A stretch of 64,000 bases of DNA from Tubulanus polymorphus (taxonomy: Eukaryota > Nemertea > Palaeonemertea > Tubulaniformes > Tubulanidae), in NCBI RefSeq assembly GCF_964204645.1, contig NC_134031.1:14152307-14216306 (forward strand). The letters are read 5' to 3'. The notes beneath the pieces were generated by a model. That model was given only the letters and a program-made list of their open reading frames with translations, did no database searches and was not told the DNA's origin. Made by a program: the position numbers and the translations under genes. This document shows positions 1-64,000 of this stretch, in pieces (position 1 is the stretch's first letter; the number at the start of each line of letters is the position of its first letter).

Positions 1-1000
1 ACATTCATAACTAAAAAACACTACCAAAGAAAATACTGCACATTCATCGAAATGCTCGCTAACAATAAGGGCCCTATATGTTTGTGTATCCAGATCTGAG
101 GCTAGGCCTTCTAGGCCAGTGAGGGAAGACACACCACAGGGTTGATAGCCTCAAGACCAACCAAAATTCAAGGCCATTCCAGGCCATTAAAATAGACCTT
201 CCGAGGCTATTACCCAAATCTAAAACCTGTTTACGACAATATATCCTCGCTTCATCCATTCAAAAACAATCAAAGCAGCTTTAACAGGGTTCATTGTGCT
301 ACAGCTGACCCAAATTCACTCCCCCATGTTATGCCAAATTCACTGCCAACTTCAGCAATTTTTTGAAAAACTTGCAAATTGTGTGCCAGTGACTATATGG
401 CCACACTAATGCCTTTTTAATTTAATGGACTTTGGATTTTACCAGCAAAAATGAAAGGGTGTTTGGGAAAAATAAAATATCAATCATTACGACCACAGAC
501 ATAAACGGAAGGGATAATTAGGACGAAAGTATCAAGAAAAAAAATTCGACATGACGTTTTTGGCAGAATTTCAGAGGGGGATCCATTGCTGTAAGCAATT
601 CCAAAAAGCCCTACATTTGCCCCTTTGAACCAAGAAATTTGTAACAGACACAATCTCCCTGAAGCGCAGTTCATGTAGTAACATGTAGTAACCGCATGTA
701 GCATGTAACATGTAGTAACATGTAGTAACCGCATACAACTAACTGCATGATGATTCATCATACCCAGTAGTGGGTTTTGTCCAAAGACTCAGATCATGAA
801 ATCAAAAATCAAAATGATTTATACACAGTGCATTAAACATCGTCAGGCTGTTACCAAAATTTACAACCCTACAGAAAAACAATCATAAATCTACAGATTC
901 ACTACATTGTTAAAATTAAGTGCTGAATTCAAGGCTTTTCAATGCCTTAAATTTCCTTTTGACAATTCAAGGGTATTCAAGAATTTTAAGGCCCGCTACG
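1..1000. other. No recognisable gene
   Basis: Only short open frames without recognisable domains are seen. Positions 664-730 hold a short direct repeat built on the decamer acatgtagta. Around 920-1000 there is a repeat-like stretch. I see no TIRs or RNA gene. Confidence 0.5.
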
Positions 1001-1442
1001 AACCCTGACACCTCAAGTGGGAGAGATAGACGAGGAAAACAGTGCTTCAAGTACATTTCAGGAGGATAATACAGAAATGCTGATGGTTAAAATTGACATG
1101 CAGCAACCATCTTCTAATACATCTCACAGTACAGGAGCTAATGTCTAAGTTAACAATACCAACACATTGTAGTTTCTGTGACTATTTGAAAATTTGAACT
1201 TGAGTCTGACTTCAAATTTTTCTAAGCAATGAGGCTAAAGGGCTAAATCAGGTGAAAAGCTCTGGGGTCATATTTGAATAAAATTTACTATTGATTCTGT
1301 CCTGATTTAGGGATGAAGTAATGCATTCTAGAAGGTAATTCTGTGTTAATTTTAAGACAATCTTGTATATCCGCAAAGTAATGACATTTGTACGTTCTGT
1401 ATAGATTCCAGTTCCGCTCGGTGTTGACAGGACTTTTATCAT

Positions 1443-1775
1443 TGGTGCGTGATTTTGACAGTTACCACTGTCGACCCTAAGTTTCTGCATCGAGATGGGG
1501 AGACCGAAACTTATCAGTGTTTCTTCACGCATATCGAAGGGAGGCTTGATGCGGAAATTACAACGATGGAAACAGCCTACAGTGAAGACCTGACTTTTTG
1601 GATTGGATGAAGAGAAAGCGATGCTTAAGGCAGTGAAACTTGTATACACTCAGCAAACCAAATTCTGTGTCACCAGTATCTCAAAGAAAATGTAAAAAGG
1701 CATTTGCTACATAAGACTGGTGTCAAACTCAAAGTGAAAAATAAAATAGTAAAAGCGATATTTGATAAAATTTGA
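1443..1775 (+). pseudogene. MULE transposase fragment (OTU-MULE type relative)
   Basis: Read in two overlapping + frames, this stretch gives consecutive pieces of a MULE transposase core. First comes a segment with FLHRDGETETY and a following helix-like region. Next, after one frameshift near 1605, a DEEKAMLKAVKL block corresponds to the second catalytic Asp region (codon 1606-1608). After another shift there is a NVKRHLLHKTG segment that matches NVRRHLQHKVG of the better-preserved copy at 43.6 kb. The opposite-strand open frame of 133 codons is a shadow. The N-terminal part and the region after the CxxH-type block are missing. The segment before it (about 1012-1145) reads as an acidic open stretch and may be part of the same relic, but that is a guess. 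Confidence 0.65.
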
Positions 1776-2308
1776 GTGTTGCACTAGGATAATGAATTTG
1801 ACTGTGAATGAAAATGATTAAAATTAGAGCTGACTTAAGTAGCTTTATACTAATTAAATCAAATATTTTTATTTTCCACCAAAATTGGGAAAACTACATT
1901 TTTCATTAGTTTATTATGTTCATTTTAACATACAAATGATAATTTCTCCATGGAAATAGTATTTAGGTGAAAAAAATTGATTTTAAAATTTTATCTATGT
2001 CCCCTCTGGATCTGAAAATCACCCCTCTATCCTGCAAAAATCCCTCACCAATTGAGTTATTATTGCTCAAAACTTCCCCATGAGGTGGCAACATCTACAG
2101 GACATGTAAGGTGTTGTTTTAACCTAAGCCAATGACATTTCAAGGTCGTTGAGCCACTTGTGGAGTCACACAATTGTTCACAAAAGTCATGAAAAAATTT
2201 TATTTTCTGTCAAATTCAGCGTATTTACAGCATTTTTAAACAAAAGTAAGAGAAGGACAATATTTATTGTGGTTATTTGTGAAGTGTGCGTGTTTTAAAT
2301 CATTTATA

Positions 2309-3660
2309 ATGGGAAAGAAAAAGCCCAGGACTCCAAAACGAAAGTTTAAAGGCAATCAATTTACCCAACCCCAAAAAATCAAAGATGGCGGCGAAGATTT
2401 AGAAACTTCTGCTTCTGGATCAAAGTTTGGACATTTGTTGAACAATCGTTACGATGAAATTGATCCTACTGATACCTATGAACTTAAAGAAGGCAACATA
2501 ATTATGGATTTGTCAGTTTTGTCATCTGTTATGGAGAAAATTGTTGTTTGTTTGGAATGCGGCCGCTCCAATACTTGCTTTTCCGACATCTCAAAGAAGT
2601 CTGGATTCTCCCACAGTTTAGTTATTAAGTGTTCTGGCAAAAAGTGTTCTTGGTCTGAAACTTTCCAGACAAGTAAAAGTGTTGACATTGGAGCTCCCAA
2701 GATAACAGGACAAGGGAGGAAACACATGGAAGTCAACGTCAGGATGGTAAGCGCGTTCCGTAATTTTGGTCAAGGTCATCGGTCTATGTTCTGTACACTA
2801 ATGAATATGCCACCACCTATGCAGCCAAAAGCATATGACAAAATAGTAGGTATGATGGCTGATAAATATGATGTTGAAATTGGAATGCGTCGGCCATGTT
2901 CAAAAACGTCTGAAAACTCGTATGAGAAACTTACTTTTTGAACTACAAAAGGGAAGTTAAGTGATGGAAAGGGGATATCTGGGAGAGGCAGATTGACTCA
3001 AAAAGTCTAGGGCAAGCTGCAAAACTACTATGGACTAGCCATAAGAGAAAATAGTGATAATATTGAAAATATGAAAAAATCAATTATGGCCGGTCTCTAT
3101 CATGTTGCATCTACTGACGCCAAGCCACAGCATGATAAGTGCCCAGATGGAGAAAATAGTTGGTGCGGTTATAAAACTAAGAATCCCAACTTCAAACACA
3201 AAGATGGCTTGCCTGACTGTATTATAAAACTACTTCTTCCCATCTATCAGGATCTCAGCCGAACAGAATTGCTCGAGAAGTGTACGCATGGCGCACCCAA
3301 AATGTGAATGAATGTTTTTTGTGAATGGTTGTGTGGGATTATTACCCTAAAAATATATATACTAATAGAACATCATTCTCCTTGGCAGCTTCCATGGCTG
3401 TCTGTCAGTTTAATGATGGTAATACATCTATTATAAGCTTTTTAGAGTCAGTTAACATTGAACCTGGTAAATTTACGCGTAGATTTGCGAACTCCGCAAT
3501 AATAGACGTATTCGTGAATCCATTTGTAAGGGGTCAAAAAAAGCTGTAAAACGTAGAAAACAGATCAGAGCAGTCAGAAAAGGCTTTCTGGACAATAGAG
3601 CAGAGGTGGAAGGAAACACCTATGAACCTGGTGGTCATAAGGACTAATTTTATGGCAAGT
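2309..3660 (+). pseudogene. Mutator-like transposase, broken copy 1
   Basis: This matches the metazoan 'Mutator-like transposase domain' family, by recall of its motifs. The first 210 codons start at Met 2309 in a basic GKKKPRTPKRKF tail. They contain a CxxC...CxxC zinc-binding region (VCLECGRSN, KCSGKKCSW) and the block FRNFGQGHRSM followed by MNMPPPM. The frame then breaks at 2940. The central catalytic part is deleted, and the sequence resumes around 2960-3068 (GRGRLTQKV, in-frame stop, LQNYYGLAIREN). It continues through 3071-3306 (DGENSWCGYK) and, after another frameshift, 3325-3549 (FNDGNTSIISFL). So it is an internally deleted, multiply broken relic rather than a gene. The upstream Met at 2267 adds nothing recognisable. 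Confidence 0.75.
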
Positions 3661-4224
3661 AATTAAGATGATGGTCTAAATCTTTTGTTTTAAATGCTAA
3701 TTACTCGTTAACTGATTGTCATGTTTTTTTTGCCGCGGTTACGGCTCTAGTTCGCAGAATATTTATTGAAATGACTTGAAATTTTGTATGTAGGCTCTCA
3801 AGATGTAGTAGAATGGAATGAACCTATGAAATACACATTATCTGATGTACGTTTAATGCCATGTCCAATGAAATTATAATTTGGGCACAAAATTTCAGAC
3901 GCCTGGGCTTAGGATCTTCAAAAAAATTTTTGGGTGTGATATCTAATAATATTTTAGGTTCAGGCCATAGCTATAGCTATTGTGATTACAAAGAAACTTA
4001 TTTGGAGAACTTGGTTGCATTTGGTGAGCTACAGCTGTAACGCTGAATTTGTATATTTAACCTAATTTTGACCTAATTAGCATAATTATAATTAGTTTAT
4101 GCAAAAAAATTTTTAATTCTTATTTTTTAACCATGGGCGATATGTTAAAGTATGTTTCAGTAATCAAAACCCAATCCTTAAAATAAATTTAATTAGTATA
4201 AAGCAACCTTAAGAATCAGCACTA
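3661..4224. other. No recognisable gene
   Basis: Non-coding, AT-rich sequence downstream of the transposase relic. It could be its 3' flank. I see no inverted end that would close the element. Confidence 0.4.
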
Positions 4225-4364
4225 GAGGCCAGTTGCACAGTCGTGACTTCAGTCCAAAAGTGGTCTTAAATGATAAGACTGGTCTTAAGTTGTTAGATTG
4301 GCTATTGAACTAATTTGGTCTTAGAATTATCTTAGGTCTATGCCATGACTATGCAACCAGCCCC
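4225..4364. mobile_element. Small MITE with imperfect TIRs
   Basis: The left end, gaggccagttgcacagtcg, and the right end, catgactatgcaaccagcccc, are imperfect inverted repeats about 20 bp long. They enclose 140 bp that is itself partly self-complementary (ggtcttaa / ttaagacc steps). There is no coding capacity. The superfamily cannot be set from the ends alone. Confidence 0.6.
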
Positions 4365-4533
4365 CTGAGTTCATCAGTTATCAGATCCTCACTGACTTAA
4401 ACTGCCATTTACATCTATTAGACACCATTGCTACACAAGTTTGTTCAACTCTATAAGACAATGAAAATTAAAATGCGAAAAAGAAGTTATGGGGTAATGA
4501 CTGTTACATAGACACTATAGTTCTCCAGATTAA

Positions 4534-5236
4534 ATGCGTTATAATGAAGGAAAAGGTGACCCTCAAGGCTTCAAGGTATTCTTGAAAAAAAGTCAACTGC
4601 CATTAGGATTTATCCCTTGTTACCATGGCAATCGCCTTCATATATCTTTTAATAAATGCAGAAAGTTGTATGCGTACCATACCAAATTTTTCACTACCTT
4701 AAATCTAGAACTACCAGTGGTGGACTCCGGTATAGTCTCCGTGACGATTTTTATAATGGATAACTTGGAAAACTTTTAACCGGACCATGGATGAAACTTT
4801 TATTCATCATATCAAACAGAGATCAACCACTATGATGGAATTGATGTTGTGCGCAATATAATAGATGTAGTCAAAGTATAGATAGCTCAAATTCTGACCA
4901 TCTGGAGCGGTAAAAGTGATTTCTTTGGGAATCTGTTAGATATCAACCCTGATGATCGTATTCTATCATCTTTATGCCAAATTCCGTCGAATGTTGAGAT
5001 GTTTAGTCAAATTATGACTAGATGTTTGATGACAGTTGTAACAGTTCTTGGATGTCAGTACATACTTAAATCTTGAAATCTCTGAACTGCTCAAAGAACA
5101 GGTTGCCTCTTCAAGATCGCACAATATAGACGCCGAGCAGGTCATGGGCACGCTTAGTGCAGCCCAGAAGAAATCACAAAATGCAACCATGGCATACCAT
5201 TCTGCAAACATTCAGAGTACTGATAAACCACTGTAA
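4534..5236 (+). pseudogene. Fragment of uncharacterised transposase-like family
   Basis: Two open segments match, from memory of the family, parts of a widespread invertebrate transposase-like protein that is also present nearly whole at 51.6-54.5 kb. The first (4534-4779) has PQGFKVFLKKSQLPLGFIPC and GNRLHISF, equivalent to the VGNRFHVVF block of the larger gene. The second (5048-5236) has SHNIDAEQVMG and KKSQNATMAYHS, equivalent to the C-terminal NTNISGERNF...EKTGYIEAKV block. A conserved Glu (AEQ / GER) may be a catalytic acid. The part between, the N-terminal half and the first acidic residues are missing or frame-broken. Confidence 0.55.
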
Positions 5237-5239
5237 CTT

Positions 5240-5815
5240 ATCTCAACAACCTATCCAATAATTCATGGTAAAATAAAATGTATTTGGCCTTCTTTTTTGA
5301 AACATTTTTACCGAAGTGTTCAGCATAGATTCCCTTAGTATCAATTTTGTCAATTCACAAATTCTCTGCTTGATTTGCGCCTTAATAACATTTTTTTATA
5401 TTTTGCCCCGCAGCCTCTTCACTTTGAGTCTTCACAAATTATATATTGTTCCGTAGACTTATGTCATGAACTAAACAATTCTGATAATAAAACTTTTGAG
5501 CTTTGCTTGATAATTCCGTGAACCAATGTAGATCATCACTAACTTTAGAGAACATCCATATGATCATCAACACGCTTGTTATCCAAATAATACTTATTTC
5601 TGAATAACATCTTGACAGAAGTAACTTCGTAGCTAGGTGACATCATGTGTGCCAATGTCTCTTGTCTCGTCATATTGGAAATTAATTTTCCGACTTTCCT
5701 ATCTTCGAAGAAATCAAATGAGAAATGTATTGGTATCATTGTTATATGAATATATGAAGACTACGAATTTTTGATATCATATATATTGAGTGGCATTTAT
5801 ATTGTTTTTTCAGGC
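5240..5815. other. No recognisable gene
   Basis: AT-rich sequence, with a 64-codon open frame on the - strand (5545-5739) that I cannot assign. Near 5800-5818 a pyrimidine run followed by ttttttcag looks like a 3' splice site for the exon-like segment that follows. Confidence 0.35.
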
Positions 5816-5818
5816 TAA

Positions 5819-5925
5819 AGAGGTGCACGACCTAACTGGTGCAAAAGTCTCCGTGAAAATGGAATACACAAAGAACACACCAAAGAAACCCAACGAGAAT
5901 AAATTCAGAGAATATAAGTCGTTAA
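5819..5925 (+). other. Exon-like open segment cut by a transposon
   Basis: After a polypyrimidine tract and cag acceptor, an open frame reads AKEVHDLTGAKVSVKMEY and then a Lys/Asn-rich stretch. It is interrupted at 5922-5925 by the TTAA that marks the left border of the Mutator-like element. The composition looks coding. I do not recognise the domain. On the far side (9625 onward) there is a basic stretch and a Cys/His-rich stretch that could belong to the same broken gene. This is a low-confidence reading. Confidence 0.3.
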
Positions 5926-6409
5926 AGGGGGTACTCGGGTCGAAAATTTGACTGAAACATGAATTTCATTGATTTTGAGATTTGTAAGTTTACTAACACG
6001 ATTTGACACCATTTGTCTCATAAAACCTTCTTTTATCAAATAAAATTAATCTTTGTCAACTCACTCGAATTCAGATTCTTTTGTTTTCACTAAATGAGTC
6101 TATTGTTACCACATTTTTGATCAATCATACACGATTATCGCGAAAATAATATCCGACATGGCGGGTATCGGTGTAATCCTTGAATTGAAAGTTCGCTAGC
6201 ACGCATGTGCGCATGTCACTATGCGTCATTTACATGAAATTCGTGGATAAATCCTGTCAATATCCCTCCGGAAATTTCCTTTTATGGATCCATGAATAAT
6301 AAATGAGTGAAGTCGGCCACTGATTGGCTAACCAGAAACTACAGACTCCCGAAGCATCTCCGTAGATGTTCGTGACTCGCCGTCATCGCCGCTGATTGGC
6401 TCTCCGACA

Positions 6410-7230
6410 ATACAGGATATCAACAAATTCAAGTTCTTGAGGTACTCGTTTGATGGCGCTAGTCAGAACTGGAAATTGGAACCTAAATCCTCCATGCTCT
6501 AGTTCACTTGCGATGAAAATCTCTCGCTTCAAGTTTTCAATGAGCGATATTTTACTTACTATATATCGTCACGTGTAATCCTTTAAATATGATATCCTAC
6601 CGCTATGTTGGATATGATAAAACCTCACTGCAACAGCTAGAAATCACTATTAGTGTCCTAAAATATCAAAAAACATTTTGTAACGGCTGAAGATGTAAAG
6701 ACTTGTTGCCAGGTATCACATGGTGGCAGCACTTGACAGCCCAATTTCGATTGTTGGTTCGAGTCCTGGTACTTTTCATATTTCTATTATGAACGTACGA
6801 GTGTAGTCCTTCTAAAATCAATTTTATTTTGCAATATTATTTCATATTCATCAGTGTAGCCTGCAATAAATTCACCTTAGAGTCATGAACTCAACAACAA
6901 AGTAATGCCACCCGGCACCAGTCATTACTTCCGTTAGCTGCTTCGAGCGTCATCGCTAAATTTGTGATTTTTGGTAGTTTTTTACATTTCTAGTGATCTT
7001 TAGCGTTCAAAGTGAGGTTTTATCGAATTCAACACATTGTCAGGGTATCATACTTAAAGGATTATGCGTGCCTATGTATAGTAAGTAAAATATCGCTGAC
7101 TAAAAGCTTGAAGCGAGATACTTTTGTCGCAAATGAACTAGAACATGGCGGATTTAGGTTCCAATTTCCGGTTCTGACTAGCGCCATCAAACAAGTAATT
7201 CATGAACTTGAATTTGTCGATATCCCGTAT
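6410..7230. mobile_element. MITE-like palindromic repeat, family A, copy 1
   Basis: The ends are inverted: tacaggatatcaacaaattc at the left against gaatttgtcgatatcccgta at the right. The shared sequence runs on for about 150 bp on each side, including tttgatggcgctagtcagaa. Two more copies of the same arms lie in the FBXO42 first intron (59,655-60,147 and 60,291-60,415). The interior contains a ctgccaccatgtgatacctgg-like block also shared with the intron copy, in the opposite orientation. No coding capacity. Confidence 0.65.
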
Positions 7231-7342
7231 TCACGCTATATCCGGTCTTCGCTTCCGGGTTTAAAATCGTTGCGATAAAGGTAAATTTACATCACAAAAG
7301 CAACAATTCTTTAGTTGAGAAGCGAAATATTATTTGATCAGC

Positions 7343-9476
7343 ATGCCAATTGCGAAAAGAAATACAAAAGCCACTAGGAAAAGAGTCAAGGTTGGGTACG
7401 CAAAATGTCGCGAGTTGCCTGACGGCGACAATGATGCCGGTTCTGGTGGAGAAAGCTCTCAGAATGAAATCGAAAGTTAATGTGTCACAGGTAACGCACA
7501 GGATACTGAATCGCCAGAAATGATCAATTTAGCTGAAATAGATATAAACCTCCAGTTAAAGCACGCCTCTGCAACCAAATTGAATTTTTTGAATCGTGTG
7601 ACAGATGAAGCATCGGGAGTAGGAGGTCTTGGGGAAAACATTCCAGTACCGAAATACAGCATCATAGACACAAAACAGATAAATATGCTTATTTCAGATT
7701 TATTGCGTCCACTGTGTCAAAATACATCTGTACAATACAAATTGAAGATTGCAATGTGGATCAATCTCGGGGCATGGCAGTCAACATGAGGCTCATGTGC
7801 GTTCACAATGTGATTATTCGAAGAATATGTTTTCGTCACAGAAGGTAATTGAACACCGTGAAGATGGCGAAAGTATATATAATGACAGCTCCAAATTACC
7901 ATTTGATATCAACCACAGAATGACGTAAGCCATGAGATCAATTGGATGCGATTATGCAGATCTGTCATGCACATATTTTATTTGAACATGCCATCGCCAA
8001 TGCATCATACATCATACGAAAATACACTGAAGGATCTCATGGCAAATCTCAATCAACTAAAGGACGCTGTATTAGAAGAAAATACGAGAATAGTACGAGA
8101 ACTATATTTCCCAGAGAATGAGGACCACAACGCTGCTGATCCAATTGATCTCACTGTATCACTCGACGTAACCTGGCACCGTTGTGGGCACTGTTCAAAT
8201 TATGGTTGTGGTTTTATCATTGAAGTGAACACTGGACTCATTCTAGACTACCATATAGTTTCTAAATATTGTAAGGGCTGTGAATATTCTCCATCTAAAG
8301 AAAAACCTGAAGAATACAGGGCATGGTTATTGAAGCACCAACCAGTTTGCCTTCAAAAATACAAGGGGAGTTCCAATGCGATGGAACAGGAAATAGGAAA
8401 AACAATTTGGTCTCGGTCACTTCGACTTCCTAACTTCCGTTATCGAAATTTGATCTGTGATGGTGACACAAAGACTCACAAATGCCTAAATGACCATAAT
8501 CTTTATAATGGTATGGAGATAGTAAAAGAAGATTGTGTCAACCATGTGTCAAAACGAATGTACACAGCCCTGATGAATTTAGTAAAAGACTACAATGCTC
8601 GAGGCAAACGCTTGGGTGGACGGTCACGACTCATCCAAGCTCGTACAAAAAAACTTCAGAATTTATGGTAATGCCATAAAGAATAATCCTGGAAATTTAG
8701 AAGCAATGCATTCCGGGTGTGGGCAACATTCTTTCATTCAATGTCCACCGATGATGATCCACATCACAAACATTGTCGAACTGGTGAAGAATCCTGGTGC
8801 TTCTTCAATCGCCAAGTGACATAGTAATGCACTCCCGAGAGATGTCGCAGAGAAAATTTTGGTTGTTTGGAGGAGGCTTTCGGATAAAGAGCTTCTGCGT
8901 CGATACTTGAGTGGCAAAACATCCCAACCCAAATGAAAGCCTACAAGCAGTGCTTTGGAAGAAAGTTCCGAAAGCAAAGTTTGTATCGGCTGTACAAATA
9001 AATATCGGAGCAATATTAGCTGTATCTGAGTTTTGTAGAGGTGGAACAGCAGTTGTCGAACAAATGTTTCTTCTAGGGCTGCCTCATAGTATGTCAACTG
9101 CAGTTTCCCTTCAACGCCGGGATGACTTTCGTCTTCGTCAGTCTGCTACAAAAGCTCGACCGGAAATAAAGAGACAGCGAAAGGTCCGCAAAATCAGTTA
9201 AGTGAAAGATAGTGATAAAAATTACAAAAAGGAGGGAGAAACGTATGGCCCTGATATAGACAATGGGGAACCCACGTCCAGATGGCACTGCTGTTAAGTA
9301 CAACATCGTTCGCTAAGAATAATACGGCGTGGTATCTTTTTTCACATCGTTGAAATGGATCACGCAGATGTTGAGAGTAGATACTGTGATAAATCACTGA
9401 CAGAATTGAAAGTAATCCTGCGGAACCAAAAATTAAAAGTTTCGGGCAAGAAAAAAGATTTAATTGATCGGTAAGG
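7343..9476 (+). pseudogene. Mutator-like transposase with C-terminal SAP motif, broken copy 2
   Basis: The reading starts at Met 7343 in a basic tail (AKRNTKATRKRVKVGY). It meets an in-frame stop near 7480 and continues with an N-terminal region (7520-7789). Further frameshifts lead to the conserved core at 7946-8671: LNMPSPMHHTSYE, then VSLDVTWHRCGH, then GFIIEVNTGLILDYHIVSKYC, then CDGDTKTHKCL. These are the DDE-like blocks of the Mutator-like family, the Asp of DVTW and the DGD being the likely metal ligands. After breaks it runs through CFNRQV-type and GLPHSMST-type segments (8740-9200). It ends in a SAP-like motif at 9400-9476 (LTELKVILRNQKLKVSGKKK), a helix-extended-helix DNA-binding fold. 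It lies inside the TTAA-flanked element and is clearly dead. Confidence 0.75.
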
Positions 9477-9624
9477 AAGACCTGTCGTTTTTACTTCCGG
9501 GTTCTTCTTAGCCCAAAAAACATCAGAAAAACTAGCAATAATCTATTAGGTAATGCTAAGAATAAGATCCGAGAAATTCCAGGTGTTCTTTCAGATGAAG
9601 TATAATATCAGAGTACCCCCTTAA

Positions 9625-10375
9625 CATGGATGACAAAGCTGTACTAAGTGATATGTGGGAAATACAGCTATTAAGAAAAGCATCATCCCTAGACCGAAGA
9701 AAACTGCGACACCAGCACAAATGAAAAGGAAGACTACGAATGTGCCTATAATAAATTTACCGTGCAAACGCAGAATCCTTACTGATTAAACTGTCGAAAT
9801 TCCCAAAAACCCGAAGAAAAATCGCTGTGGTGTGAGAAGTCATTTACTTGCCGCCAGAAGACAAGGCACTTTAAAAAAATACACGGAAAATGTCAGTGCA
9901 CCTGGCTCGAATGCGACATGCACAGTGCGGGGTGCGATTATTCTGTACACCCTGTTTCTACAGGAATTAAAGTTCCAGCTCGAGGGCCTTTGGAGTTATC
10001 GTCCATCTTAGTGAAGTGTAGTAGATAGGCAACCTTCCACTTCTATCAGTTGTAAGTATAGAAAAAGCCGATGTATTTATGATGTTCTGAGGGTGGCCCA
10101 GATATTCAAAAGTTGACTGTATTATAATCAATATCATAATAAATGCAGTTGTGACAGTCAAATGGAAAATCGTTTGTTTGCCAATAATATCCTGAAGGTA
10201 TTCACCAACGTCAACCCAAAAAGATTCGTTAATGGCAAACGGGTATGGAAAGTTGTTGAATTTGAAAAAGGTGGATATTCGCATCACATGCAATGGAGAG
10301 TCTACAGGTAATTGATAGTTAATCATTTTTAGATTAAAAAGATACATGACTTTTTTATTTTAAAGATTAATGCTA
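9625..10375 (+). other. Unassigned, possibly decayed coding sequence
   Basis: Several short + strand stretches have coding-like composition, but no continuous frame exists. One is a basic stretch after 9650 and another is a Cys/His-rich stretch near 9835-9960 (CQCTWLECDMHSAGCDYS). A third, near 10,195-10,310, ends just before a gtaattg that could be a splice donor. A 126-codon - strand frame (9967-10347) overlaps and is probably a shadow. I do not assign a function. Confidence 0.25.
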
Positions 10376-10399
10376 ATATGGAAGGCACAATGAAAACTA

Positions 10400-10775
10400 G
10401 TCTGACAAAAGGTTTGGGAATTGGTCATTTGTGGTCATCAGTGGTGGTCAACTTTTGAAGTTGCAATGATGAATCTTTTTAGCCGAAATCAAATCTTTCT
10501 CATATTCGAGAAGTTTGAATTGGTCAGTGGTGGTCAATTTATAAATTTGCAATGGTTAATCCTTTTTAGTCTGACACTAAATGCGGTATATCGTTCTCAT
10601 GTTCGAGAAGTTTGAATTGGCCAGTGGTGTTCAGTGATGGTCAATTTATATATTTGCACTGGTGAATCCTTTTTAGTATGACACTAACACGGTTTATCGT
10701 TCTCATATTCGAGAAATGTAATTGGTCAGTGGTGGTCAGTGATGGTCAATCTATGAACTTATTAATGAAATTTGT
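10400..10775. repeat. Tandem repeat of about 100 bp, four units
   Basis: The core attcgagaagtttgaattgg recurs at about 10,505, 10,602 and 10,708, each time followed by a tcagtggtggtcaattta-type segment and aatcctttttagt. The spacing is 97 and 106 bp. A more diverged unit precedes at about 10,400. The whole looks like a small satellite-type array. Confidence 0.8.
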
Positions 10776-10991
10776 GCTTTGAATAGTACAGCGACCAGTG
10801 ATTGGCTGACTTGGCGAACTTGTCAGGCCCCGCGCTATTTAAATTGACTTGATATATTATGGCTGCTGACTAGCTTTATCTCCCGATAGCTGTCATCATA
10901 AAGCAATTCTGTCGTTTTAGTAGCAATGCCAATATCTAAATAGACCCCCGGAAAATGGATGTATTAGGATCTCAGCTATATCGGCATGTAA

Positions 10992-11795
10992 ATAACACAA
11001 CACAATGTCACTATTTCTAATACCAATTCAACTTCTATTTTGAGATCAAGGTTTTTCTTCGGTTAAGGTTTTAGGGTACATATATAGTCTGTTTTTTTTT
11101 TTTGCTGGCCTGTGGCGTCCACCACTCAGATTTCATTTATAAGATGGACGCGGGGTGCCGCAGGCGCCCGGAGGATGTCCCTTTAGTAAACCCGTATATG
11201 TAGATACTACGAAGTGTCTTCTTAACCGATTCTGACTAGCTGACAAAGTCAGAAAAATGACGTCACTTGACGTCCGGTTTGAATCTCATGGGGATATTGG
11301 AAGTAGAATTACGTCACCCTAAAATCCGGCAGCAAAATAACTAAAATCTGGCAACTTTTGGATAGGTTGATTTCAGAATTTATTCATTTTGTGATAACAC
11401 AACACAATGTCACTATTTCTAATACCAATTCAACTTCTATTTTGAGATCAAGGTTTTTCTTCGGTTAAGGTTTTAGGGTACATATATAGTCTGTTTTTTT
11501 TTTTGCTGGCCTGTGGCGTCCACCACTCAGATTTCATTTATAAGATGGACGCGGGGTGCCGCAGGCGCCCGGAGGATGTCCCTTTAGTAAACCCGTATAT
11601 GTAGATACTACGAAGTGTCTTCTTAACCGATTCTGACTAGCTGACAAAGTCAGAAAAATGACGTCACTTGACCTCCGGTTTGAATCTCATGGGGATATTG
11701 GAAGTAGAATTACGTCACAAAATCCGGCAGCAAAATAACTAAAATCTGGCAACTTTTGGATAGGTTGATTTCAGAATTTATTCATTTTGTGATAG
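10992..11795. repeat. Two-copy tandem duplication of a 402-bp unit
   Basis: The sequence from 10,992 (ataacacaacacaatgtcac) repeats from 11,394 almost without change, differing by a few substitutions, one homopolymer change and a 4-bp indel. Each unit holds a tgacgtca-like motif, a run of T, and the stretch taaacccgtatatgtagata. A third, much more diverged copy of part of the unit is at 39,650-39,900. The high identity of the two adjacent copies points to a recent event. Confidence 0.9.
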
Positions 11796-11990
11796 TTAGA
11801 ACAAGATTGGGTTGTTGAATAGTTTAACAATGAACCACGTTGATGGAACGAGTTGAAAAGAGCTGAAATCCCCTTAGCAAAATAACAAACAACGCCCGCT
11901 GGTTCAGCGCCGCAGGTTCAAATCCTGGAGAATTATGCTAGCGCACGGAGTAGTTAATCCCAAGCCACGGCACAAAAGAAACGTTTATTT
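11796..11990 (+). repeat. SINE-like tail with pol III B box
   Basis: The 402-bp unit is followed by a segment also found at 39,900-40,110. It contains gcaggttcaaatcctggag, matching a tRNA B box (GGTTCRANTCC). The A box is not clear in this copy. Together the dispersed unit and the B box suggest a tRNA-derived SINE, but the ends are not defined. Confidence 0.4.
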
Positions 11991-12364
11991 CATAAAATCG
12001 GCAAGGAAGAGTGCCCCAAAACGTCACTTTTCTGACGCCTTGGTATTTTCTGAAGTGACATATGCATGTAATTCATGGAGGGAGGCAGGCTAAGTCAACG
12101 TCGAAGCGACCGAACCAAAAGTAGGTTATTTTATTCAAACATATATTTAGTTGGAGTTATTCCACTTAGTGTATTTAGTTTCTTCTACAAAAAATTACTA
12201 CTCACAGTCTACGATAAAATGATAATGAAATCTAATACGAGCTGAGAGCGTGTGTGAGACAGGCTCTAAAGACTAGGTCATTACCCGAACACCAAAAGTA
12301 TTAAATGGTCTGGTGTTAAACCTTTAAACGGAAAAACTCGGCATTTCCACAAGGCTCTGTGTAA

Positions 12365-12808
12365 GATAGATATTCAAAACTACTGACACCATATGCGTCC
12401 AGTTATGTTCAGCGGCAATTAGATCGAATGACTAATGTAAAAATGCTAGAAAAGATAGCGGATAACGTTGCCAAAATTGATTCTGTGTCATTGACAGATA
12501 ACTTGACTGTTAGCGACGTTAATTGTGAATGTGGTTTTATGACTTGTATGCGTCTTCCTTGTCGCCATGCCCTCGCCACCAGAAAGTTTCTTGATATGGA
12601 TGTGTTTTCCGTGGACCTTTGCAATAAGTGATGGTGGCAAAGTGAATATTTCAAGGAGCAAAGAGTGTTCGTGATGACCGATGAAAATGTAAATCCAAGT
12701 CACGATGTTATCGTCCATAATACTAGCCAGTCTCGTGTATTGAATGAGCATGAAAATTACAGAAAGGCATTTAAGGTGGTACTATGCCAGAAATTCAGCA
12801 ATTTTTAA
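12365..12808 (+). pseudogene. SWIM zinc-finger transposase remnant
   Basis: The open frame reads LLTPYASSYVQRQL, then a linker, then a SWIM-type zinc finger: CECGFMTCMRLPCRHALATR, a CxC...CxH arrangement with the family's LPCRH core. An in-frame TGA at 12,629-12,631 cuts the protein just after LCNK. The downstream WWQSEYFKEQRVF continues the same family pattern (W then aromatic residues after the finger). It resembles the C-terminal end of ZSWIM-like, MULE-derived transposases. The catalytic region upstream is absent. It is transposon debris, not a host gene. Confidence 0.7.
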
Positions 12809-12871
12809 AGAATTTTCAAAATCGAGATAGCTCATTTAGATACATTTTAATGTGTAGAATGTGCCCATAAT

Positions 12872-13234
12872 ATGAGGAGCTGTGCCCATAATATGAGTAG
12901 CACCCATAAGTTGAGTAGTTGTGAAGAAAAAATTGGTTCTGTAAGTGATAATTATGTGAACTTTCCTACTGATAACAACTTAAAACAAGTTAAAGAAGGC
13001 TTTATGTTCATTGATGTATCAATTTTAACAAACATTGTGATAAATATTGCTAGCTGCCATGATTGTTGTGCGAAAGTTGATAGTTGGGTTGACGTTGTAG
13101 ATAAGGTTTTGCTAAAAAAAATAGTGATTTCGTGTGTTGCATGTCCATGTAAACAGACTTCTTATACATTCAAATCAATTAAGATACCATCATTTCTTTC
13201 ATTGAAAGGAGTTTCAAGAATACTTTTCATCTAA
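12872..13234 (+). pseudogene. N-terminal fragment of a Mutator-like transposase
   Basis: The 120-codon frame has GFMFIDVSILTNIV, then CHDCCAKVD, then LLKKIVISCVACPC. This is the same order as the N-terminal zinc region of the Mutator-like transposases at 2.3 and 7.3 kb (IIMDLSVLSSVM, VCLECG, KCSGKKCSW). It stops there: nothing of the catalytic core follows, and the sequence turns sharply AT-rich. The first 15 codons contain a small repeat (tgcccataatatgag) and are probably not coding. Confidence 0.5.
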
Positions 13235-13316
13235 AGTTCCTTTATGATTTAAAACTGTATTAAATATGTTAGGATTTTTGATTCGATTATCTATTAGTTC
13301 AATAATTACATATGCT

Positions 13317-14075
13317 TCATTTGATTGATTGATTGATTATAGTAGTATTATCGATTTGTCTTCCATACACTAAATTTGTTGCTGAAATATAACTTTTAAT
13401 GTTAAATGATGAAAATAAGTTATCATAATTCCTTTTTCTAATATGATTTTTAGATTTTAAATGTTCTTGATAATATCTTTTGTTAATGAATGATTGATTA
13501 CACGTATCACATTTATATATTTCTTTTTCATTCTTTAATTCATCTAATTTAGTTTCTAATATGTCATCTTCATATTCTAATTTCAATTAATCTTCTAAAT
13601 GAGATTTAGTTTTATTATGTCTTGCTTTTGAGATTTATCTATATTGATTTTACATGGTGGACAGTAGTACTTCGTATTTGCTTCAATTTTAATATCAAAT
13701 TTTCTATTAAAATTGATTTAATATTATTCAAAATCTATATCATGGTGTCCTTTTTCATTCTTATCTTTATATATAAAATAGAAATCACCAGAACATAAAT
13801 CTTCACTAGATAATCTATGAAATCTATCCAGTAAATATGTTCTGAATTTATATTTATTTCCTTTTAATCCTTCATATTCTAAGTGAATAACTAATTTAAC
13901 TCCATATTTGTTAGTAATTGTTTCAATATTTGTAATTAAATATTTCTTATGTAATGTTAATTCTGTAAATTTTTTTGAATTTATAATCTACAGATTTGAC
14001 ATTTGTAGTATCTTTGATTCTATTTAAGAATTCACTGTGTATTTGTTTACTCTCCATTTTAATAACATATTTTTC
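13317..14075 (-). pseudogene. AT-rich decayed gene with C2H2-type fingers
   Basis: On the - strand a Met near 14,058 opens a frame that breaks after some 30 codons and continues in another frame to about 13,735. It then breaks again into a Cys-pair stretch (KYYCPPCKINID). It ends in the clean 89-codon frame 13,317-13,586, with a C2H2 finger (CDTCNQSF...YYQEHLKSKNH). Base composition is far more AT-rich than the neighbours, and codons are AT-ending. Such unspliced AT-rich genes with fingers occur in Polinton-like or virus-derived insertions, but nothing here proves that origin. At least three lesions make it non-functional. Confidence 0.4.
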
Positions 14076-14160
14076 ATTAAATTGATTTCATTTAATATAA
14101 TATTCATAAATTTGAATATTATTAGAGTAATAGGGAATGAGTTGTTTCATATCAAATGTT

Positions 14161-14243
14161 GAAGGGGCGAGTGAGAAAAAAATAAAAAATAAATTCGAGC
14201 ATGCGAGAATTTATTTTTTATTTTTTATTAAGCTCGACCCTTC
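14161..14243. repeat. Long AT-rich hairpin at the edge of the AT-rich block
   Basis: The arms gaaggggcgag...aaaaataaattc and gaatttatttttt...ctcgacccttc are inverted copies about 35 nt long around a gagcatgcga loop. It marks the right border of the AT-rich block. It could be an element terminus or a terminator-like structure. Confidence 0.75.
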
Positions 14244-14502
14244 GAAAAAAACATTGACATCCTGTCGCCAGAACTAGAATAGCTAAAAAAGTATGTAAAA
14301 TTACGTCAGTCGTGTAAAGAATGTCAAAGGAGACAGTCCAACGTTATAGAAAGTAAAATAAAATAGCGATATATCGGTAAAGAAAGTTTAAGTATTTTAA
14401 AATCCTAGATCCACTCCTATAATCGAGTATCCCTCCGTCTGTGTTTATGTTGTGGCTATACAAACTAAAACATGCAAGGAGAGGCATCATGTTTATTACT
14501 CA

Positions 14503-14531
14503 AGATGACACTTAAATTTTAAGTGTCATCT
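14503..14531. repeat. 29-bp near-perfect palindrome
   Basis: agatgacacttaaa is followed directly by its reverse complement, with only the central base unpaired. It may be the head-to-head junction of two element ends. No partner is identified. Confidence 0.8.
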
Positions 14532-14534
14532 ATA

Positions 14535-15330
14535 ACGTTCAGGACATTTTTGATTGTTATAGTCCCGTGATATTTTAGGGCTAACCGGAATAGCCGTTGC
14601 ACCAGCAGTTCACATAGATACCTGGTGCAAAAATAAACGATATCTCCATTAGAACCACTTACTGGTAACAGCAAGTACTTGTGGGCCTGTAGGTGATCAT
14701 AGCAAGGTGTACGCAATAAATTAGCAGAAGCCGATGACAAGTAATTAATTAAGCCTTTGCGCAGCATTCGTAGTCAATGCCCATGCGTAATTACTCCAAA
14801 AGTGATGACAGCAAAATGCGCTCTTGTGCGAGGGCTGAAAATTCTGCTACTGGTGTTTAGGCTAAGAAATAATCCCCTCTTCAAATCACCACTGATTTTA
14901 AATCCCCCTCTCTGATGCTTGAAGAAAGCAAGTTATTACCATTGTCCACCCGTAAATTAAATAATGTTTGGTATAAAACTCAACTTGGCGTATTTTGCTG
15001 TTGTTTCCGCATTTTATCATTTATTGATTGTTTCAGTTTCTCAGTTTTAGGCAAAAAAATGATACCTTGTTACCCATTCTCCGACCGAGTCACATAAATT
15101 AACGGCAAAAATCCAAAAAATAAATGCTGCCGACCGGGCCTATTACCTTCTTATTTTTATGATGCAGATAAAAACCGGCCGGGTGGGTCAATATAAGTAG
15201 TATGTACAGAGAGTCTAGAGCCAAAGTACCAAAATTCCGGAATTTAGAACGGGGGTCTTTTTGCGTTTTTCCTTCGCCGGAAATGCGTTCTAGAGCGATC
15301 TGAAAATACAACGGCAGGCATTCGTTGTGC
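14535..15330. other. No recognisable gene
   Basis: Short unassigned open frames only. The 78-codon - strand frame 15,099-15,335 directly follows the BED-like fragment by a 4-bp overlap and could be its frame-shifted or intronic continuation, but it shows no motif. Confidence 0.35.
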
Positions 15331-15331
15331 T

Positions 15332-15643
15332 TCACATCCCTCGCTGCTTATGCCGCGCGCTATCCGGGTGACGAAGAATATCTTTTTTCCCGCCACTACC
15401 GAATTTGACCTGGTCTTTACAAACGACGCAGTACGCCACGCCAGCTAAGTCTAACTTACGAATGTAGTTCGATAAGTAGTCCCCATTACTGTCCTTACAC
15501 TCTAGCCAGTGCCAGTTAAATATATTTTTTACACCGCTGTCAATTGCCTTTATATCGGCCGACTCCCGACTGACAATCTTTCCATGCGGGCTCATTTTGC
15601 AGACCGTCCCGCTTGACAGCTGCAGGCAAAAAGAAAGTTTCAA
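15332..15643 (-). CDS. BED-like zinc-finger protein fragment (transposon-type)
   Basis: The 103-codon frame holds FNWHWLECKDSNGDYLSNYI and then YCVVCKDQVKFGSGGKKDIL with RHPDSARHK. This is a C-x2-C...H-x6-H finger of the kind found at the N-terminus of hAT-like transposases and of several unassigned invertebrate proteins. It stops with no catalytic domain following on either frame. It is best read as the first exon or a fragment of a transposon gene. The 15,670-15,726 hairpin lies just upstream of its start. Confidence 0.45.
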   Translation of the reverse strand: MKLSFCLQLSSGTVCKMSPHGKIVSRESADIKAIDSGVKNIFNWHWLECKDSNGDYLSNYIRKLDLAGVAYCVVCKDQVKFGSGGKKDILRHPDSARHKQRGM

Positions 15644-15669
15644 AGCTGCGTGCCTCAGGACATAGCACG

Positions 15670-15726
15670 CACGTGGTAATAATTAAGATGATATTTATTA
15701 GATATCATCTTAATTAGTACCACGTG
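15670..15726. repeat. Hairpin with CACGTG ends
   Basis: cacgtggtaataattaagat at the left pairs with atcttaattagtaccacgtg at the right around a short AT loop, with one unpaired position. The arms are about 25 nt. It could be fused TIRs. Confidence 0.8.
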
Positions 15727-16084
15727 CATCTTCACATTGTTGGCTGTCAGCGGGACGATGTACAACGGCGCGTAAAGATAATTGACTTTTAATTGGAAAT
15801 GGCGTCACAACAGTGGCGCTCCGCCTACGCACGCACAGATACCACAACAAGCACACATATATACATTGTAGCAGAACGTCCTCGGAAACAGAGACCAAGA
15901 TAAAATAACACAGAAGCGACGACGAGTACAAGCAAACGAACGCTTTTACGGTCCGTGCCATTACTGGTCGCCGCGAAGAATTCTCACCCAATTTCCGGAA
16001 TTGACATCGGCGATCCTAAATTTCCGGAATTCCGGATTTTTCCGGAAAACTAGCATCACTGTATGTAACGATTTTACTTGTTTG

Positions 16085-16240
16085 AAATCAGATGCCGAAT
16101 AGTGTGAGGTCGGGACTCGAACCTATGACAACACTCCTGGTTTAGTATCGCCGATGTTCCAGAACCCGTAACGTCGACTGGTGTCCAGACTTCTGGATTA
16201 GTCTTGACACCTTTGCTACCAGAAATACACTCAATCATTT
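16085..16240 (-). repeat. tRNA-like (SINE-like) segment
   Basis: Read on the - strand it contains ataggttcgagtcccgacc, a good pol III B box, at about 16,105-16,125. An A-box-like tactaaaccagg lies upstream. It does not fold as a complete tRNA by eye. A - strand open frame (16,074-16,256) overlaps and is not convincing. Confidence 0.35.
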
Positions 16241-16259
16241 TGACTTTGTCACTCAATCA

Positions 16260-17335
16260 TTTTGACTTTCGAAACTCTAGTTTCATAAAGAAATTTAATA
16301 AAAATGTTTTTGAAGTTGAAATTTAAAATCAGATTCAAATTGGAAATATAAGGTAATTTATATTTGGTTCATGCTAATGATAATGATTCTTGTCTGGGAT
16401 TTGGAGATTTTTATAATTTCATTTTTTATTCATAGCATTTGATTAGTATTTTCGCCCGATTGAATCACGGCAACTTCCCATACTAATTGCATTTCTTCGA
16501 TATTTACTAAAGCTTATTCTATAGAACGCTTTGTGGCCACGGGAGAAAAAATCACGGTAGTTGGGAATGGTCTGGCTGCTAAACTAGGCAGAGTCTCTTG
16601 CTTATTGTTTCCATTCTGGCTATTTAGAAAAATAGTTGATTAGTTAACGTACCCTCGAAGATAGGAATGATCCAACATCTGGAAATCAAACTAGACCTAC
16701 AGGTATACTATAATGGTATTTGACAAACAGTAAGAACTTCTAAAAACCATATCCTGTACATCTTTTTTATCTTAAAAATTTCAGTGGAAACTGTAAAAGG
16801 CCGGCCTGATGGAAATATGTCAAGTTTCATACTTTTTTATGGATAAAAATAAAATGCTGCCTGCCTGGTCACTTATGGGCATACAGTTTTTCTCTATAGA
16901 TGAGAAACAAGGTATCATTTTTGGCCTTATATATAGGTTTCGAAAGGTTTCGAATTGTTTTACCAGTGTCCCCGTACACAATCACAGTTCGGTAATGTGC
17001 AGCAATACGCCATCTATCAAAAAAGAAGTATTTTTCGAACTGATCTGCAATTTTGCACCGTGACTGATAGTTATATTTATTTGTAGGAATCCTGCAATAA
17101 CATTCAAAATGAAGTTGATTTGACTAGCTCATCGAATTCGAGTTGCATAGAATCGACCATATCCTCACTGATAACATATGCTGATATTGTTAAAGTCATG
17201 CAAACCTCTTTGTTAGTCGCTTCTGAAGACCAGAAAGAAACTTTCCATGATGGGTTTCTGTGTAATTGTTTCTGTTTCATTCACCGAACTCGCTGTCAAA
17301 AAGGCGATTCTCGATATAAATAGTAATGGGTTTTC
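16260..17335. other. No recognisable gene
   Basis: AT-rich, with unassigned short frames (for example 16,809-17,063 on the + strand). I see no domain, TIR or tandem array. Confidence 0.4.
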
Positions 17336-17339
17336 CCCG

Positions 17340-17410
17340 CGGGATACCCGCTTTGGGAAAGGCACCTGAATCGATGCTACGAGTTCGAATCCCAATATTA
17401 AGACGTAATC
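17340..17410 (+). repeat. tRNA-like B-box segment
   Basis: cgagttcgaatcccaatatt is a B box followed by the same aatcccaatatt seen, inverted, at 49,705-49,716. The shared tail suggests one tRNA-derived SINE family in the window. The A box is unclear. Confidence 0.35.
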
Positions 17411-18240
17411 TATTATTCTTTGAAATAAATTCTTAGAATTTCTATTTATGATAGGATGTGCAGGTTTTGATTTGGTAATGATGTTAATAAAAGTTAACCT
17501 CTTGAGGTATTGTTTTCTATCTATTATTTGTGACGGATTAGTTTCGATGCTCCTCACAACCCGCCCCACCACGTGTCACTTATTCACGGACACGCGGATT
17601 GCATCATATGTAATAGGCCTACCACATGACAGAGTCCATGGCCTACCATAGAATAGTAGGGCCTACCGATCACGCTATGTGCGATGAAAGTAGTGATTGA
17701 ATAAAACAAATTTTTAATGAAATAAACATTATTTATCATAATTAATCAATAGATCAGGTGCCGCCTAAATAATTGTTTGGTTCGTGAAATTTGTACAAAA
17801 CTTTGCGACTTCGTCATGTCTTGTGACCCTGAAAATACTAGAAGAATCATCGGTAAGCTTATAAAACGGCGAGGTCAACATAGTAACAACAACTTCGGGG
17901 ATTGAAAAAAAAAACTCGAAAGAATTAATTCTTATACTGATGAGTTATACTGATGGGGAGTAGCGACCGTCATTGACACCGGTTATTTATCCATTCACTA
18001 TCAAATGTGACGAGCCCAATAAATGATTGCGCATAGATTCGGCCTCTCAGCATTTAGCACAGCAGTTCCGAGAAGTGTTAAGACCGATCAGCGCGCGCGC
18101 TATCTAAAACCGGTGCTAGTACGATCAATATCTACAGGTATATACGTGTTCAGTATTACACAGCGAGTACCAGTATGTTGATCGAGCGTCGTCGTAGCAA
18201 CGCGCTATACAGCGGCTTGAACTAGCGAGTAACGTTAATT
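17411..18240. other. No clear gene
   Basis: A short frame from 17,815 (MSCDPENTRRIIGKLIKRRG) contains an internal gtaagc that could be a splice donor. It could be a 5' exon of the downstream MULE gene, but nothing confirms it. A gcgcgcgcgc stretch lies near 18,090. Confidence 0.3.
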
Positions 18241-18244
18241 ATCT

Positions 18245-18387
18245 TTTAACCAAAATAGAGCACTTATAACCATCGGAATCAAATATAAACCAAGCTGCAC
18301 CATCTACATCAAGTAGAGAATACCTGTGTGAAATTACAGAATTGTCGGTCCACACAAACAGCTTATATCGTGTCATAAAGAAACATC

Positions 18388-18427
<40 letters not shown>

Positions 18428-18480
18428 TGACGACGATGCCATAGATGGGTTCGTCTGACGACGAAACCCATCAAAAACAA
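18245..18480 (+). mobile_element. Short hairpin-ended repeat with (ACAG)n tract
   Basis: A cagacggacagacagacag microsatellite (18,381-18,426) is followed by gacgacgatgccata and a hairpin, gatgggttcgtc against gacgaaacccatc (18,444-18,472). A tetranucleotide array placed just before a terminal hairpin is the layout I recall for pearl-type, Helentron-like non-autonomous repeats of bivalves. The left end is not defined. Confidence 0.45.
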
Positions 18481-18778
18481 CAGCAGCAGTAGCAGCATTG
18501 ACAAGGAAATTGATAAAGATGCATTTAAAAAAATAAGGCCAAATATATTCGGCTGACATCGAATGCAGCAACATCGTTATGGTCAAAATCCTCATTGATG
18601 TCCCCAACGTATGCTGACATATTGAAGGCTAAACCACAATCAAGCAGTGGGTCTAAAAGTCAACCGGAAATGGAATCTAGAGCTGTGCCAGAAAGTAAGA
18701 ATAAAGCCGATTCAGTAGTGAAACACTACCTGTATGTGTTGATCAAAGGAATAGTGAAATAATGCACACAACCAGCGA

Positions 18779-20882
18779 GTGAAATCACCCTCTAATGATT
18801 TTTCTACACATAGCTCGCTGGATGAATCGGAAATTGAGCCTATGGAACGCTCAAATGAATCAGCAGTGCGAAACGATATAGAGTCGTTGAATGATATTTC
18901 ATCACTTTCGCCATATCGCCATTCCGACATATTGAGAACAAATCCACAATCAAGCGGCGAGACTAAAAAAGAATCCGAACGGGAATCTACACCTGAAATA
19001 ACAGTAGCACCGGAAGTAAGGACACCACCTCAATATGCGGAGCAACAAAGAACTGTAAAACCCCCATCGTAGGACAAAGTTATGCGAAACCAACAGGCGT
19101 ATGTCCGCCATGAAGAAAAAATAAACGGACCTAATCGGATGACAACAATTGACGAACATGACGTTGAACCAATCAATACAAAAAACATAGAATTTAAACG
19201 GAATCCACCACGGCATAAACGTGAACGTTATACCGACTTTTATCGTCCAACGGTCTTCCATCGCTTAGACAGTGGGAATATTAAATACTGCTACTGCCAG
19301 GAACCGAACGATGGGGATCCTATGGTGGAGTGCGATTATTGTTGCAAATGGTATCACTATCGATGTCTGTTTTCAGACATTGACACGCAAAATTTTACAG
19401 ATGAAACAGCCGTATTCTGCTGTTCCAGATGCACCTCTACTTTCATTCGTGGTTCTAGCAAACGGGGCATCGAGAACATAAAAAACACATGTTGGCTAAT
19501 ATCGGCAATACAGGCATTTTTGTCAACAAGTTATGCCGGATTTCTGCGGACAATGGATGTCGAGCAACCTGTGCAACGGGTAACTGATGTTGTTCAAAGG
19601 AAAATCCTTCGGATAAAAGATCAACTGTCATGCATTATACAAATGGTTTGTACTGATACGTTTGATGAACCGTATGTGGGAAGAGAATTTATGGACACCT
19701 TGATTGAAAGTGTTAATGAACTCCTTCCTGGAGTAACTAACGCTATCATGTTTGATTGTGACGATTTTGTACGCCAAATATTGACAAAACTGCTTGTGAT
19801 GTTCGATCGCAAGGAAAAACTTTGAAGAAGAACACAGAGACTGTCGATGCCCATGTCAACATTGTGAACCACTGAGTCAGCGTGAAACAGAAGTCAGATA
19901 TGTACAAAAGATAATTAATCTGCCAAAAACGCTGATCGTAAGTATGGCCCGTTGCAGGATTAACTATGAGGACGGATCACTTTTTAAGAACATGGACCCG
20001 ATGAAGCCGTCGTCGATATTAGATATGACATCATTCATGGGTGCTGACGCACCGCAGTATGCACCTCGGTGTTACTGGTTGTCCGCAGTTATTGTGCATC
20101 GAGGTTTCGCAGCAGATAGTGGTCATTATGTAACCTATCGATTCAACCGCGATGGTACCATAACTTTATTCGGTGACAGCGCGGTCAAAATTGTTCACCC
20201 ACAATTAGCGAATGTGGATATCACTATCAATGGACAAATGTTCATATATACAATAGATAACATCCACTGTGACGGGATACCAAAAACACAGGCCGAATAT
20301 TTGAAAGAAGGTAAACAAATGGAAAACCTATCTATTTCACCACGGAAGTGCCGGTCACCAAATTCTCCTGAAACGATTCATGAATACAAAAGTCCATCGT
20401 TCGAAGATAAAACGGTAAGTAGCGTAACGATGACAGACGATGACATTCCGAGTCACAGGACATTGGAGGCGCTTTCAAATACAATAGTAGAAATTGATGC
20501 ATATGAAGCTCCGAGACCCGAACCGGCACTATTTCAGTTAAAGGTTGACGAATGGAATGAACTCATAAAAAATGCAACTGTTATAACATCAAAGAAAAAG
20601 CCAGCTCAAAGACAAAGATATCTACCACCTAGTTGGTTAAACATTTTTTATGAGTATATAAAAGAAAGCAATCCACATTGTACCATACAATTCAAGGGTC
20701 ACCGAGTACGAGCAGCAAAATCAAGAAAAAGAAATGCTCCCTTATTTACAGCAACGGGTTATTGCAGCATTGGAAAGAACGAAGAATATGTGAGGGAGTG
20801 TCCTTGTTCTATAAAACTGGTGATGAATGTTCAATTAAATTACATAGTTACATACACAGGTACACGAGAAAGGTTGCTATAG
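18779..20882 (+). pseudogene. PHD finger plus USP-type deubiquitinase module of a MULE gene
   Basis: The frame 18,779-19,825 is interrupted only by one TAG at 19,070-19,072. Numbering from Met 19,082, residues 70-117 form a C4HC3 PHD finger (YCYCQEPNDGDP, MVECDYCCKWYHYRC, CCSRC). Residues 130-150 hold the USP Cys box ENIKNTCWLISAIQ, with the catalytic Cys at 19,490. A frameshift near 19,822, at an A5 run, leads to a Cys pair region (CRCPCQHC), then LPKTLIVSMARC. The USP His box follows: YWLSAVIVHRG and SGHYVTYRF (His codon 20,124), then FGDSAVKIV. All three catalytic positions are kept. From about 20,540 a GYCSI...CPCSIKL segment looks like the zinc/DNA-binding region that precedes MULE cores. 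Deubiquitinases remove ubiquitin, and PHD fingers read histone tails. Use in transposition is an inference. Confidence 0.75.
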
Positions 20883-20915
20883 CCGTAGATATTTCAGAGC
20901 AAATGAGGAGATGAG

Positions 20916-21710
20916 ATGAAAGCACAATTACTGGATGAAAAGCACCCCAGTAAATTACAAGATAGACATACCAGTCAACTTACAAAAACACAGCTAGCTT
21001 CCGGCAATTGGTCAGGTGCAACTGTATCCAGTGATGTTTATAGAAGTATACAACATGAAGGCAGAAGAGGACTTCAAATGAATGATGATGTGTGGAAGAG
21101 TCTTCAAAATTGAAGATGGACTCGATGATGAGGACTTACCAGGATATATACATCATATTGTAATAGATCCGGCCACCATACATCTCTATTCCCACGCAGG
21201 AATTAAAGCATATCACGACCTTGCAACAAACTTTCCCATATATTATGATTTAACGGGGTCAATTAAAAGGAAGCAAAAAGATGGACCAGATTACTACTAT
21301 CATGCATTAGTTATTCATAATCCAAACGTCAAACCAAGCACTCCTTTAGCAATAGCTGAGATGATAACCCGAAGCCAAAATGCACCAACAATTATATCAT
21401 TGTTGGCAAACATCCAGCACGCTGAAAAACGAATTTACGGGTACAAAAATACGATATCGCCATGCATTATTTCAGCTGATAGAAGCGCAACATTTTTGTT
21501 AGCCTGGTCGAAAATGATTAATTCTCAAGATGTTGCAGATCACCTGCAGAGAGCGTACCGAATAGTAACCGGTGAAGCTTCAAAAGATGATTTAGGAAAA
21601 ACCATATACCATATGGGATGTTGCCACCTTATGAAGGATGCTTAAGTAATGGTGAAAAAGTACTATGTAGCAAATTATCGACTCGGCATATAGATTTTCA
21701 GCTTACTGGC
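20916..21710 (+). pseudogene. MULE transposase core of the PHD-USP element
   Basis: Two frames cover it. The frame 20,916-21,113 gives the pre-core (GNWSGATVSSDVYRSIQHEG). The frame 21,082-21,645 gives the DDE core: LPGYIHHIVIDPATIHLYS, then FPIYYDLTGSI with the first Asp at 21,247. The second Asp lies in CIISADRSATF (21,478), and GCCHLMKD stands where MULEs have CxxH. A frameshift near 21,640 carries the reading on as SNGEKVLCSKLSTRH up to the piggyBac insertion. The third acidic residue should lie beyond. The C-terminal region resumes after the insertion at 24,330. It is inactive because of several frameshifts. Confidence 0.75.
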
Positions 21711-21722
21711 AAATGTCTCTAA

Positions 21723-24233
21723 CCCTGTGCGTACATATGATGCACCGGTGCATCACTAAATTTGGGGGTTCATAGGTCACATGAGAGTAACTAAAATATC
21801 CTCTTCATACCGTTGATTCATCTGAGAATCACTTGTAGTTCCTCTAGCTGTGCACAGATGGCAGCACCATACGACACTGTTCAGTTCTCACCGAACAAAG
21901 ATGGCAGCCTCCATGGAAGCTTTTGTTTCATGAAAATTGCTGTTCAATCAGACCCCAATATACCTACATAAAGGTAAGTAAGCCACTGAAACCAAGTTAT
22001 AATAAAAATATAACTACTATAGTATATATAGAATGACTTAAGAGTTATATATAAGCAAAAGTCACTTTTTAATAACTTGGATTATTTAACTGATCCACCA
22101 GTGCATCAAAGGTGTGTCGAGTGTCAGTGACACACAAGTCGGCGCCCACAAGTCTTGTCGAATTTTGCAGCGACTACTATGCAATTTTTTTTTACAGATG
22201 GAAAGAAAGAAAAGACTACAGGTGAATGATATCTTAGAAGCTGTACTGGCCTCAGACAGTGAATTTGAAGGCCTGTCAGATGAAGAGAATGATGAAGATG
22301 ATGCCTGGCCAGATGATCATGACGCTGTTTCTGTAGAATCTGATGATGATGATGAAACATGGAGTTCTTCTGACGATGAATTATTGTCTTCAAATGCGTC
22401 AAGTTCTAATATTCGCCAAAATATATGACTGTCGGTAAACAAAAAGAACATTTTAATTTTGAAGAACGCAGACCATTTGTGCCTCCTATATATACTGCGT
22501 TCAAACCAGTTCCAATAACTCCGCCACCAGATATAGAGATGACTCCCTATGAACGTTTCAAATCCTTAGTTACTGATGAAATGCTACAAAACATTGTTTC
22601 AGAAACCAACAAATACTCGGTTGAGAAAGATGGACAGTCTATGAAAATAACAGTCCATGAACTGGAGACATACATCGGTATCTATTTCTACATGGGATTG
22701 GTGAAAATGCCAGCAGTGACATCCTATTGGGAAGGTGGGACCAAGTATCCCAATATTTCTGATGAAATGGGGCGAAAATCGATTTACAAAGATTGCATCG
22801 AGGTTGCATTTTGTCGACAACAATAAAATAACCGACGATGAAAAGAATGATGATCATGTTTGGAAATAGAGACCTTGGATAAAAGCGTTACGCTCTAACT
22901 TTCGAGATATTTCTAGCGAAGAATATCAAAGCATTGATGAAATTATGGTTGCATTTAAGGGCCATAACCTTCTGCGACAATACATGCAGAAAAAACCGAA
23001 AAAGTGGCGATTTAAACTGTGGGGCCGCTGTGGTGTCTCTGGTATATGTCAGGATTTTGAAGTCTACCAAGGAAAAGGCACTGGCATTGATAATGAACTA
23101 GCTCCTGGCTGTGGTTTAGGGGGCAGTGTAGTCCTGCAGTTGTGCGCGGGTCTACCCCTAGGTCACCAGTACAAGATATTTAGCGATAATTATTTTACAA
23201 ATTTTGAAGTTGCTGTTCAAGTCAGAGAGCGGCGTATTGGACAGTTTCTAGGAACCATCCAGGCAAACAGAACACATAAAGCTCCATTAAAAACTGACAA
23301 GCAAATGGCGAAGCTTCCCTGCGGTTCAGTTAGTTCAGTTTATGACAAAGACTGACAGCTTGTGCTTGTGAGGTGGATGGACAATAAATGTGTCACACTG
23401 CTCTCAACATATGTAGGTGTCGAACCTACAGACACTGTGAATCGTTACGACAAGTCGACAAAAACCAAAATTGATGTGAAACATCCAGCCATTGTCCAAG
23501 TCTATAATGAAAACATGGGCGGATTGGACTTGCTTGATATGTTATGTACATTGTATAAATAGCTTAATCGAAGCAAACGGTGGTATCTTTACATATATTA
23601 CCACACCCTTACAATGGCTATGGTCAATTCATGGCTACTCTATCGGAGAGACTGCAGGCTACTAAATGTGAAAAAGACTATTCCACTGAAAGTGTTTCAA
23701 GCTGATGTTGCTGCAGCCCTCATAAAAGCTGGTAAAATCGCCCGTGTTGGACGGCCATCACTCGCAACTCTGAAGTCGCCACCTGCAAAAAGGAAGCGTG
23801 CAGTTCCAATACCAGTGAATGACGTACTCATTGGCCAGTGTATGATGAAAAGCGACTAAGATGCAGACATTGTACAAAGTATACGAACATTAAGTGCACA
23901 AAATGCCAAGTGGCTTTATGCCTTGTAAACACTAGGAATTGCTTTGTGGCATTCCATCAGAAATAAATTTCTATTACTGTAGATTATATTAGATATGATT
24001 TTTTGACTCATTTTAATTGAAAAAAAAACAAGCGAAGATAATTTTTAGTGGGTAAATTATTCAACCATAGTTACCAGTACATACCAATGATTCACCGGTG
24101 CATCAAATGTAAAAAGTAGGTCAACTGAGGTGATTTTTTAAAATTAAATTGTTTTTGGCATTCCCCTAGGATGTAAGTTTTCAAAGGTTATAATTTTTGC
24201 AACAGTAGAACTGGTGGTGGTATGCGTAGGGTT
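21723..24233 (+). mobile_element. piggyBac element inserted in the MULE gene
   Basis: The left end ccctgtgcgtac (21,723) and the right end gtatgcgtaggg (about 24,221-24,232) are imperfect TIRs. The right side borders TTAA (24,234-24,237), and the left side shows CTAA, a likely decayed TTAA. Subterminal palindromes gatgcaccggtgcatc (21,740) and gattcaccggtgcatc (about 24,090) lie inside each end, with a third version at about 22,090. The 2.5-kb size and the transposase inside fit piggyBac. It lies within the transposase frame of the MULE-type element, so it is the younger insertion. Confidence 0.8.
22198..23963 (+). pseudogene. piggyBac transposase
   Basis: The start is taken at Met 22,198 (MERKKRLQVNDILE) rather than 22,114. 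It is followed by an acidic N-terminus rich in Asp and Ser. A frameshift near 22,425 leads to the transposase body (TPYERFKSLVTDEML, GIYFYMGLVKMPA). After an in-frame stop near 22,867 come the catalytic blocks: SIDEIMVAFKGH (Asp 22,936), FSDNYFTNFE (Asp 23,185) and MGGLDLLDM (Asp 23,527). All are present, as is the basic C-terminal tail. A cysteine-rich finger near 23,850-23,960 (LRCRHCTKY, KCTKCQVALC, NCFVAFHQK) completes the family layout. At least two frameshifts and several in-frame stops inactivate it. Confidence 0.85.
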
Positions 24234-24329
24234 TTAACCTGAAATGTTTTGAAGATCTATACTACAGTATTTGTTACGTATTGATTTCACAAAAAAACTC
24301 ACCAAAAACTGCTGAGCACATGAATAGAC

Positions 24330-24725
24330 AGCAAGCTGCACCGGAAACATTGGGCACAGAGGAAGAAGATGTTATAAAAAGCACCTATGTTGAACCCGAG
24401 GTAAAAAATAACAATGGGGATGTCTAATCGTTTGACAGAAGAAGAATTCATTCATTTGAACAAAACTTCGTCATTTGCTAAAATGGGTAAGAAAATACTG
24501 GAGAGTATGCGAGCGGATATCTTGACAGAACGTGCAAACGAGTACATTGAGGAAAACCCTACAGTATCAGAAACATTAATGAAGAAGATACAAAGTCATT
24601 ACATTCCGACTATACCATTATGGTCTAACATGCTGCATGGGGACCTAAGACGACACTTCCCAAACGGAAGTTTGCAGCGTGAATTCGTTCGCCTCACCGT
24701 ACCGTACCTAAAACACAAGGATTGA
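24330..24725 (+). pseudogene. C-terminal part of the MULE transposase, beyond the piggyBac
   Basis: The segment opens with an acidic stretch (TLGTEEEDVIKSTYVEPE) and breaks near 24,420. It then runs as a 103-codon frame with SHYIPTIPLWSNMLHGDLRR, a pattern I associate with the region after the DDE core in this MULE subgroup (PT-PLW...GDL-RH). Its position directly after the piggyBac right border, on the same strand, supports one gene split by the insertion. An aataaa at 24,867 could be its polyadenylation signal. Confidence 0.55.
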
Positions 24726-24944
24726 TTGAAGAATTTCGGAAAGATGTCAAAGGTTTGATGACCAATTATATTTGCTGGTGACCGGATGTATTTGATTCTA
24801 AAGCCAAAGATTTCCATGTATCCAGGTGGATTGGTATCCAGGTTGTATTGTTCTGTCTTAAGACTCAATAAATTTCTTGTATCTTGTAGGTAAACGAGGT
24901 TGTTTTTCGAATCGCTATTTACGATTTCTTACTCTTCTTAGTAT

Positions 24945-24980
24945 GAACAAGAGGCCCATGGGCCTTGAAGCATTGGTAGA
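24945..24980 (+). mobile_element. Truncated Helentron-like repeat 5' end
   Basis: aacaagaggcccatgggcc is, from memory, the common 5' signature of non-autonomous Helentron-like repeats in molluscan genomes. Only about 35 bp are recognisable here, and no matching hairpin end follows nearby. Confidence 0.3.
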
Positions 24981-25552
24981 TTATACCGTGGTATTGAGTG
25001 GTTATAATGTTTTACATCTGCCGGCAAATCTTCTATGACGATGTTGATTGGGTGGACCACAGACTTAAAGGTCTTTTTGTCTAGTACGATTTTATTCCTG
25101 AAAATGAATTTATTTTCTGCCGAACGATTTAGCCTAGGCTATTTGTGCTGTTAAACCTCATTAATGCGATTCTGTTAAAAAGACGAAACTAGTTTATTCT
25201 GATGTTATCCATCATGTTCCAGCCAAGATATTTATATCAATAAAGATTTGGATACGAAAACCCATTCCTACGCATGAACTGTTAGGCCCCACTGAATAAT
25301 GAAAACATAAACAGAACGATTTTTCTGATTGCAATTGCAAGACCCTCTGATCTTGAGCTCCAAGCTCTGATGCATGTACGCATGCAAAACGTCGCAGAGA
25401 GCAATGCCGGCGTTGGTGTCACTGGGGCCGGCTGATGATTGTTTGCTTGGCTTTACGTACGTCGTTTGGATCTTGGTTTCCCAAGACTATTCCTATTGGA
25501 TTGTTCATTTAACCTCACGACGGTACGGCCTTTGAAGTGTTGCTCGCACACT

Positions 25553-25650
25553 GTTCGCAGCCAGCAGGACTCGAACCCACTCGTCACTCAGCATTGATAG
25601 TGGATTCAACAGCATCACGCCTTATCTCACTGAGCTACCGAGGCCGCTCG
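25553..25650 (-). repeat. tRNA-derived SINE head
   Basis: On the - strand it reads ggcctcggtagctcagtgag (A box) and later gtgggttcgagtcctgc (B box), about 60 nt apart. There is a long variable-arm-like segment between, and a T stem that pairs by eye. The acceptor stem does not close, so a SINE or tRNA pseudogene (Ser- or Leu-like length) is likelier than a working tRNA. The sequence below 25,553 down to about 25,330 may be the SINE body. Confidence 0.55.
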
Positions 25651-25654
25651 ACTT

Positions 25655-26645
25655 AATTCCAAAAAAACTACAGCAGCGGCAAATAACCATCGCGTGTTGC
25701 AATTAACGACAAACAACGCGTAAATTCAATCACTGTTGTTTAACGCGTGGAAAAGTTAATAAAAGGTTTTTTTCCCGGCAGGCATTACAAAGCGAATCTC
25801 TGCCGAGTGCGTAAGAGGGTGCTACCGCCTTATGAGTGTGCAGCAGGCGGGTAGGGCATCCTAAAGTGAAAACTTATATTAGAATATAGCCGAATCGAAT
25901 TTCACAATGTCAGTCAACTGATTGATGATACTACATGGTTGTTCTCGGCGTTCTTAACAATGATATTTCCTCCAATAAACAACTCTGGTAAAATTGAATA
26001 AAATGATCTATCTTTATTGGTGATATCGTATCATGGTGGTAGCCTACCGTTTACCGTTTGATGTTTCGTGTCATCATGAAATGGTTTTAACTTTAGTAAA
26101 GACGTTCCCGCAAGATCACATACGGGTTTCAGTCACGAGTAGGCTGCCGTTCCACTGCTCTAGAAATACGTATTCTGACGCCAAGAATTAATCCCAAATA
26201 ATCCCATGGATACTGATAGTTGGAATCGCAGTGATATCCAAACACTGTGATATTTATAAACCAGAGGTACATAATCTTATGTTTTTCCATTCGGAAGAGG
26301 CTCTTACCCATTCTTTACTGCCAATGTCAATGCGGACATATCGCTACGCGATTGTTTAACCCACTCTCATCTACCAGATAATGAATGAGAAAAATGCGAT
26401 CGAATATGCGATCGAATAACTTTTTGGACCATTAAATCAGAAATCAGGCAACGCTTTGTTGTGGGGAATAATTGAAACATTTTTTTTAATCATTTTCAGC
26501 TGTTTCTAATGTTTTACATGAACAGAGTGACAGTTTGAAGTTACTATTAACATGAGAAGAGTCGGCGCTGTTTTTTCGTACTACTATTTTCGATCCATTT
26601 TACTAGCATTGGCATGACGTCATAGACGTCAACCAATGCTAAAAA
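25655..26645. other. No recognisable gene
   Basis: Non-coding. An inverted repeat, tagcattgg...gacgtc against gacgt...ccaatgcta (26,604-26,641), sits at the border of the DIRS-like element and may be its target region. Confidence 0.4.
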
Positions 26646-27009
26646 TTAAATCAAGCCGCAGAGACGAAGCGAATTATACCGGTGCGAGTAATTACATGCT
26701 ATTGTCATCACTTCCGATACGTCACTATTCACAGATTTAGGCGAAAGGATTAACTGGAGAGAACCCAGAAAAAACCCCAACAAGAAATAAATTAAAACAA
26801 ATCATTAATAGGATGGGAAAATCACCTCATAGGGAGGGCATGTAATTACTCGCACCGGTATAATTCGGAGAATTATAGTCAAACTTCAACTTACAGGTAA
26901 GTTTCGTTTAACTCTCAAATTCTCCTGCATTATACCTAATGCTCGTAATTCCATGAGATTTCAAAGCATCCTAATTGCCTAAATAAATTCATACTTTGAA
27001 CAAGAATAA

Positions 27010-28095
27010 TCAAAGATGAGAATCTAAAACAGTAGACGCAAACTGCTGAGCTGAGTGGAGTTGAATTGGCTTATGATAATAAGTCGCAAAAGTCTTCTCA
27101 CATGACCATCCAACCGCGTTCATAATAGTCAAAATTGGAACAGTCTTAGCTGCAGCTGACGCCGACGCCGATCTCGTTGAATGGGCCAAATATCGGGCAA
27201 TATCAATACCAGCTGCTCGTAACACACTTTTGATCCGATTTGATAAAGTCTGGCTCGACGCACTTGTATAAGGCTTTCTAGTTATGATCAAGAAACCATC
27301 ATCTCCTTCGCATCGCAAATCTCGAGTTACATGAAGATATGTTTTAATACAACGAAAAACACAGATTCGTTCATCTGACGTATATTCATAAAACGAAATA
27401 GGTTCTATAACCTTTCCTGGCCGATCTTGTTTTTGCTTAATAAACGAAAAGCAAAATCATCGCAGATTTTCACATTCGAAATAGATAATTGTTGTAAAAC
27501 ATTATACCGCTTTCCCGATAATAATGACATAAGCATTAAGGTCTTTTTCGTCAGATTGGATAGACATAAGTCTTCTAGAGGTTCGATAGTCTTAAGAAAC
27601 CGTAAAACAATTCCAACATCCCACGTTTGATCATAACGAGGAGTAGGCGGTCTATTTTCAAACACCCCTTTCAATAATCTTGTAACGATAGGGTGCGAAC
27701 CAATGTTCACATGTGCTGACGCAAAGCAAAAAGTCGAAATCGCAGATCTTGCTGTGTTAATCGCACTATAAGAAAGCCCTCTTCTAAACAAAGAGCTTAA
27801 AATTTCAGCCAGCTATTCTGGCTCAGGAGAAGTAAAAATTGAAACCGTTATCAAATGCAAAATTAACCCATTGTTTATAATATACCTCATATTGGTCCCG
27901 CGTAGACTGTCGAAGCGACGAAATAATCAAATTAACAGTTTGTTGCGACAATCCTCTTGCCTTTAAATTCGACTTAAAACTAAACACCCGTAAACTCATT
28001 CCGTCGTAAATCGCGTGACGTCGACTCAAGTCTTGCGGTAACTGCAACAGATCTGCTCTACAAGAAAGAATGAGATTCGATTTACTCATTGCCAT
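27010..28095 (-). pseudogene. DIRS-type tyrosine recombinase
   Basis: Three frames in order: 28,095-27,823 (core-binding, GLSQQTVNLIISSLRQSTRDQY), 27,791-27,405 and 27,318-27,010. The middle frame has GLSYSAINTARSAISTF and the catalytic-box Arg in LSGKRYNVLQQL. The last frame has HSTRSASASAAAK with the His-x-x-Arg pair, then AVGWSCEKTFATYYHKP with the nucleophile Tyr. Two frameshifts separate the pieces, but the RHRY residues are all visible. It would insert circular cDNA copies. It lies at the 3' end of the element, as in DIRS1 and relatives. Confidence 0.8.
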
Positions 28096-28184
28096 CTATT
28101 TCGGAAACCAAGGTTGAGTTGGCCAATTTGGCTTAACAATAATACCATGTGAACCTTCTGATTTAATCTTAGAAAGACATTTTG

Positions 28185-28457
28185 CTATGAGATTAAATGG
28201 CGGAAAAGCATACGAAAACCAAACTTTCCATGACCATCCACGGCCAAAGCCTCTGGATCAGGGTTCCAAGACACAAAAGCCTTGACTTGTTTGTTGATAC
28301 GTGTAGCAAATAGATCTATCTCTGGTAATCCAAAATGAGATACTATGTATCGAAAATCTAATGGATTTAACATCCACTCTTTATTTGAAGCCTTTTCTCT
28401 AGAAATTAAATCTGCATCAAAATTGCTAACTCCACTAATATGAGTAGCTGTAGTCCA
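28185..28457 (-). pseudogene. DIRS RNase H C-terminal region
   Basis: The frame reads TATHISGVSNFDADLISRE, then LDFRYIVSHFGLPEIDLFATR and VSWNPDPEALAVDG. This is the typical stretch of DIRS polyproteins between RNase H and the recombinase (ATHIPG, FG-P-IDLFA, SW-PDP). The upstream part of the RNase H is found at 35.2 kb, and the BEL element separates the two. The frame formally extends a few codons into the BEL LTR. Confidence 0.8.
28453..28457. repeat. Target site duplication of the BEL element (left)
   Basis: gtcca, repeated at 35,195-35,199. Five base pairs, as expected for BEL/Pao. Confidence 0.9.
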
Positions 28458-29005
28458 TGTAGTGTTCAATTGTGTAATTTGTAACAGTTAATTTTGCTCT
28501 AGCTAGTGGCGCCCTCATGCGGTATTTCTTTGTACTAAAAGTTAAGATGGTATCCATGTGATTGCAATTTTAAGACAGTTTTAGTTTTTACGTTTGTTTC
28601 TGCCAAATTTATGTTAGATCAATCCCAAAACGTCTGTAAGTACATAGCAGAATATCTTCTAAATGTGTATTAATATTCAGTAATCAGTAACTATAGTTTA
28701 ATGTGCTTTAAATCAGTCGCGAAAGTTTATTAAATTTAATTATTGAGTACGTGACTTCCGGTAAAGATTGAAGACATTTTTTTTTTTACTTTCGATATTA
28801 ATTTCCTATGTTGCAATATTCTTATAGTGTAATATTGTTTATTTTATTAGAAACCAACAACAACATATGTAAAGAACGACGACAAGATATGTCAAGAACA
28901 ACACAAGATTAAGTTGATTCAAGAATAAAAAGTCAAAGAGTTGCGTTTAAACCAAGAAGATTGTTGCGTTAAGTTTATTTGCAAGATTCAAGATTGGCAG
29001 TTACA
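28458..29005 (+). repeat. BEL 5' LTR
   Basis: 548 bp, starting tgtagtgttc and ending cagttaca. It differs from the 3' LTR at only about two positions (a t/g near 28,768 and a g/a near 28,879), which indicates recent insertion. Confidence 0.95.
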
Positions 29006-29027
29006 AAAGTTTAGACGGAGACTAAAG

Positions 29028-32000
29028 ATGACGGAAGAACTGAAATTGAAGAAAACTACAAGTAAGACAATACAGGAAGAAGATGCTGACTCCACGATTA
29101 AGTACGGTGACCTCACCCGTGACCTTGATGCATCAGACTCAGTAAGTCAGTGTTCAAGTACATCCTCGATACGTTTAAAGCTGTTAGAAGAAGAAGCTAC
29201 CAGACGTAGCCTAGAAACTAAGTTGCTGAAAGCCAAAGAACAGCAACAACTTCAGCGAGAAAAATTACGTCTCGAACTTAAACATAAAGAACAGCTCCTA
29301 GAGCTCGATGCTGCTGCGGCATTGCTACAAATCGAATCAGAACTGGAACAGTCGGCTGTAAGGCAGCATGTATATAACGAAGCAGATTGTGACAACGACG
29401 GTGCGCCGAGATCATCGAAACCAATTCTTAGTTCCAGTCAAACCGAAACAAAGGTGCCGCCACTATCGGCCGAAGCACGTGAGTGGTATCCGCAGAATGT
29501 TAACTCAAGAAGTGACATGAGTAATATGATGTCTTGCGTAGAACAAATGTTTTCGCACCAAGAGCAGAGTAATCTTGAATTAACTCTTCCGAAACCAGAG
29601 ATGCCCACTTTCGATGGCAATCCGATCGATTATTACCCGTTCATCTCTGCATATGAAAATCTTATTGCATCGAAAACTCAAAATGCAAGTACACGTTTAT
29701 ATATGTTACAACAGTATACGAAGGGTGAAGCCAACGAAGTAGTGAAAGCATTCTTAACCAATGAACCAAATGTTGGTCTCGCCAATGCGCTCGACGCCTT
29801 AAAAAGGCATTATGGCCAGAATTACCGGATCGCAACTGCGTATATCGACAAGGTTACGAATGGCCCTCCAATACGTTCCGAAGACGGAGCAAGTCTCCAG
29901 AAGCTATCTGTGATATTAAATTCTTGTGCGAATGTCCTAAGTCAAATTGGTTACGTGAGTAAAATAGAGAATCCAGACTTTATGCGTCGTTTGATCTACA
30001 GACTGCCTTACGACATGCGAAAGAGATGGCGTACGAAAGCAGATTACATCACGAACCTTGAACGAGAAATAACAATATCAGACATCGCTAGTTTTATTGA
30101 ACATGAAGCACGAGTTCATACTCATCCGATATTCGGGGACATTAATGACTCGAAAGATAAATCGAAACAGAATCATCCGATAAAAAAGAAAACATTTACT
30201 ACGAACGCTGAAGAAATATACTCTAAGGACTCACGAAAGAACTGTGTTTATTGTAGTGAAAATCACTGGCTTGATCAGTGTAAAATATTTTTAGACAAAT
30301 CAGTTGAAGATCGTCGTAAGTTTGCTCGTGAAAAGGCGCTATGCTATAATTGTATGAAGATGAAGCACAGAGCTAGGACATGTCGTAGTCAAGCATCGTG
30401 TCGTACATGTGGCAAACGCCATCATAGTCTGCTGCATACAGAACAGCCTCCACCCCTGAAGAATGCTTTTGTAAGAAATCCAGTTCCTGGAACAGTAAAG
30501 CTACCTATAGTACCAGTTTTGCTGAAAGCTAATGATTGTCAGCTAACAACGTACGCGCTACTCGACAGCGGCTCAACAGTTTCATTCTGTACCGAGAGCT
30601 TGATAGATCGTCTTAAAATTCCTGCTGAGTATAAACGCTATCAGCTGAGCACTTTAGGAAGGGTTGAGACTGTTGAGTGTCGGGAAATATCAATCAATGT
30701 CTATAGTTTGGATGGGTGCAGTTCTCTTCAGCTGCGGAACATGCTATCTACACCGTCCTTACCAATCTCGAAGAATGACATGGTATGTCAAGACGAAGTC
30801 AACAAGTGGCCCCACCTGGATGGCTTTACAGTCTCAAACATCGACTCTCGTGTGGAGCTGCTGATAGGTAACGACAATCCAGCTGCATTGGAACCAATAG
30901 AAGAACGGAAACCGGCTAACAGCAACGGTCCATTTGCTGTACGTACACAGTTCGGCTGGACAGTATATGGTACAGCCCAGCCATATGAAGCGATCAACAA
31001 AGGTTCAGTTAATCTAGTCAAAGGCAGCGATGATGAACTTAATCAGAGATTCCGTGAATTCTGCAATCGTGAATTCAGCGACGCATTTACTGATGCTTCA
31101 GCTATGTCAGTGGATGACAAGAAAGCTCTCTCAGCGATCGAGAGTACAGCTGTTATGAGAGAAAATCATTACGAGGTAGGGTTACCATGGAAATACCCTC
31201 CTTCAGAATTGGTCAACAATAGAGTTATGGCCGAACACAGATTGAATCTACTGAAGGGTCGTCTCCTAAAAAATGAAGGATTACAAGCTAAGTATACAAA
31301 ATATATTGATCGTCTGTTGGAGCTCGGATTCGCCGAACAAGTCCCAGTTGAAGAAGTTGTATCCCCATATGTCTGGTACTTGCCTCACCACCCAGTATGG
31401 CATCCGCGGAAACCAGACAAGCTTAGAGTGGTATTCGACTGTTCAGCTAAATATCAGGGTAGATCACTAAACGACATGCTGTATCAGGGACCAGATCTCA
31501 CTAATTCCTTGATTGGTGTATTAAGTCGCTTCCGACAGGAACATGTCGCATTCATTGGAGACATAGAGAGCATGTTTCACCAGGTGAATGTTGAAGAACG
31601 AGATCGAAACGCGTTACGCTTCCTGTGGTGGCCAGACCACGATATTGAACAGCCACCTATTGACCACCGTATGAAGGTTCACATCTTCGGAGCAGCCTCA
31701 TCACCAAGTGTTTGTAACTATGCTCTACATAGGACAGCAGACGACAACAGAGCGGACTTCGCCGCAGATATAGTTGAAACGGTACATCGAAACTTTTACG
31801 TGGACGATTGTCTCAGGTCTGTGGAATCGTCTCAAGCTGCCACAACAATGAATAATCAGTTAAGCTGTCTATTGTCAAGAGGTGGATTTCGACTGACTAA
31901 GTTTGCTTCAAATTCGAGAGAAGTTGTCGAACATATTCCACCAGAAGAACGAGCACCCCCTCTGCGCGAATTGGGTGATCATGATCTGCCTGGTGACCGC

Positions 32001-34430
32001 GTCCTCGGCGTCTGGTGGGACATGGAAACTGATACGCTACGTTTTAAAGTGAATATTAAGCCACAACCTGTTACTCGACGTGGGATGTTGTCTGTAGTCA
32101 GTGCTATTTACGATCCGCTCGGACTTGCTTCGCCATTACTGCTACCAGCGAAGGTCATATCTCAACACCTGTGTAAGTCCGGACTAGGTTGGGATGACAA
32201 AGTACCCGCGAATTATGAACGTGAGTGGAGTAATTGGCTGCAAGACCTACCCCTGCTGGAAGAGTTCTCAGTCCCAAGATGTATTAGACCTGCTAATTTT
32301 GGTCGCGCGACTTCAACACAGCTTCATCATTTTGCAGACGCATCTGAGAAAGGATTCGGTGCAGTTTCATACGTACGTCTTATTAATGAAAATGGGCACA
32401 TACATTCTGCATTCTTAGCGTCAAGGTCGAGATTGGCCCCACTCAAGGTGATGTCAATACCACGTCTCGAGCTGTCTGCAGCAGTATTAGCAGTGAAACT
32501 AGATCGTATGCTTCGCGAAGAACTCGACCTGGATATCGACAACTCCACATTCTGGTCCGACAGCCAGGCTGTCTTGAAGTACATCAGCAATACGAGTAGT
32601 CGTTTCAAGGTATTCGTCGCAAACAGGTTATCAATTATCCAAGAAGGTTCAAATCCAGAGCAATGGAGATACATACCGGGGGTTTTAAACCCAGCCGATG
32701 AAGTCTCTCGAGGACTCACTGCTCAGCAATTCCTGCAAAATGACAGATGGGTTGCTGGGCCAGAGTTTCTACGAAAACAAGAAAGCGAATGGCCTCGACA
32801 AGAATTCGGAAATCACGATGTATCAATAGAAGATACAGAAGTTAAAAAGACATTTGTTTCAAAGGACTTGGAAATCAACTCATCGTCAACCAGCGTGCTG
32901 CTAAACATAGCAGATAGATCTTCAACGTGGCATAAGGCCAAAATTGTAGCGGCGTTGGTTATGCGTTTTATAGCAAGACTGAAACAATCTGTCTCTAAAC
33001 GGAAGGGACTAAATACTGCAGCTCAAGGTACCGCATACAAACATATAACTGTACCCGAATTGAGAGCTGCCGAAAGCGCCATTGTTGAAGCTGTACAGCG
33101 TAAAGTTTACAGTAAAGAAATGGAAAGACTGGAGCAGAACAGAACGACAGATAGACGTAAATATCGCAAATTCGTTAAGAAGACTAGTGTACTTCGGCGT
33201 CTAAACCCCATAGTGGTAAATGGACAGCTGAGAGTTGGTGGACGTCTGTCTTACTCAACAGTGAACGAGGACCAGAAGCATCCTTTAATCCTTCCACCAA
33301 ATGAACATGTAACTAAGCTTATTATCCGCCATTACCATCGTTATAGGGCTGGACATTCCGGTCGAAACCACGCTCTGTCACTTGTACGCGAGAAGTATTG
33401 GATAGTCCACGGTATGTCAGCAGTATATCGTATTCTGAGGGACTGCATTGACTGCAAAAAGAGACAAGGTCTTCCAGGTCAACAAATGATGGCGGACTTA
33501 CCACCTGAAAGGCTAGTCGCTGATAAACCGCCTTTTTCGAACGTCGGAATTGATTATTTTGGTCCGTATTTGGTAAAGATCGGCAGAAGTCAAGTAAAGC
33601 GATATGGCTGTATTTTTACCTGTATGTCATCGCGAGCAGTCCACTTGGAAATCGCTAATTCTATGGACACCTCTGCGTTCATAAATGCTCTGAGACGTTT
33701 CATAGCCAGGAGGGGCAACCCGGAGTGTATAAGAAGTGATAATGGAGACTTTACTGGAGCTCAACGAGAATTACGTGATTCAATAGCTGGGTGGAACCAG
33801 GAGAAAATCGAAGGATTCATGCTCCAGCGCGAAATTACGTGGGAATTTAATCCGCCAAGTGGATCGCACTTCGGTGGCGTATGGGAGCGTTGCATAAGAA
33901 CAGTTCGAAAGGTGCTTAATGCGTTGTTAAGCCAACAAGTGTTAAACGACGAGAATTTGTCCACTCTTATGTGCGAAGTGGAATCTGCAATTAACTCGCG
34001 TCCACTTACCGCGATTTCTGGAGATGTCAGTGACTTACAGGCCCTAACGCCTAATCATATCTTGCTCTTGCGCGCCGGAGGCACCATGCCGCCAGGTGTC
34101 TTTAAACCTACTGATATGTATATAAAGAGAAAGTGGCGTCAAGTACAGTATCTTGCCAATACGTTTTGGCGACATTGGGTTAAAGAGTATTTGCCTGTGT
34201 TACAGGAGCGCCAGCGATGGCAAAAGCCGAGCGTCAATTTTAGCGTTGGTGACATTGTTTTAGTGATGGACCACACACTCCCTAGGTGTTGTTGGCCGCT
34301 AGGCCGAGTTATTAGCGTACATCCGGGAAAGGACAATAAAGTCAGGGTTGTTACCTTGAAGACAAGGTCGCAAAATTCTCTTGTACGCCCAGTTGATAAA
34401 CTTGTGCACCTCGAGTGTGTACATAAGTAA
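29028..34430 (+). CDS. BEL/Pao Gag-Pol polyprotein
   Basis: The open frame begins at 28,941 inside the LTR. I prefer Met 29,028, just outside it, giving 1,800 residues. Numbering from 28,941, a coiled-coil N-terminus is followed by the Gag-type domain near 220-400 (PTFDGNPIDYYPFISAYENL) and zinc knuckles at 434-500 (CVYCSENHWLDQC, CYNCMKMKHRARTC). The aspartic protease is at 540 (LLDSGSTVSFCT). Reverse transcriptase spans 830-960 (RVVFDCSAKYQG, YVDD at 953) and RNase H starts at 1,128 (HFADASEKGFG). The integrase has an HHCC finger from 1,463, an Asp near 1,536, SDNG near 1,597 and the Glu of GGVWERC near 1,644. A C-terminal domain with WRQVQYLANTFWRHW and VRPVDKLVHLE closes it. No stop or frameshift interrupts it. 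No envelope-like frame follows. Confidence 0.95.
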   Translation: MTEELKLKKTTSKTIQEEDADSTIKYGDLTRDLDASDSVSQCSSTSSIRLKLLEEEATRRSLETKLLKAKEQQQLQREKLRLELKHKEQLLELDAAAALLQIESELEQSAVRQHVYNEADCDNDGAPRSSKPILSSSQTETKVPPLSAEAREWYPQNVNSRSDMSNMMSCVEQMFSHQEQSNLELTLPKPEMPTFDGNPIDYYPFISAYENLIASKTQNASTRLYMLQQYTKGEANEVVKAFLTNEPNVGLANALDALKRHYGQNYRIATAYIDKVTNGPPIRSEDGASLQKLSVILNSCANVLSQIGYVSKIENPDFMRRLIYRLPYDMRKRWRTKADYITNLEREITISDIASFIEHEARVHTHPIFGDINDSKDKSKQNHPIKKKTFTTNAEEIYSKDSRKNCVYCSENHWLDQCKIFLDKSVEDRRKFAREKALCYNCMKMKHRARTCRSQASCRTCGKRHHSLLHTEQPPPLKNAFVRNPVPGTVKLPIVPVLLKANDCQLTTYALLDSGSTVSFCTESLIDRLKIPAEYKRYQLSTLGRVETVECREISINVYSLDGCSSLQLRNMLSTPSLPISKNDMVCQDEVNKWPHLDGFTVSNIDSRVELLIGNDNPAALEPIEERKPANSNGPFAVRTQFGWTVYGTAQPYEAINKGSVNLVKGSDDELNQRFREFCNREFSDAFTDASAMSVDDKKALSAIESTAVMRENHYEVGLPWKYPPSELVNNRVMAEHRLNLLKGRLLKNEGLQAKYTKYIDRLLELGFAEQVPVEEVVSPYVWYLPHHPVWHPRKPDKLRVVFDCSAKYQGRSLNDMLYQGPDLTNSLIGVLSRFRQEHVAFIGDIESMFHQVNVEERDRNALRFLWWPDHDIEQPPIDHRMKVHIFGAASSPSVCNYALHRTADDNRADFAADIVETVHRNFYVDDCLRSVESSQAATTMNNQLSCLLSRGGFRLTKFASNSREVVEHIPPEERAPPLRELGDHDLPGDRVLGVWWDMETDTLRFKVNIKPQPVTRRGMLSVVSAIYDPLGLASPLLLPAKVISQHLCKSGLGWDDKVPANYEREWSNWLQDLPLLEEFSVPRCIRPANFGRATSTQLHHFADASEKGFGAVSYVRLINENGHIHSAFLASRSRLAPLKVMSIPRLELSAAVLAVKLDRMLREELDLDIDNSTFWSDSQAVLKYISNTSSRFKVFVANRLSIIQEGSNPEQWRYIPGVLNPADEVSRGLTAQQFLQNDRWVAGPEFLRKQESEWPRQEFGNHDVSIEDTEVKKTFVSKDLEINSSSTSVLLNIADRSSTWHKAKIVAALVMRFIARLKQSVSKRKGLNTAAQGTAYKHITVPELRAAESAIVEAVQRKVYSKEMERLEQNRTTDRRKYRKFVKKTSVLRRLNPIVVNGQLRVGGRLSYSTVNEDQKHPLILPPNEHVTKLIIRHYHRYRAGHSGRNHALSLVREKYWIVHGMSAVYRILRDCIDCKKRQGLPGQQMMADLPPERLVADKPPFSNVGIDYFGPYLVKIGRSQVKRYGCIFTCMSSRAVHLEIANSMDTSAFINALRRFIARRGNPECIRSDNGDFTGAQRELRDSIAGWNQEKIEGFMLQREITWEFNPPSGSHFGGVWERCIRTVRKVLNALLSQQVLNDENLSTLMCEVESAINSRPLTAISGDVSDLQALTPNHILLLRAGGTMPPGVFKPTDMYIKRKWRQVQYLANTFWRHWVKEYLPVLQERQRWQKPSVNFSVGDIVLVMDHTLPRCCWPLGRVISVHPGKDNKVRVVTLKTRSQNSLVRPVDKLVHLECVHK

Positions 34431-34646
34431 CTTTGTAACAATTTGTATTAATTTGTAATTTTAAAGAGCGTAAACAGAATTTCTTAAGATAAGCCTATAG
34501 TGGTTTAATGTTAAGCTGGTTATGTGATGTTTTTTTTGATAATTTTGTAGTTTGTAGTACTAAGGTTTTTTGGTTTTATAAGCATAAGGCTAGTTTTTTA
34601 AATTTTTTGTTTTAAGCGCCCTACGTGCCCTTAAGGAGGTGGGTGA

Positions 34647-35194
34647 TGTAGTGTTCAATTGTGTAATTTGTAACAGTTAATTTTGCTCTAGCTAGTGGCG
34701 CCCTCATGCGGTATTTCTTTGTACTAAAAGTTAAGATGGTATCCATGTGATTGCAATTTTAAGACAGTTTTAGTTTTTACGTTTGTTTCTGCCAAATTTA
34801 TGTTAGATCAATCCCAAAACGTCTGTAAGTACATAGCAGAATATCTTCTAAATGTGTATTAATATTCAGTAATCAGTAACTATAGTTTAATGTGCTTTAA
34901 ATCAGTCGCGAAAGTTTATTAAATTTAATTATTGAGTACGTGACTTCCGGTAAAGATGGAAGACATTTTTTTTTTTACTTTCGATATTAATTTCCTATGT
35001 TGCAATATTCTTATAGTGTAATATTGTTTATTTTATTAGAAACCAACAACAACATATGTAAAGAACGACAACAAGATATGTCAAGAACAACACAAGATTA
35101 AGTTGATTCAAGAATAAAAAGTCAAAGAGTTGCGTTTAAACCAAGAAGATTGTTGCGTTAAGTTTATTTGCAAGATTCAAGATTGGCAGTTACA
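34647..35194 (+). repeat. BEL 3' LTR
   Basis: 548 bp, tgtagtgttc to cagttaca, followed directly by the gtcca duplication. Confidence 0.95.
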
Positions 35195-35242
35195 GTCCAG
35201 CTTTTGTTTTCAACCATAAATTCCCAAATCAATCCAGCTAAG

Positions 35243-36378
35243 TCAAACAGGTGATTTTGGTCCACCCTGGTTATTAATGTAGGATACCGAGACTGAATTG
35301 TCAGTTTGAATTAGGATATGTTTATTTCCCAAAAACTTGGAAAAACTCTTTAGACCATAAAGAACTGCCCGTAACTCTAAAACATTGATATGCAATAATT
35401 GTTCTTGTTCAGTCCAGTGACCTCCAGTTCGCAAATCACCCAGAATAGCGCCCCAACCTGACATTGACGCATCAGTGGTCAAAGTGACCTCAGGAGAAAT
35501 CCTAGAAATAGGAGCAAACGAACCAGATATATTATCTATCCACCAATTTAATTCATTCTTTGCTTCTAATGATCTCATTTTCGCAGAAAAATTTCCACTA
35601 GAATTTCTAAGAATACTTATTTTATCTCTATCTAGTTTGCGATAGTGCAGTTGCCCAAATGGAACAGCAGGGAATACTGAAACTAAAATTCCAAAGACTC
35701 CGGCAACTTGGAGTATTGTAGGCTGAGAAGTGTCTAACAACAATTGACATTCTCTCTTGATCTTGTCAATTTTATCATTGCCTATGAAAACGATCCAAAG
35801 TTTTGAATTCAACCAAAACCCTAACCATTTTCTTTGAGTATCTGCTTCTTTCTCTGATTTAACTTCATGAATTAAATAACCTGCTTTAGATAACTAAAGC
35901 TCAGTTTCAGATGTATTAATACTATTTTCCAAAATAGTATCTCCTTGTAAATGTAATATCATCAATATAATCAACTGAGATGAACCCTCTTAATTGAATG
36001 GTTCAAAAACAGGTTTCAATAACTTTGTAAAAAGTCTAGGAGCAGAAGAAATTCCATTCGGTAAACAGGTATATTGAAAAAGTCGACCTTTCCATATAAA
36101 TCTAAGATATTTCCTATCATTTTCATGAATCGGGATAGAGTAATAAGCGTCCTTAAGATCTAATGAAGACATTAAACAACCTGGAGTCATGAGACTCTAA
36201 CTGTAGCAAGAGAATTCATTTTAAAGTGACAATATTTTACTCTTTTGTTCAAATTAACTAAATTTAGAATCAATCTTAATGCTCCATCTTTCTTCAGAAC
36301 AACGAAAATATTTGAAATGAATTCATCTTTATCATGAGTTGCGAATTCAATAATCTGACGACTAAGAAATTCCGTCAA
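35243..36378 (-). pseudogene. DIRS reverse transcriptase and RNase H
   Basis: From the upstream end (- strand), the frame 36,378-36,187 gives the RT fingers (EFISNIFVVLKKDGALRLI). The frame 36,190-35,990 gives the palm (MSSLDLKDAYYSIPIHEND, LPNGISSAPRLFTKLL). The catalytic YIDDI stands just beyond a stop near 35,970. The frame 35,812-35,243 holds the thumb/connection and RNase H (TTDASMSGWGAILGD, HINVLELRAVLYGL, QTDNSVSVSYI). Several frameshifts and stops separate the blocks. The gene continues at 28,457 on the other side of the BEL. Confidence 0.8.
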
Positions 36379-36579
36379 AAGCTTGTCAATAGCTTCAGAT
36401 TCAACAAACAGAAAAGTAATAGGTTTTGGTCACTTTTCCTGGATAGGGGGAGAAGTAGTCCACTCAATACGGTAACCTTTTACAGATTGCAAAATAAATT
36501 GATCAGACAAAAGTGTCTTTCAGAAAGGCAAAAAATGCCTAATTCGACCAGCAACCGCTAAATTCGAAGATGAAAAACT

Positions 36580-37620
36580 TACCACTTCTTCTGTTGATGC
36601 TGCTGCTGGCCTTTTCTCCAAAAATTCTGTTTCTCAGTGCTATAAAGAGGTTTAGAATAATAATTATCATTTCTTCGGTAGGGATGAAATCGGCCTCTAC
36701 CGCGTGAACGTCCACGAAAATGTGGTCTGCCTCTCGGATTGACTAATTGGTCAACCAAACGACTAGATTTCTCCGCGTCAGGGAGTTGATCTGATAAATT
36801 ATCTCCAAAGAGATCATTTCCAATTGGATTGGAAGCCGTCCAAATGGCTTTGTACTTTTGATTAAAGTTACGTTTTAATCAATCTCTTCGACGAAGATTT
36901 AATGAGTAATTAGCTTTAGAAAAAAGCATAAGTGCATCATAGAGCTTGGCTCCAACAGACTTTTTGTCAACAGGCGCTTTATCTGACAATAATTCAACTG
37001 CCTGACTAATTGCAGTCATTCCCCGAAGATTATAAAACTGGACTTTCTGTAAATTGGAATCCAGAGCAGTCATATCTTTGGGTAACTTGCACTAAATAGC
37101 CTGATTAACCCAAGAAGGAGGGCAATTCGCCTGAAGACCGGCTAAATCATCTGCGAAAAGTTTATTTAAATCATCATCCTGATTAATTATATTGTTATTA
37201 TCATCAGGTAAAGTCTCGTTAAACAGCTACAATTAAACCCAGAAGATTCCGAAACTATTTCATCATCATAAATGTCTTCACAGACAACTTTAGACTCTCC
37301 GTTTTTTCATTTTAAGGAATTCCGCCATAACAGAATCGGAATCCGGATTTAAACGAGTTGCTTTATTTGAAGGGTCATTACCCAAAGCTTTATCTTTCGA
37401 TGTCGAAGTCGACTTTAAAGGCGTTTCCTTCAAAACCCTAGATTGAACGGCGGTAAACTCAATCCCGTTAACAGGCTATAAGCCTGTGATTTGCCTTCAT
37501 TAATAGAACACGATATATAGTCACTATCGGCAATATTCAAATCGGCGGGTTTCAACAGTGACCTCTTGCGCTAAATCAAAAACGTCACACGACGGATAGC
37601 GAGAAATGTTCTTGGACATT
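36580..37620 (-). pseudogene. DIRS Gag-like region
   Basis: Broken - strand frames lie upstream of the reverse transcriptase. A Gln/His-rich stretch is near 36,580 and an Arg/Gly-rich stretch near 36,680-36,740. The 64-codon frame 37,073-36,879 reads LRGMTAISQAVELLSDKAPV. Gag of DIRS elements is poorly conserved. The assignment rests on position before RT and on composition. Confidence 0.45.
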
Positions 37621-38354
37621 TTAATAGAATGAAAAACAGCACCCTGAGGGTCCGTTAGTTAATATTAATATGATGGCAATCCCGAAAATATACTTCCTTC
37701 CGACTCAGTCTGACCAATTATATTTAGCCTCTCAAACATTTATGTTGCGTTGTTCGTGATTGGATAAGGTTTAAAAAGGCTAGAAACAACTTATTCTTTG
37801 TTTCTCAATATTGATGTGTTAGTTACTACATAGATGGCGATCGCTACAACCATTTGAAGTGACTCCCACAATTATTTTGCCTTGCCTTCCTTTAGTAAAT
37901 AGAGCAGTGGTATTTTATCATTGCACGTGGGAAGCTGAATCTTTTCTAGGTTAAAGTAAACTTGTATACAAACAATTTCACGGTGTACTACCAGATTCCT
38001 GCGTGGCGTTTGGGAGTAATTATTTTTCAAAGATCATGCCCCGTGTACACTAGATAGTCTCATTCAGAGCGTTATAAATTATACTTACAGCAGGTATGTA
38101 AACCTATAAAAACATTCTTTTGGGTGAAGATATCACTGTTGAATGTCTAAGGGCGAATTAAATCATCATCGTGACGATGTAGAAAACGATAAGGCCCTAT
38201 TGACCTTTAAAAAAATTATTACAGCAAGCCTATCTCAGTTTCAAATTTTCTTGTTTTCAATGAACCCCAACGAAATCATTTATTTTTCTTTGTCTTCCAG
38301 TAAGATGAGCTTCAAGGCTAAGTGTTCAGCGAATGACAGACACCAGGAGTGCCA
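37621..38354. other. Probable DIRS 5' leader, no clear gene
   Basis: A 78-codon + frame (38,143-38,379) shows no motif and overlaps the start of the local duplication. Nothing else is recognised. Confidence 0.3.
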
Positions 38355-38597
38355 GAAGAAGGAGCAAATCACACATTAATATTGAAAGTTTTCAATATCA
38401 ATCAAAGAAAGCAATTTAAATTAATCATATGCTTTTATTACTATATTTCTATCAGCCTTATATCAATAATTTGCACATTTTAAATATGATTGAAATTAAT
38501 AAATTGGTACCTTTTTCTTAAAAACCATTTCCCATAAGATTGTGAAAGCTGAAATGAACTTTTTTAATTGTATGTATAACTAACTACATGCTGTTAG
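38355..38597. repeat. Local duplication, copy A (uninterrupted)
   Basis: Near-identical to 40,953-41,679 except that copy B carries a 462-bp insertion and a small internal tandem repeat. Copy A keeps the empty site gcaatttaaattaatcat. Confidence 0.9.
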
Positions 38598-38600
38598 TAT

Positions 38601-38814
38601 AATAAGATAAAATCCCACTAGGCTATTTACAGATTAAAAGAATTTAAAAACCAGACACACCTGACGATGATCTCTAGGGTGAGATCGAAACGTTGTGTCT
38701 TTTATATATTTTTGATTGAATAAATAAATTCTGGTTTTTAAATTCTTTTAATCTGTAAATAGTGGGATTTTATCTTATTATCCGTTCACCACCTTTGAGT
38801 GTGGTTATCGTTCT
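38601..38814. mobile_element. Foldback insertion with 13-bp target duplication
   Basis: Flanked by exact copies of atgctgttagtat (38,588-38,600 and 38,815-38,827). Inside, about 60-nt inverted arms (aagataaaatcccacta...ttaaaaaccaga and its complement) enclose cctgacgatgatctc...gagatcgaaacgttgtg and an aataaa-like run. It ends with ccgttcaccacctttgagtg. A variable-length target duplication plus the CTGANGA...GAAAC pattern suggests a non-autonomous Penelope-like retroelement, by recall of that family's ends. Confidence 0.5.
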
Positions 38815-38829
38815 ATGCTGTTAGTATGT

Positions 38830-39425
38830 TGAATGAAATGCAAAAATAACACTGAAATTTTAAAAAAAAGAATAATTGATGATCTTTTGATTGACTGGAA
38901 TGTTTTGTTTTAATTACCTTTTTTAAATTAATTTTTGTCTTCTAATCTACTAAATAAACTTTGAATTGTGATGAATACTTAGGTTCTTGGTCTCCATATC
39001 TATATACCGGTATTTATGTTTTCAGCAGGCTAAATATTCTTACAATACACCCGAAATAATACATTTGCATTACCAGTTATTTCAGCTAGAAATAGCCCCC
39101 ATATATTTGGATCCGTCTTGTGCTGCCACCACATGGCTAGTCAACACTGATTCATTCAAGATCAATTCTTAGACAGTGTTTTATTTAATAAAACTGTGAT
39201 TAATGAGATAAGACAGTTTCTACAGATTGATAAGAGTATATTCTACCTGAAATGACAAATTATAAAATCAAAAATATCGATATTATGCACAAGTAAACTT
39301 TGTGGCAGAAAGCAGCATTAATCTCCAGGAAGTCACCTATATTTACGTGAGTCACGTAAATTTACGGGATACCCGTAGAAATACATATGCAAGTCGACCT
39401 GGTAAAGTGACAAATAACCGATAAA
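38830..39425. other. No recognisable gene
   Basis: AT-rich. A small inverted repeat, tttacgtgagtcacgtaaa, lies near 39,341-39,360. I found no coding domain. Confidence 0.4.
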
Positions 39426-39649
39426 AACGAGAGCTCCTCTCGAACACGGCTATACGGACCGGAAGTATGCAACACAGTGACGTATAGGAAGTGACGACAA
39501 TCTCATGGAATTACGTGCAGGTAAATGCAGGAGAATTCAACTAAGCCACACTTAAACTGCTTACTGGAGTTCTAATAGATGATGCTGATGCTGGTACTCT
39601 GTCATCGACATCAGGTCATGTTCACAGTTATAAAATAATGTTAACGTTA

Positions 39650-40110
39650 TTTTCATAGACGGACGACGGGCGCCGAAGGACGTCCCTTTGATAAACGCGT
39701 ATATGTGGATTCTAGAAAGTGTCTTTTTAACCGAATCTGACTTACTGACAAAGCCAGAAAAAAATGACGTCACAGTAGGTCCGGTATGAAGTTCATGGGG
39801 AAATCGCAAGTAGAATTACGTTACGCTAAAATCCGGCAGCGAAGTAACTAAAATCCCGCAACTTTTGGATCGGGTGATTACAGAATGTATTTATTTCGTG
39901 AAATTTCGACCAAGATTGAATCGTTGAATCGTTTAACAATGAACCGCCTGATCGAACGAGTTCAAATAGCTGATATTCCCTTAGCAACCGGAGCGAATTC
40001 ATAATAACAAACGCGCCCGGTCCGGCATCGCGCACGGGTTCGAATCCCGGAGAATTACGCTCTAGCGCGCACGTACAGCAGTCAACCCCAGCCGCAGCAC
40101 TGAAATATTT
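39650..40110 (+). repeat. Dispersed SINE-like repeat, diverged copy
   Basis: Shares with 11,150-11,980 the stretches gtccctttgataaacgcgta, aaaatgacgtca, aaaatccggcag and tttaacaatgaacc. It ends with a clear pol III B box, gggttcgaatcccggagaat (40,036-40,055). An A-box-like tagcaaccggagcg lies about 60 nt upstream. This supports a tRNA-related SINE or composite repeat. Confidence 0.5.
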
Positions 40111-40950
40111 AATTATCTTATCAAATTAAATTACTCTAAAACAGCGATGAGAGTTAAACTGAGTGCGTTAAGACTCGTACAATTTGCTTAAAATTTCACG
40201 GCAGCGCCGATCGGTCTCGCTCGAGCAGCAGCCACCACATCGCGGTCGGCAACAACATTTAGTCTCTGCCCCTTCTTTCACCAAATAAGGAATTCAGTAC
40301 CGCTAGCCACATGCACTGCTTATTTACTTGAGCCGTAGATACCCGGTACTCGTTATTCCCGGAGGATTAGAAACAAATAAATATTTTTCGTAAGAGAAAT
40401 CAATTTTTGTATTGACATTTGAATTTTTCTGCTGATAATTAATCAATTCGATTCTTTCTGGCAGAAAATAATTTTCCGATTGATGCGTTTCAACCTGTCT
40501 TCCATTTTTCTCCGTAATTAAACAATTCGTCGTAATCTTCTTGTCCTTTTGCTTTCGAATGGTGCTAATCTCTTAATTAACAACCAGGTCAAAATTCTTC
40601 AATCTTGCAAAAACCAGTCTCAGTCTGAGTCAGTTTCACTTCGAAATGTCGGTTACATAGCGGTTTTTCAAAGTGGTTTAAACCATCGAATAATTCCTGC
40701 ACTAATCTAAATCGAAATAGTTTTTAGCAGTGATAAACAGTGCCACGGGTAAGCCAAATACCAAAAATAATAAATAATTCAGTTGGGAAATTGGGTCAAG
40801 TCTTTTTCTGGCAGAATATTGAATTTCATTATCTTAAAAGCCCAAATTTTCTATAACCAGAAATGAATCAAACCTTACAGTTGCAGTTTCATCGTCTTTC
40901 CCCATCCCCCAACCCTCTGGCATTATTTTTCATTTTTCCAAGTTTTATCT
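40111..40950. other. No recognisable gene
   Basis: Low-complexity and AT-rich, with no long frame and no array. Confidence 0.4.
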
Positions 40951-40952
40951 AC

Positions 40953-41679
40953 GAAGAAGGAGCAAATCACACATTAATATTGAAAGTTTTCAATATCAAT
41001 CAAAGAAAGCAATTTAAAATATAGCTGCAAAGCAGCGATAACGGGTTTTCTGGATGCATGTGATCGAAAGGAAAAATTAATTACCGGGTATTCGATGGAA
41101 AAAATAAAATGAGATGATTTGGATATTATCGGAGCAATCCTCTTTTTGGTCTCGGAGCCCTCCTTTATTAACTTACTAAATGACGTCACAAACTGTTATT
41201 TCGCCGGTGCTTGTTGTCTAACAATTCAATTCAATTCTTTATTTACAGTAACCTAATAAGTAATTTTAAGTTTCAAATAGGATGGAAAGTACATTCAGAC
41301 AATCTGTTGGTTCAGAGAGACCGTTATTACAGTATCAATTTATACATTTTGTTTCGAAGCTGTCAGTTGCCGAATCTGAATGAAGATGAATTTTATTTGA
41401 CGAAATCGGCGGAAAATATATAATAATAATAATAATCAACAGAATTTCAAGAGGGTTTTCGACGAAAGTCAGAAAACCCTAATTAATCATATGCTTTTAT
41501 TACTATATTTCTATCAGCCTTATATCAATAATTTGCACATTTTAAATATGATTGAAATTAATAAATTGGTACCTTTTTCTTAAGAACCATTTCCCATAAG
41601 ATTGTGAAAGCTGAAATGAACTTTTTTAACTGTATGTATAACAGTATGTTTAACTGTATGTATAACTAACTACATGCTG
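40953..41679. repeat. Local duplication, copy B (with insertion)
   Basis: Duplicate of 38,355-38,597, split at gcaatttaaa by the 462-bp element 41,019-41,480. Confidence 0.9.
41019..41480 (+). mobile_element. Hairpin-ended element, family B, short copy
   Basis: Starts atatagctgcaaagcagcg, a small hairpin. It ends with an (AAT)n run, aatttcaagagggttttc and a hairpin of agggttttc against gaaaaccct. Comparison with the uninterrupted copy A shows a clean insertion with at most an AA duplication. The same ends bound the 3.6-kb element at 47,417-51,028. Hairpin termini with almost no target duplication fit non-autonomous Helentron-like elements. That class call is an inference. Confidence 0.65.
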
Positions 41680-41992
41680 ACGAATTGATATGCTTCGGGC
41701 CCACAATTTCAATATGAAATAGAATTGATCAAAGTCGGTGGTTCTAAACACCGACCAAAACCGTCCAATACCGCCTGAAACCGTCCAATACCGACCAAAA
41801 GCCGTCCAACACCGACCAAAAGTAAAATTAGTACCGACCAAAATTGTAACAACCACCAAAAGTAGAATATGATACCGACCAAAACTAAGACGAGTAAAAT
41901 GATACCCGACATCGTCTGATACCGACCAAAAGAATTTTGAACTAATCGCACAGATAATTCTCAAAACAAAGCTACGCGTGTCACTTCGATCA

Positions 41993-42450
41993 CTGAGCGA
42001 CCACAGTTCAATTTTGAATAGGTACAACTTTGTTAAATCTTTCACTACTTGAAAACTAATTCATGATCATTGGAAGGAATCACTCACTCACTCACTCCGT
42101 AATTGGCGTATCAAAGCAAACACAACTGAGACAAGTAATTTTTTTTTCAATTATTCATATCATAATAACTTGCTTTGATCATTATGTACTGAACGACCAC
42201 AGTTCAATTTTCAATAGGTAATTACAACTTTAGTCAGTTGCCTAAAGTAATTTAATATCTTTCACTTATTGAAAACTAATTTATGATCATTAGAAGGAGA
42301 CACTCACTTACTCCGTAATTGGCGTATCAAAGCAAACGCAACTGAGACTAATTTTTGTTTCAATTTCCACAATAACTTGCTTTGATCAAATTATTTACTG
42401 AACGACCACAGTTCAATTTTGAATAGGTAATTACAACTTTAGTTGCCTAC
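41993..42450. repeat. Tandem repeat of about 200 bp inside the OTU-MULE
   Basis: The start ctgaacgaccacagttcaat recurs at 41,993, 42,189 and 42,398, with spacing 196 and 209. Each unit continues through gaaaactaattcatgatcat and ccgtaattggcgtatcaaag. The third unit is partial. Confidence 0.85.
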
Positions 42451-42559
42451 TGTTAGTAATTACACTTTCCGTAATACTAAGTCACAATTTTTAGACAGGG
42501 CCATCATTCATCGACAAAATTACGTAAAAGCAATGGCATCGAGAAAAATTCAACCCCGT

Positions 42560-43643
42560 CGTCGTTAGGTCCGTTGGCCTTGTAGTGTTTGCAGCCTGGA
42601 ATGTAAAAATCATTCGATATATTGTCCCTTCTGTGAAATGTGGAGCCATTCAAGCTGCGAGAAAATATCAGCAAATATATAACTGCCTGGAAATTATAGC
42701 TGCAACTCGTGCCGCCACGAAGACGATGGTTCATTATCTTATGGCCACGCACTAAAACGATTGGAAGAGTCTGCGATGAAAGGAATAAAAGGTCTAAAGG
42801 ATGAAGCAAAAATGCTTACGTTACTTTTCCCTGACCAAGAGTCGAAAATGCAATTATCCGTAGTTAAACGAGTCAGAACTTCAAGTCGATGGGTACAGCA
42901 AACACCTGCTAGATATGATCGGACCATCGAATAAGATTCCAATTCGAGATCGAGGAAATGGAAATTGTCTATTTAATTCAGTTTCCGTCGCACTTTCAGG
43001 AACAGAAGAATTGGCGACGAAACTGAGAGTACGAACTTTTATGGAAATGGTATTGAATTCAACATTCTATAAGAACCATGGTAAATATGCTGACTTCCTA
43101 AAGTGTTCTCCTGAATTCGACACAGCATGTCTTGAAGCTGCCAAGAACCACTCATATTCTTCGATATTTACAGTTCAGGCATTGGCAACCGTTTTACAAC
43201 GGCCAATAATGTCCGTGTACCCAGCAGTCAACGGAATTTTTGATCATTGCGCTAGAATACTTAATTGCAATTTTAATCCAAGAGACAAAGGTATCGCCAA
43301 GAAAAGAAAACGACAAAATCAACAAGAAATCTATTTAATGTGGACTAAGTCGACTACAGATGAAAGGCCAAGAACAGATGAAACTTGGTTACCAAACCAT
43401 TTCGTTCCACTATTGGAAAAAGAAAAGGCGATGAAGGAACGAAAGATAGGGCCACCACCCGAGCAGAAACGAGTTGAACATAGTAAGAAAAGGAATGTCC
43501 ATTTTACTCCAACCAAAAGAGAAAGTGAAATCGACGAAATGGCCGAAAAGCGGAGCCGAAATATCAGTCCATCAGGTATTATGTCATCGACATTTGGAAG
43601 AAAACGTCCGGAGACACCTTCAACACAAGGTCGGGGCGAATGA
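42560..43643 (+). pseudogene. PHD-like finger plus OTU protease of a MULE gene
   Basis: In one + frame (42,581-42,912) there is a PHD-like C4HC3 arrangement: PCSVCSLEC, YCPFCEMWSHSSC and YSCNSCRHED, broken by one TAA near 42,680. A linker follows (LKDEAKMLTLLFPDQESK). After a frameshift the 242-codon frame 42,915-43,643 is an OTU-type cysteine protease. It has DRGNGNCLFNSVSVALSG with Asp12 and catalytic Cys18, an internal helix region, and NHFVPLL with His162 (codon 43,398). A Lys/Arg-rich tail follows. OTU proteases cleave ubiquitin chains. Together with the transposase fragment that follows, this parallels the PHD-USP-MULE gene at 19 kb. Confidence 0.7.
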
Positions 43644-44265
43644 TAAAATAAAACACAATGTGATTAAATCTATATTTGGAAAAAACGGTATTTTAGATAG
43701 CGAAAGTGAATTTGATTTCGAGAACATGGTAATGAATATAAGAGAGAAGAACACGCGTGTAGTTCCAAATTTTCTATCTTATTTTGAGAAACTCGTTCCA
43801 AAACTTAAAGAGTATGTATTTAAACCAAAATTAAGAAACCATTGGATTCCTACGAATTGGACAAATAACAATTGCGAGTCATTGAATCAGGTTATTAAGA
43901 TGGCGATAAACTGGAAAATTCAGAAAGTGCCCGACTTAATTACGAAGTTGCACGAGATCGTACGACTTCAGTATATTGACATGAGGCGAGCTTTACACGG
44001 CCAAGGAAATTACCAACTCGCCCCGAAATTGGGAAATTTTGCAGTCAGCCATGCAGTATGGGCAACAAAAACTAAAGATGAAAAAACAAAACATTTTGAA
44101 AAATTCATGAAATATAAAACACCACGCAAAGTTAACAACGTAATCACCTCAACAGATGGTACTCTATGCATCCCAAAAACGGCTACAACTGCGAAGAAGC
44201 CCGGGCAGAGAAAGCGAACCAAAAGTGAACGAACGACACCTGCTCGAAGAAAATTAGATATGTAA
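43575..44265 (+). pseudogene. MULE transposase C-terminal half (OTU element)
   Basis: The reading is in the frame 43,474-44,265. Only the part from about 43,575 is homologous: VLCHRHLEENVRRHLQHKVG with the CxxH of MULEs (Cys 43,582, His 43,591), then WIPTNWTNNNCESLNQVI with the last acidic residue (Glu 43,875). GNYQLAPKLGNFAVS and a basic tail follow. The first two catalytic Asp residues and the N-terminal core are missing. An internal deletion has joined the OTU tail directly to the CxxH block, out of frame. It is non-autonomous in this state. Confidence 0.75.
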
Positions 44266-44301
44266 AGTTTGTTGATATAGATTGTAAATAAGATTTCTTA
44301 A

Positions 44302-44894
44302 CCCTTTAACTAGCAATCGGTCGCTAGCGACCGATTTGAATAGACCAGCTATAGTGAATAGAATAGTCAAGTATTGATTTCAGTGAAGCATTCTAACTCA
44401 TTTTCCTATCAGCAGATGGAGACACCAGACGGCCTACAATGTCTAACAAGGTTGGAAAGTGATATATCATACATTTGGCATGTAGAAGGGGGTATGGAAA
44501 CCATGTGTCACGTGGTTCAGATTTCCAAAATTGAGAATATCGTTAGTAGTAATGGCCAATGCACTAAAGACGTTCTTTAGTGAGTTTGGCTGATATTTTG
44601 GACATAGTAATGAAAGATTCTGATGATAATTCATATTGTGATGAATCTCATCATAGTTTTTTATTATGGGTGGCCCAAAAATCTGAATGACCTTGGGATC
44701 TGTGACCTTGGGATCAGACCCTGAAGGTAACACCCAAAGTTCGCAAACATGGTATCATTTGAAAGCTTATGAAAAGAGCTTTCATAAAAAACATACAATG
44801 TTGGGTTATCCCTCATATCTACTGAGTTATTAAGTTTTCCCCTTGCAAGGTCCAAAATCTCTCACAGGCCGAAAAATACTTGCCAGTTAAAGGG
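44302..44894. mobile_element. piggyBac-type MITE with TTAA duplication
   Basis: TTAA-CCCTTTAACTAGCAA at the left (44,298) and TTGCCAGTTAAAGGG-TTAA at the right (44,898) give 15-bp TIRs with the CCC...GGG ends and TTAA target of piggyBac. A perfect 22-bp palindrome, aatcggtcgct/agcgaccgatt, lies just inside the left end. There is no transposase; internal frames are not coding-like. The TIR differs from that of the 21.7-kb piggyBac. Confidence 0.8.
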
Positions 44895-44899
44895 TTAAT

Positions 44900-45605
44900 C
44901 AACATTCATTTTGATTTCTTTTTCAGTTATTCGGAAAGGGTTTGTCAGATTTGATAGTAAAATTCTAATCTTGGATTTGGCATTTGAAATGGGTTTATCC
45001 AATTGCATTCTACTGATAGGCTGTATCCTTACTCAAAATCAAAACTCCTCTATTGTCCTAGCTCTTTAGTCATAAATTTCAACTTGTGTGCTGGTAAGTG
45101 GACTCAATTATTCATTTCTCAGTTTGATATATACTTGATATATTACCATGTTTTTTCTTTGTTTTAGAGTTAATCCTAAAGAAGTACCATGAATTTCTTT
45201 CCTCAATATCAGCGATGTTTCGGCGGTATGAAAATAAGTCAAACTTCGTAACTTTGCGCATCGGGCAGCATGGATGTTTTTCAGCGTCGAGTGTGGTAGG
45301 TGGACTCCGTTCAAGGTTTATTCAATGCTGTGTTTATTATTTGACAACCCTTAAATAACTCGGTTTCATTTTTATGTCATTTCAGCAGGTTGAGGTCCGT
45401 TTGAGAGCCGTCTAGGAACACCCATGCAGAACGATCGACTGACGCTAGAAGACTAAAATCAAATGTGCTTAATGTATAAAGTCTAATTGTGTATTTTGTA
45501 GATTGTATTTTGATCGGCTGTCAATAAAAATTTCAAAATTCGATTCGAGTTTTAATTCTTGATATTTATTCTGCTTTGGGAATGAAAATCTTCGGTTGGG
45601 AGGAT
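44900..45605. other. 3' non-coding part of the OTU-MULE
   Basis: No frame or domain recognised. A polyadenylation-like aataaa at 45,526 is possible. Confidence 0.4.
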
Positions 45606-45705
45606 TTTGGTCGGTGTTTGGCAGCTTTTGGTCGGTATTGGACGGCTTTTGGTCGGTATCAGGCAGTTTCGGTCGGTATTGGACGGTTTTAGGCGGTATT
45701 GGATA

Positions 45706-47090
45706 GGTATATCCATAAAAAATTCAAATTGCCCCAATCTTACTGAAACAAAGCTTATTGGAATAAGGAAGGCTCAAATAACAATATGCTTTTTAAATTT
45801 TTGAATTATCTTCAGTAGTTTTTGAGATATCGCACTTTAAAGTTGGCAAATTTCAGCGAAAAGTGTCTTCATATTTCAATACGCAAAAACTGTGATCTTT
45901 GTTGTGTAATTTGTGCACATATTTTACAGTAAAAGTGCTATATCTAGAAACTACATATGATAATTACACAATTCAAAAAGTTATTTCATGTGAATACTTA
46001 GACCTTGAATTTGAGATAGGTTAAATTATTTGGGGGTCTCGCACTTGACCCCAGTTGCCATGGAAACAAGTAAAATAGGCCTAAAAGTTGTTAAAACAGT
46101 TATTTTAAGTTATTTAATGTATTATACATGTCTAACTAATTAACCCCTGACAATAAACATAATCCAAATGTTGTATAAAACTTGATAGATTTAATTTCAA
46201 AAGGGTTGCTATGGCAACAGTGTCAAAAATTGAGATTTTGATGAAATTGGTGTTTAACATAGGTTTCTTGGGTGAAATCAAGGATACAATATGATCATTA
46301 GCCCCCTCTGAACACCATGGAAGGTCTTTATGCTGATGAAATAATATTTTTAATAGAAATTATGACTTTTCGACTCAATTAAACAAGAAAGGTACGGAAC
46401 AAATTTTTTTCTGAGAAATTCAGAGCCGTAATATTCTAGAATATCATTCTACATTAGGTTATAGTGCCAATCTATGAAAATAATGGCTGTAATCAAAGGT
46501 TTATTCTCTAAAATTATCCTGGATTGAATTAAATAGATAGCCAGACCAAATAATCTAAAAACATCCTGGCTGGCAGGGTGCCTCGGCTGTTGCTAGGCGA
46601 CCAAAAAACTTTAACAAAATGTATACATTTTTTGTGCGCTCCTATGCGCGTGTACATATAGATTCATATAGATGCTTTAAAATGAATTCGCAGGCAGTTT
46701 TCATGCTCTGAAGGTTTTTAAACCATTGAGCACCACTGGTTTAATCCAGAACTCATTTTTTGGTAGAATTGTGCTCTAAGGGTTGCATAATCTATGACTA
46801 CTACTATTTAGTAAAACCAGAGTGAAATTACGGTTGAACAGTATGTGCGACTGAATCTAGTGGTTTTGTATGGGCTTTTAGGGATAGAATAATGAAAATC
46901 CTTCTGCCGCCGGTACCCCAGCTACTCTTCTCGATTACACAGTAAGGAATCTTTTACATGCACTTTAAAAAAGAATGTACATGCCCGGCCTTTGATAAAC
47001 CAGTTGGGAGCACTGGTATATTCTGACCTAATAACTTGGCTTCACTGGTGCTAAACACACCAGGCACTCTATCCAGCCATCAGGTCATCA
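45706..47090. other. No recognisable gene
   Basis: AT-rich non-coding sequence without clear repeats or domains. Confidence 0.45.
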
Positions 47091-47094
47091 AAAA

Positions 47095-47416
47095 TAAGAA
47101 TTTGAAAGAATCAAATAAATAAAGAAAAATACAACTGAAGATTAATAAAAATGAAACTTAACAAAATATACTGGAATGCAACACAAACATAGGTTAAAGA
47201 TTTGGAAGATTAAATATAAGAAAGAGTATATGTAATAAAAGAAAAGACATAACTAAAGATTAAAACAGAATAAATATAACATAAAATATAAATAATTAAG
47301 GATAGACACAACTGAAAATTTGAAAAGAATTAATATAACAAAAATATAAAAAATTGAAAAACAAAAATATAAATAATTGAAAAGAATGAATGTATAACAA
47401 AAATATAAATAATTAA
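47095..47416. repeat. AT-rich degenerate tandem tract (left part)
   Basis: Repeats around acaactgaaaatttgaaaag, taacaaaaatataaataatt and similar, about 50-80 bp apart. The same tract continues at 51,029-51,250, which indicates that the 3.6-kb element inserted into it. Confidence 0.65.
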
Positions 47417-48026
47417 ATATAGCTGCAAAGCAGCGATGACGGGTTTTCTGTAAAGCCATTCAGAATGATGGGAATTGTAGTAAATTGAAATATCGATACA
47501 TAGAATAAAATGCATTGACAGATTCGAACCTAATATGCAACCACTGTGTAAACGTCAAATATGATTCAGCTTTGAAACCGAACATACGTGGACGTACAAT
47601 CACAAATATTAATATATTTGACCAGGCACTTATTTTGGCATTCAAACATCATGATACTGTATTATCACCATCCTTAAAAATGGATCTGTCCTATTAAGAA
47701 CTCATCTTAAGCACCTGCTGAGCCGATAGATTGAGTGAATTCACAGATAAGAACGTATTATGATTTAGAATAGATTAGATTTAAGAAGTTAATGTTTTTA
47801 TTGAAATATTTGAATAAATACATATATTGTAGTGTAGATTCAATCAATAAATTATGAATTTATTTGGTCTGGGTTTCCGGCTGATGTTGATTTTGGCTGT
47901 TATGGATTACAAATTCTACAGTGATAAACAATTGATACCTGCAACATGTGTGTAAATCAAACCTATTCCACTAGTTGCGTGTGTTTCCTAATAAACGGGA
48001 GAGTCACTCTTGATCTGAATTATTAG

Positions 48027-48578
48027 AACTAGGGGTCCAGGGACACCATGCCCACTTGGGAAGTGGTTCCAAATGCTCAACAATCTAACAATTCAGGTAT
48101 CAAAGGTATAAAACATCCCTTTTCAAAGAATACCCATCACAAATTGCAATGAGAAATGGCAAACTCAGAATTCGGGCCAAAATTGACATTTTTGGGCACT
48201 AAAAAAGGTCATAGGACGGCCATCTTGAGTCCGTATGCCAATTTTTGTTATGCTGATGGGCCCAGGGGCATTCACATATATCGGAAAGATCAAGGTAATT
48301 GATCAAAGCGTCTTCAAAATTTCCCTCAGAAAGTTCAAAAATGTGTAAAAAGTGTTGATTTTGGCGAACAACAATGGCTGCCAGTCGGCCATCTTGATTC
48401 TGACAGGGCCAGTTTTTGAGCTGAAGATGTGTCTAGGGTAGATACATGTGAAACCCAAATATCAAGACATTACATTGAAGCGTCTTCAAAACTTCCTAAA
48501 ATAACTGATTTCCGTCTACGGACGGCGGACGAAAAGTGAACGCAATAGCCCGCTGGGACTAAAGTCCCAAGTGGGCTA
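48027..48578 (+). mobile_element. Pearl/Helentron-like non-autonomous repeat
   Basis: It starts near aactaggggtccagggacac. It holds two core units with ggccatcttgattctgaca-like text (48,195 and 48,385) followed by aaagcgtcttcaaaa (48,305 and 48,480). It ends in ctacggacggcggacgaaaag and a strong hairpin, tagcccgctgggact...agtcccaagtgggcta (48,546-48,578). Core repeats plus a terminal hairpin match, from memory, the pearl-type repeats of bivalves. Confidence 0.6.
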
Positions 48579-49699
48579 AAAATAATGTTCATTTAGTCAT
48601 AGAAATTCATTGCCTTTTTGGAGTTTCTGTAATAATATTTGTTCTGCCCTAATTTTTATTACTGTATGAACCAATGATATGCTTTGTAAATATGATGTAA
48701 TAAAATAAATTTGAATTAAATTTGAACATGAGAATCAAGCATAACTTGTGTTTTTTCAACTTGTCTTACTTGTCTTTTGTTAACAGTTCCAGAGTTTCAA
48801 TTACAATCAAATCCAAATTGGCTAAAAAGTACATAGGACTAAATGAAATGAACGGTTAGTTACTGCAAACCTATTCCAGTGTTATGTCGATCGTGTTGAA
48901 TCACTTTCCTTGAGTTGAAAGAATCAGATCTTCTATGGTACAACATCGGTCGAAGAGAGATATCTTGGTGTTGACTGTCCTTGACCATCTAACTTCATGC
49001 GTTTGACATTGGAATTTAGCATCATACCCATTTGAACTGCAAAATATTCATACAACATGAAAACCTACAGTACATGTATACAGTATTAATCAAACTTTCA
49101 CCGATGTTGGATATTTGAATGAACATTAGGTTTATTTCAGTACTCTAAAGCAGGAAATAATAAGCCCAATCAATAGGCCCTATTCCCATTGGAACAATTA
49201 TATAATGCGTACAGCTGTACCGTACACTTATCAGTCAAGAATGGAGAAATCGGTATACCAAACCTACGAACAGCAAAATGTACAGGCCTACAATGATTTC
49301 TGGTAATACAAGCCGTGACCACATGAACGTTTTGGTTTGACTATTAATGTCAGCAGGTCAGAGAAGGCCTGGCCAAACTTAATCACATGGCTCAAATCAA
49401 TTAGCCTTTCTGCGTGTGAATATTTCACTGTATTGTTTTAAAAATTGGCCTATCGAGTGAATTAGTACATAGACTGAATTAGACTTTAGGCTAGTCCTGA
49501 CCAAATCCTATCCATATTATAATGGCACCAGTTATAGTAACATCACTGTAGGGCCGACGAGAGGGAAAAAGTTGTGTTTGTAGTACATAGGCATGGTAGG
49601 CTTGTCGTACTCACTTAATACTTAAAACGCTGTTGTTACCTGTACGTGACTGTACGGTGATTTCTACAGGTTAGCCATATGTGAGTACGTTGACGCTCA

Positions 49700-49795
49700 G
49701 ACTTGCAATATTGGGATTCGAAACCAAACGAAAAAAAATCCAGTAGTAGTCCAGTGATTTACCCACTGTGCCACAGAACGTAACTGGTGGGTGGA
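49700..49795 (-). repeat. tRNA-derived SINE segment
   Basis: On the - strand: gttctgtggcacagtgggta (A box), then, about 48 nt on, ggtttcgaatcccaatattg (B box). Spacing and motifs fit a tRNA. The anticodon arm is not clear and a run of T lies between, so it is not a functional tRNA. The aatcccaatatt tail is shared with 17,390-17,403. Confidence 0.55.
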
Positions 49796-49869
49796 TGAAA
49801 TTTGACTTACAAATAGCCTAGCCTCACCTAACCCAAACTCTATTCTTTTACGCATGCGCGTTTGCAGAT

Positions 49870-50215
49870 TATAGGAACTCACGTACAGCGTTTTTAGGGA
49901 ACTCACGTACGGTTAACCTGTGGATATCACCGTACAGTCACGTACGCGTTACAATTTCGTACTAAAAATGGCATTGGCTACTAGGAACTCACGTACGGCG
50001 TAAGTAGGGAACTCACGTACGGTTAACCTGTGGATATCACCGTACAGTCACGTACGCGTTACAGTTTCGTACTTAAAATGGTATTGGCTACTAGGAACTC
50101 ACGATTGGCATTATAGACTTAGTAGGGACCTCACGTACGCGGTTAACCTGTGGAGATCACCGTACAGTCACGTGCGGTTAACAACTACGTACTTAAAATG
50201 GTATTGGCTTCTATA
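49870..50215. repeat. Tandem repeat of about 117 bp, three units
   Basis: Units carry ggaactcacgtacgg, gttaacctgtggatatcacc, gtacagtcacgtacgcgtta and aaaatggtattggct. An inverted partial unit (cgtgactgtacggtgattt...caggtta) lies at 49,645-49,690, so the array is part of an inverted structure around the tRNA-like segment. Confidence 0.85.
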
Positions 50216-50985
50216 TAATAGGCCTATAGACAAATAAATACTGGTAGGCTTTCTTATAATCTTAGCTTCCACACTTCACAACCGAACCAACTGACCAACC
50301 AGTATATTTAGTCCCAGTACGCACCAACCGGCACAGGCCTAACACTGTTTGTCAACTGTGTGTACCGTTGTAGGCTATCGATAATCACCTGATACTTTTC
50401 TGTCGTTTGTTTTCTCTCTGAGACGAAGACGAACGTAATTCTAGTAGCCTTCCGCGACTCAACGACCTTGATTTAAACTTGATCAATTCAAAGTCTGTTT
50501 ATTGACGCTTTTGGTTACATGAACCGATCAGCAATATACTTAAATAAAATAACCGGAATAACAAGAAATCAAAAATATTAAAGAGGTAACAAACAAATGC
50601 CCGTAAACCTGTCAGACACGCGAACGCCGGACTCGTAAACTCTTGGACTCGGACCCGCTGAGCAATAAATTCATAAAATTGACTTTGAAATTGATTGTGG
50701 AGAAGAGAGGGAATAATTCAATAGCTCTTCCTCGAAAAGAAGAGAGAAATATCGGTAAGAAAACACAACATGGCTACTAATTGAATGGAGCCAAATTTCC
50801 GATGTTTACGGCTCGACAGTGCCTTTATAACGTGGATTTATCAAAATTCCCATGCAGTATCTGGAGATTGAAGTGAGCTGAAGGACATCATACGGATTGT
50901 ATCGGCGACAGCGGTAAGGTAAGGAAGCCTTTACACTTTTAACAAAAACTATGTGGAAAAGGGAAAAAAAAAATAATAATAATCA
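50216..50985. other. No recognisable gene
   Basis: Non-coding interior of the long hairpin-ended element. No frame above 60 codons with a motif. Confidence 0.4.
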
Positions 50986-51028
50986 CGCGAATTTCAATAG
51001 GGTTTTCTGTGAAGAAACAGAAAACCCT

Positions 51029-51458
51029 AAAAATAGACACAACTAAAGATTTGAAAAGAATTGACATAACAAAAATATAAATAACTAAAAAGTACAACTA
51101 AAGATCTGAAGGGAATTGACTTCAGAAAAAGTAAAGATAAATATATTCCTAGTTGATAAAAAGATAAGTGAAGTTGACCAAAAGATAAGTGAAAGTAAAT
51201 TAGTTCTGTGAAAAATATCAACGACACCCCAATAAATCTGTAATAGATAACTATAGTAAATAAAATAAATTACCAAATGATACTAAATTATCAGGGTTTT
51301 TGTTATTGCCCGATTCAACAAGACTTAGACTTAAATAAATTATACAACAATAATAAGTTATTCAACAACAATAAATACAACGAGTATTGAATTTTTTTTG
51401 GATTTTTTTAAGATAAATATAACAATGAAACTCAACAAGAATAAATAATATTCATATT

Positions 51459-51460
<2 letters not shown>
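51029..51460. repeat. AT-rich degenerate tandem tract (right part)
   Basis: Continues the tract at 47,095-47,416: gacacaactaaagatttgaa, taacaaaaatataaataact. Confidence 0.6.

Positions 51461-51463
<3 letters not shown>

Positions 51464-51527
<64 letters not shown>
51464..51527. repeat. (TA)n microsatellite
   Basis: About 30 uninterrupted ta units. Confidence 0.95.
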
Positions 51528-51533
<6 letters not shown>

Positions 51534-51572
51534 TTACAGCAGGTTAATAATGTTCATTAGCAAGTTTGATTT

Positions 51573-54513
51573 TCAAGGGAATAGCTCTAGGTCATTACGC
51601 ATAATATCAACAATAATTTCATCAGCCGACATATAACAAAATTCACCATTATCAAATACAACTTTAAAATCTAGAATTCCGCGCTTAGTTACTTCTACTG
51701 ACTCAAAATATCCATTATACCATTTGGTTGTCCCTTCATCTAGCCATCTAGCGAAAAATTACTACTAACTAAACTATGCGGTGTAATTATCAGTTCAAAT
51801 AAGTCTATCATTTCTAATGGAATGGCAATATCAAATAGCTCATTCATGATCGATTTCAAATCTTCTAAAGTGGACTTGCTAAATGTTATCTTCGACTCAG
51901 GCTGACATTGAAAGATTCTATTTCGAATATTAATCTGAGATTTAATTACTTCTAAGGATTTTGTTTTAGAATGTCCAGCCAGATAACTTTCCATCATATC
52001 GGGTCCAGTCCACAGACCCCCAGATTGAAACATACATTCGAGCCATTGTTCAAATTTAGCTATGTCGCGATCTTCCTTTTCTAATTTCTTTTTTCGCGCC
52101 TCAAGTAGTTTATTTTGAATTTTCTCAGAATGTTCCTCTTCATCTAATCTATCCTGCTCGTTTATATTCTTAACTGATCTTCTAGCTAGACTAATTACAC
52201 TTTCTTTATCAACATCTGACTTCGATCGCAACCATTCGCCTGTTTTATTCTTTCGAAACATAACCTTAGCTTCTATATAGCCAGTTTTCTCATTTCTGGC
52301 ACGCGCAATTTCCTGATCTGCTGATGCAAAATTTCGTTCTCCGCTTATGTTTGTATTTGAGCAGGATGCGGCTTCTTCTAATAGCTGAGCAGATGGATTG
52401 TCAAAAATTCCACCTGGAAGTTGAGATTTCAATTGCCTGTCCATCACATTCAAACATGCTTGGCACAGGTCTTTCAATAAACTTAAAGTGGTTCCGTCTG
52501 AATGACTTGGTGCTGTTAAACTTCGAAATACAGCATCTCTCTGGATATCAACAAGATCAAAAGCACAAGGAGCATCAGGTGTCAATAGACTACTAGCATC
52601 CTTTGCCCAAGCACCAAGTCTTGAATGAGCTATTTCAAAGTGCTCATTCATTTCAAGAATATTCCGCGTTTGGCCTAAGAGTCGCATCCAAGGTCCGGTT
52701 AAAACTTGGCCTATGATTCCCTGACTACGTAAACATGGATCCAATTCATCTAATTGTAATGCGTTCAGTACACTTGTTTGAACAACATTTCGAGGACTGA
52801 AAGTGTCATTGAAAAATTCGATAATTCCTGATTTATAATGGTATAATGAACCGCATGAGAGGAAAACTACATGAAACCTATTGCCGACAAAACGATTATA
52901 AAGTACTGATTTTCTTCTTTCTGTTTCAGGTACGATTCCTTTAGAATGAAGAAAACTGCTCAATTCAGTGCTACAGTTGTACTTTGTATCATGAAATAAT
53001 TTACTGATCACTTTCTCACAGTCGCCTGCCATTGCCTCAAGTGGGTGCATGGCACATTTAAAGTTATTCAAGTTATGGCTTATCAAGTTTTCTAATTCTG
53101 TTTTTCAATCGCTGTATTCGTAGTGACACGATCAGACATGGTGTTTTTGATCTTATTCAAAGTAGAGTTGGAATCTACTAAATTCTGAGAATTCGAAGAA
53201 TCGATTCTATTACATGCTTTAACGATGGTTTTAGTATATTCATCAGCAGTTCCACCGGCTTGAATGGTTAGTCCCATTAGTAAGTCGCCTTGTTTGGTGG
53301 CTACCTCAACTTCTACAAGATGTCCTAGTTTTTTTGTAGTTCCATCGTATTTCACTGTGAGATTATCTTCTTTCTCAATGGTTTCTTGAACCTGAGACCT
53401 AGAGGCAGCTTTCATTTCTTTAGTGAATCGATTCTGGGTTGTATACAAAGGCATATTTCCAGATAGTTCAGTGTCGGTGAGAGCAGAATTTACTAATTTA
53501 ATGGCAGTTGAAACATTTTTTTGAGAAATTCCTAAGTTCTGCAGATTTTAGCTAGCTTCACGAATTTTATGCGAATACGTTCTTCCGTCCATTTTAGTGC
53601 CTAATACCTGATTCTCCCTATTTTCTAGAGTCAAACATTTATCCTGTAGATGACTAACTTCTGAATTAAGAGATGAAATCCTTTTTACCTTTCCACAGAG
53701 ATTTTCTTGATGTTCCAAAAGAGATCCATTTAAATTCTGGGAATGTTTTTCTTTTAAGCTAGATCTGGATGATAGTGAACGGGATTTTGTTTTTGATTTA
53801 TTCTTGTGAAGTTGCCTGATAGTTCGTTTGGCTTTCTGCAGTTTGGACTGAAGCCTGGCAACATTCTGAGCCTCACTTGTTGATTTTAAATCCAAATATC
53901 TTGATTTCCATAATTTTGCTGAAGCTTCTTTCCTTTTCATGAGGAAATTAGTGCGGCTCGTATTGCAATTTCTCAGTTTTTGCTTCAATTGCAAATTCTC
54001 CATTTCAAGTGAATCATTTCTACTTTTTAGATTGCTATTCTGTTCTTCTAAGGATCTTAATCTATCTTTAGCTTCAGCTATTTCACGAGCCATAGTTATG
54101 GAGACTTCGTTCACTATATCTTGTTCAAATGAAACCCTTTGTCGCTTTGAAGCCAAAGGGTTGGATTCTGAAGATGGTTCTGGTGTAGTAATTGGATCGA
54201 CATTAGGCGGGATGTAAGTTTGATTTAGGTATTCTGAAGGAGACTTGCTTTTGGATATAGCCCTCCTTTTGCAATGAACTTGACTGAATGAAGATCTTAT
54301 TATTCTACCTGAATGTATACCGGATATGTGTGGGTATACATAGCCTAATGTCTTAGCTATTTCAATCCATGAGATTTTGGCTTTTGTAGCGTAATTGAAA
54401 ATCTCATATACATTCCCATTCTTTATGTCAGCAGGATTCAAACGTTTTAGATTATCTAGGTTTTCGCTATCGATTCCTAAAGAATCACAGAAAGGACCAA
54501 GTGAGGTAGCCAT
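51573..54513 (-). pseudogene. Transposase-like coiled-coil protein with reader-like C-terminus, nearly intact
   Basis: From Met 54,513 the frame gives an N-terminal region (LGPFCDSLGIDSENL, then a helical IEIAKTLGYVYPHISGI segment). A long charged coiled coil follows, about residues 135-300. One in-frame TAA at 53,548-53,550 interrupts it. The same frame continues (53,547-53,092) with LYTTQNRFTKEMKAASR, VKYDGTTKK and NTMSDRVTT. A single-base shift at an A run near 53,090 leads to 53,086-51,740: FKCAMHPLEAM, VGNRFHVVF, CSNTNISGERNFASAD and a Lys-rich helix. A last shift near 51,755 gives a C-terminal WLDEGTTKWYNGYFESVEV segment resembling Tudor/PWWP-type readers. Asp, Asp and Glu in the three motifs are candidate catalytic acids. 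Three lesions in some 975 codons. The fold class (hAT- or KDZ-like) is an inference. Confidence 0.6.
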
Positions 54514-54639
54514 GATTGAACTATGGAACTGCAGTAAATCTCTGTTTTATAATCCTTATTGAATAAACCCTTTTAAAATGATAGAACACTATATATTCAT
54601 ATAATCCGCTATAACGCATGTGGCAAATATGTACCCTAA

Positions 54640-55965
54640 TTGCTATTGATTCTAACCCTGAAAAATGATCCAAACTTGAAATAGTTTGAATAAATCCTAA
54701 CTTGAAATGGTTTGAATTAAAACAAAAGTAATTCAAACTTTGAGAATGATCCTAACTTGAAATACTCGAAACAACCGAACTTGAAATGGTTTGAATAAAT
54801 CCTAACTTGAAATGGTTTGAATTAAAACAAAAGTAATTCAAACTTTGAGAATGATCCTAACTTGAAATACTTAACTCGAAACAACCGAACTTGAAATGGT
54901 TTGAATAAATCCTAACTTGAAATAGATTGAATTTAAAAAAGATTAATTCAAACTTTGAGAATGATCCTATCTCGAAATAATTTGAATAAATCTAAACTTG
55001 GAATAGTTTGGATAAATCCTAACTTTAAATAGTCTGATGAACTTAACTTGAAATAGTTTGAATGATCCTAACGTGAAATATTTTGGGTAAATCCTAACTT
55101 GAAGTAGAACGAATTGTAACTTGAAATAGTTTGAATTAAAACAAAAATTAATTCAAACTTTGAGAATAAATTCTAACTTCAAATAGTTTGAATAAATCCT
55201 AACTTGGAATAGTCTGAATAAATCCCGACTTAGAATGGTCTAAATAAATCCTAACTTTAAATATTTTAAATAAATCCTAACTTGGAATGGTCTAAATAAA
55301 TCCTAATTTTAAATAATTTGAATCAAAACTAAGTTAATTCAAACTGTGATAATGATCTTTGAATTAAAACAAAATTAATTCAAACTTATTGATCCTAACT
55401 TGAAATAGTTAAAATAAATCCTAACTTGAAATTGTCTGAACAAATTCTAACTTTAAATACACTGTAGTCTGAACAAATCCTGACTTTGAATTTCCACTAA
55501 AGTTAATAGTTTGAATCGAAACTAAATTAATTCAAATTTGAGAATAAATCCTAACTTGAAATAGTCTGAATTAAAACAAAATTAATTCAAACTTCGATAA
55601 TGATCCTAACTTGAAATTGAAACAAGCCGAAATGATAAGTCAAGAATCAAACTTTGACTTAAAATACACTGTAGTCTGAACAAATCCTGACTTTGGAGTT
55701 TGAATTTAAACAAAAATAATTCAAACTGAAAATAAATCCTAATTTGAAATAGTCTGAATAAAACTTGATATAGTTTGAATCAAAACTAAATTAATTCAAA
55801 TTTGAGAATAAATCCAAACTTGAAATAGTGAGCGAATAGATCCTAACTTGAAATAAACTGAATTAAAGCAAAATTAATTCAAACTTTGATAATGATCCTA
55901 ACTTGAAATTGAAAAAAAACGAAATTATAAGTCAAGAATCAAACTTTGACTTTAAATAAGTTGAA
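54640..55965. repeat. Degenerate minisatellite of about 1.3 kb
   Basis: Roughly 40 variants of aaatcctaacttgaaatagtt, alternating with aattaattcaaactttgag. Higher-order blocks of about 110 bp recur (54,715, 54,830, 54,940 and later). It lies directly upstream of the - strand transposase-like gene and may be the element's subterminal array. Confidence 0.85.
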
Positions 55966-57685
55966 AGTGTCTAAAAAGTAACTAATAAGACCTAACTCTG
56001 AGCGCTATCTTAAAGAAGTGAAAACCTAACCGATAAGCGTTGAATTGTATCTGTAAGAACGCTGAGCAAAATATTTTAAATCAGTTGAATATAGTTATTG
56101 AGCGCTCAGAGATAACTTTTGCTGATGATATCGGGTGTACGTCTGAAAATACGTACTAATACTTAGAATAGTGGCACAGAGACAAGGCGGATACTCCCGT
56201 ATCTATGCTACTGGAAATTGCTCCGATATCGTCAGAAAAAGTATTAAATATTTAATGGTTTACGCGACCCTAACCTAACCTAAATTTACAGCAGCTGGAT
56301 CGGTGGATACTCCTCACCAAACTGCCCTAAGGCACCCTCCTAAATGTACTAATTGAGGGGTACCGAGCGAAGTGCAATGCCCGTGCCTTAGAAACCTAAA
56401 CTAGTGTTTTTTTAATGCGTTGTTTGTGTAAAGTGTACGCGTTTAAAAGTTTGGATACCAAAACACCCAAACGAAGTCTAAAAATGTGTTTTTGTCGCGA
56501 GTTCTGAATCAAAAGAATGAATGACAGGTTAAGGCAAAACGATCCCCGTACGTCTTCAAATCTCAAAATCCAGAAGAAAATCCGTTATTTTAATATATGC
56601 CGTACTGAAAAGTACCACACTATTAAAACAATTACCTAGAGCTAAAACCCTACGCGAATATCACGATAAAACGACTGAAAAGAGGTCAAGTTATCTCTAA
56701 ATCAATCGCGATTGACCGTAGCTTTGCCGACTCAGTCAACCTCCAACGCGCTAATGAGGATTCCTGGAAAATTACCCGACCTATATTGTCTTAAAAGTTC
56801 ACCCAGGGTGAATTAGTAGTTTCTTTCTAAAACTTCTCATGACCACTTTTTGGATGAAATTAGCATTAAAACATTCCAATGATCGACTTAAACCACTATG
56901 TGCCTCCCATCAATAGTTTAACTCGATAAATTTAATGCATAAGTTGGTCAAAATAAAAAGTTTGAAAAAAAACAAGCCTGCCTCCCCTCCCTTAAAAAAT
57001 GCGCTTTTTTTAACCCAACCGGTTCACAGAATATGCCAAGTCAAATGTCACTCCGCATTAAGAATTAATGCGGAAAAAACGACCTTATTTCCAGTTAAAT
57101 AAATTCAGTAATCGTATTATATTTCCACCTCAGATGCATTATGAATTAGTATTGTTGACCCAGAAACCGTTAAAAGTTGCTGCACTGCGTATTTGAATGA
57201 CTCATCGATTTTCTATGCATCGCGTGATCATTCATTGCGCGAGAAGCCGCCATGATGAATGCGCGTTTCAATCGTCGGTTAGGACATGCAATTTTCTGGC
57301 AGCTCTCACTCAGCCCCGACACAATATAAATTCAAGCGGTTTTCGCGATTCAAAACTTAAGAACCTAAAGGATATGATTCCTGGTGAGAGATCGCTTATT
57401 CCGGATGAAAAAGTATATAATTTTGCATGCAAACATGAGGTAAATTTTTAAATTGAATTTTCATCAACTATTGGCGGATTTATACAGTGAAAAACCCCAC
57501 CAGGTCAGGAAGAAGGTTCTGATTGGCTAATCTATAGAGGTCATTAAGTGTTCACATGATTCTAGTGGTTTTATGAATGAATTTACTACGAGTCCTCTCC
57601 CGCGCGTAGCGTGGCTCACGCGTCACACTTTTCTTAGTCAATAATGGTCGTCACAATCGATAGTGGCGCCCCGCGGGGATATGAA
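55966..57685. other. No recognisable gene
   Basis: No domain in the short frames (for example 57,197-57,451). Near 56,115-56,235 a partial inverted repeat (tgatgatatcgg against ccgatatcgtca) is seen. ccctaacctaacctaa at 56,268 is short. Confidence 0.4.
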
Positions 57686-57689
57686 CATA

Positions 57690-57722
57690 CCTATATTGGA
57701 CGGTTTTGGTCGGTGTTTAGGA
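57690..57722. repeat. Single end unit of the OTU-MULE family
   Basis: atattggacggttttggtcg and tgtttag reproduce the outermost unit of the TIRs at 41.75 and 45.70 kb. It may be the end of a deleted or solo copy. Confidence 0.5.
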
Positions 57723-57786
57723 TTACCCGATCAAAGTTACTTTCCAGTAGCATGGGATTGACTACAATTAATTTTCTCTGTGTTCC

Positions 57787-58332
57787 TAATGTCTATTTAT
57801 TAATTGATGAGACCTGTTTTTCTTGGATATTTTGCTTACTTTTTGGGGTACATACCTCATTTATGTCTTAACAGAATGCCAAAAGTCGCGGACAACAACT
57901 GAATATCCGATATATTTCCAGTTCTGTACCAATTAGATGGATTGGCAAAAAGACTCCTTAAGTCCAATTGAATGAGAGAGAAAATCCTCCATTTTGTGAA
58001 ATTTCTTGAATTTTTACATTGTCACCATGCCTACGAAATGAAGTTATTTTTCTTGTGGGGTCTCAACAACTAAATCAGGGTGGCGTAGGCATGGTAACAA
58101 TGTTCAAATCCAAGAAATTTGACAAAATGGAGGATTTTCTCTCTCATTAAACTGGACTTAAGGAGTCTTTTTGCCAATCCATCTAATTGGTACAGAACTG
58201 GAAATATATCAGATATTCAGTTGTTGTCCGCGATTTTTGGCATTCTGTTAAGACATAAATGAGGTATGTACCCCAAAAAGTAAGCAAAATATCCCAGAAA
58301 AACAGGTCTCATCAATTAATAAATAGACATTA
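57787..58332. mobile_element. Foldback element with 250-bp arms
   Basis: The left arm (57,787-58,035; begins ctaatgtctatttattaatt) and the right arm (58,080-58,332) are inverted copies with about 95% identity by eye. They meet around a short centre with ttgtggggtctcaacaacta. No coding capacity. Confidence 0.9.
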
Positions 58333-58347
58333 GTCACTGACAATATT

Positions 58348-58378
58348 TTGAGTGTATTTCGTTATACACTCAAAATAC
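58348..58378. repeat. Small hairpin
   Basis: ttttgagtgtat and atacactcaaaa pair perfectly around ttcgtt. It lies just outside the foldback element. Confidence 0.8.
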
Positions 58379-58439
58379 ACAATACATACACAATGTACCA
58401 GACAGAATACACGAGGTTGTTTCCGAATCGAAATGATTT

Positions 58440-58475
58440 GTTAGTATTAAAAATTAAATCAAGCTGTGACGAAGC
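58440..58475 (+). repeat. DIRS end-like fragment
   Basis: tagtattaaaaattaaatcaagctg then tgacgaagcg matches the left border of the DIRS-like element (26,637-26,680). It may be a solo end. Confidence 0.35.
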
Positions 58476-58912
58476 GTCCATCACTTAGATTTCATCTATT
58501 ACATATTATATACTATATACATTGGATTAACAGATTATCGTTTTTTACATTACCTACAACTCTGATACGACGAGCCCCTATGGTCATGTTCGTGTGCAAG
58601 AGTGAAGAGAAGTGACGAGAACTGAAGCGTGCCGCCGTTAATAGTTTACTTCCGCTACAAGGCTCCACGTCTCGGACTTTAAAAAAATTTTTAGGAAACC
58701 CAATTTGAAACTTCTATTAGTTTATACGACGATATACGGTCAAATAACGAAAGTAGACACTTAGGTGTACACGGGTAAATTAAATATCCTCTCTAACGTA
58801 GGCCTGTGAAGTACCCTTTATAGGAAGCAAGTGGGTTGAATAAAGGTTTTATTGAATTGAATCATCGAATTGCGTTTGTTTACGACGCGCTGTAATAGTT
58901 CTGTCAAAAAAT

Positions 58913-59051
58913 ATGGACGGGTGCTCCCACAACAACTTCGTCGACAGGCTTCCCGATGAAATTCTTGAATATTTACTAACGTCGGTGTCTCCTTATTACG
59001 ATCTTCCGGCAGCTAGACTCGTGTGTAAAAGATGGCATAGAATAATCACAG
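58913..59051 (+). CDS. FBXO42: FBXO42, coding exon 1 (F-box)
   Basis: Met 58,913 opens MDGCSHNNFVDRLPDEILEY and continues with an F-box (LPDEILEYLL...AARLVCKRWHRII), which docks on SKP1 to place the protein in an SCF ubiquitin ligase. FBXO42 is known to recruit substrates such as p53 through its kelch propeller. Exon 1 ends at 59,051 in phase 1 before gtatga. The F-box starts almost at the N-terminus, so this protein lacks the long acidic leader of vertebrate FBXO42. The identity rests on the later exons, which match FBXO42 rather than other F-box/kelch proteins. It is the only gene here with intact exons and consistent splice phases, and its frame is open. Confidence 0.85.
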
Positions 59052-59266
59052 GTATGAACTCATTAGAAGGAAGATTCGAAGTTAGAAGGGATTGAGAAAA
59101 CCAGACAGGCAGTCAAACTCAAAAAACAATTTTATTTTATTTCATTATGTGTCAGTGAACAAAAATCGCCTTAAACCCGTTAGCTGTGAATATGGGTCTT
59201 GAACTTTTGGGTGCCAGGGTCCCCGGAAGAAAAATTTAAACAATACGGGATAGCGACTGGTATTCA

Positions 59267-59607
59267 GGGCCCAGTTTCACAAAAAGGATTAATCCCTAAA
59301 TCGATTTAAGATAAACTAAATGAATGAAGATATTAAATCGATTTAAGGGTTAAACCGGTAAAAGTGCAGATCCGCACCTCTCGTGATTGACGCAATATCT
59401 GCTGAATGACACTGACAGAATCCTGTCTAAAATCTTTCTACTCTCTCTAAGTGAAGATATCTTAAAATTAACCAATGGCAATGAACTGAATTGCTGATGA
59501 CATTTTGAATCTGAAACAATGATATTGAACATAATTGATTGAACCGTTTACGCGGAGAGGTGCGGATATGCACTTTTACCGTTAAACCTTTTTGTGAAAC
59601 TGGGCCC
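59267..59607. mobile_element. MITE with ggcccagtttcacaaa TIRs
   Basis: The ends gggcccagtttcacaaaaag and ctttttgtgaaactgggccc are inverted. A second inner inverted pair (ggtaaaagtgcagatccgca / tgcggatatgcacttttacc) lies inside. An inverted copy of the flanks at 60,420-60,462 lacks the MITE. Comparison gives a duplicated cag (or ag) at the insertion point. Confidence 0.85.
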
Positions 59608-59654
59608 AGACTAACCAAGATGTCCAAAACTGGGCCAAATGGTTTAGCAAGTTT

Positions 59655-60147
59655 CAATACGGGATATCAACAAATTCAAGTTCTTGAATTACTCGTTTGA
59701 TGGCGCTAGTCAGAACCGGAAATTGGAACATTTCATTGCAGGCTACACTGATAAGTATGAGATAATATTAGGAAATAAAATTGATTTTAGAAGGACTACA
59801 CTCGTAGATTCATTCCGGCAAGTGCTGCCACCATGTGATACCTGGCAACCAGTCTTTACATCTTCAGCCATTGCAAAATGTTTTTTGATAATTTTAGGAC
59901 ACTTATAGTCATTTCTAGCCTTTGCCGTGAGGTTTTTTCATATTCTACGTAACAGTAGGATGTCATATTTAAAGGATTACACGTGACGATATATAGTAAG
60001 TTAAATATCGCTCATTGAAAACTTGAAGCGAGAGATTTTCATTGCAAATGAACTAGAGCATGGAGGATTTAGGTTCCAATTTCCGGTTCTGACTAGCGCC
60101 ATCAAACGAGTAATTCAGGAACTCGAATTTGTCGATATCCCGTATTG
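59655..60147. mobile_element. MITE-like palindromic repeat, family A, copy 2
   Basis: caatacgggatatcaacaaa at the left and tttgtcgatatcccgtattg at the right, with about 75-bp inverted arms (including tttgatggcgctagtcagaa). The same family is at 6,410-7,230. Confidence 0.85.
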
Positions 60148-60290
60148 ATTAAGGTTACAAAATATGCCTAGGGATGAATAAAATATGAAAATCCCAAGTT
60201 TTTCAGCTATTCAATGCCCCTTGGTGACCATATACAAAATACAATGACCTTTAAACTCACCAATCTCATAGAGCCTGTCGCAAACTACAA

Positions 60291-60415
60291 ATTCAAGTTC
60301 ATGAATTACTCGTTTGATGGCGCTAGTCAGAACCGGAAATCGGAACCTAAATCCGCCATGTTCTAGTTCATTTGCAATAAAAATCACTCGCTTCAAGTTA
60401 TTAATTAGCAATATT
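60291..60415. mobile_element. Family A MITE, partial copy 3
   Basis: One arm only, attcaagttcatgaattact through ctcgcttcaagttattaatt. It adjoins the inverted flank copy at 60,416-60,462. Confidence 0.7.
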
Positions 60416-61588
60416 TTTAATAGTTTTGGACATCTTGGTTAGTCTGAATACCAGTCGTTTTAACGGTTCCCTACAACGTCTGACGCCAAATTGACATATA
60501 GAGGTTTACTCCTGTTTATTGCAATGCAACAACTGATTTTAGTGTCAAATCAAACCTTTGTACTCAAATAAATTAATTTTAGTCAGCTTGTTGACTTAGC
60601 TTTGAAAACATGTTTTATGATAATATTTTTGTTGATTTAATCGGGAACTGGAGAATTTATTGATTTGATTTGAATTGAGTTGATTGCCACAATCGGGATA
60701 TCCAATACGAACTAAATTAATAAAATGTGAAAATTTAATATGTCTCTCTAAAATGACTCTAAATGTTATTTTTTGTTGATAGTACGCATTAATTTTGGCG
60801 AATTAGGCCTATACCTTAAGAATTTGAAACAAGAATAATATCTGCATTGGCATTAATATCAGTCCAGTTGAATTCCGAATCCGTAATTTACACTCCCATC
60901 ATGCAACACGAAAAGCCGCCATATTTGTTATGTTGCTTCCCTTCAACCATTTTTTGAGGCGACTAGTCAAAAGTTGTGAGTTACTACGATCATCGAATGC
61001 TACTTAGGATTATAAATTTATGCCCAAACAGTAGTGAACTTTCATCTGATTACAGAACAGTCAGTTTAAGGTAAGTTGATGGTGTTTTCAGTGGTAAAAT
61101 AGACGCTCAAAGCCTCGTACTTCAAAAATGAGGGACGAAAATTAACCTTATATGTGCACTTCGGCCCTAGATGTAGTTTGGGGAACGGTTAGGTACTAGA
61201 CTAAGTTTTGGTTGGCCCTCAGAATCCAATTATCCCATACCCTACCAGGACAGGTGAATGCAAAGACAAAGTGGCTATTCATACGATTCATTATTCGTGC
61301 GGTTACGATGATGAAACTCATGTGAAATTTTATTAAAGCACTTGTGATTTCTGATAGGGCCTTGTTAATTTAGGGCATCTTTTGATTGTCCAACACTGGG
61401 TGATTGCAAATTGGCTACTCGTAAAACACAGCGAATTATTGGCGCAGCTTTCACCGCTACAGTCGCTGCAGTTCCAAAGCCACTACTGATTATTGTTACA
61501 ATATTATACTTGTAGTAATTGCCCTCCGTATCGCCAGATGGCGTATCTGTTTTTGAATATGTCTTGTGGTCTGAAATAAATGGTAGTT

Positions 61589-62026
61589 CATGTAACACGT
61601 TGTTATCCGCGTCTTAATGTGACAGAGCTTTTCCTCACGAACCCAGGTTACGGAGCTTTTTCTTACAATTGCTCTTAACCTGCCCTGTCGGATCTATTAT
61701 AAATCGCTCGAGCCCCTGACGGCGGATCTGCATGCAGGACAAAAGAGGTTCGCACGAAGCGACGGTTGTCTCCTCAGTGATTCCTCTCCGACGAGGCGCG
61801 GAAATACGATCCTTACAGCTTCCTCCGTCCGACGACGCCGACTCTAAATAAACATAACATAAGATCGAAATTAAATACGATCAAGTTTATTTACATACAG
61901 CAGGCAGAAATCAAACCATGTCGTTTGATTTCCTATACCAGAGTGGAGACTATACAACACACTATAAAGAGGGCACACTAAGTGGAGGCGCCACTATACA
62001 GTGCTATTAAAGAGTCCTCATACATC
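61589..62026. repeat. Possible solo LTR
   Basis: The segment starts tgtaacacgttg and ends catacatca, has tg...ca ends and reads on the - strand with an aataaac-type polyadenylation region (complement near 61,885). No target duplication is visible and no partner LTR lies in the window, so this is tentative. Confidence 0.35.
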
Positions 62027-62289
62027 ACCCGAATCACTCTCTCACATTAATATGAAAAAGGTTTCACATATGAGCTGAAGCGTGAAACAATTATCACACA
62101 ATTGGCGGCCATTTTAGTGTCTGAAGCAGGTTGGAACTTGTAGCCTTTATATTCGATTAGGCCTATTAATAGCACAGTCATAGGATAAATATCCTCATAT
62201 GGATTTGGGATCACCAAATTCTTTGTTTTTGCCACCAGGGGGAGTTAAATATTGAATAATATACAATTTTTCCGTTTATAATGATACTA

Positions 62290-62545
62290 CTATTACTACT
62301 ATGCAATGCCCCCTGGAAACCGTATACAAAACACAATGACCTTGAAATTCACCACAATCATAGAACATGTCATGAGTTAGAATTTTGAAATTTATTGTGG
62401 TCACAAAATATGCCTAGGTACCAATATCAAATGGAAATACTAAGTCATTCTACTATTCAACGCCCCCTGGTGACCATATAAAAAAAAACTAATTACCTTG
62501 AAACTCACCACAATCATAGAACATGCCATGAGCTACAAGTTTGCA
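62290..62545. repeat. Short tandem repeat, about 150-bp unit
   Basis: caatgccccctggaaaccgt at 62,302 and caacgccccctggtgaccat at 62,458 start two units that share accttgaaattcaccacaat and catagaacatgtcatgag. A third, diverged unit is at 60,205-60,290. Confidence 0.75.
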
Positions 62546-63039
62546 TTGTAGATACAAATTTATGCAATATAATATGACTCACTTATTCACCTGATGGAGC
62601 TTCTATGCATTAGAAGCAAAAGCTCTTGCGTTAAATAAATAGTTAACCTCTATAGTACTACTCGTCTGAGTTATTTATTCTAAGCTCGGTTAATACGGCT
62701 ACTCTACCAATCTTCTCAACAAATTTGAAGTATGTGTTCAAAAGATTTAAGTGAAATATTTAAAAAAATGGATCCCAGACAAAAATTAAAAGACTTTAGT
62801 CTATCCACTGAGGCAGGTTTCGATTAGTGTCTATTAATTCTCGAAGTGTCTTCTGGTGCGTTCGTTTAGAGCAGAATACTCTCTGCTTATTCCGGAATAG
62901 CATAGACCCGAGAAGACCCGTAGAGCGTCTATTCGTAAAACAGAATTTAATCATAAACAACGCTCAAATTTCCTGTCCTGGCCCCTTGTAAAAAGTTGAA
63001 ACCATGCCTGCTAAAAAGATGTTTTACTTAATTTACCAG

Positions 63040-63282
63040 GTATATTGAATTGCAAGTTCCACAATTTCCGTAAGTCATTGCAAGAAGGCTTAATGGAATT
63101 ACAAGAAATTCCGCGTAAGACGACGAGCGGTCCTTACATCACGGATCGCTATTCTCACTGTGCATGCTACTATGAGAAAGTTATGTACGTATTCGGTGGC
63201 TGCACAAGTCCAAACGCAACGTTCAATAACTTATGGAAATTTGATCTGGGAACCAGAGAATGGCATGGGCCATTAGCGATGG
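63040..63282 (+). CDS. FBXO42: FBXO42, coding exon 2 (start of kelch propeller)
   Basis: The acceptor is ttaccag, the exon begins in phase 1 (completing a Gly codon), and it ends at 63,282 in phase 1 before gtaagt. It encodes GILNCKFHNFRKSLQEGLME, then the first kelch blade with RYSHCACYYEKVMYVFGGC and NNLWKFDLGTREWHGPLAMG. The spacing of the YVFGGC, the W of NNLW and the REWHGPLA matches FBXO42 from vertebrates (YVFGGC, NDLWRLDL, EWIRPLA). Kelch blades bind the ligase substrate. No lesion is seen. Confidence 0.9.
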
Positions 63283-63647
63283 GTAAGTGTATTGTGTATA
63301 GTTGCTAACAATGTCCTCAGTCTGAACTACCGGGCATTTCAACTGAAAGAAAATCATGAAACTATTTAAGAACCCCGTCCATAATCCCTCTGTGCCGAAC
63401 AGTGTAGGTACATTCTTTGTAATCCATAAACAATGATGCCATGTAGTGTAGAAGGCTTTCAGTGGGTTCAGGCTCGACCTGAATCCCATAAGAGATCATC
63501 AAATTATCTGCAAGTGATCTCAATACAAGGGAAGAAATTTATAGAAGGGTCTGTTATTGTTAGTTCCCTTTTGAGAAATCCTGTATTAGCTTTCCAGGCA
63601 GATCTTGCTGCTTTTTCTTCTTATGAAAACTGATATTTGTGTTTTAG

Positions 63648-63751
63648 GTAATTATCCATCCCCAAAAGCTTGCAGCAGTATGGTCACATATAAAGATAGT
63701 TTACTATTGTTTGGAGGCTGGAGTCATCCTACCCCATACCCCTTACATCAG
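63648..63751 (+). CDS. FBXO42: FBXO42, coding exon 3 (second kelch blade)
   Basis: The acceptor is tgttttag at 63,647, entering in phase 1. The donor is cag|gtatgt at 63,752, leaving in phase 0. It encodes [25 protein letters not shown] and the diagnostic [10 protein letters not shown]. The vertebrate counterpart GSYPSPKAGATLVVYKD...LFGGWTRPSPYPLHQ is nearly the same. PTPYPLHQ is the strongest evidence for FBXO42 over other F-box/kelch genes. Further exons (the rest of the propeller) must lie beyond the window. Confidence 0.92.
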
Positions 63752-63757
63752 GTATGT

Positions 63758-64000
63758 ATGATCTAAATTGGACTTCTAAGATAAGTGTAATTCACAGTTT
63801 AAAAGTTACCCTTGAAGCGAGCTGATTTTATGCAGGGATGAGAATCTCCCGCGGATTTCACTTCCGAAAAATATCATTTTTTCAAATATAGTCCAAAAAT
63901 TATGTAAAAGTATAAGAGGTTGATGATGGTCCCGTGCAATTGGTAATCGGGTGAACGGTAAGCATTCAGTTCATGTATTACTTTTAATCGCATATTGCTT
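63758..64000 (+). other. FBXO42 intron 3 (start)
   Basis: Follows the gtatgt donor. No exon or repeat recognised before the window ends. Confidence 0.6.

Follow-up and report, generated by a model that had tools for sequence, protein, structure and literature searches.

Two dead transposons in Tubulanus polymorphus whose transposase genes probably carry a PHD finger and deubiquitinase domains natively

Introduction

In the window analysed here, the whole of a 64,000-nucleotide stretch of Tubulanus polymorphus DNA, PHD fingers and ubiquitin-protease domains lie beside the remains of transposases at two places, which raises the question of whether these modules are native to the transposase genes or adjoin there by chance. 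A preliminary description of the window had read both places as MULE-type transposons in which a PHD finger had twice been joined to a ubiquitin protease, the two proteases being of unrelated folds, and had taken the pairing for an undescribed system.

Results

Judged by sequence, element A is probably a dead copy of a dispersed DNA transposon family of this 268-Mb genome and element B is a dead copy of a second such family (Table 1). The region itself is one of nested transposons.

Table 1. Remains of elements A and B in the window, counted from its first letter
Feature	Position	Strand	Evidence
Element A remains	14244..24828	+	blastn with the intact L033 locus as query, identity 86-95%
Element A, aligned pieces	14244-15203, 16062-17229, 18475-18767, 18769-19822, 19819-21724, 24235-24828	+	blastn, L033
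PHD finger of A	19289..19432	+	PF00628 E 2.1e-5, above cut-off
USP Cys half of A	19463..19792	+	PF00443 E 0.0056, below cut-off; Cys box aligned
USP His half of A	19872..20249	+, other frame	PF00443 E 5e-13, above cut-off
Front of transposase-like core of A	21082..21642	+	tblastn with intact A frame; motif reading (two candidate Asp blocks, CxxH-like block)
Back of core of A, candidate Glu block	24235..24828	+	alignment/tblastn with intact A frame
piggyBac copy inside A	21724..24234 (approx.)	+	PF13843 E 2.4e-14 and 1.4e-19; junctions
Element B, 3′ end truncated	41736..45703	+	alignment with L039, L040, L041, L042
5′ terminal inverted repeat of B, short subrepeats	41736..41822	+	alignment
Truncated 3′ TIR of B	45625..45703	-	alignment
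PHD of B, TAA at 42680	42575..42718	+	tblastn with L047; alignment
OTU domain of B	42951..43415	+	PF02338 E 6.9e-8 over first part, above cut-off
Back of MULE core of B, NNNCES Glu block	43569..44265	+	98% identity to L039
Insert in B	44302..44894 (approx.)	.	TTAA flanks, CCCTTTAAC ends

The Pfam matches to the PHD and UCH/USP of A both fall within 19.07-20.88 kb of the window and the core follows them, as had been claimed for a gene at 18.5-24.9 kb, but the extent given to that gene did not hold, as alignable remains start near 14244. This copy carries a TAG stop at 19070, has a deletion of ~140 bases with a change of frame between the Cys and His halves of the USP, and is interrupted in its core by the piggyBac insert, which has CTAA/TTAA flanks. 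It does not align to the 10-kb L033 locus beyond 14244 and 24828, and because its alignment to intact copies stops at 24828 it lacks the ULP1 domain that those copies carry. Over three pieces, dN/dS between A and the dead window copy (0.63, 0.64 and 0.24) is uninformative on function.

Two near-identical loci (C2 and C4, with L033 as the intact reference) keep A as a single frame of 1758 codons, in which a PHD finger is followed by a USP, a transposase-like core and a C-terminal ULP1/C48 protease. Pfam matches in the L033 frame comprise PHD (PF00628, E 7.8e-6), UCH (PF00443, E 1.6e-20) and C48 (PF02902, E 1.1e-12); the USP carries Cys, His and Asp boxes (NTCWL, SGHYV and LFDDS), and His, Asp, Gln and Cys boxes are present in the ULP1 by alignment. 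The preliminary description had missed the ULP1/C48 domain. As for the core, which had been called MULE, candidate D, D and E blocks and a CxxH-like block uphold its transposase-like character, but no Pfam transposase match was obtained even for the intact frame. By hhalign the core scored a probability of 6.3 against FLYWCH-MULEs, the alignment keeping their first Asp blocks in register; against the lineage of B it scored 0.5. The predicted structure of half the core (pLDDT 38.7) is too poor for use.

Element A appears better called Rehavkus-like than MULE, a likening made by published description only, because its PHD finger and its minisatellite match that description. Rehavkus is a MULE relative with a PHD finger in its transposase gene, a long element in which a minisatellite lies after the ORF and before the 3′ TIR, with TIRs of 26-400 bp and a 9-bp TSD (PMC6446971, PMC10218199). 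A likewise has a PHD in its gene and great length, and a 101-bp minisatellite array lies directly 3′ of its frame at C2 and C4, whereas the accessible parts of the Rehavkus descriptions leave USP and ULP1 unmentioned, and the TIR and 9-bp TSD of Rehavkus were not found for A, whose ends were not reached. The search for TIR and TSD drew a blank within the 10-kb loci and with a 361-base query from the 3′ tail, similarity to a derivative on C5 carries on ~650 bases past the array without a TIR, and an inverted copy of the minisatellite was sought on the 5′ side of A and not found. As TIR and TSD were not found, we only infer that A was mobile.

The low copy number of A, its core having 14 matches at ~7 loci in the source genome, together with this want of TIR and TSD, would suit a different history, in which A is, or was until recently, a host gene domesticated from a transposon and multiplied through segmental duplication instead of transposition. 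The similarity of C2 and C4 also runs past the gene on both sides, taking in the tail downstream and no less than ~5 kb upstream, for which reason this intact pair may be one segmental duplication, and the two intact frames show 12 differences, of which 8 are synonymous. Against this, the window copy is dispersed and its flanks do not align to the 10-kb L033 locus, internal-deletion derivatives on C5 and C1 keep the same downstream tail as A, the minisatellite lies as described for Rehavkus, and the core holds its candidate D, D and E blocks; we therefore regard domestication as quite unlikely and continue to treat A as a transposon. Several A-type loci hold only part of the modules, while a divergent locus on C9 (L036) repeats the module order of A at 37-47% identity by tblastn, although that locus too is disrupted, its PHD being cut by a stop codon.

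Beyond this genome, one protein from another source (P0050) combines a PHD, an A-type core (28%) and a truncated USP; it was the one protein retrieved, among the 8000 best candidates scored, when the query was the core portion of a shorter piece. A protein search with A residues 300-1758 yielded none at E 0.001 among 5528 candidates, and ten pattern matches in viral contigs included no relative of A. The USP of A matches that of P0050 and a host-type USP encoded in the genome that harbours A at 6.6e-5 and 5.4e-5 respectively by BLASTP, and at 4.4e-7 against 5.7e-6 and 4.2e-5 (host-type) by phmmer. A single shared acquisition of the USP by A and P0050 is thus unsupported, the BLASTP match to P0050 being no better than that to the host-type USP.

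For element B, the gene claimed at 42.6-44.3 kb stood in its OTU (by Pfam), its PHD (in the window by tblastn and alignment, not Pfam) and its Glu block; the front of its core, in contrast, has been lost by an internal deletion with its junction at ~43570, and the remaining core piece alone has no Pfam match. Cys and His boxes of the OTU are aligned, with Asn three positions before the Cys, where OTU proteases usually have Asp; the predicted structure of the window OTU (pLDDT 39.9) is too poor for use. The ends of B are foldback-like, and its insert is classed as a piggyBac-type non-autonomous element.

Sister copies of B have an 8-bp TSD; one of them (L039) matches Transposase_mut (PF00872, E 1.5e-6), and another (L042) is an uninterrupted sister frame whose PHD, at E 0.011, falls below the Pfam cut-off. 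The related locus L047 has an 833-codon frame with the order PHD-OTU-FLYWCH-MULE, flanked by TIRs of 74-83 bp with a TSD of 8/9 by eye and no exact TSD by script. Its MULE (PF10551, E 2.7e-12) and FLYWCH (E 1.5e-7) match Pfam, its PHD and its OTU (E 0.0016) score below the cut-off, and no significant solved-structure relative of the OTU was returned. The preliminary description had proposed looking for the modules in one frame inside TIRs: L047 has both, and A has the one frame, with no TIRs found within the 10-kb loci. FLYWCH, TIRs and the TSD read by eye place L047 with FLYWCH-MULE/Phantom-like elements, and a MULE/Mutator transposase domain, for B that of its sister L039, places both in the MULE superfamily by sequence. 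Phantom and FLYWCH-MULEs have the same FLYWCH with a MULE core, TIRs and 8-10 bp TSD, and B resembles them in its foldback-like ends, but their accessible descriptions leave a PHD and OTU before the core unmentioned (PMC3169594, PMC6446971).

The architecture of L047 recurs in P0001 at 46% identity over 96%, but the OTU pattern occurs in only one of 49 database proteins that are MULE relatives of L047, with P0021 added by alignment. Its lack in so many relatives would fit PHD and protease domains that are passengers with no function in transposition, a reading that we find improbable given that catalytic boxes are kept between A and L036 at 37-47% identity and that modules recur in P0050 and P0001.

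Uninterrupted relatives, namely the A loci and L047, hold the modules in the same order, and the earlier claim that a PHD and a deubiquitinase are native to these transposase genes is borne out by them. The nesting of transposons could have made the modules adjoin in the window through chance insertion of unrelated elements; we reject this, and assign it a vanishingly small probability, on account of the frames elsewhere that carry the same modules uninterrupted and in the same order.

Discussion

We consider it likely that both elements are dead copies from DNA transposon families whose transposase genes natively carry a PHD finger and a deubiquitinase domain (a USP in A, an OTU in B), the A gene ending in a ULP1-type protease as well; this grading covers anatomy and transposon origin only and not the roles proposed below. 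The nearest PHD types are PHF23/Spp1/PHF13 (also TAF3) for A and Pygopus for L047, and PHD fingers of PHF23, Spp1, PHF13, TAF3 and Pygopus bind methylated H3K4. The pairing probably arose twice, as first suggested, because PHD types, protease families and cores differ between A and B. The unrelated folds claimed for the proteases have to be given up, USP and OTU being different families of one papain-like fold (PMC9741609).

In the mechanism that we propose, the PHD would dock the transposase, as a histone-tail reader, on H3K4-methylated open chromatin, the core of A or B would cut and paste the element, and the proteases would strip ubiquitin (and SUMO) off the transposase complex, allowing escape from degradation and silencing. 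Such self-protection has nearly an even chance of being the main protease role; removal of ubiquitin from nearby chromatin, e.g. from H2B, and tuning of DNA repair after transposition are each rather less probable. Least probable is cleavage of the transposase protein itself, in which the proteases would cut the long transposase into pieces in the style of a viral polyprotein instead of removing ubiquitin or SUMO: the A frame is at least 1758 codons long and polyprotein processing is common among viral deubiquitinases (PMC9741609), but the families that these domains match are those of ubiquitin and SUMO proteases. Returning to removal of ubiquitin and SUMO, we tentatively suggest that one DNA transposon lineage may have gathered round a transposase core an H3K4me-type reader by which to reach promoters, together with a USP acting on ubiquitin and a ULP1 acting on SUMO, and a second, independently, a Pygopus-like PHD and an OTU. 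This hints that jumping genes may repeatedly equip themselves for editing ubiquitin marks. Should this be correct, transposases have more than once taken up chromatin readers and ubiquitin/SUMO proteases, in one case with two protease families in one protein, natural histone reader-transposase fusions are on offer, and the old idea of ubiquitin pathways in transposition becomes testable through catalytic mutants.

That idea, with several of the parts, is already in print, so the claim of an undescribed system can stand only for the combination of PHD, USP and ULP1 in a transposase, for which our literature searches gave no case. One paper has proposed that the ubiquitin pathway contributes to transposition and has reported OTU, ULP1 and PHD with Ginger1 transposases, ULP1 with hydra and lancelet Mutator elements, and a transposase_11 domain with a peptidase C19 (USP) domain in a Trichomonas protein (PMC2836005). 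Ginger1 resembles A and B in having a transposase with OTU or ULP1 and, in one family, PHD, but has a Gypsy-integrase-type core and, in that account, no USP; the Trichomonas protein joins a transposase domain to a USP-type domain as A does, but that domain is of IS5/IS4 type, and PHD and ULP1 go unmentioned in the accessible account (PMC2836005). Helitrons, whose deubiquitinases have been proposed to protect from degradation, likewise carry more than one class, OTU and VTD, sometimes two per element, but are rolling-circle transposons and use another deubiquitinase class (PMC9741609). In RAG1/RAG2, by the published account, the PHD resides on a separate protein and no deubiquitinase is joined to it, but here too a DDE-type recombinase is guided by a PHD, that of RAG2, which reads H3K4me3 (PMC8355894).

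Domain content and condition of the two elements

The preliminary description had proposed two MULEs in this stretch of contig C7 (genome 268 Mb), each pairing a PHD finger with a ubiquitin protease, and both the PHD finger with a split USP domain of element A and the OTU domain of element B are indeed present (see the table). Both copies are dead. In element A the USP carries a deletion of ~140 bases and a frame change, and the core is split by a piggyBac flanked by CTAA/TTAA. In element B the PHD contains a TAA, the core has lost its front part, a TTAA-flanked insert comes next, and the 3' TIR is truncated.

Features of elements A and B, their relatives and their surroundings
Feature	Locus	Position	Evidence or remark
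PHD finger, split USP	window	19.07-20.88 kb	six-frame reading, Pfam
OTU	window	near 43 kb	six-frame reading, Pfam
piggyBac transposase	window	22.4-23.4 kb	six-frame reading, Pfam
TAG stop in A	window	19070	
Ends of likeness to 10-kb C2 locus	window	14244 and 24828	similarity to intact relatives ends at 24828 (alignment)
PF20700 Mutator-like transposase fragments	window	2240-2941, 7907-8671	
Unbroken BEL/Pao-like frame	window	28929-34430	Peptidase_A17, DUF5641, integrase
Neighbouring long frames	window, minus strand	51740-54546	no convincing Pfam match in frame scanned (51740-53104)
PHD of A	C2 frame	residues 323-370	Pfam E 7.8e-6
UCH of A	C2 frame	residues 381-690	Pfam E 1.6e-20
Peptidase_C48/ULP1 of A	C2 frame	residues 1577-1740	Pfam E 1.1e-12
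Four TYAD repeats, two PPxY motifs, ahead of PHD	L033 (C2 A locus)	residues 1-260	
Open stretch, in-phase end at GTAAGT donor	L033	1-118	
~1.1-kb repeat in intron-like stretch	L033	1745-2820	many 72-86% partial copies genome-wide
Splice-acceptor-like TTTGTAG, frame directly after	L033	2977/2978	
MULE	L047		Pfam E 2.7e-12
FLYWCH	L047		Pfam E 1.5e-7
PHD	L047		Pfam E 1e-4, just below cut-off
OTU	L047		Pfam E 0.0016, below cut-off
990-codon frame, OTU at C-terminal end	L048 (C7:11.76 Mb)	5281-8250	E 1.4e-4, just below cut-off; long N-terminal part without family assignment
Duplicated blocks	C8	near 2.73-2.77, 4.10, 4.31-4.35 Mb	both B copies (L039, L040, flanks in common) and A-type PHD-USP fragments

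PHD-OTU module of element B

The clearest PHD-OTU-MULE case is L047, a relative of B elsewhere in the genome, with the arrangement sought in the preliminary description: a single frame of 833 codons holds PHD, OTU, FLYWCH and MULE domains by Pfam, the first two scoring below cut-off, and is enclosed by TIRs of 74-83 bp. Its likely 9-bp TSD, mismatched at one base, was read by eye, and no exact TSD was found by script. L041 and L042 are additional copies of B, and one frame of L042 contains both an OTU at E 1.6e-7 and a PHD that stays below cut-off at E 0.011. The PHD-linker-OTU of L047 resembles that of L042 (272 residues, 35%, E 8e-44), whereas likeness between their cores is no more than distant (hhalign probability 42); both MULE lineages thus have the PHD-OTU module in common. 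OTU lies in a separate frame from Transposase_mut in L039 and from MULE in L044; L039 and L040 have common flanks and one common insertion with an 8-bp TSD. Genome searches gave 28 matches with the OTU piece of B and 59 with L047, whose OTU had no significant relative among solved structures.

OTU also occurs in two further kinds of long frame in this genome, L045/L046 and L048. The former (L045, L046, L028-L032; OTU matches on C1, C2, C6, C7 and C12) comprises five near-identical OTU-bearing copies of at most 744 codons, one of them split; zinc-finger-like Cys/His motifs come next, and then a C-terminal part without Pfam likeness. These frames represent another OTU-carrying mobile element.

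Intact frames of element A

Among the 20 genome matches to the PHD-USP piece of A, the C2 and C4 loci each hold one open frame of 1758 codons; over 5274 bases the two frames show 12 differences, of which 8 are synonymous. The PHD-USP-core arrangement proposed for A stands in the C2 frame, with the amendment that a C-terminal ULP1 had been overlooked. The core between USP and ULP1 is conserved and contains a pair of candidate Asp blocks, a CxxH-like block (GCCH in A, CASH in P0050, a database protein with an A-type core) and a candidate Glu block. Catalytic boxes are present by alignment in both proteases of A and in the OTU of B, and among solved structures the USP comes closest to USP18 and further USPs, the ULP1 to SENP3, SENP5 and SENP2. 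Given the in-phase donor and the acceptor-like motif ahead of the frame, the real A protein may be longer, and a coding exon upstream is likely.

PHD-USP and core occur together at four loci, C2, C4, the window and C9 (L036), the last having the module order of A at 37-47% identity in broken form. ULP1 is found at C2, C4 and C9, partially at C6:16.58 Mb, and is missing from the window copy. PHD-USP pieces only are present on C3 (16.55 Mb) and at three C8 places; three of these four loci (L035, L037 and L038) were each read over 10 kb and lack the core. C6 and C11 hold weaker PHD-USP matches. A search with core and ULP1 gave 14 matches, including core matches known by position only at C1:18.8 Mb, C6:11.67 Mb and C6:16.58 Mb.

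Probable mobility of element A

We infer, short of certainty, that A is a transposon. The window holds a dispersed copy, the core of A is transposase-like, and in the C5 copy (read) and the C1 copy (by position) sequence near the frame start is fused directly to sequence past the minisatellite, although the 220-base flanks of both are identical and the joins may be one event. This 101-bp minisatellite lies directly behind the A frame, only at C2 and C4. Likeness between C2 and C4 reaches at least ~5 kb upstream of A and also past the array, so that the pair may instead be a segmental duplication; when 120-base pairs were sampled at four distances, those as far as 5 kb upstream overlapped (three pairs, offsets 40, -12 and 97) and the one at 10 kb did not. 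C2 and C4 show the expected single frame, but within the 10-kb loci and with a 361-base query from the tail no TIR, TSD or inverted minisatellite was found. Rehavkus is listed among the relatives of MULEs, its features being a single ORF, a PHD finger, a minisatellite, a 9-bp TSD and TIRs of 26-400 bp (PMC6446971); a beetle Rehavkus measures 9.5 kb and has 164-bp repeats inside its inverted ends (PMC10218199). A has the PHD finger and minisatellite in common with Rehavkus.

Origins of the pairing

Compared with solved structures, the PHD of A comes closest to PHF23, Spp1 and PHF13, and TAF3 and BPTF rank lower; those of L047 and of the protein P0036 are nearest to Pygopus (E 1.3e-10 and 1.6e-5) and that of L042 weakly to MLL1 PHD3 and Set3. 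PHDs of these families read methylated H3K4. Aligned with PHF13, the PHD of A retains an aromatic residue, Met and Trp at the cage positions, and that of L047 retains a Trp. Given the different PHD types in A and L047, a reader and a deubiquitinase were probably combined more than once.

Among 49 database proteins retrieved with L047, the PHD pattern is strict in 12 and partial in 2 and the OTU pattern is found in one, P0001, counts that are lower bounds since many models seem N-terminally cut; the N-truncated P0021 also aligns to OTU. When 50 sequences are placed in a midpoint-rooted tree, P0001 pairs with L047 (support 0.998), P0021 stands apart, the smallest clade with all three holding 40 sequences (support 0.866), and proteins with PHD are scattered, a pattern that fits an old PHD and an OTU gained at least twice or often lost.

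For the core of A, P0050 (1679 aa, ENA entry) was the one relative among the 8000 best candidates scored, with 28% core identity and a PHD below cut-off (E 5.3e-4). Its C-terminus is a truncated USP-like stretch that has a Cys box and lacks a His box; Pfam does not report it, and the closest solved structure, USP5, falls short of significance (E 0.47). A USP therefore accompanies the A-type core in another source too, at the opposite protein end. A single common acquisition is unsupported, as this stretch matches the USP of A (E 2e-5) about as well as the USP of A matches host-type USPs encoded in its own genome. A search of the protein database with the whole A protein found no relative, and the viral contigs searched held none.

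Relation to known elements and proposed function

In the literature covered we found no published transposase with PHD, USP and ULP1 and no published MULE with PHD and OTU, though Yuan and Wessler 2011, Repbase or the Phantom paper may describe one. The words OTU and ubiquitin are absent from the main text of PMC6446971 and of a 2026 arthropod MULE survey (PMC13359780), as is PHD from that of the latter. PMC2836005 gives OTU, ULP1 and PHD in Ginger1, ULP1 in Mutator elements and a Trichomonas transposase with peptidase C19, and a figure legend there covers ULP1 and PHD domains of Ginger1 and Mutator transposases; ULP1 and PHD in one Mutator transposase may thus be known already.

We propose that the PHD would direct integration to promoters, modelled on the RAG2 PHD, which steers RAG (PMC8355894). 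The proteases would shield the transposase, or alter repair factors or the surrounding chromatin, roles already put forward in outline (PMC2836005) and for Helitrons (PMC9741609). NEDD4-type ubiquitin ligases can be recruited through PPxY motifs; those of A could bring in such ligases, against which the USP would then act.
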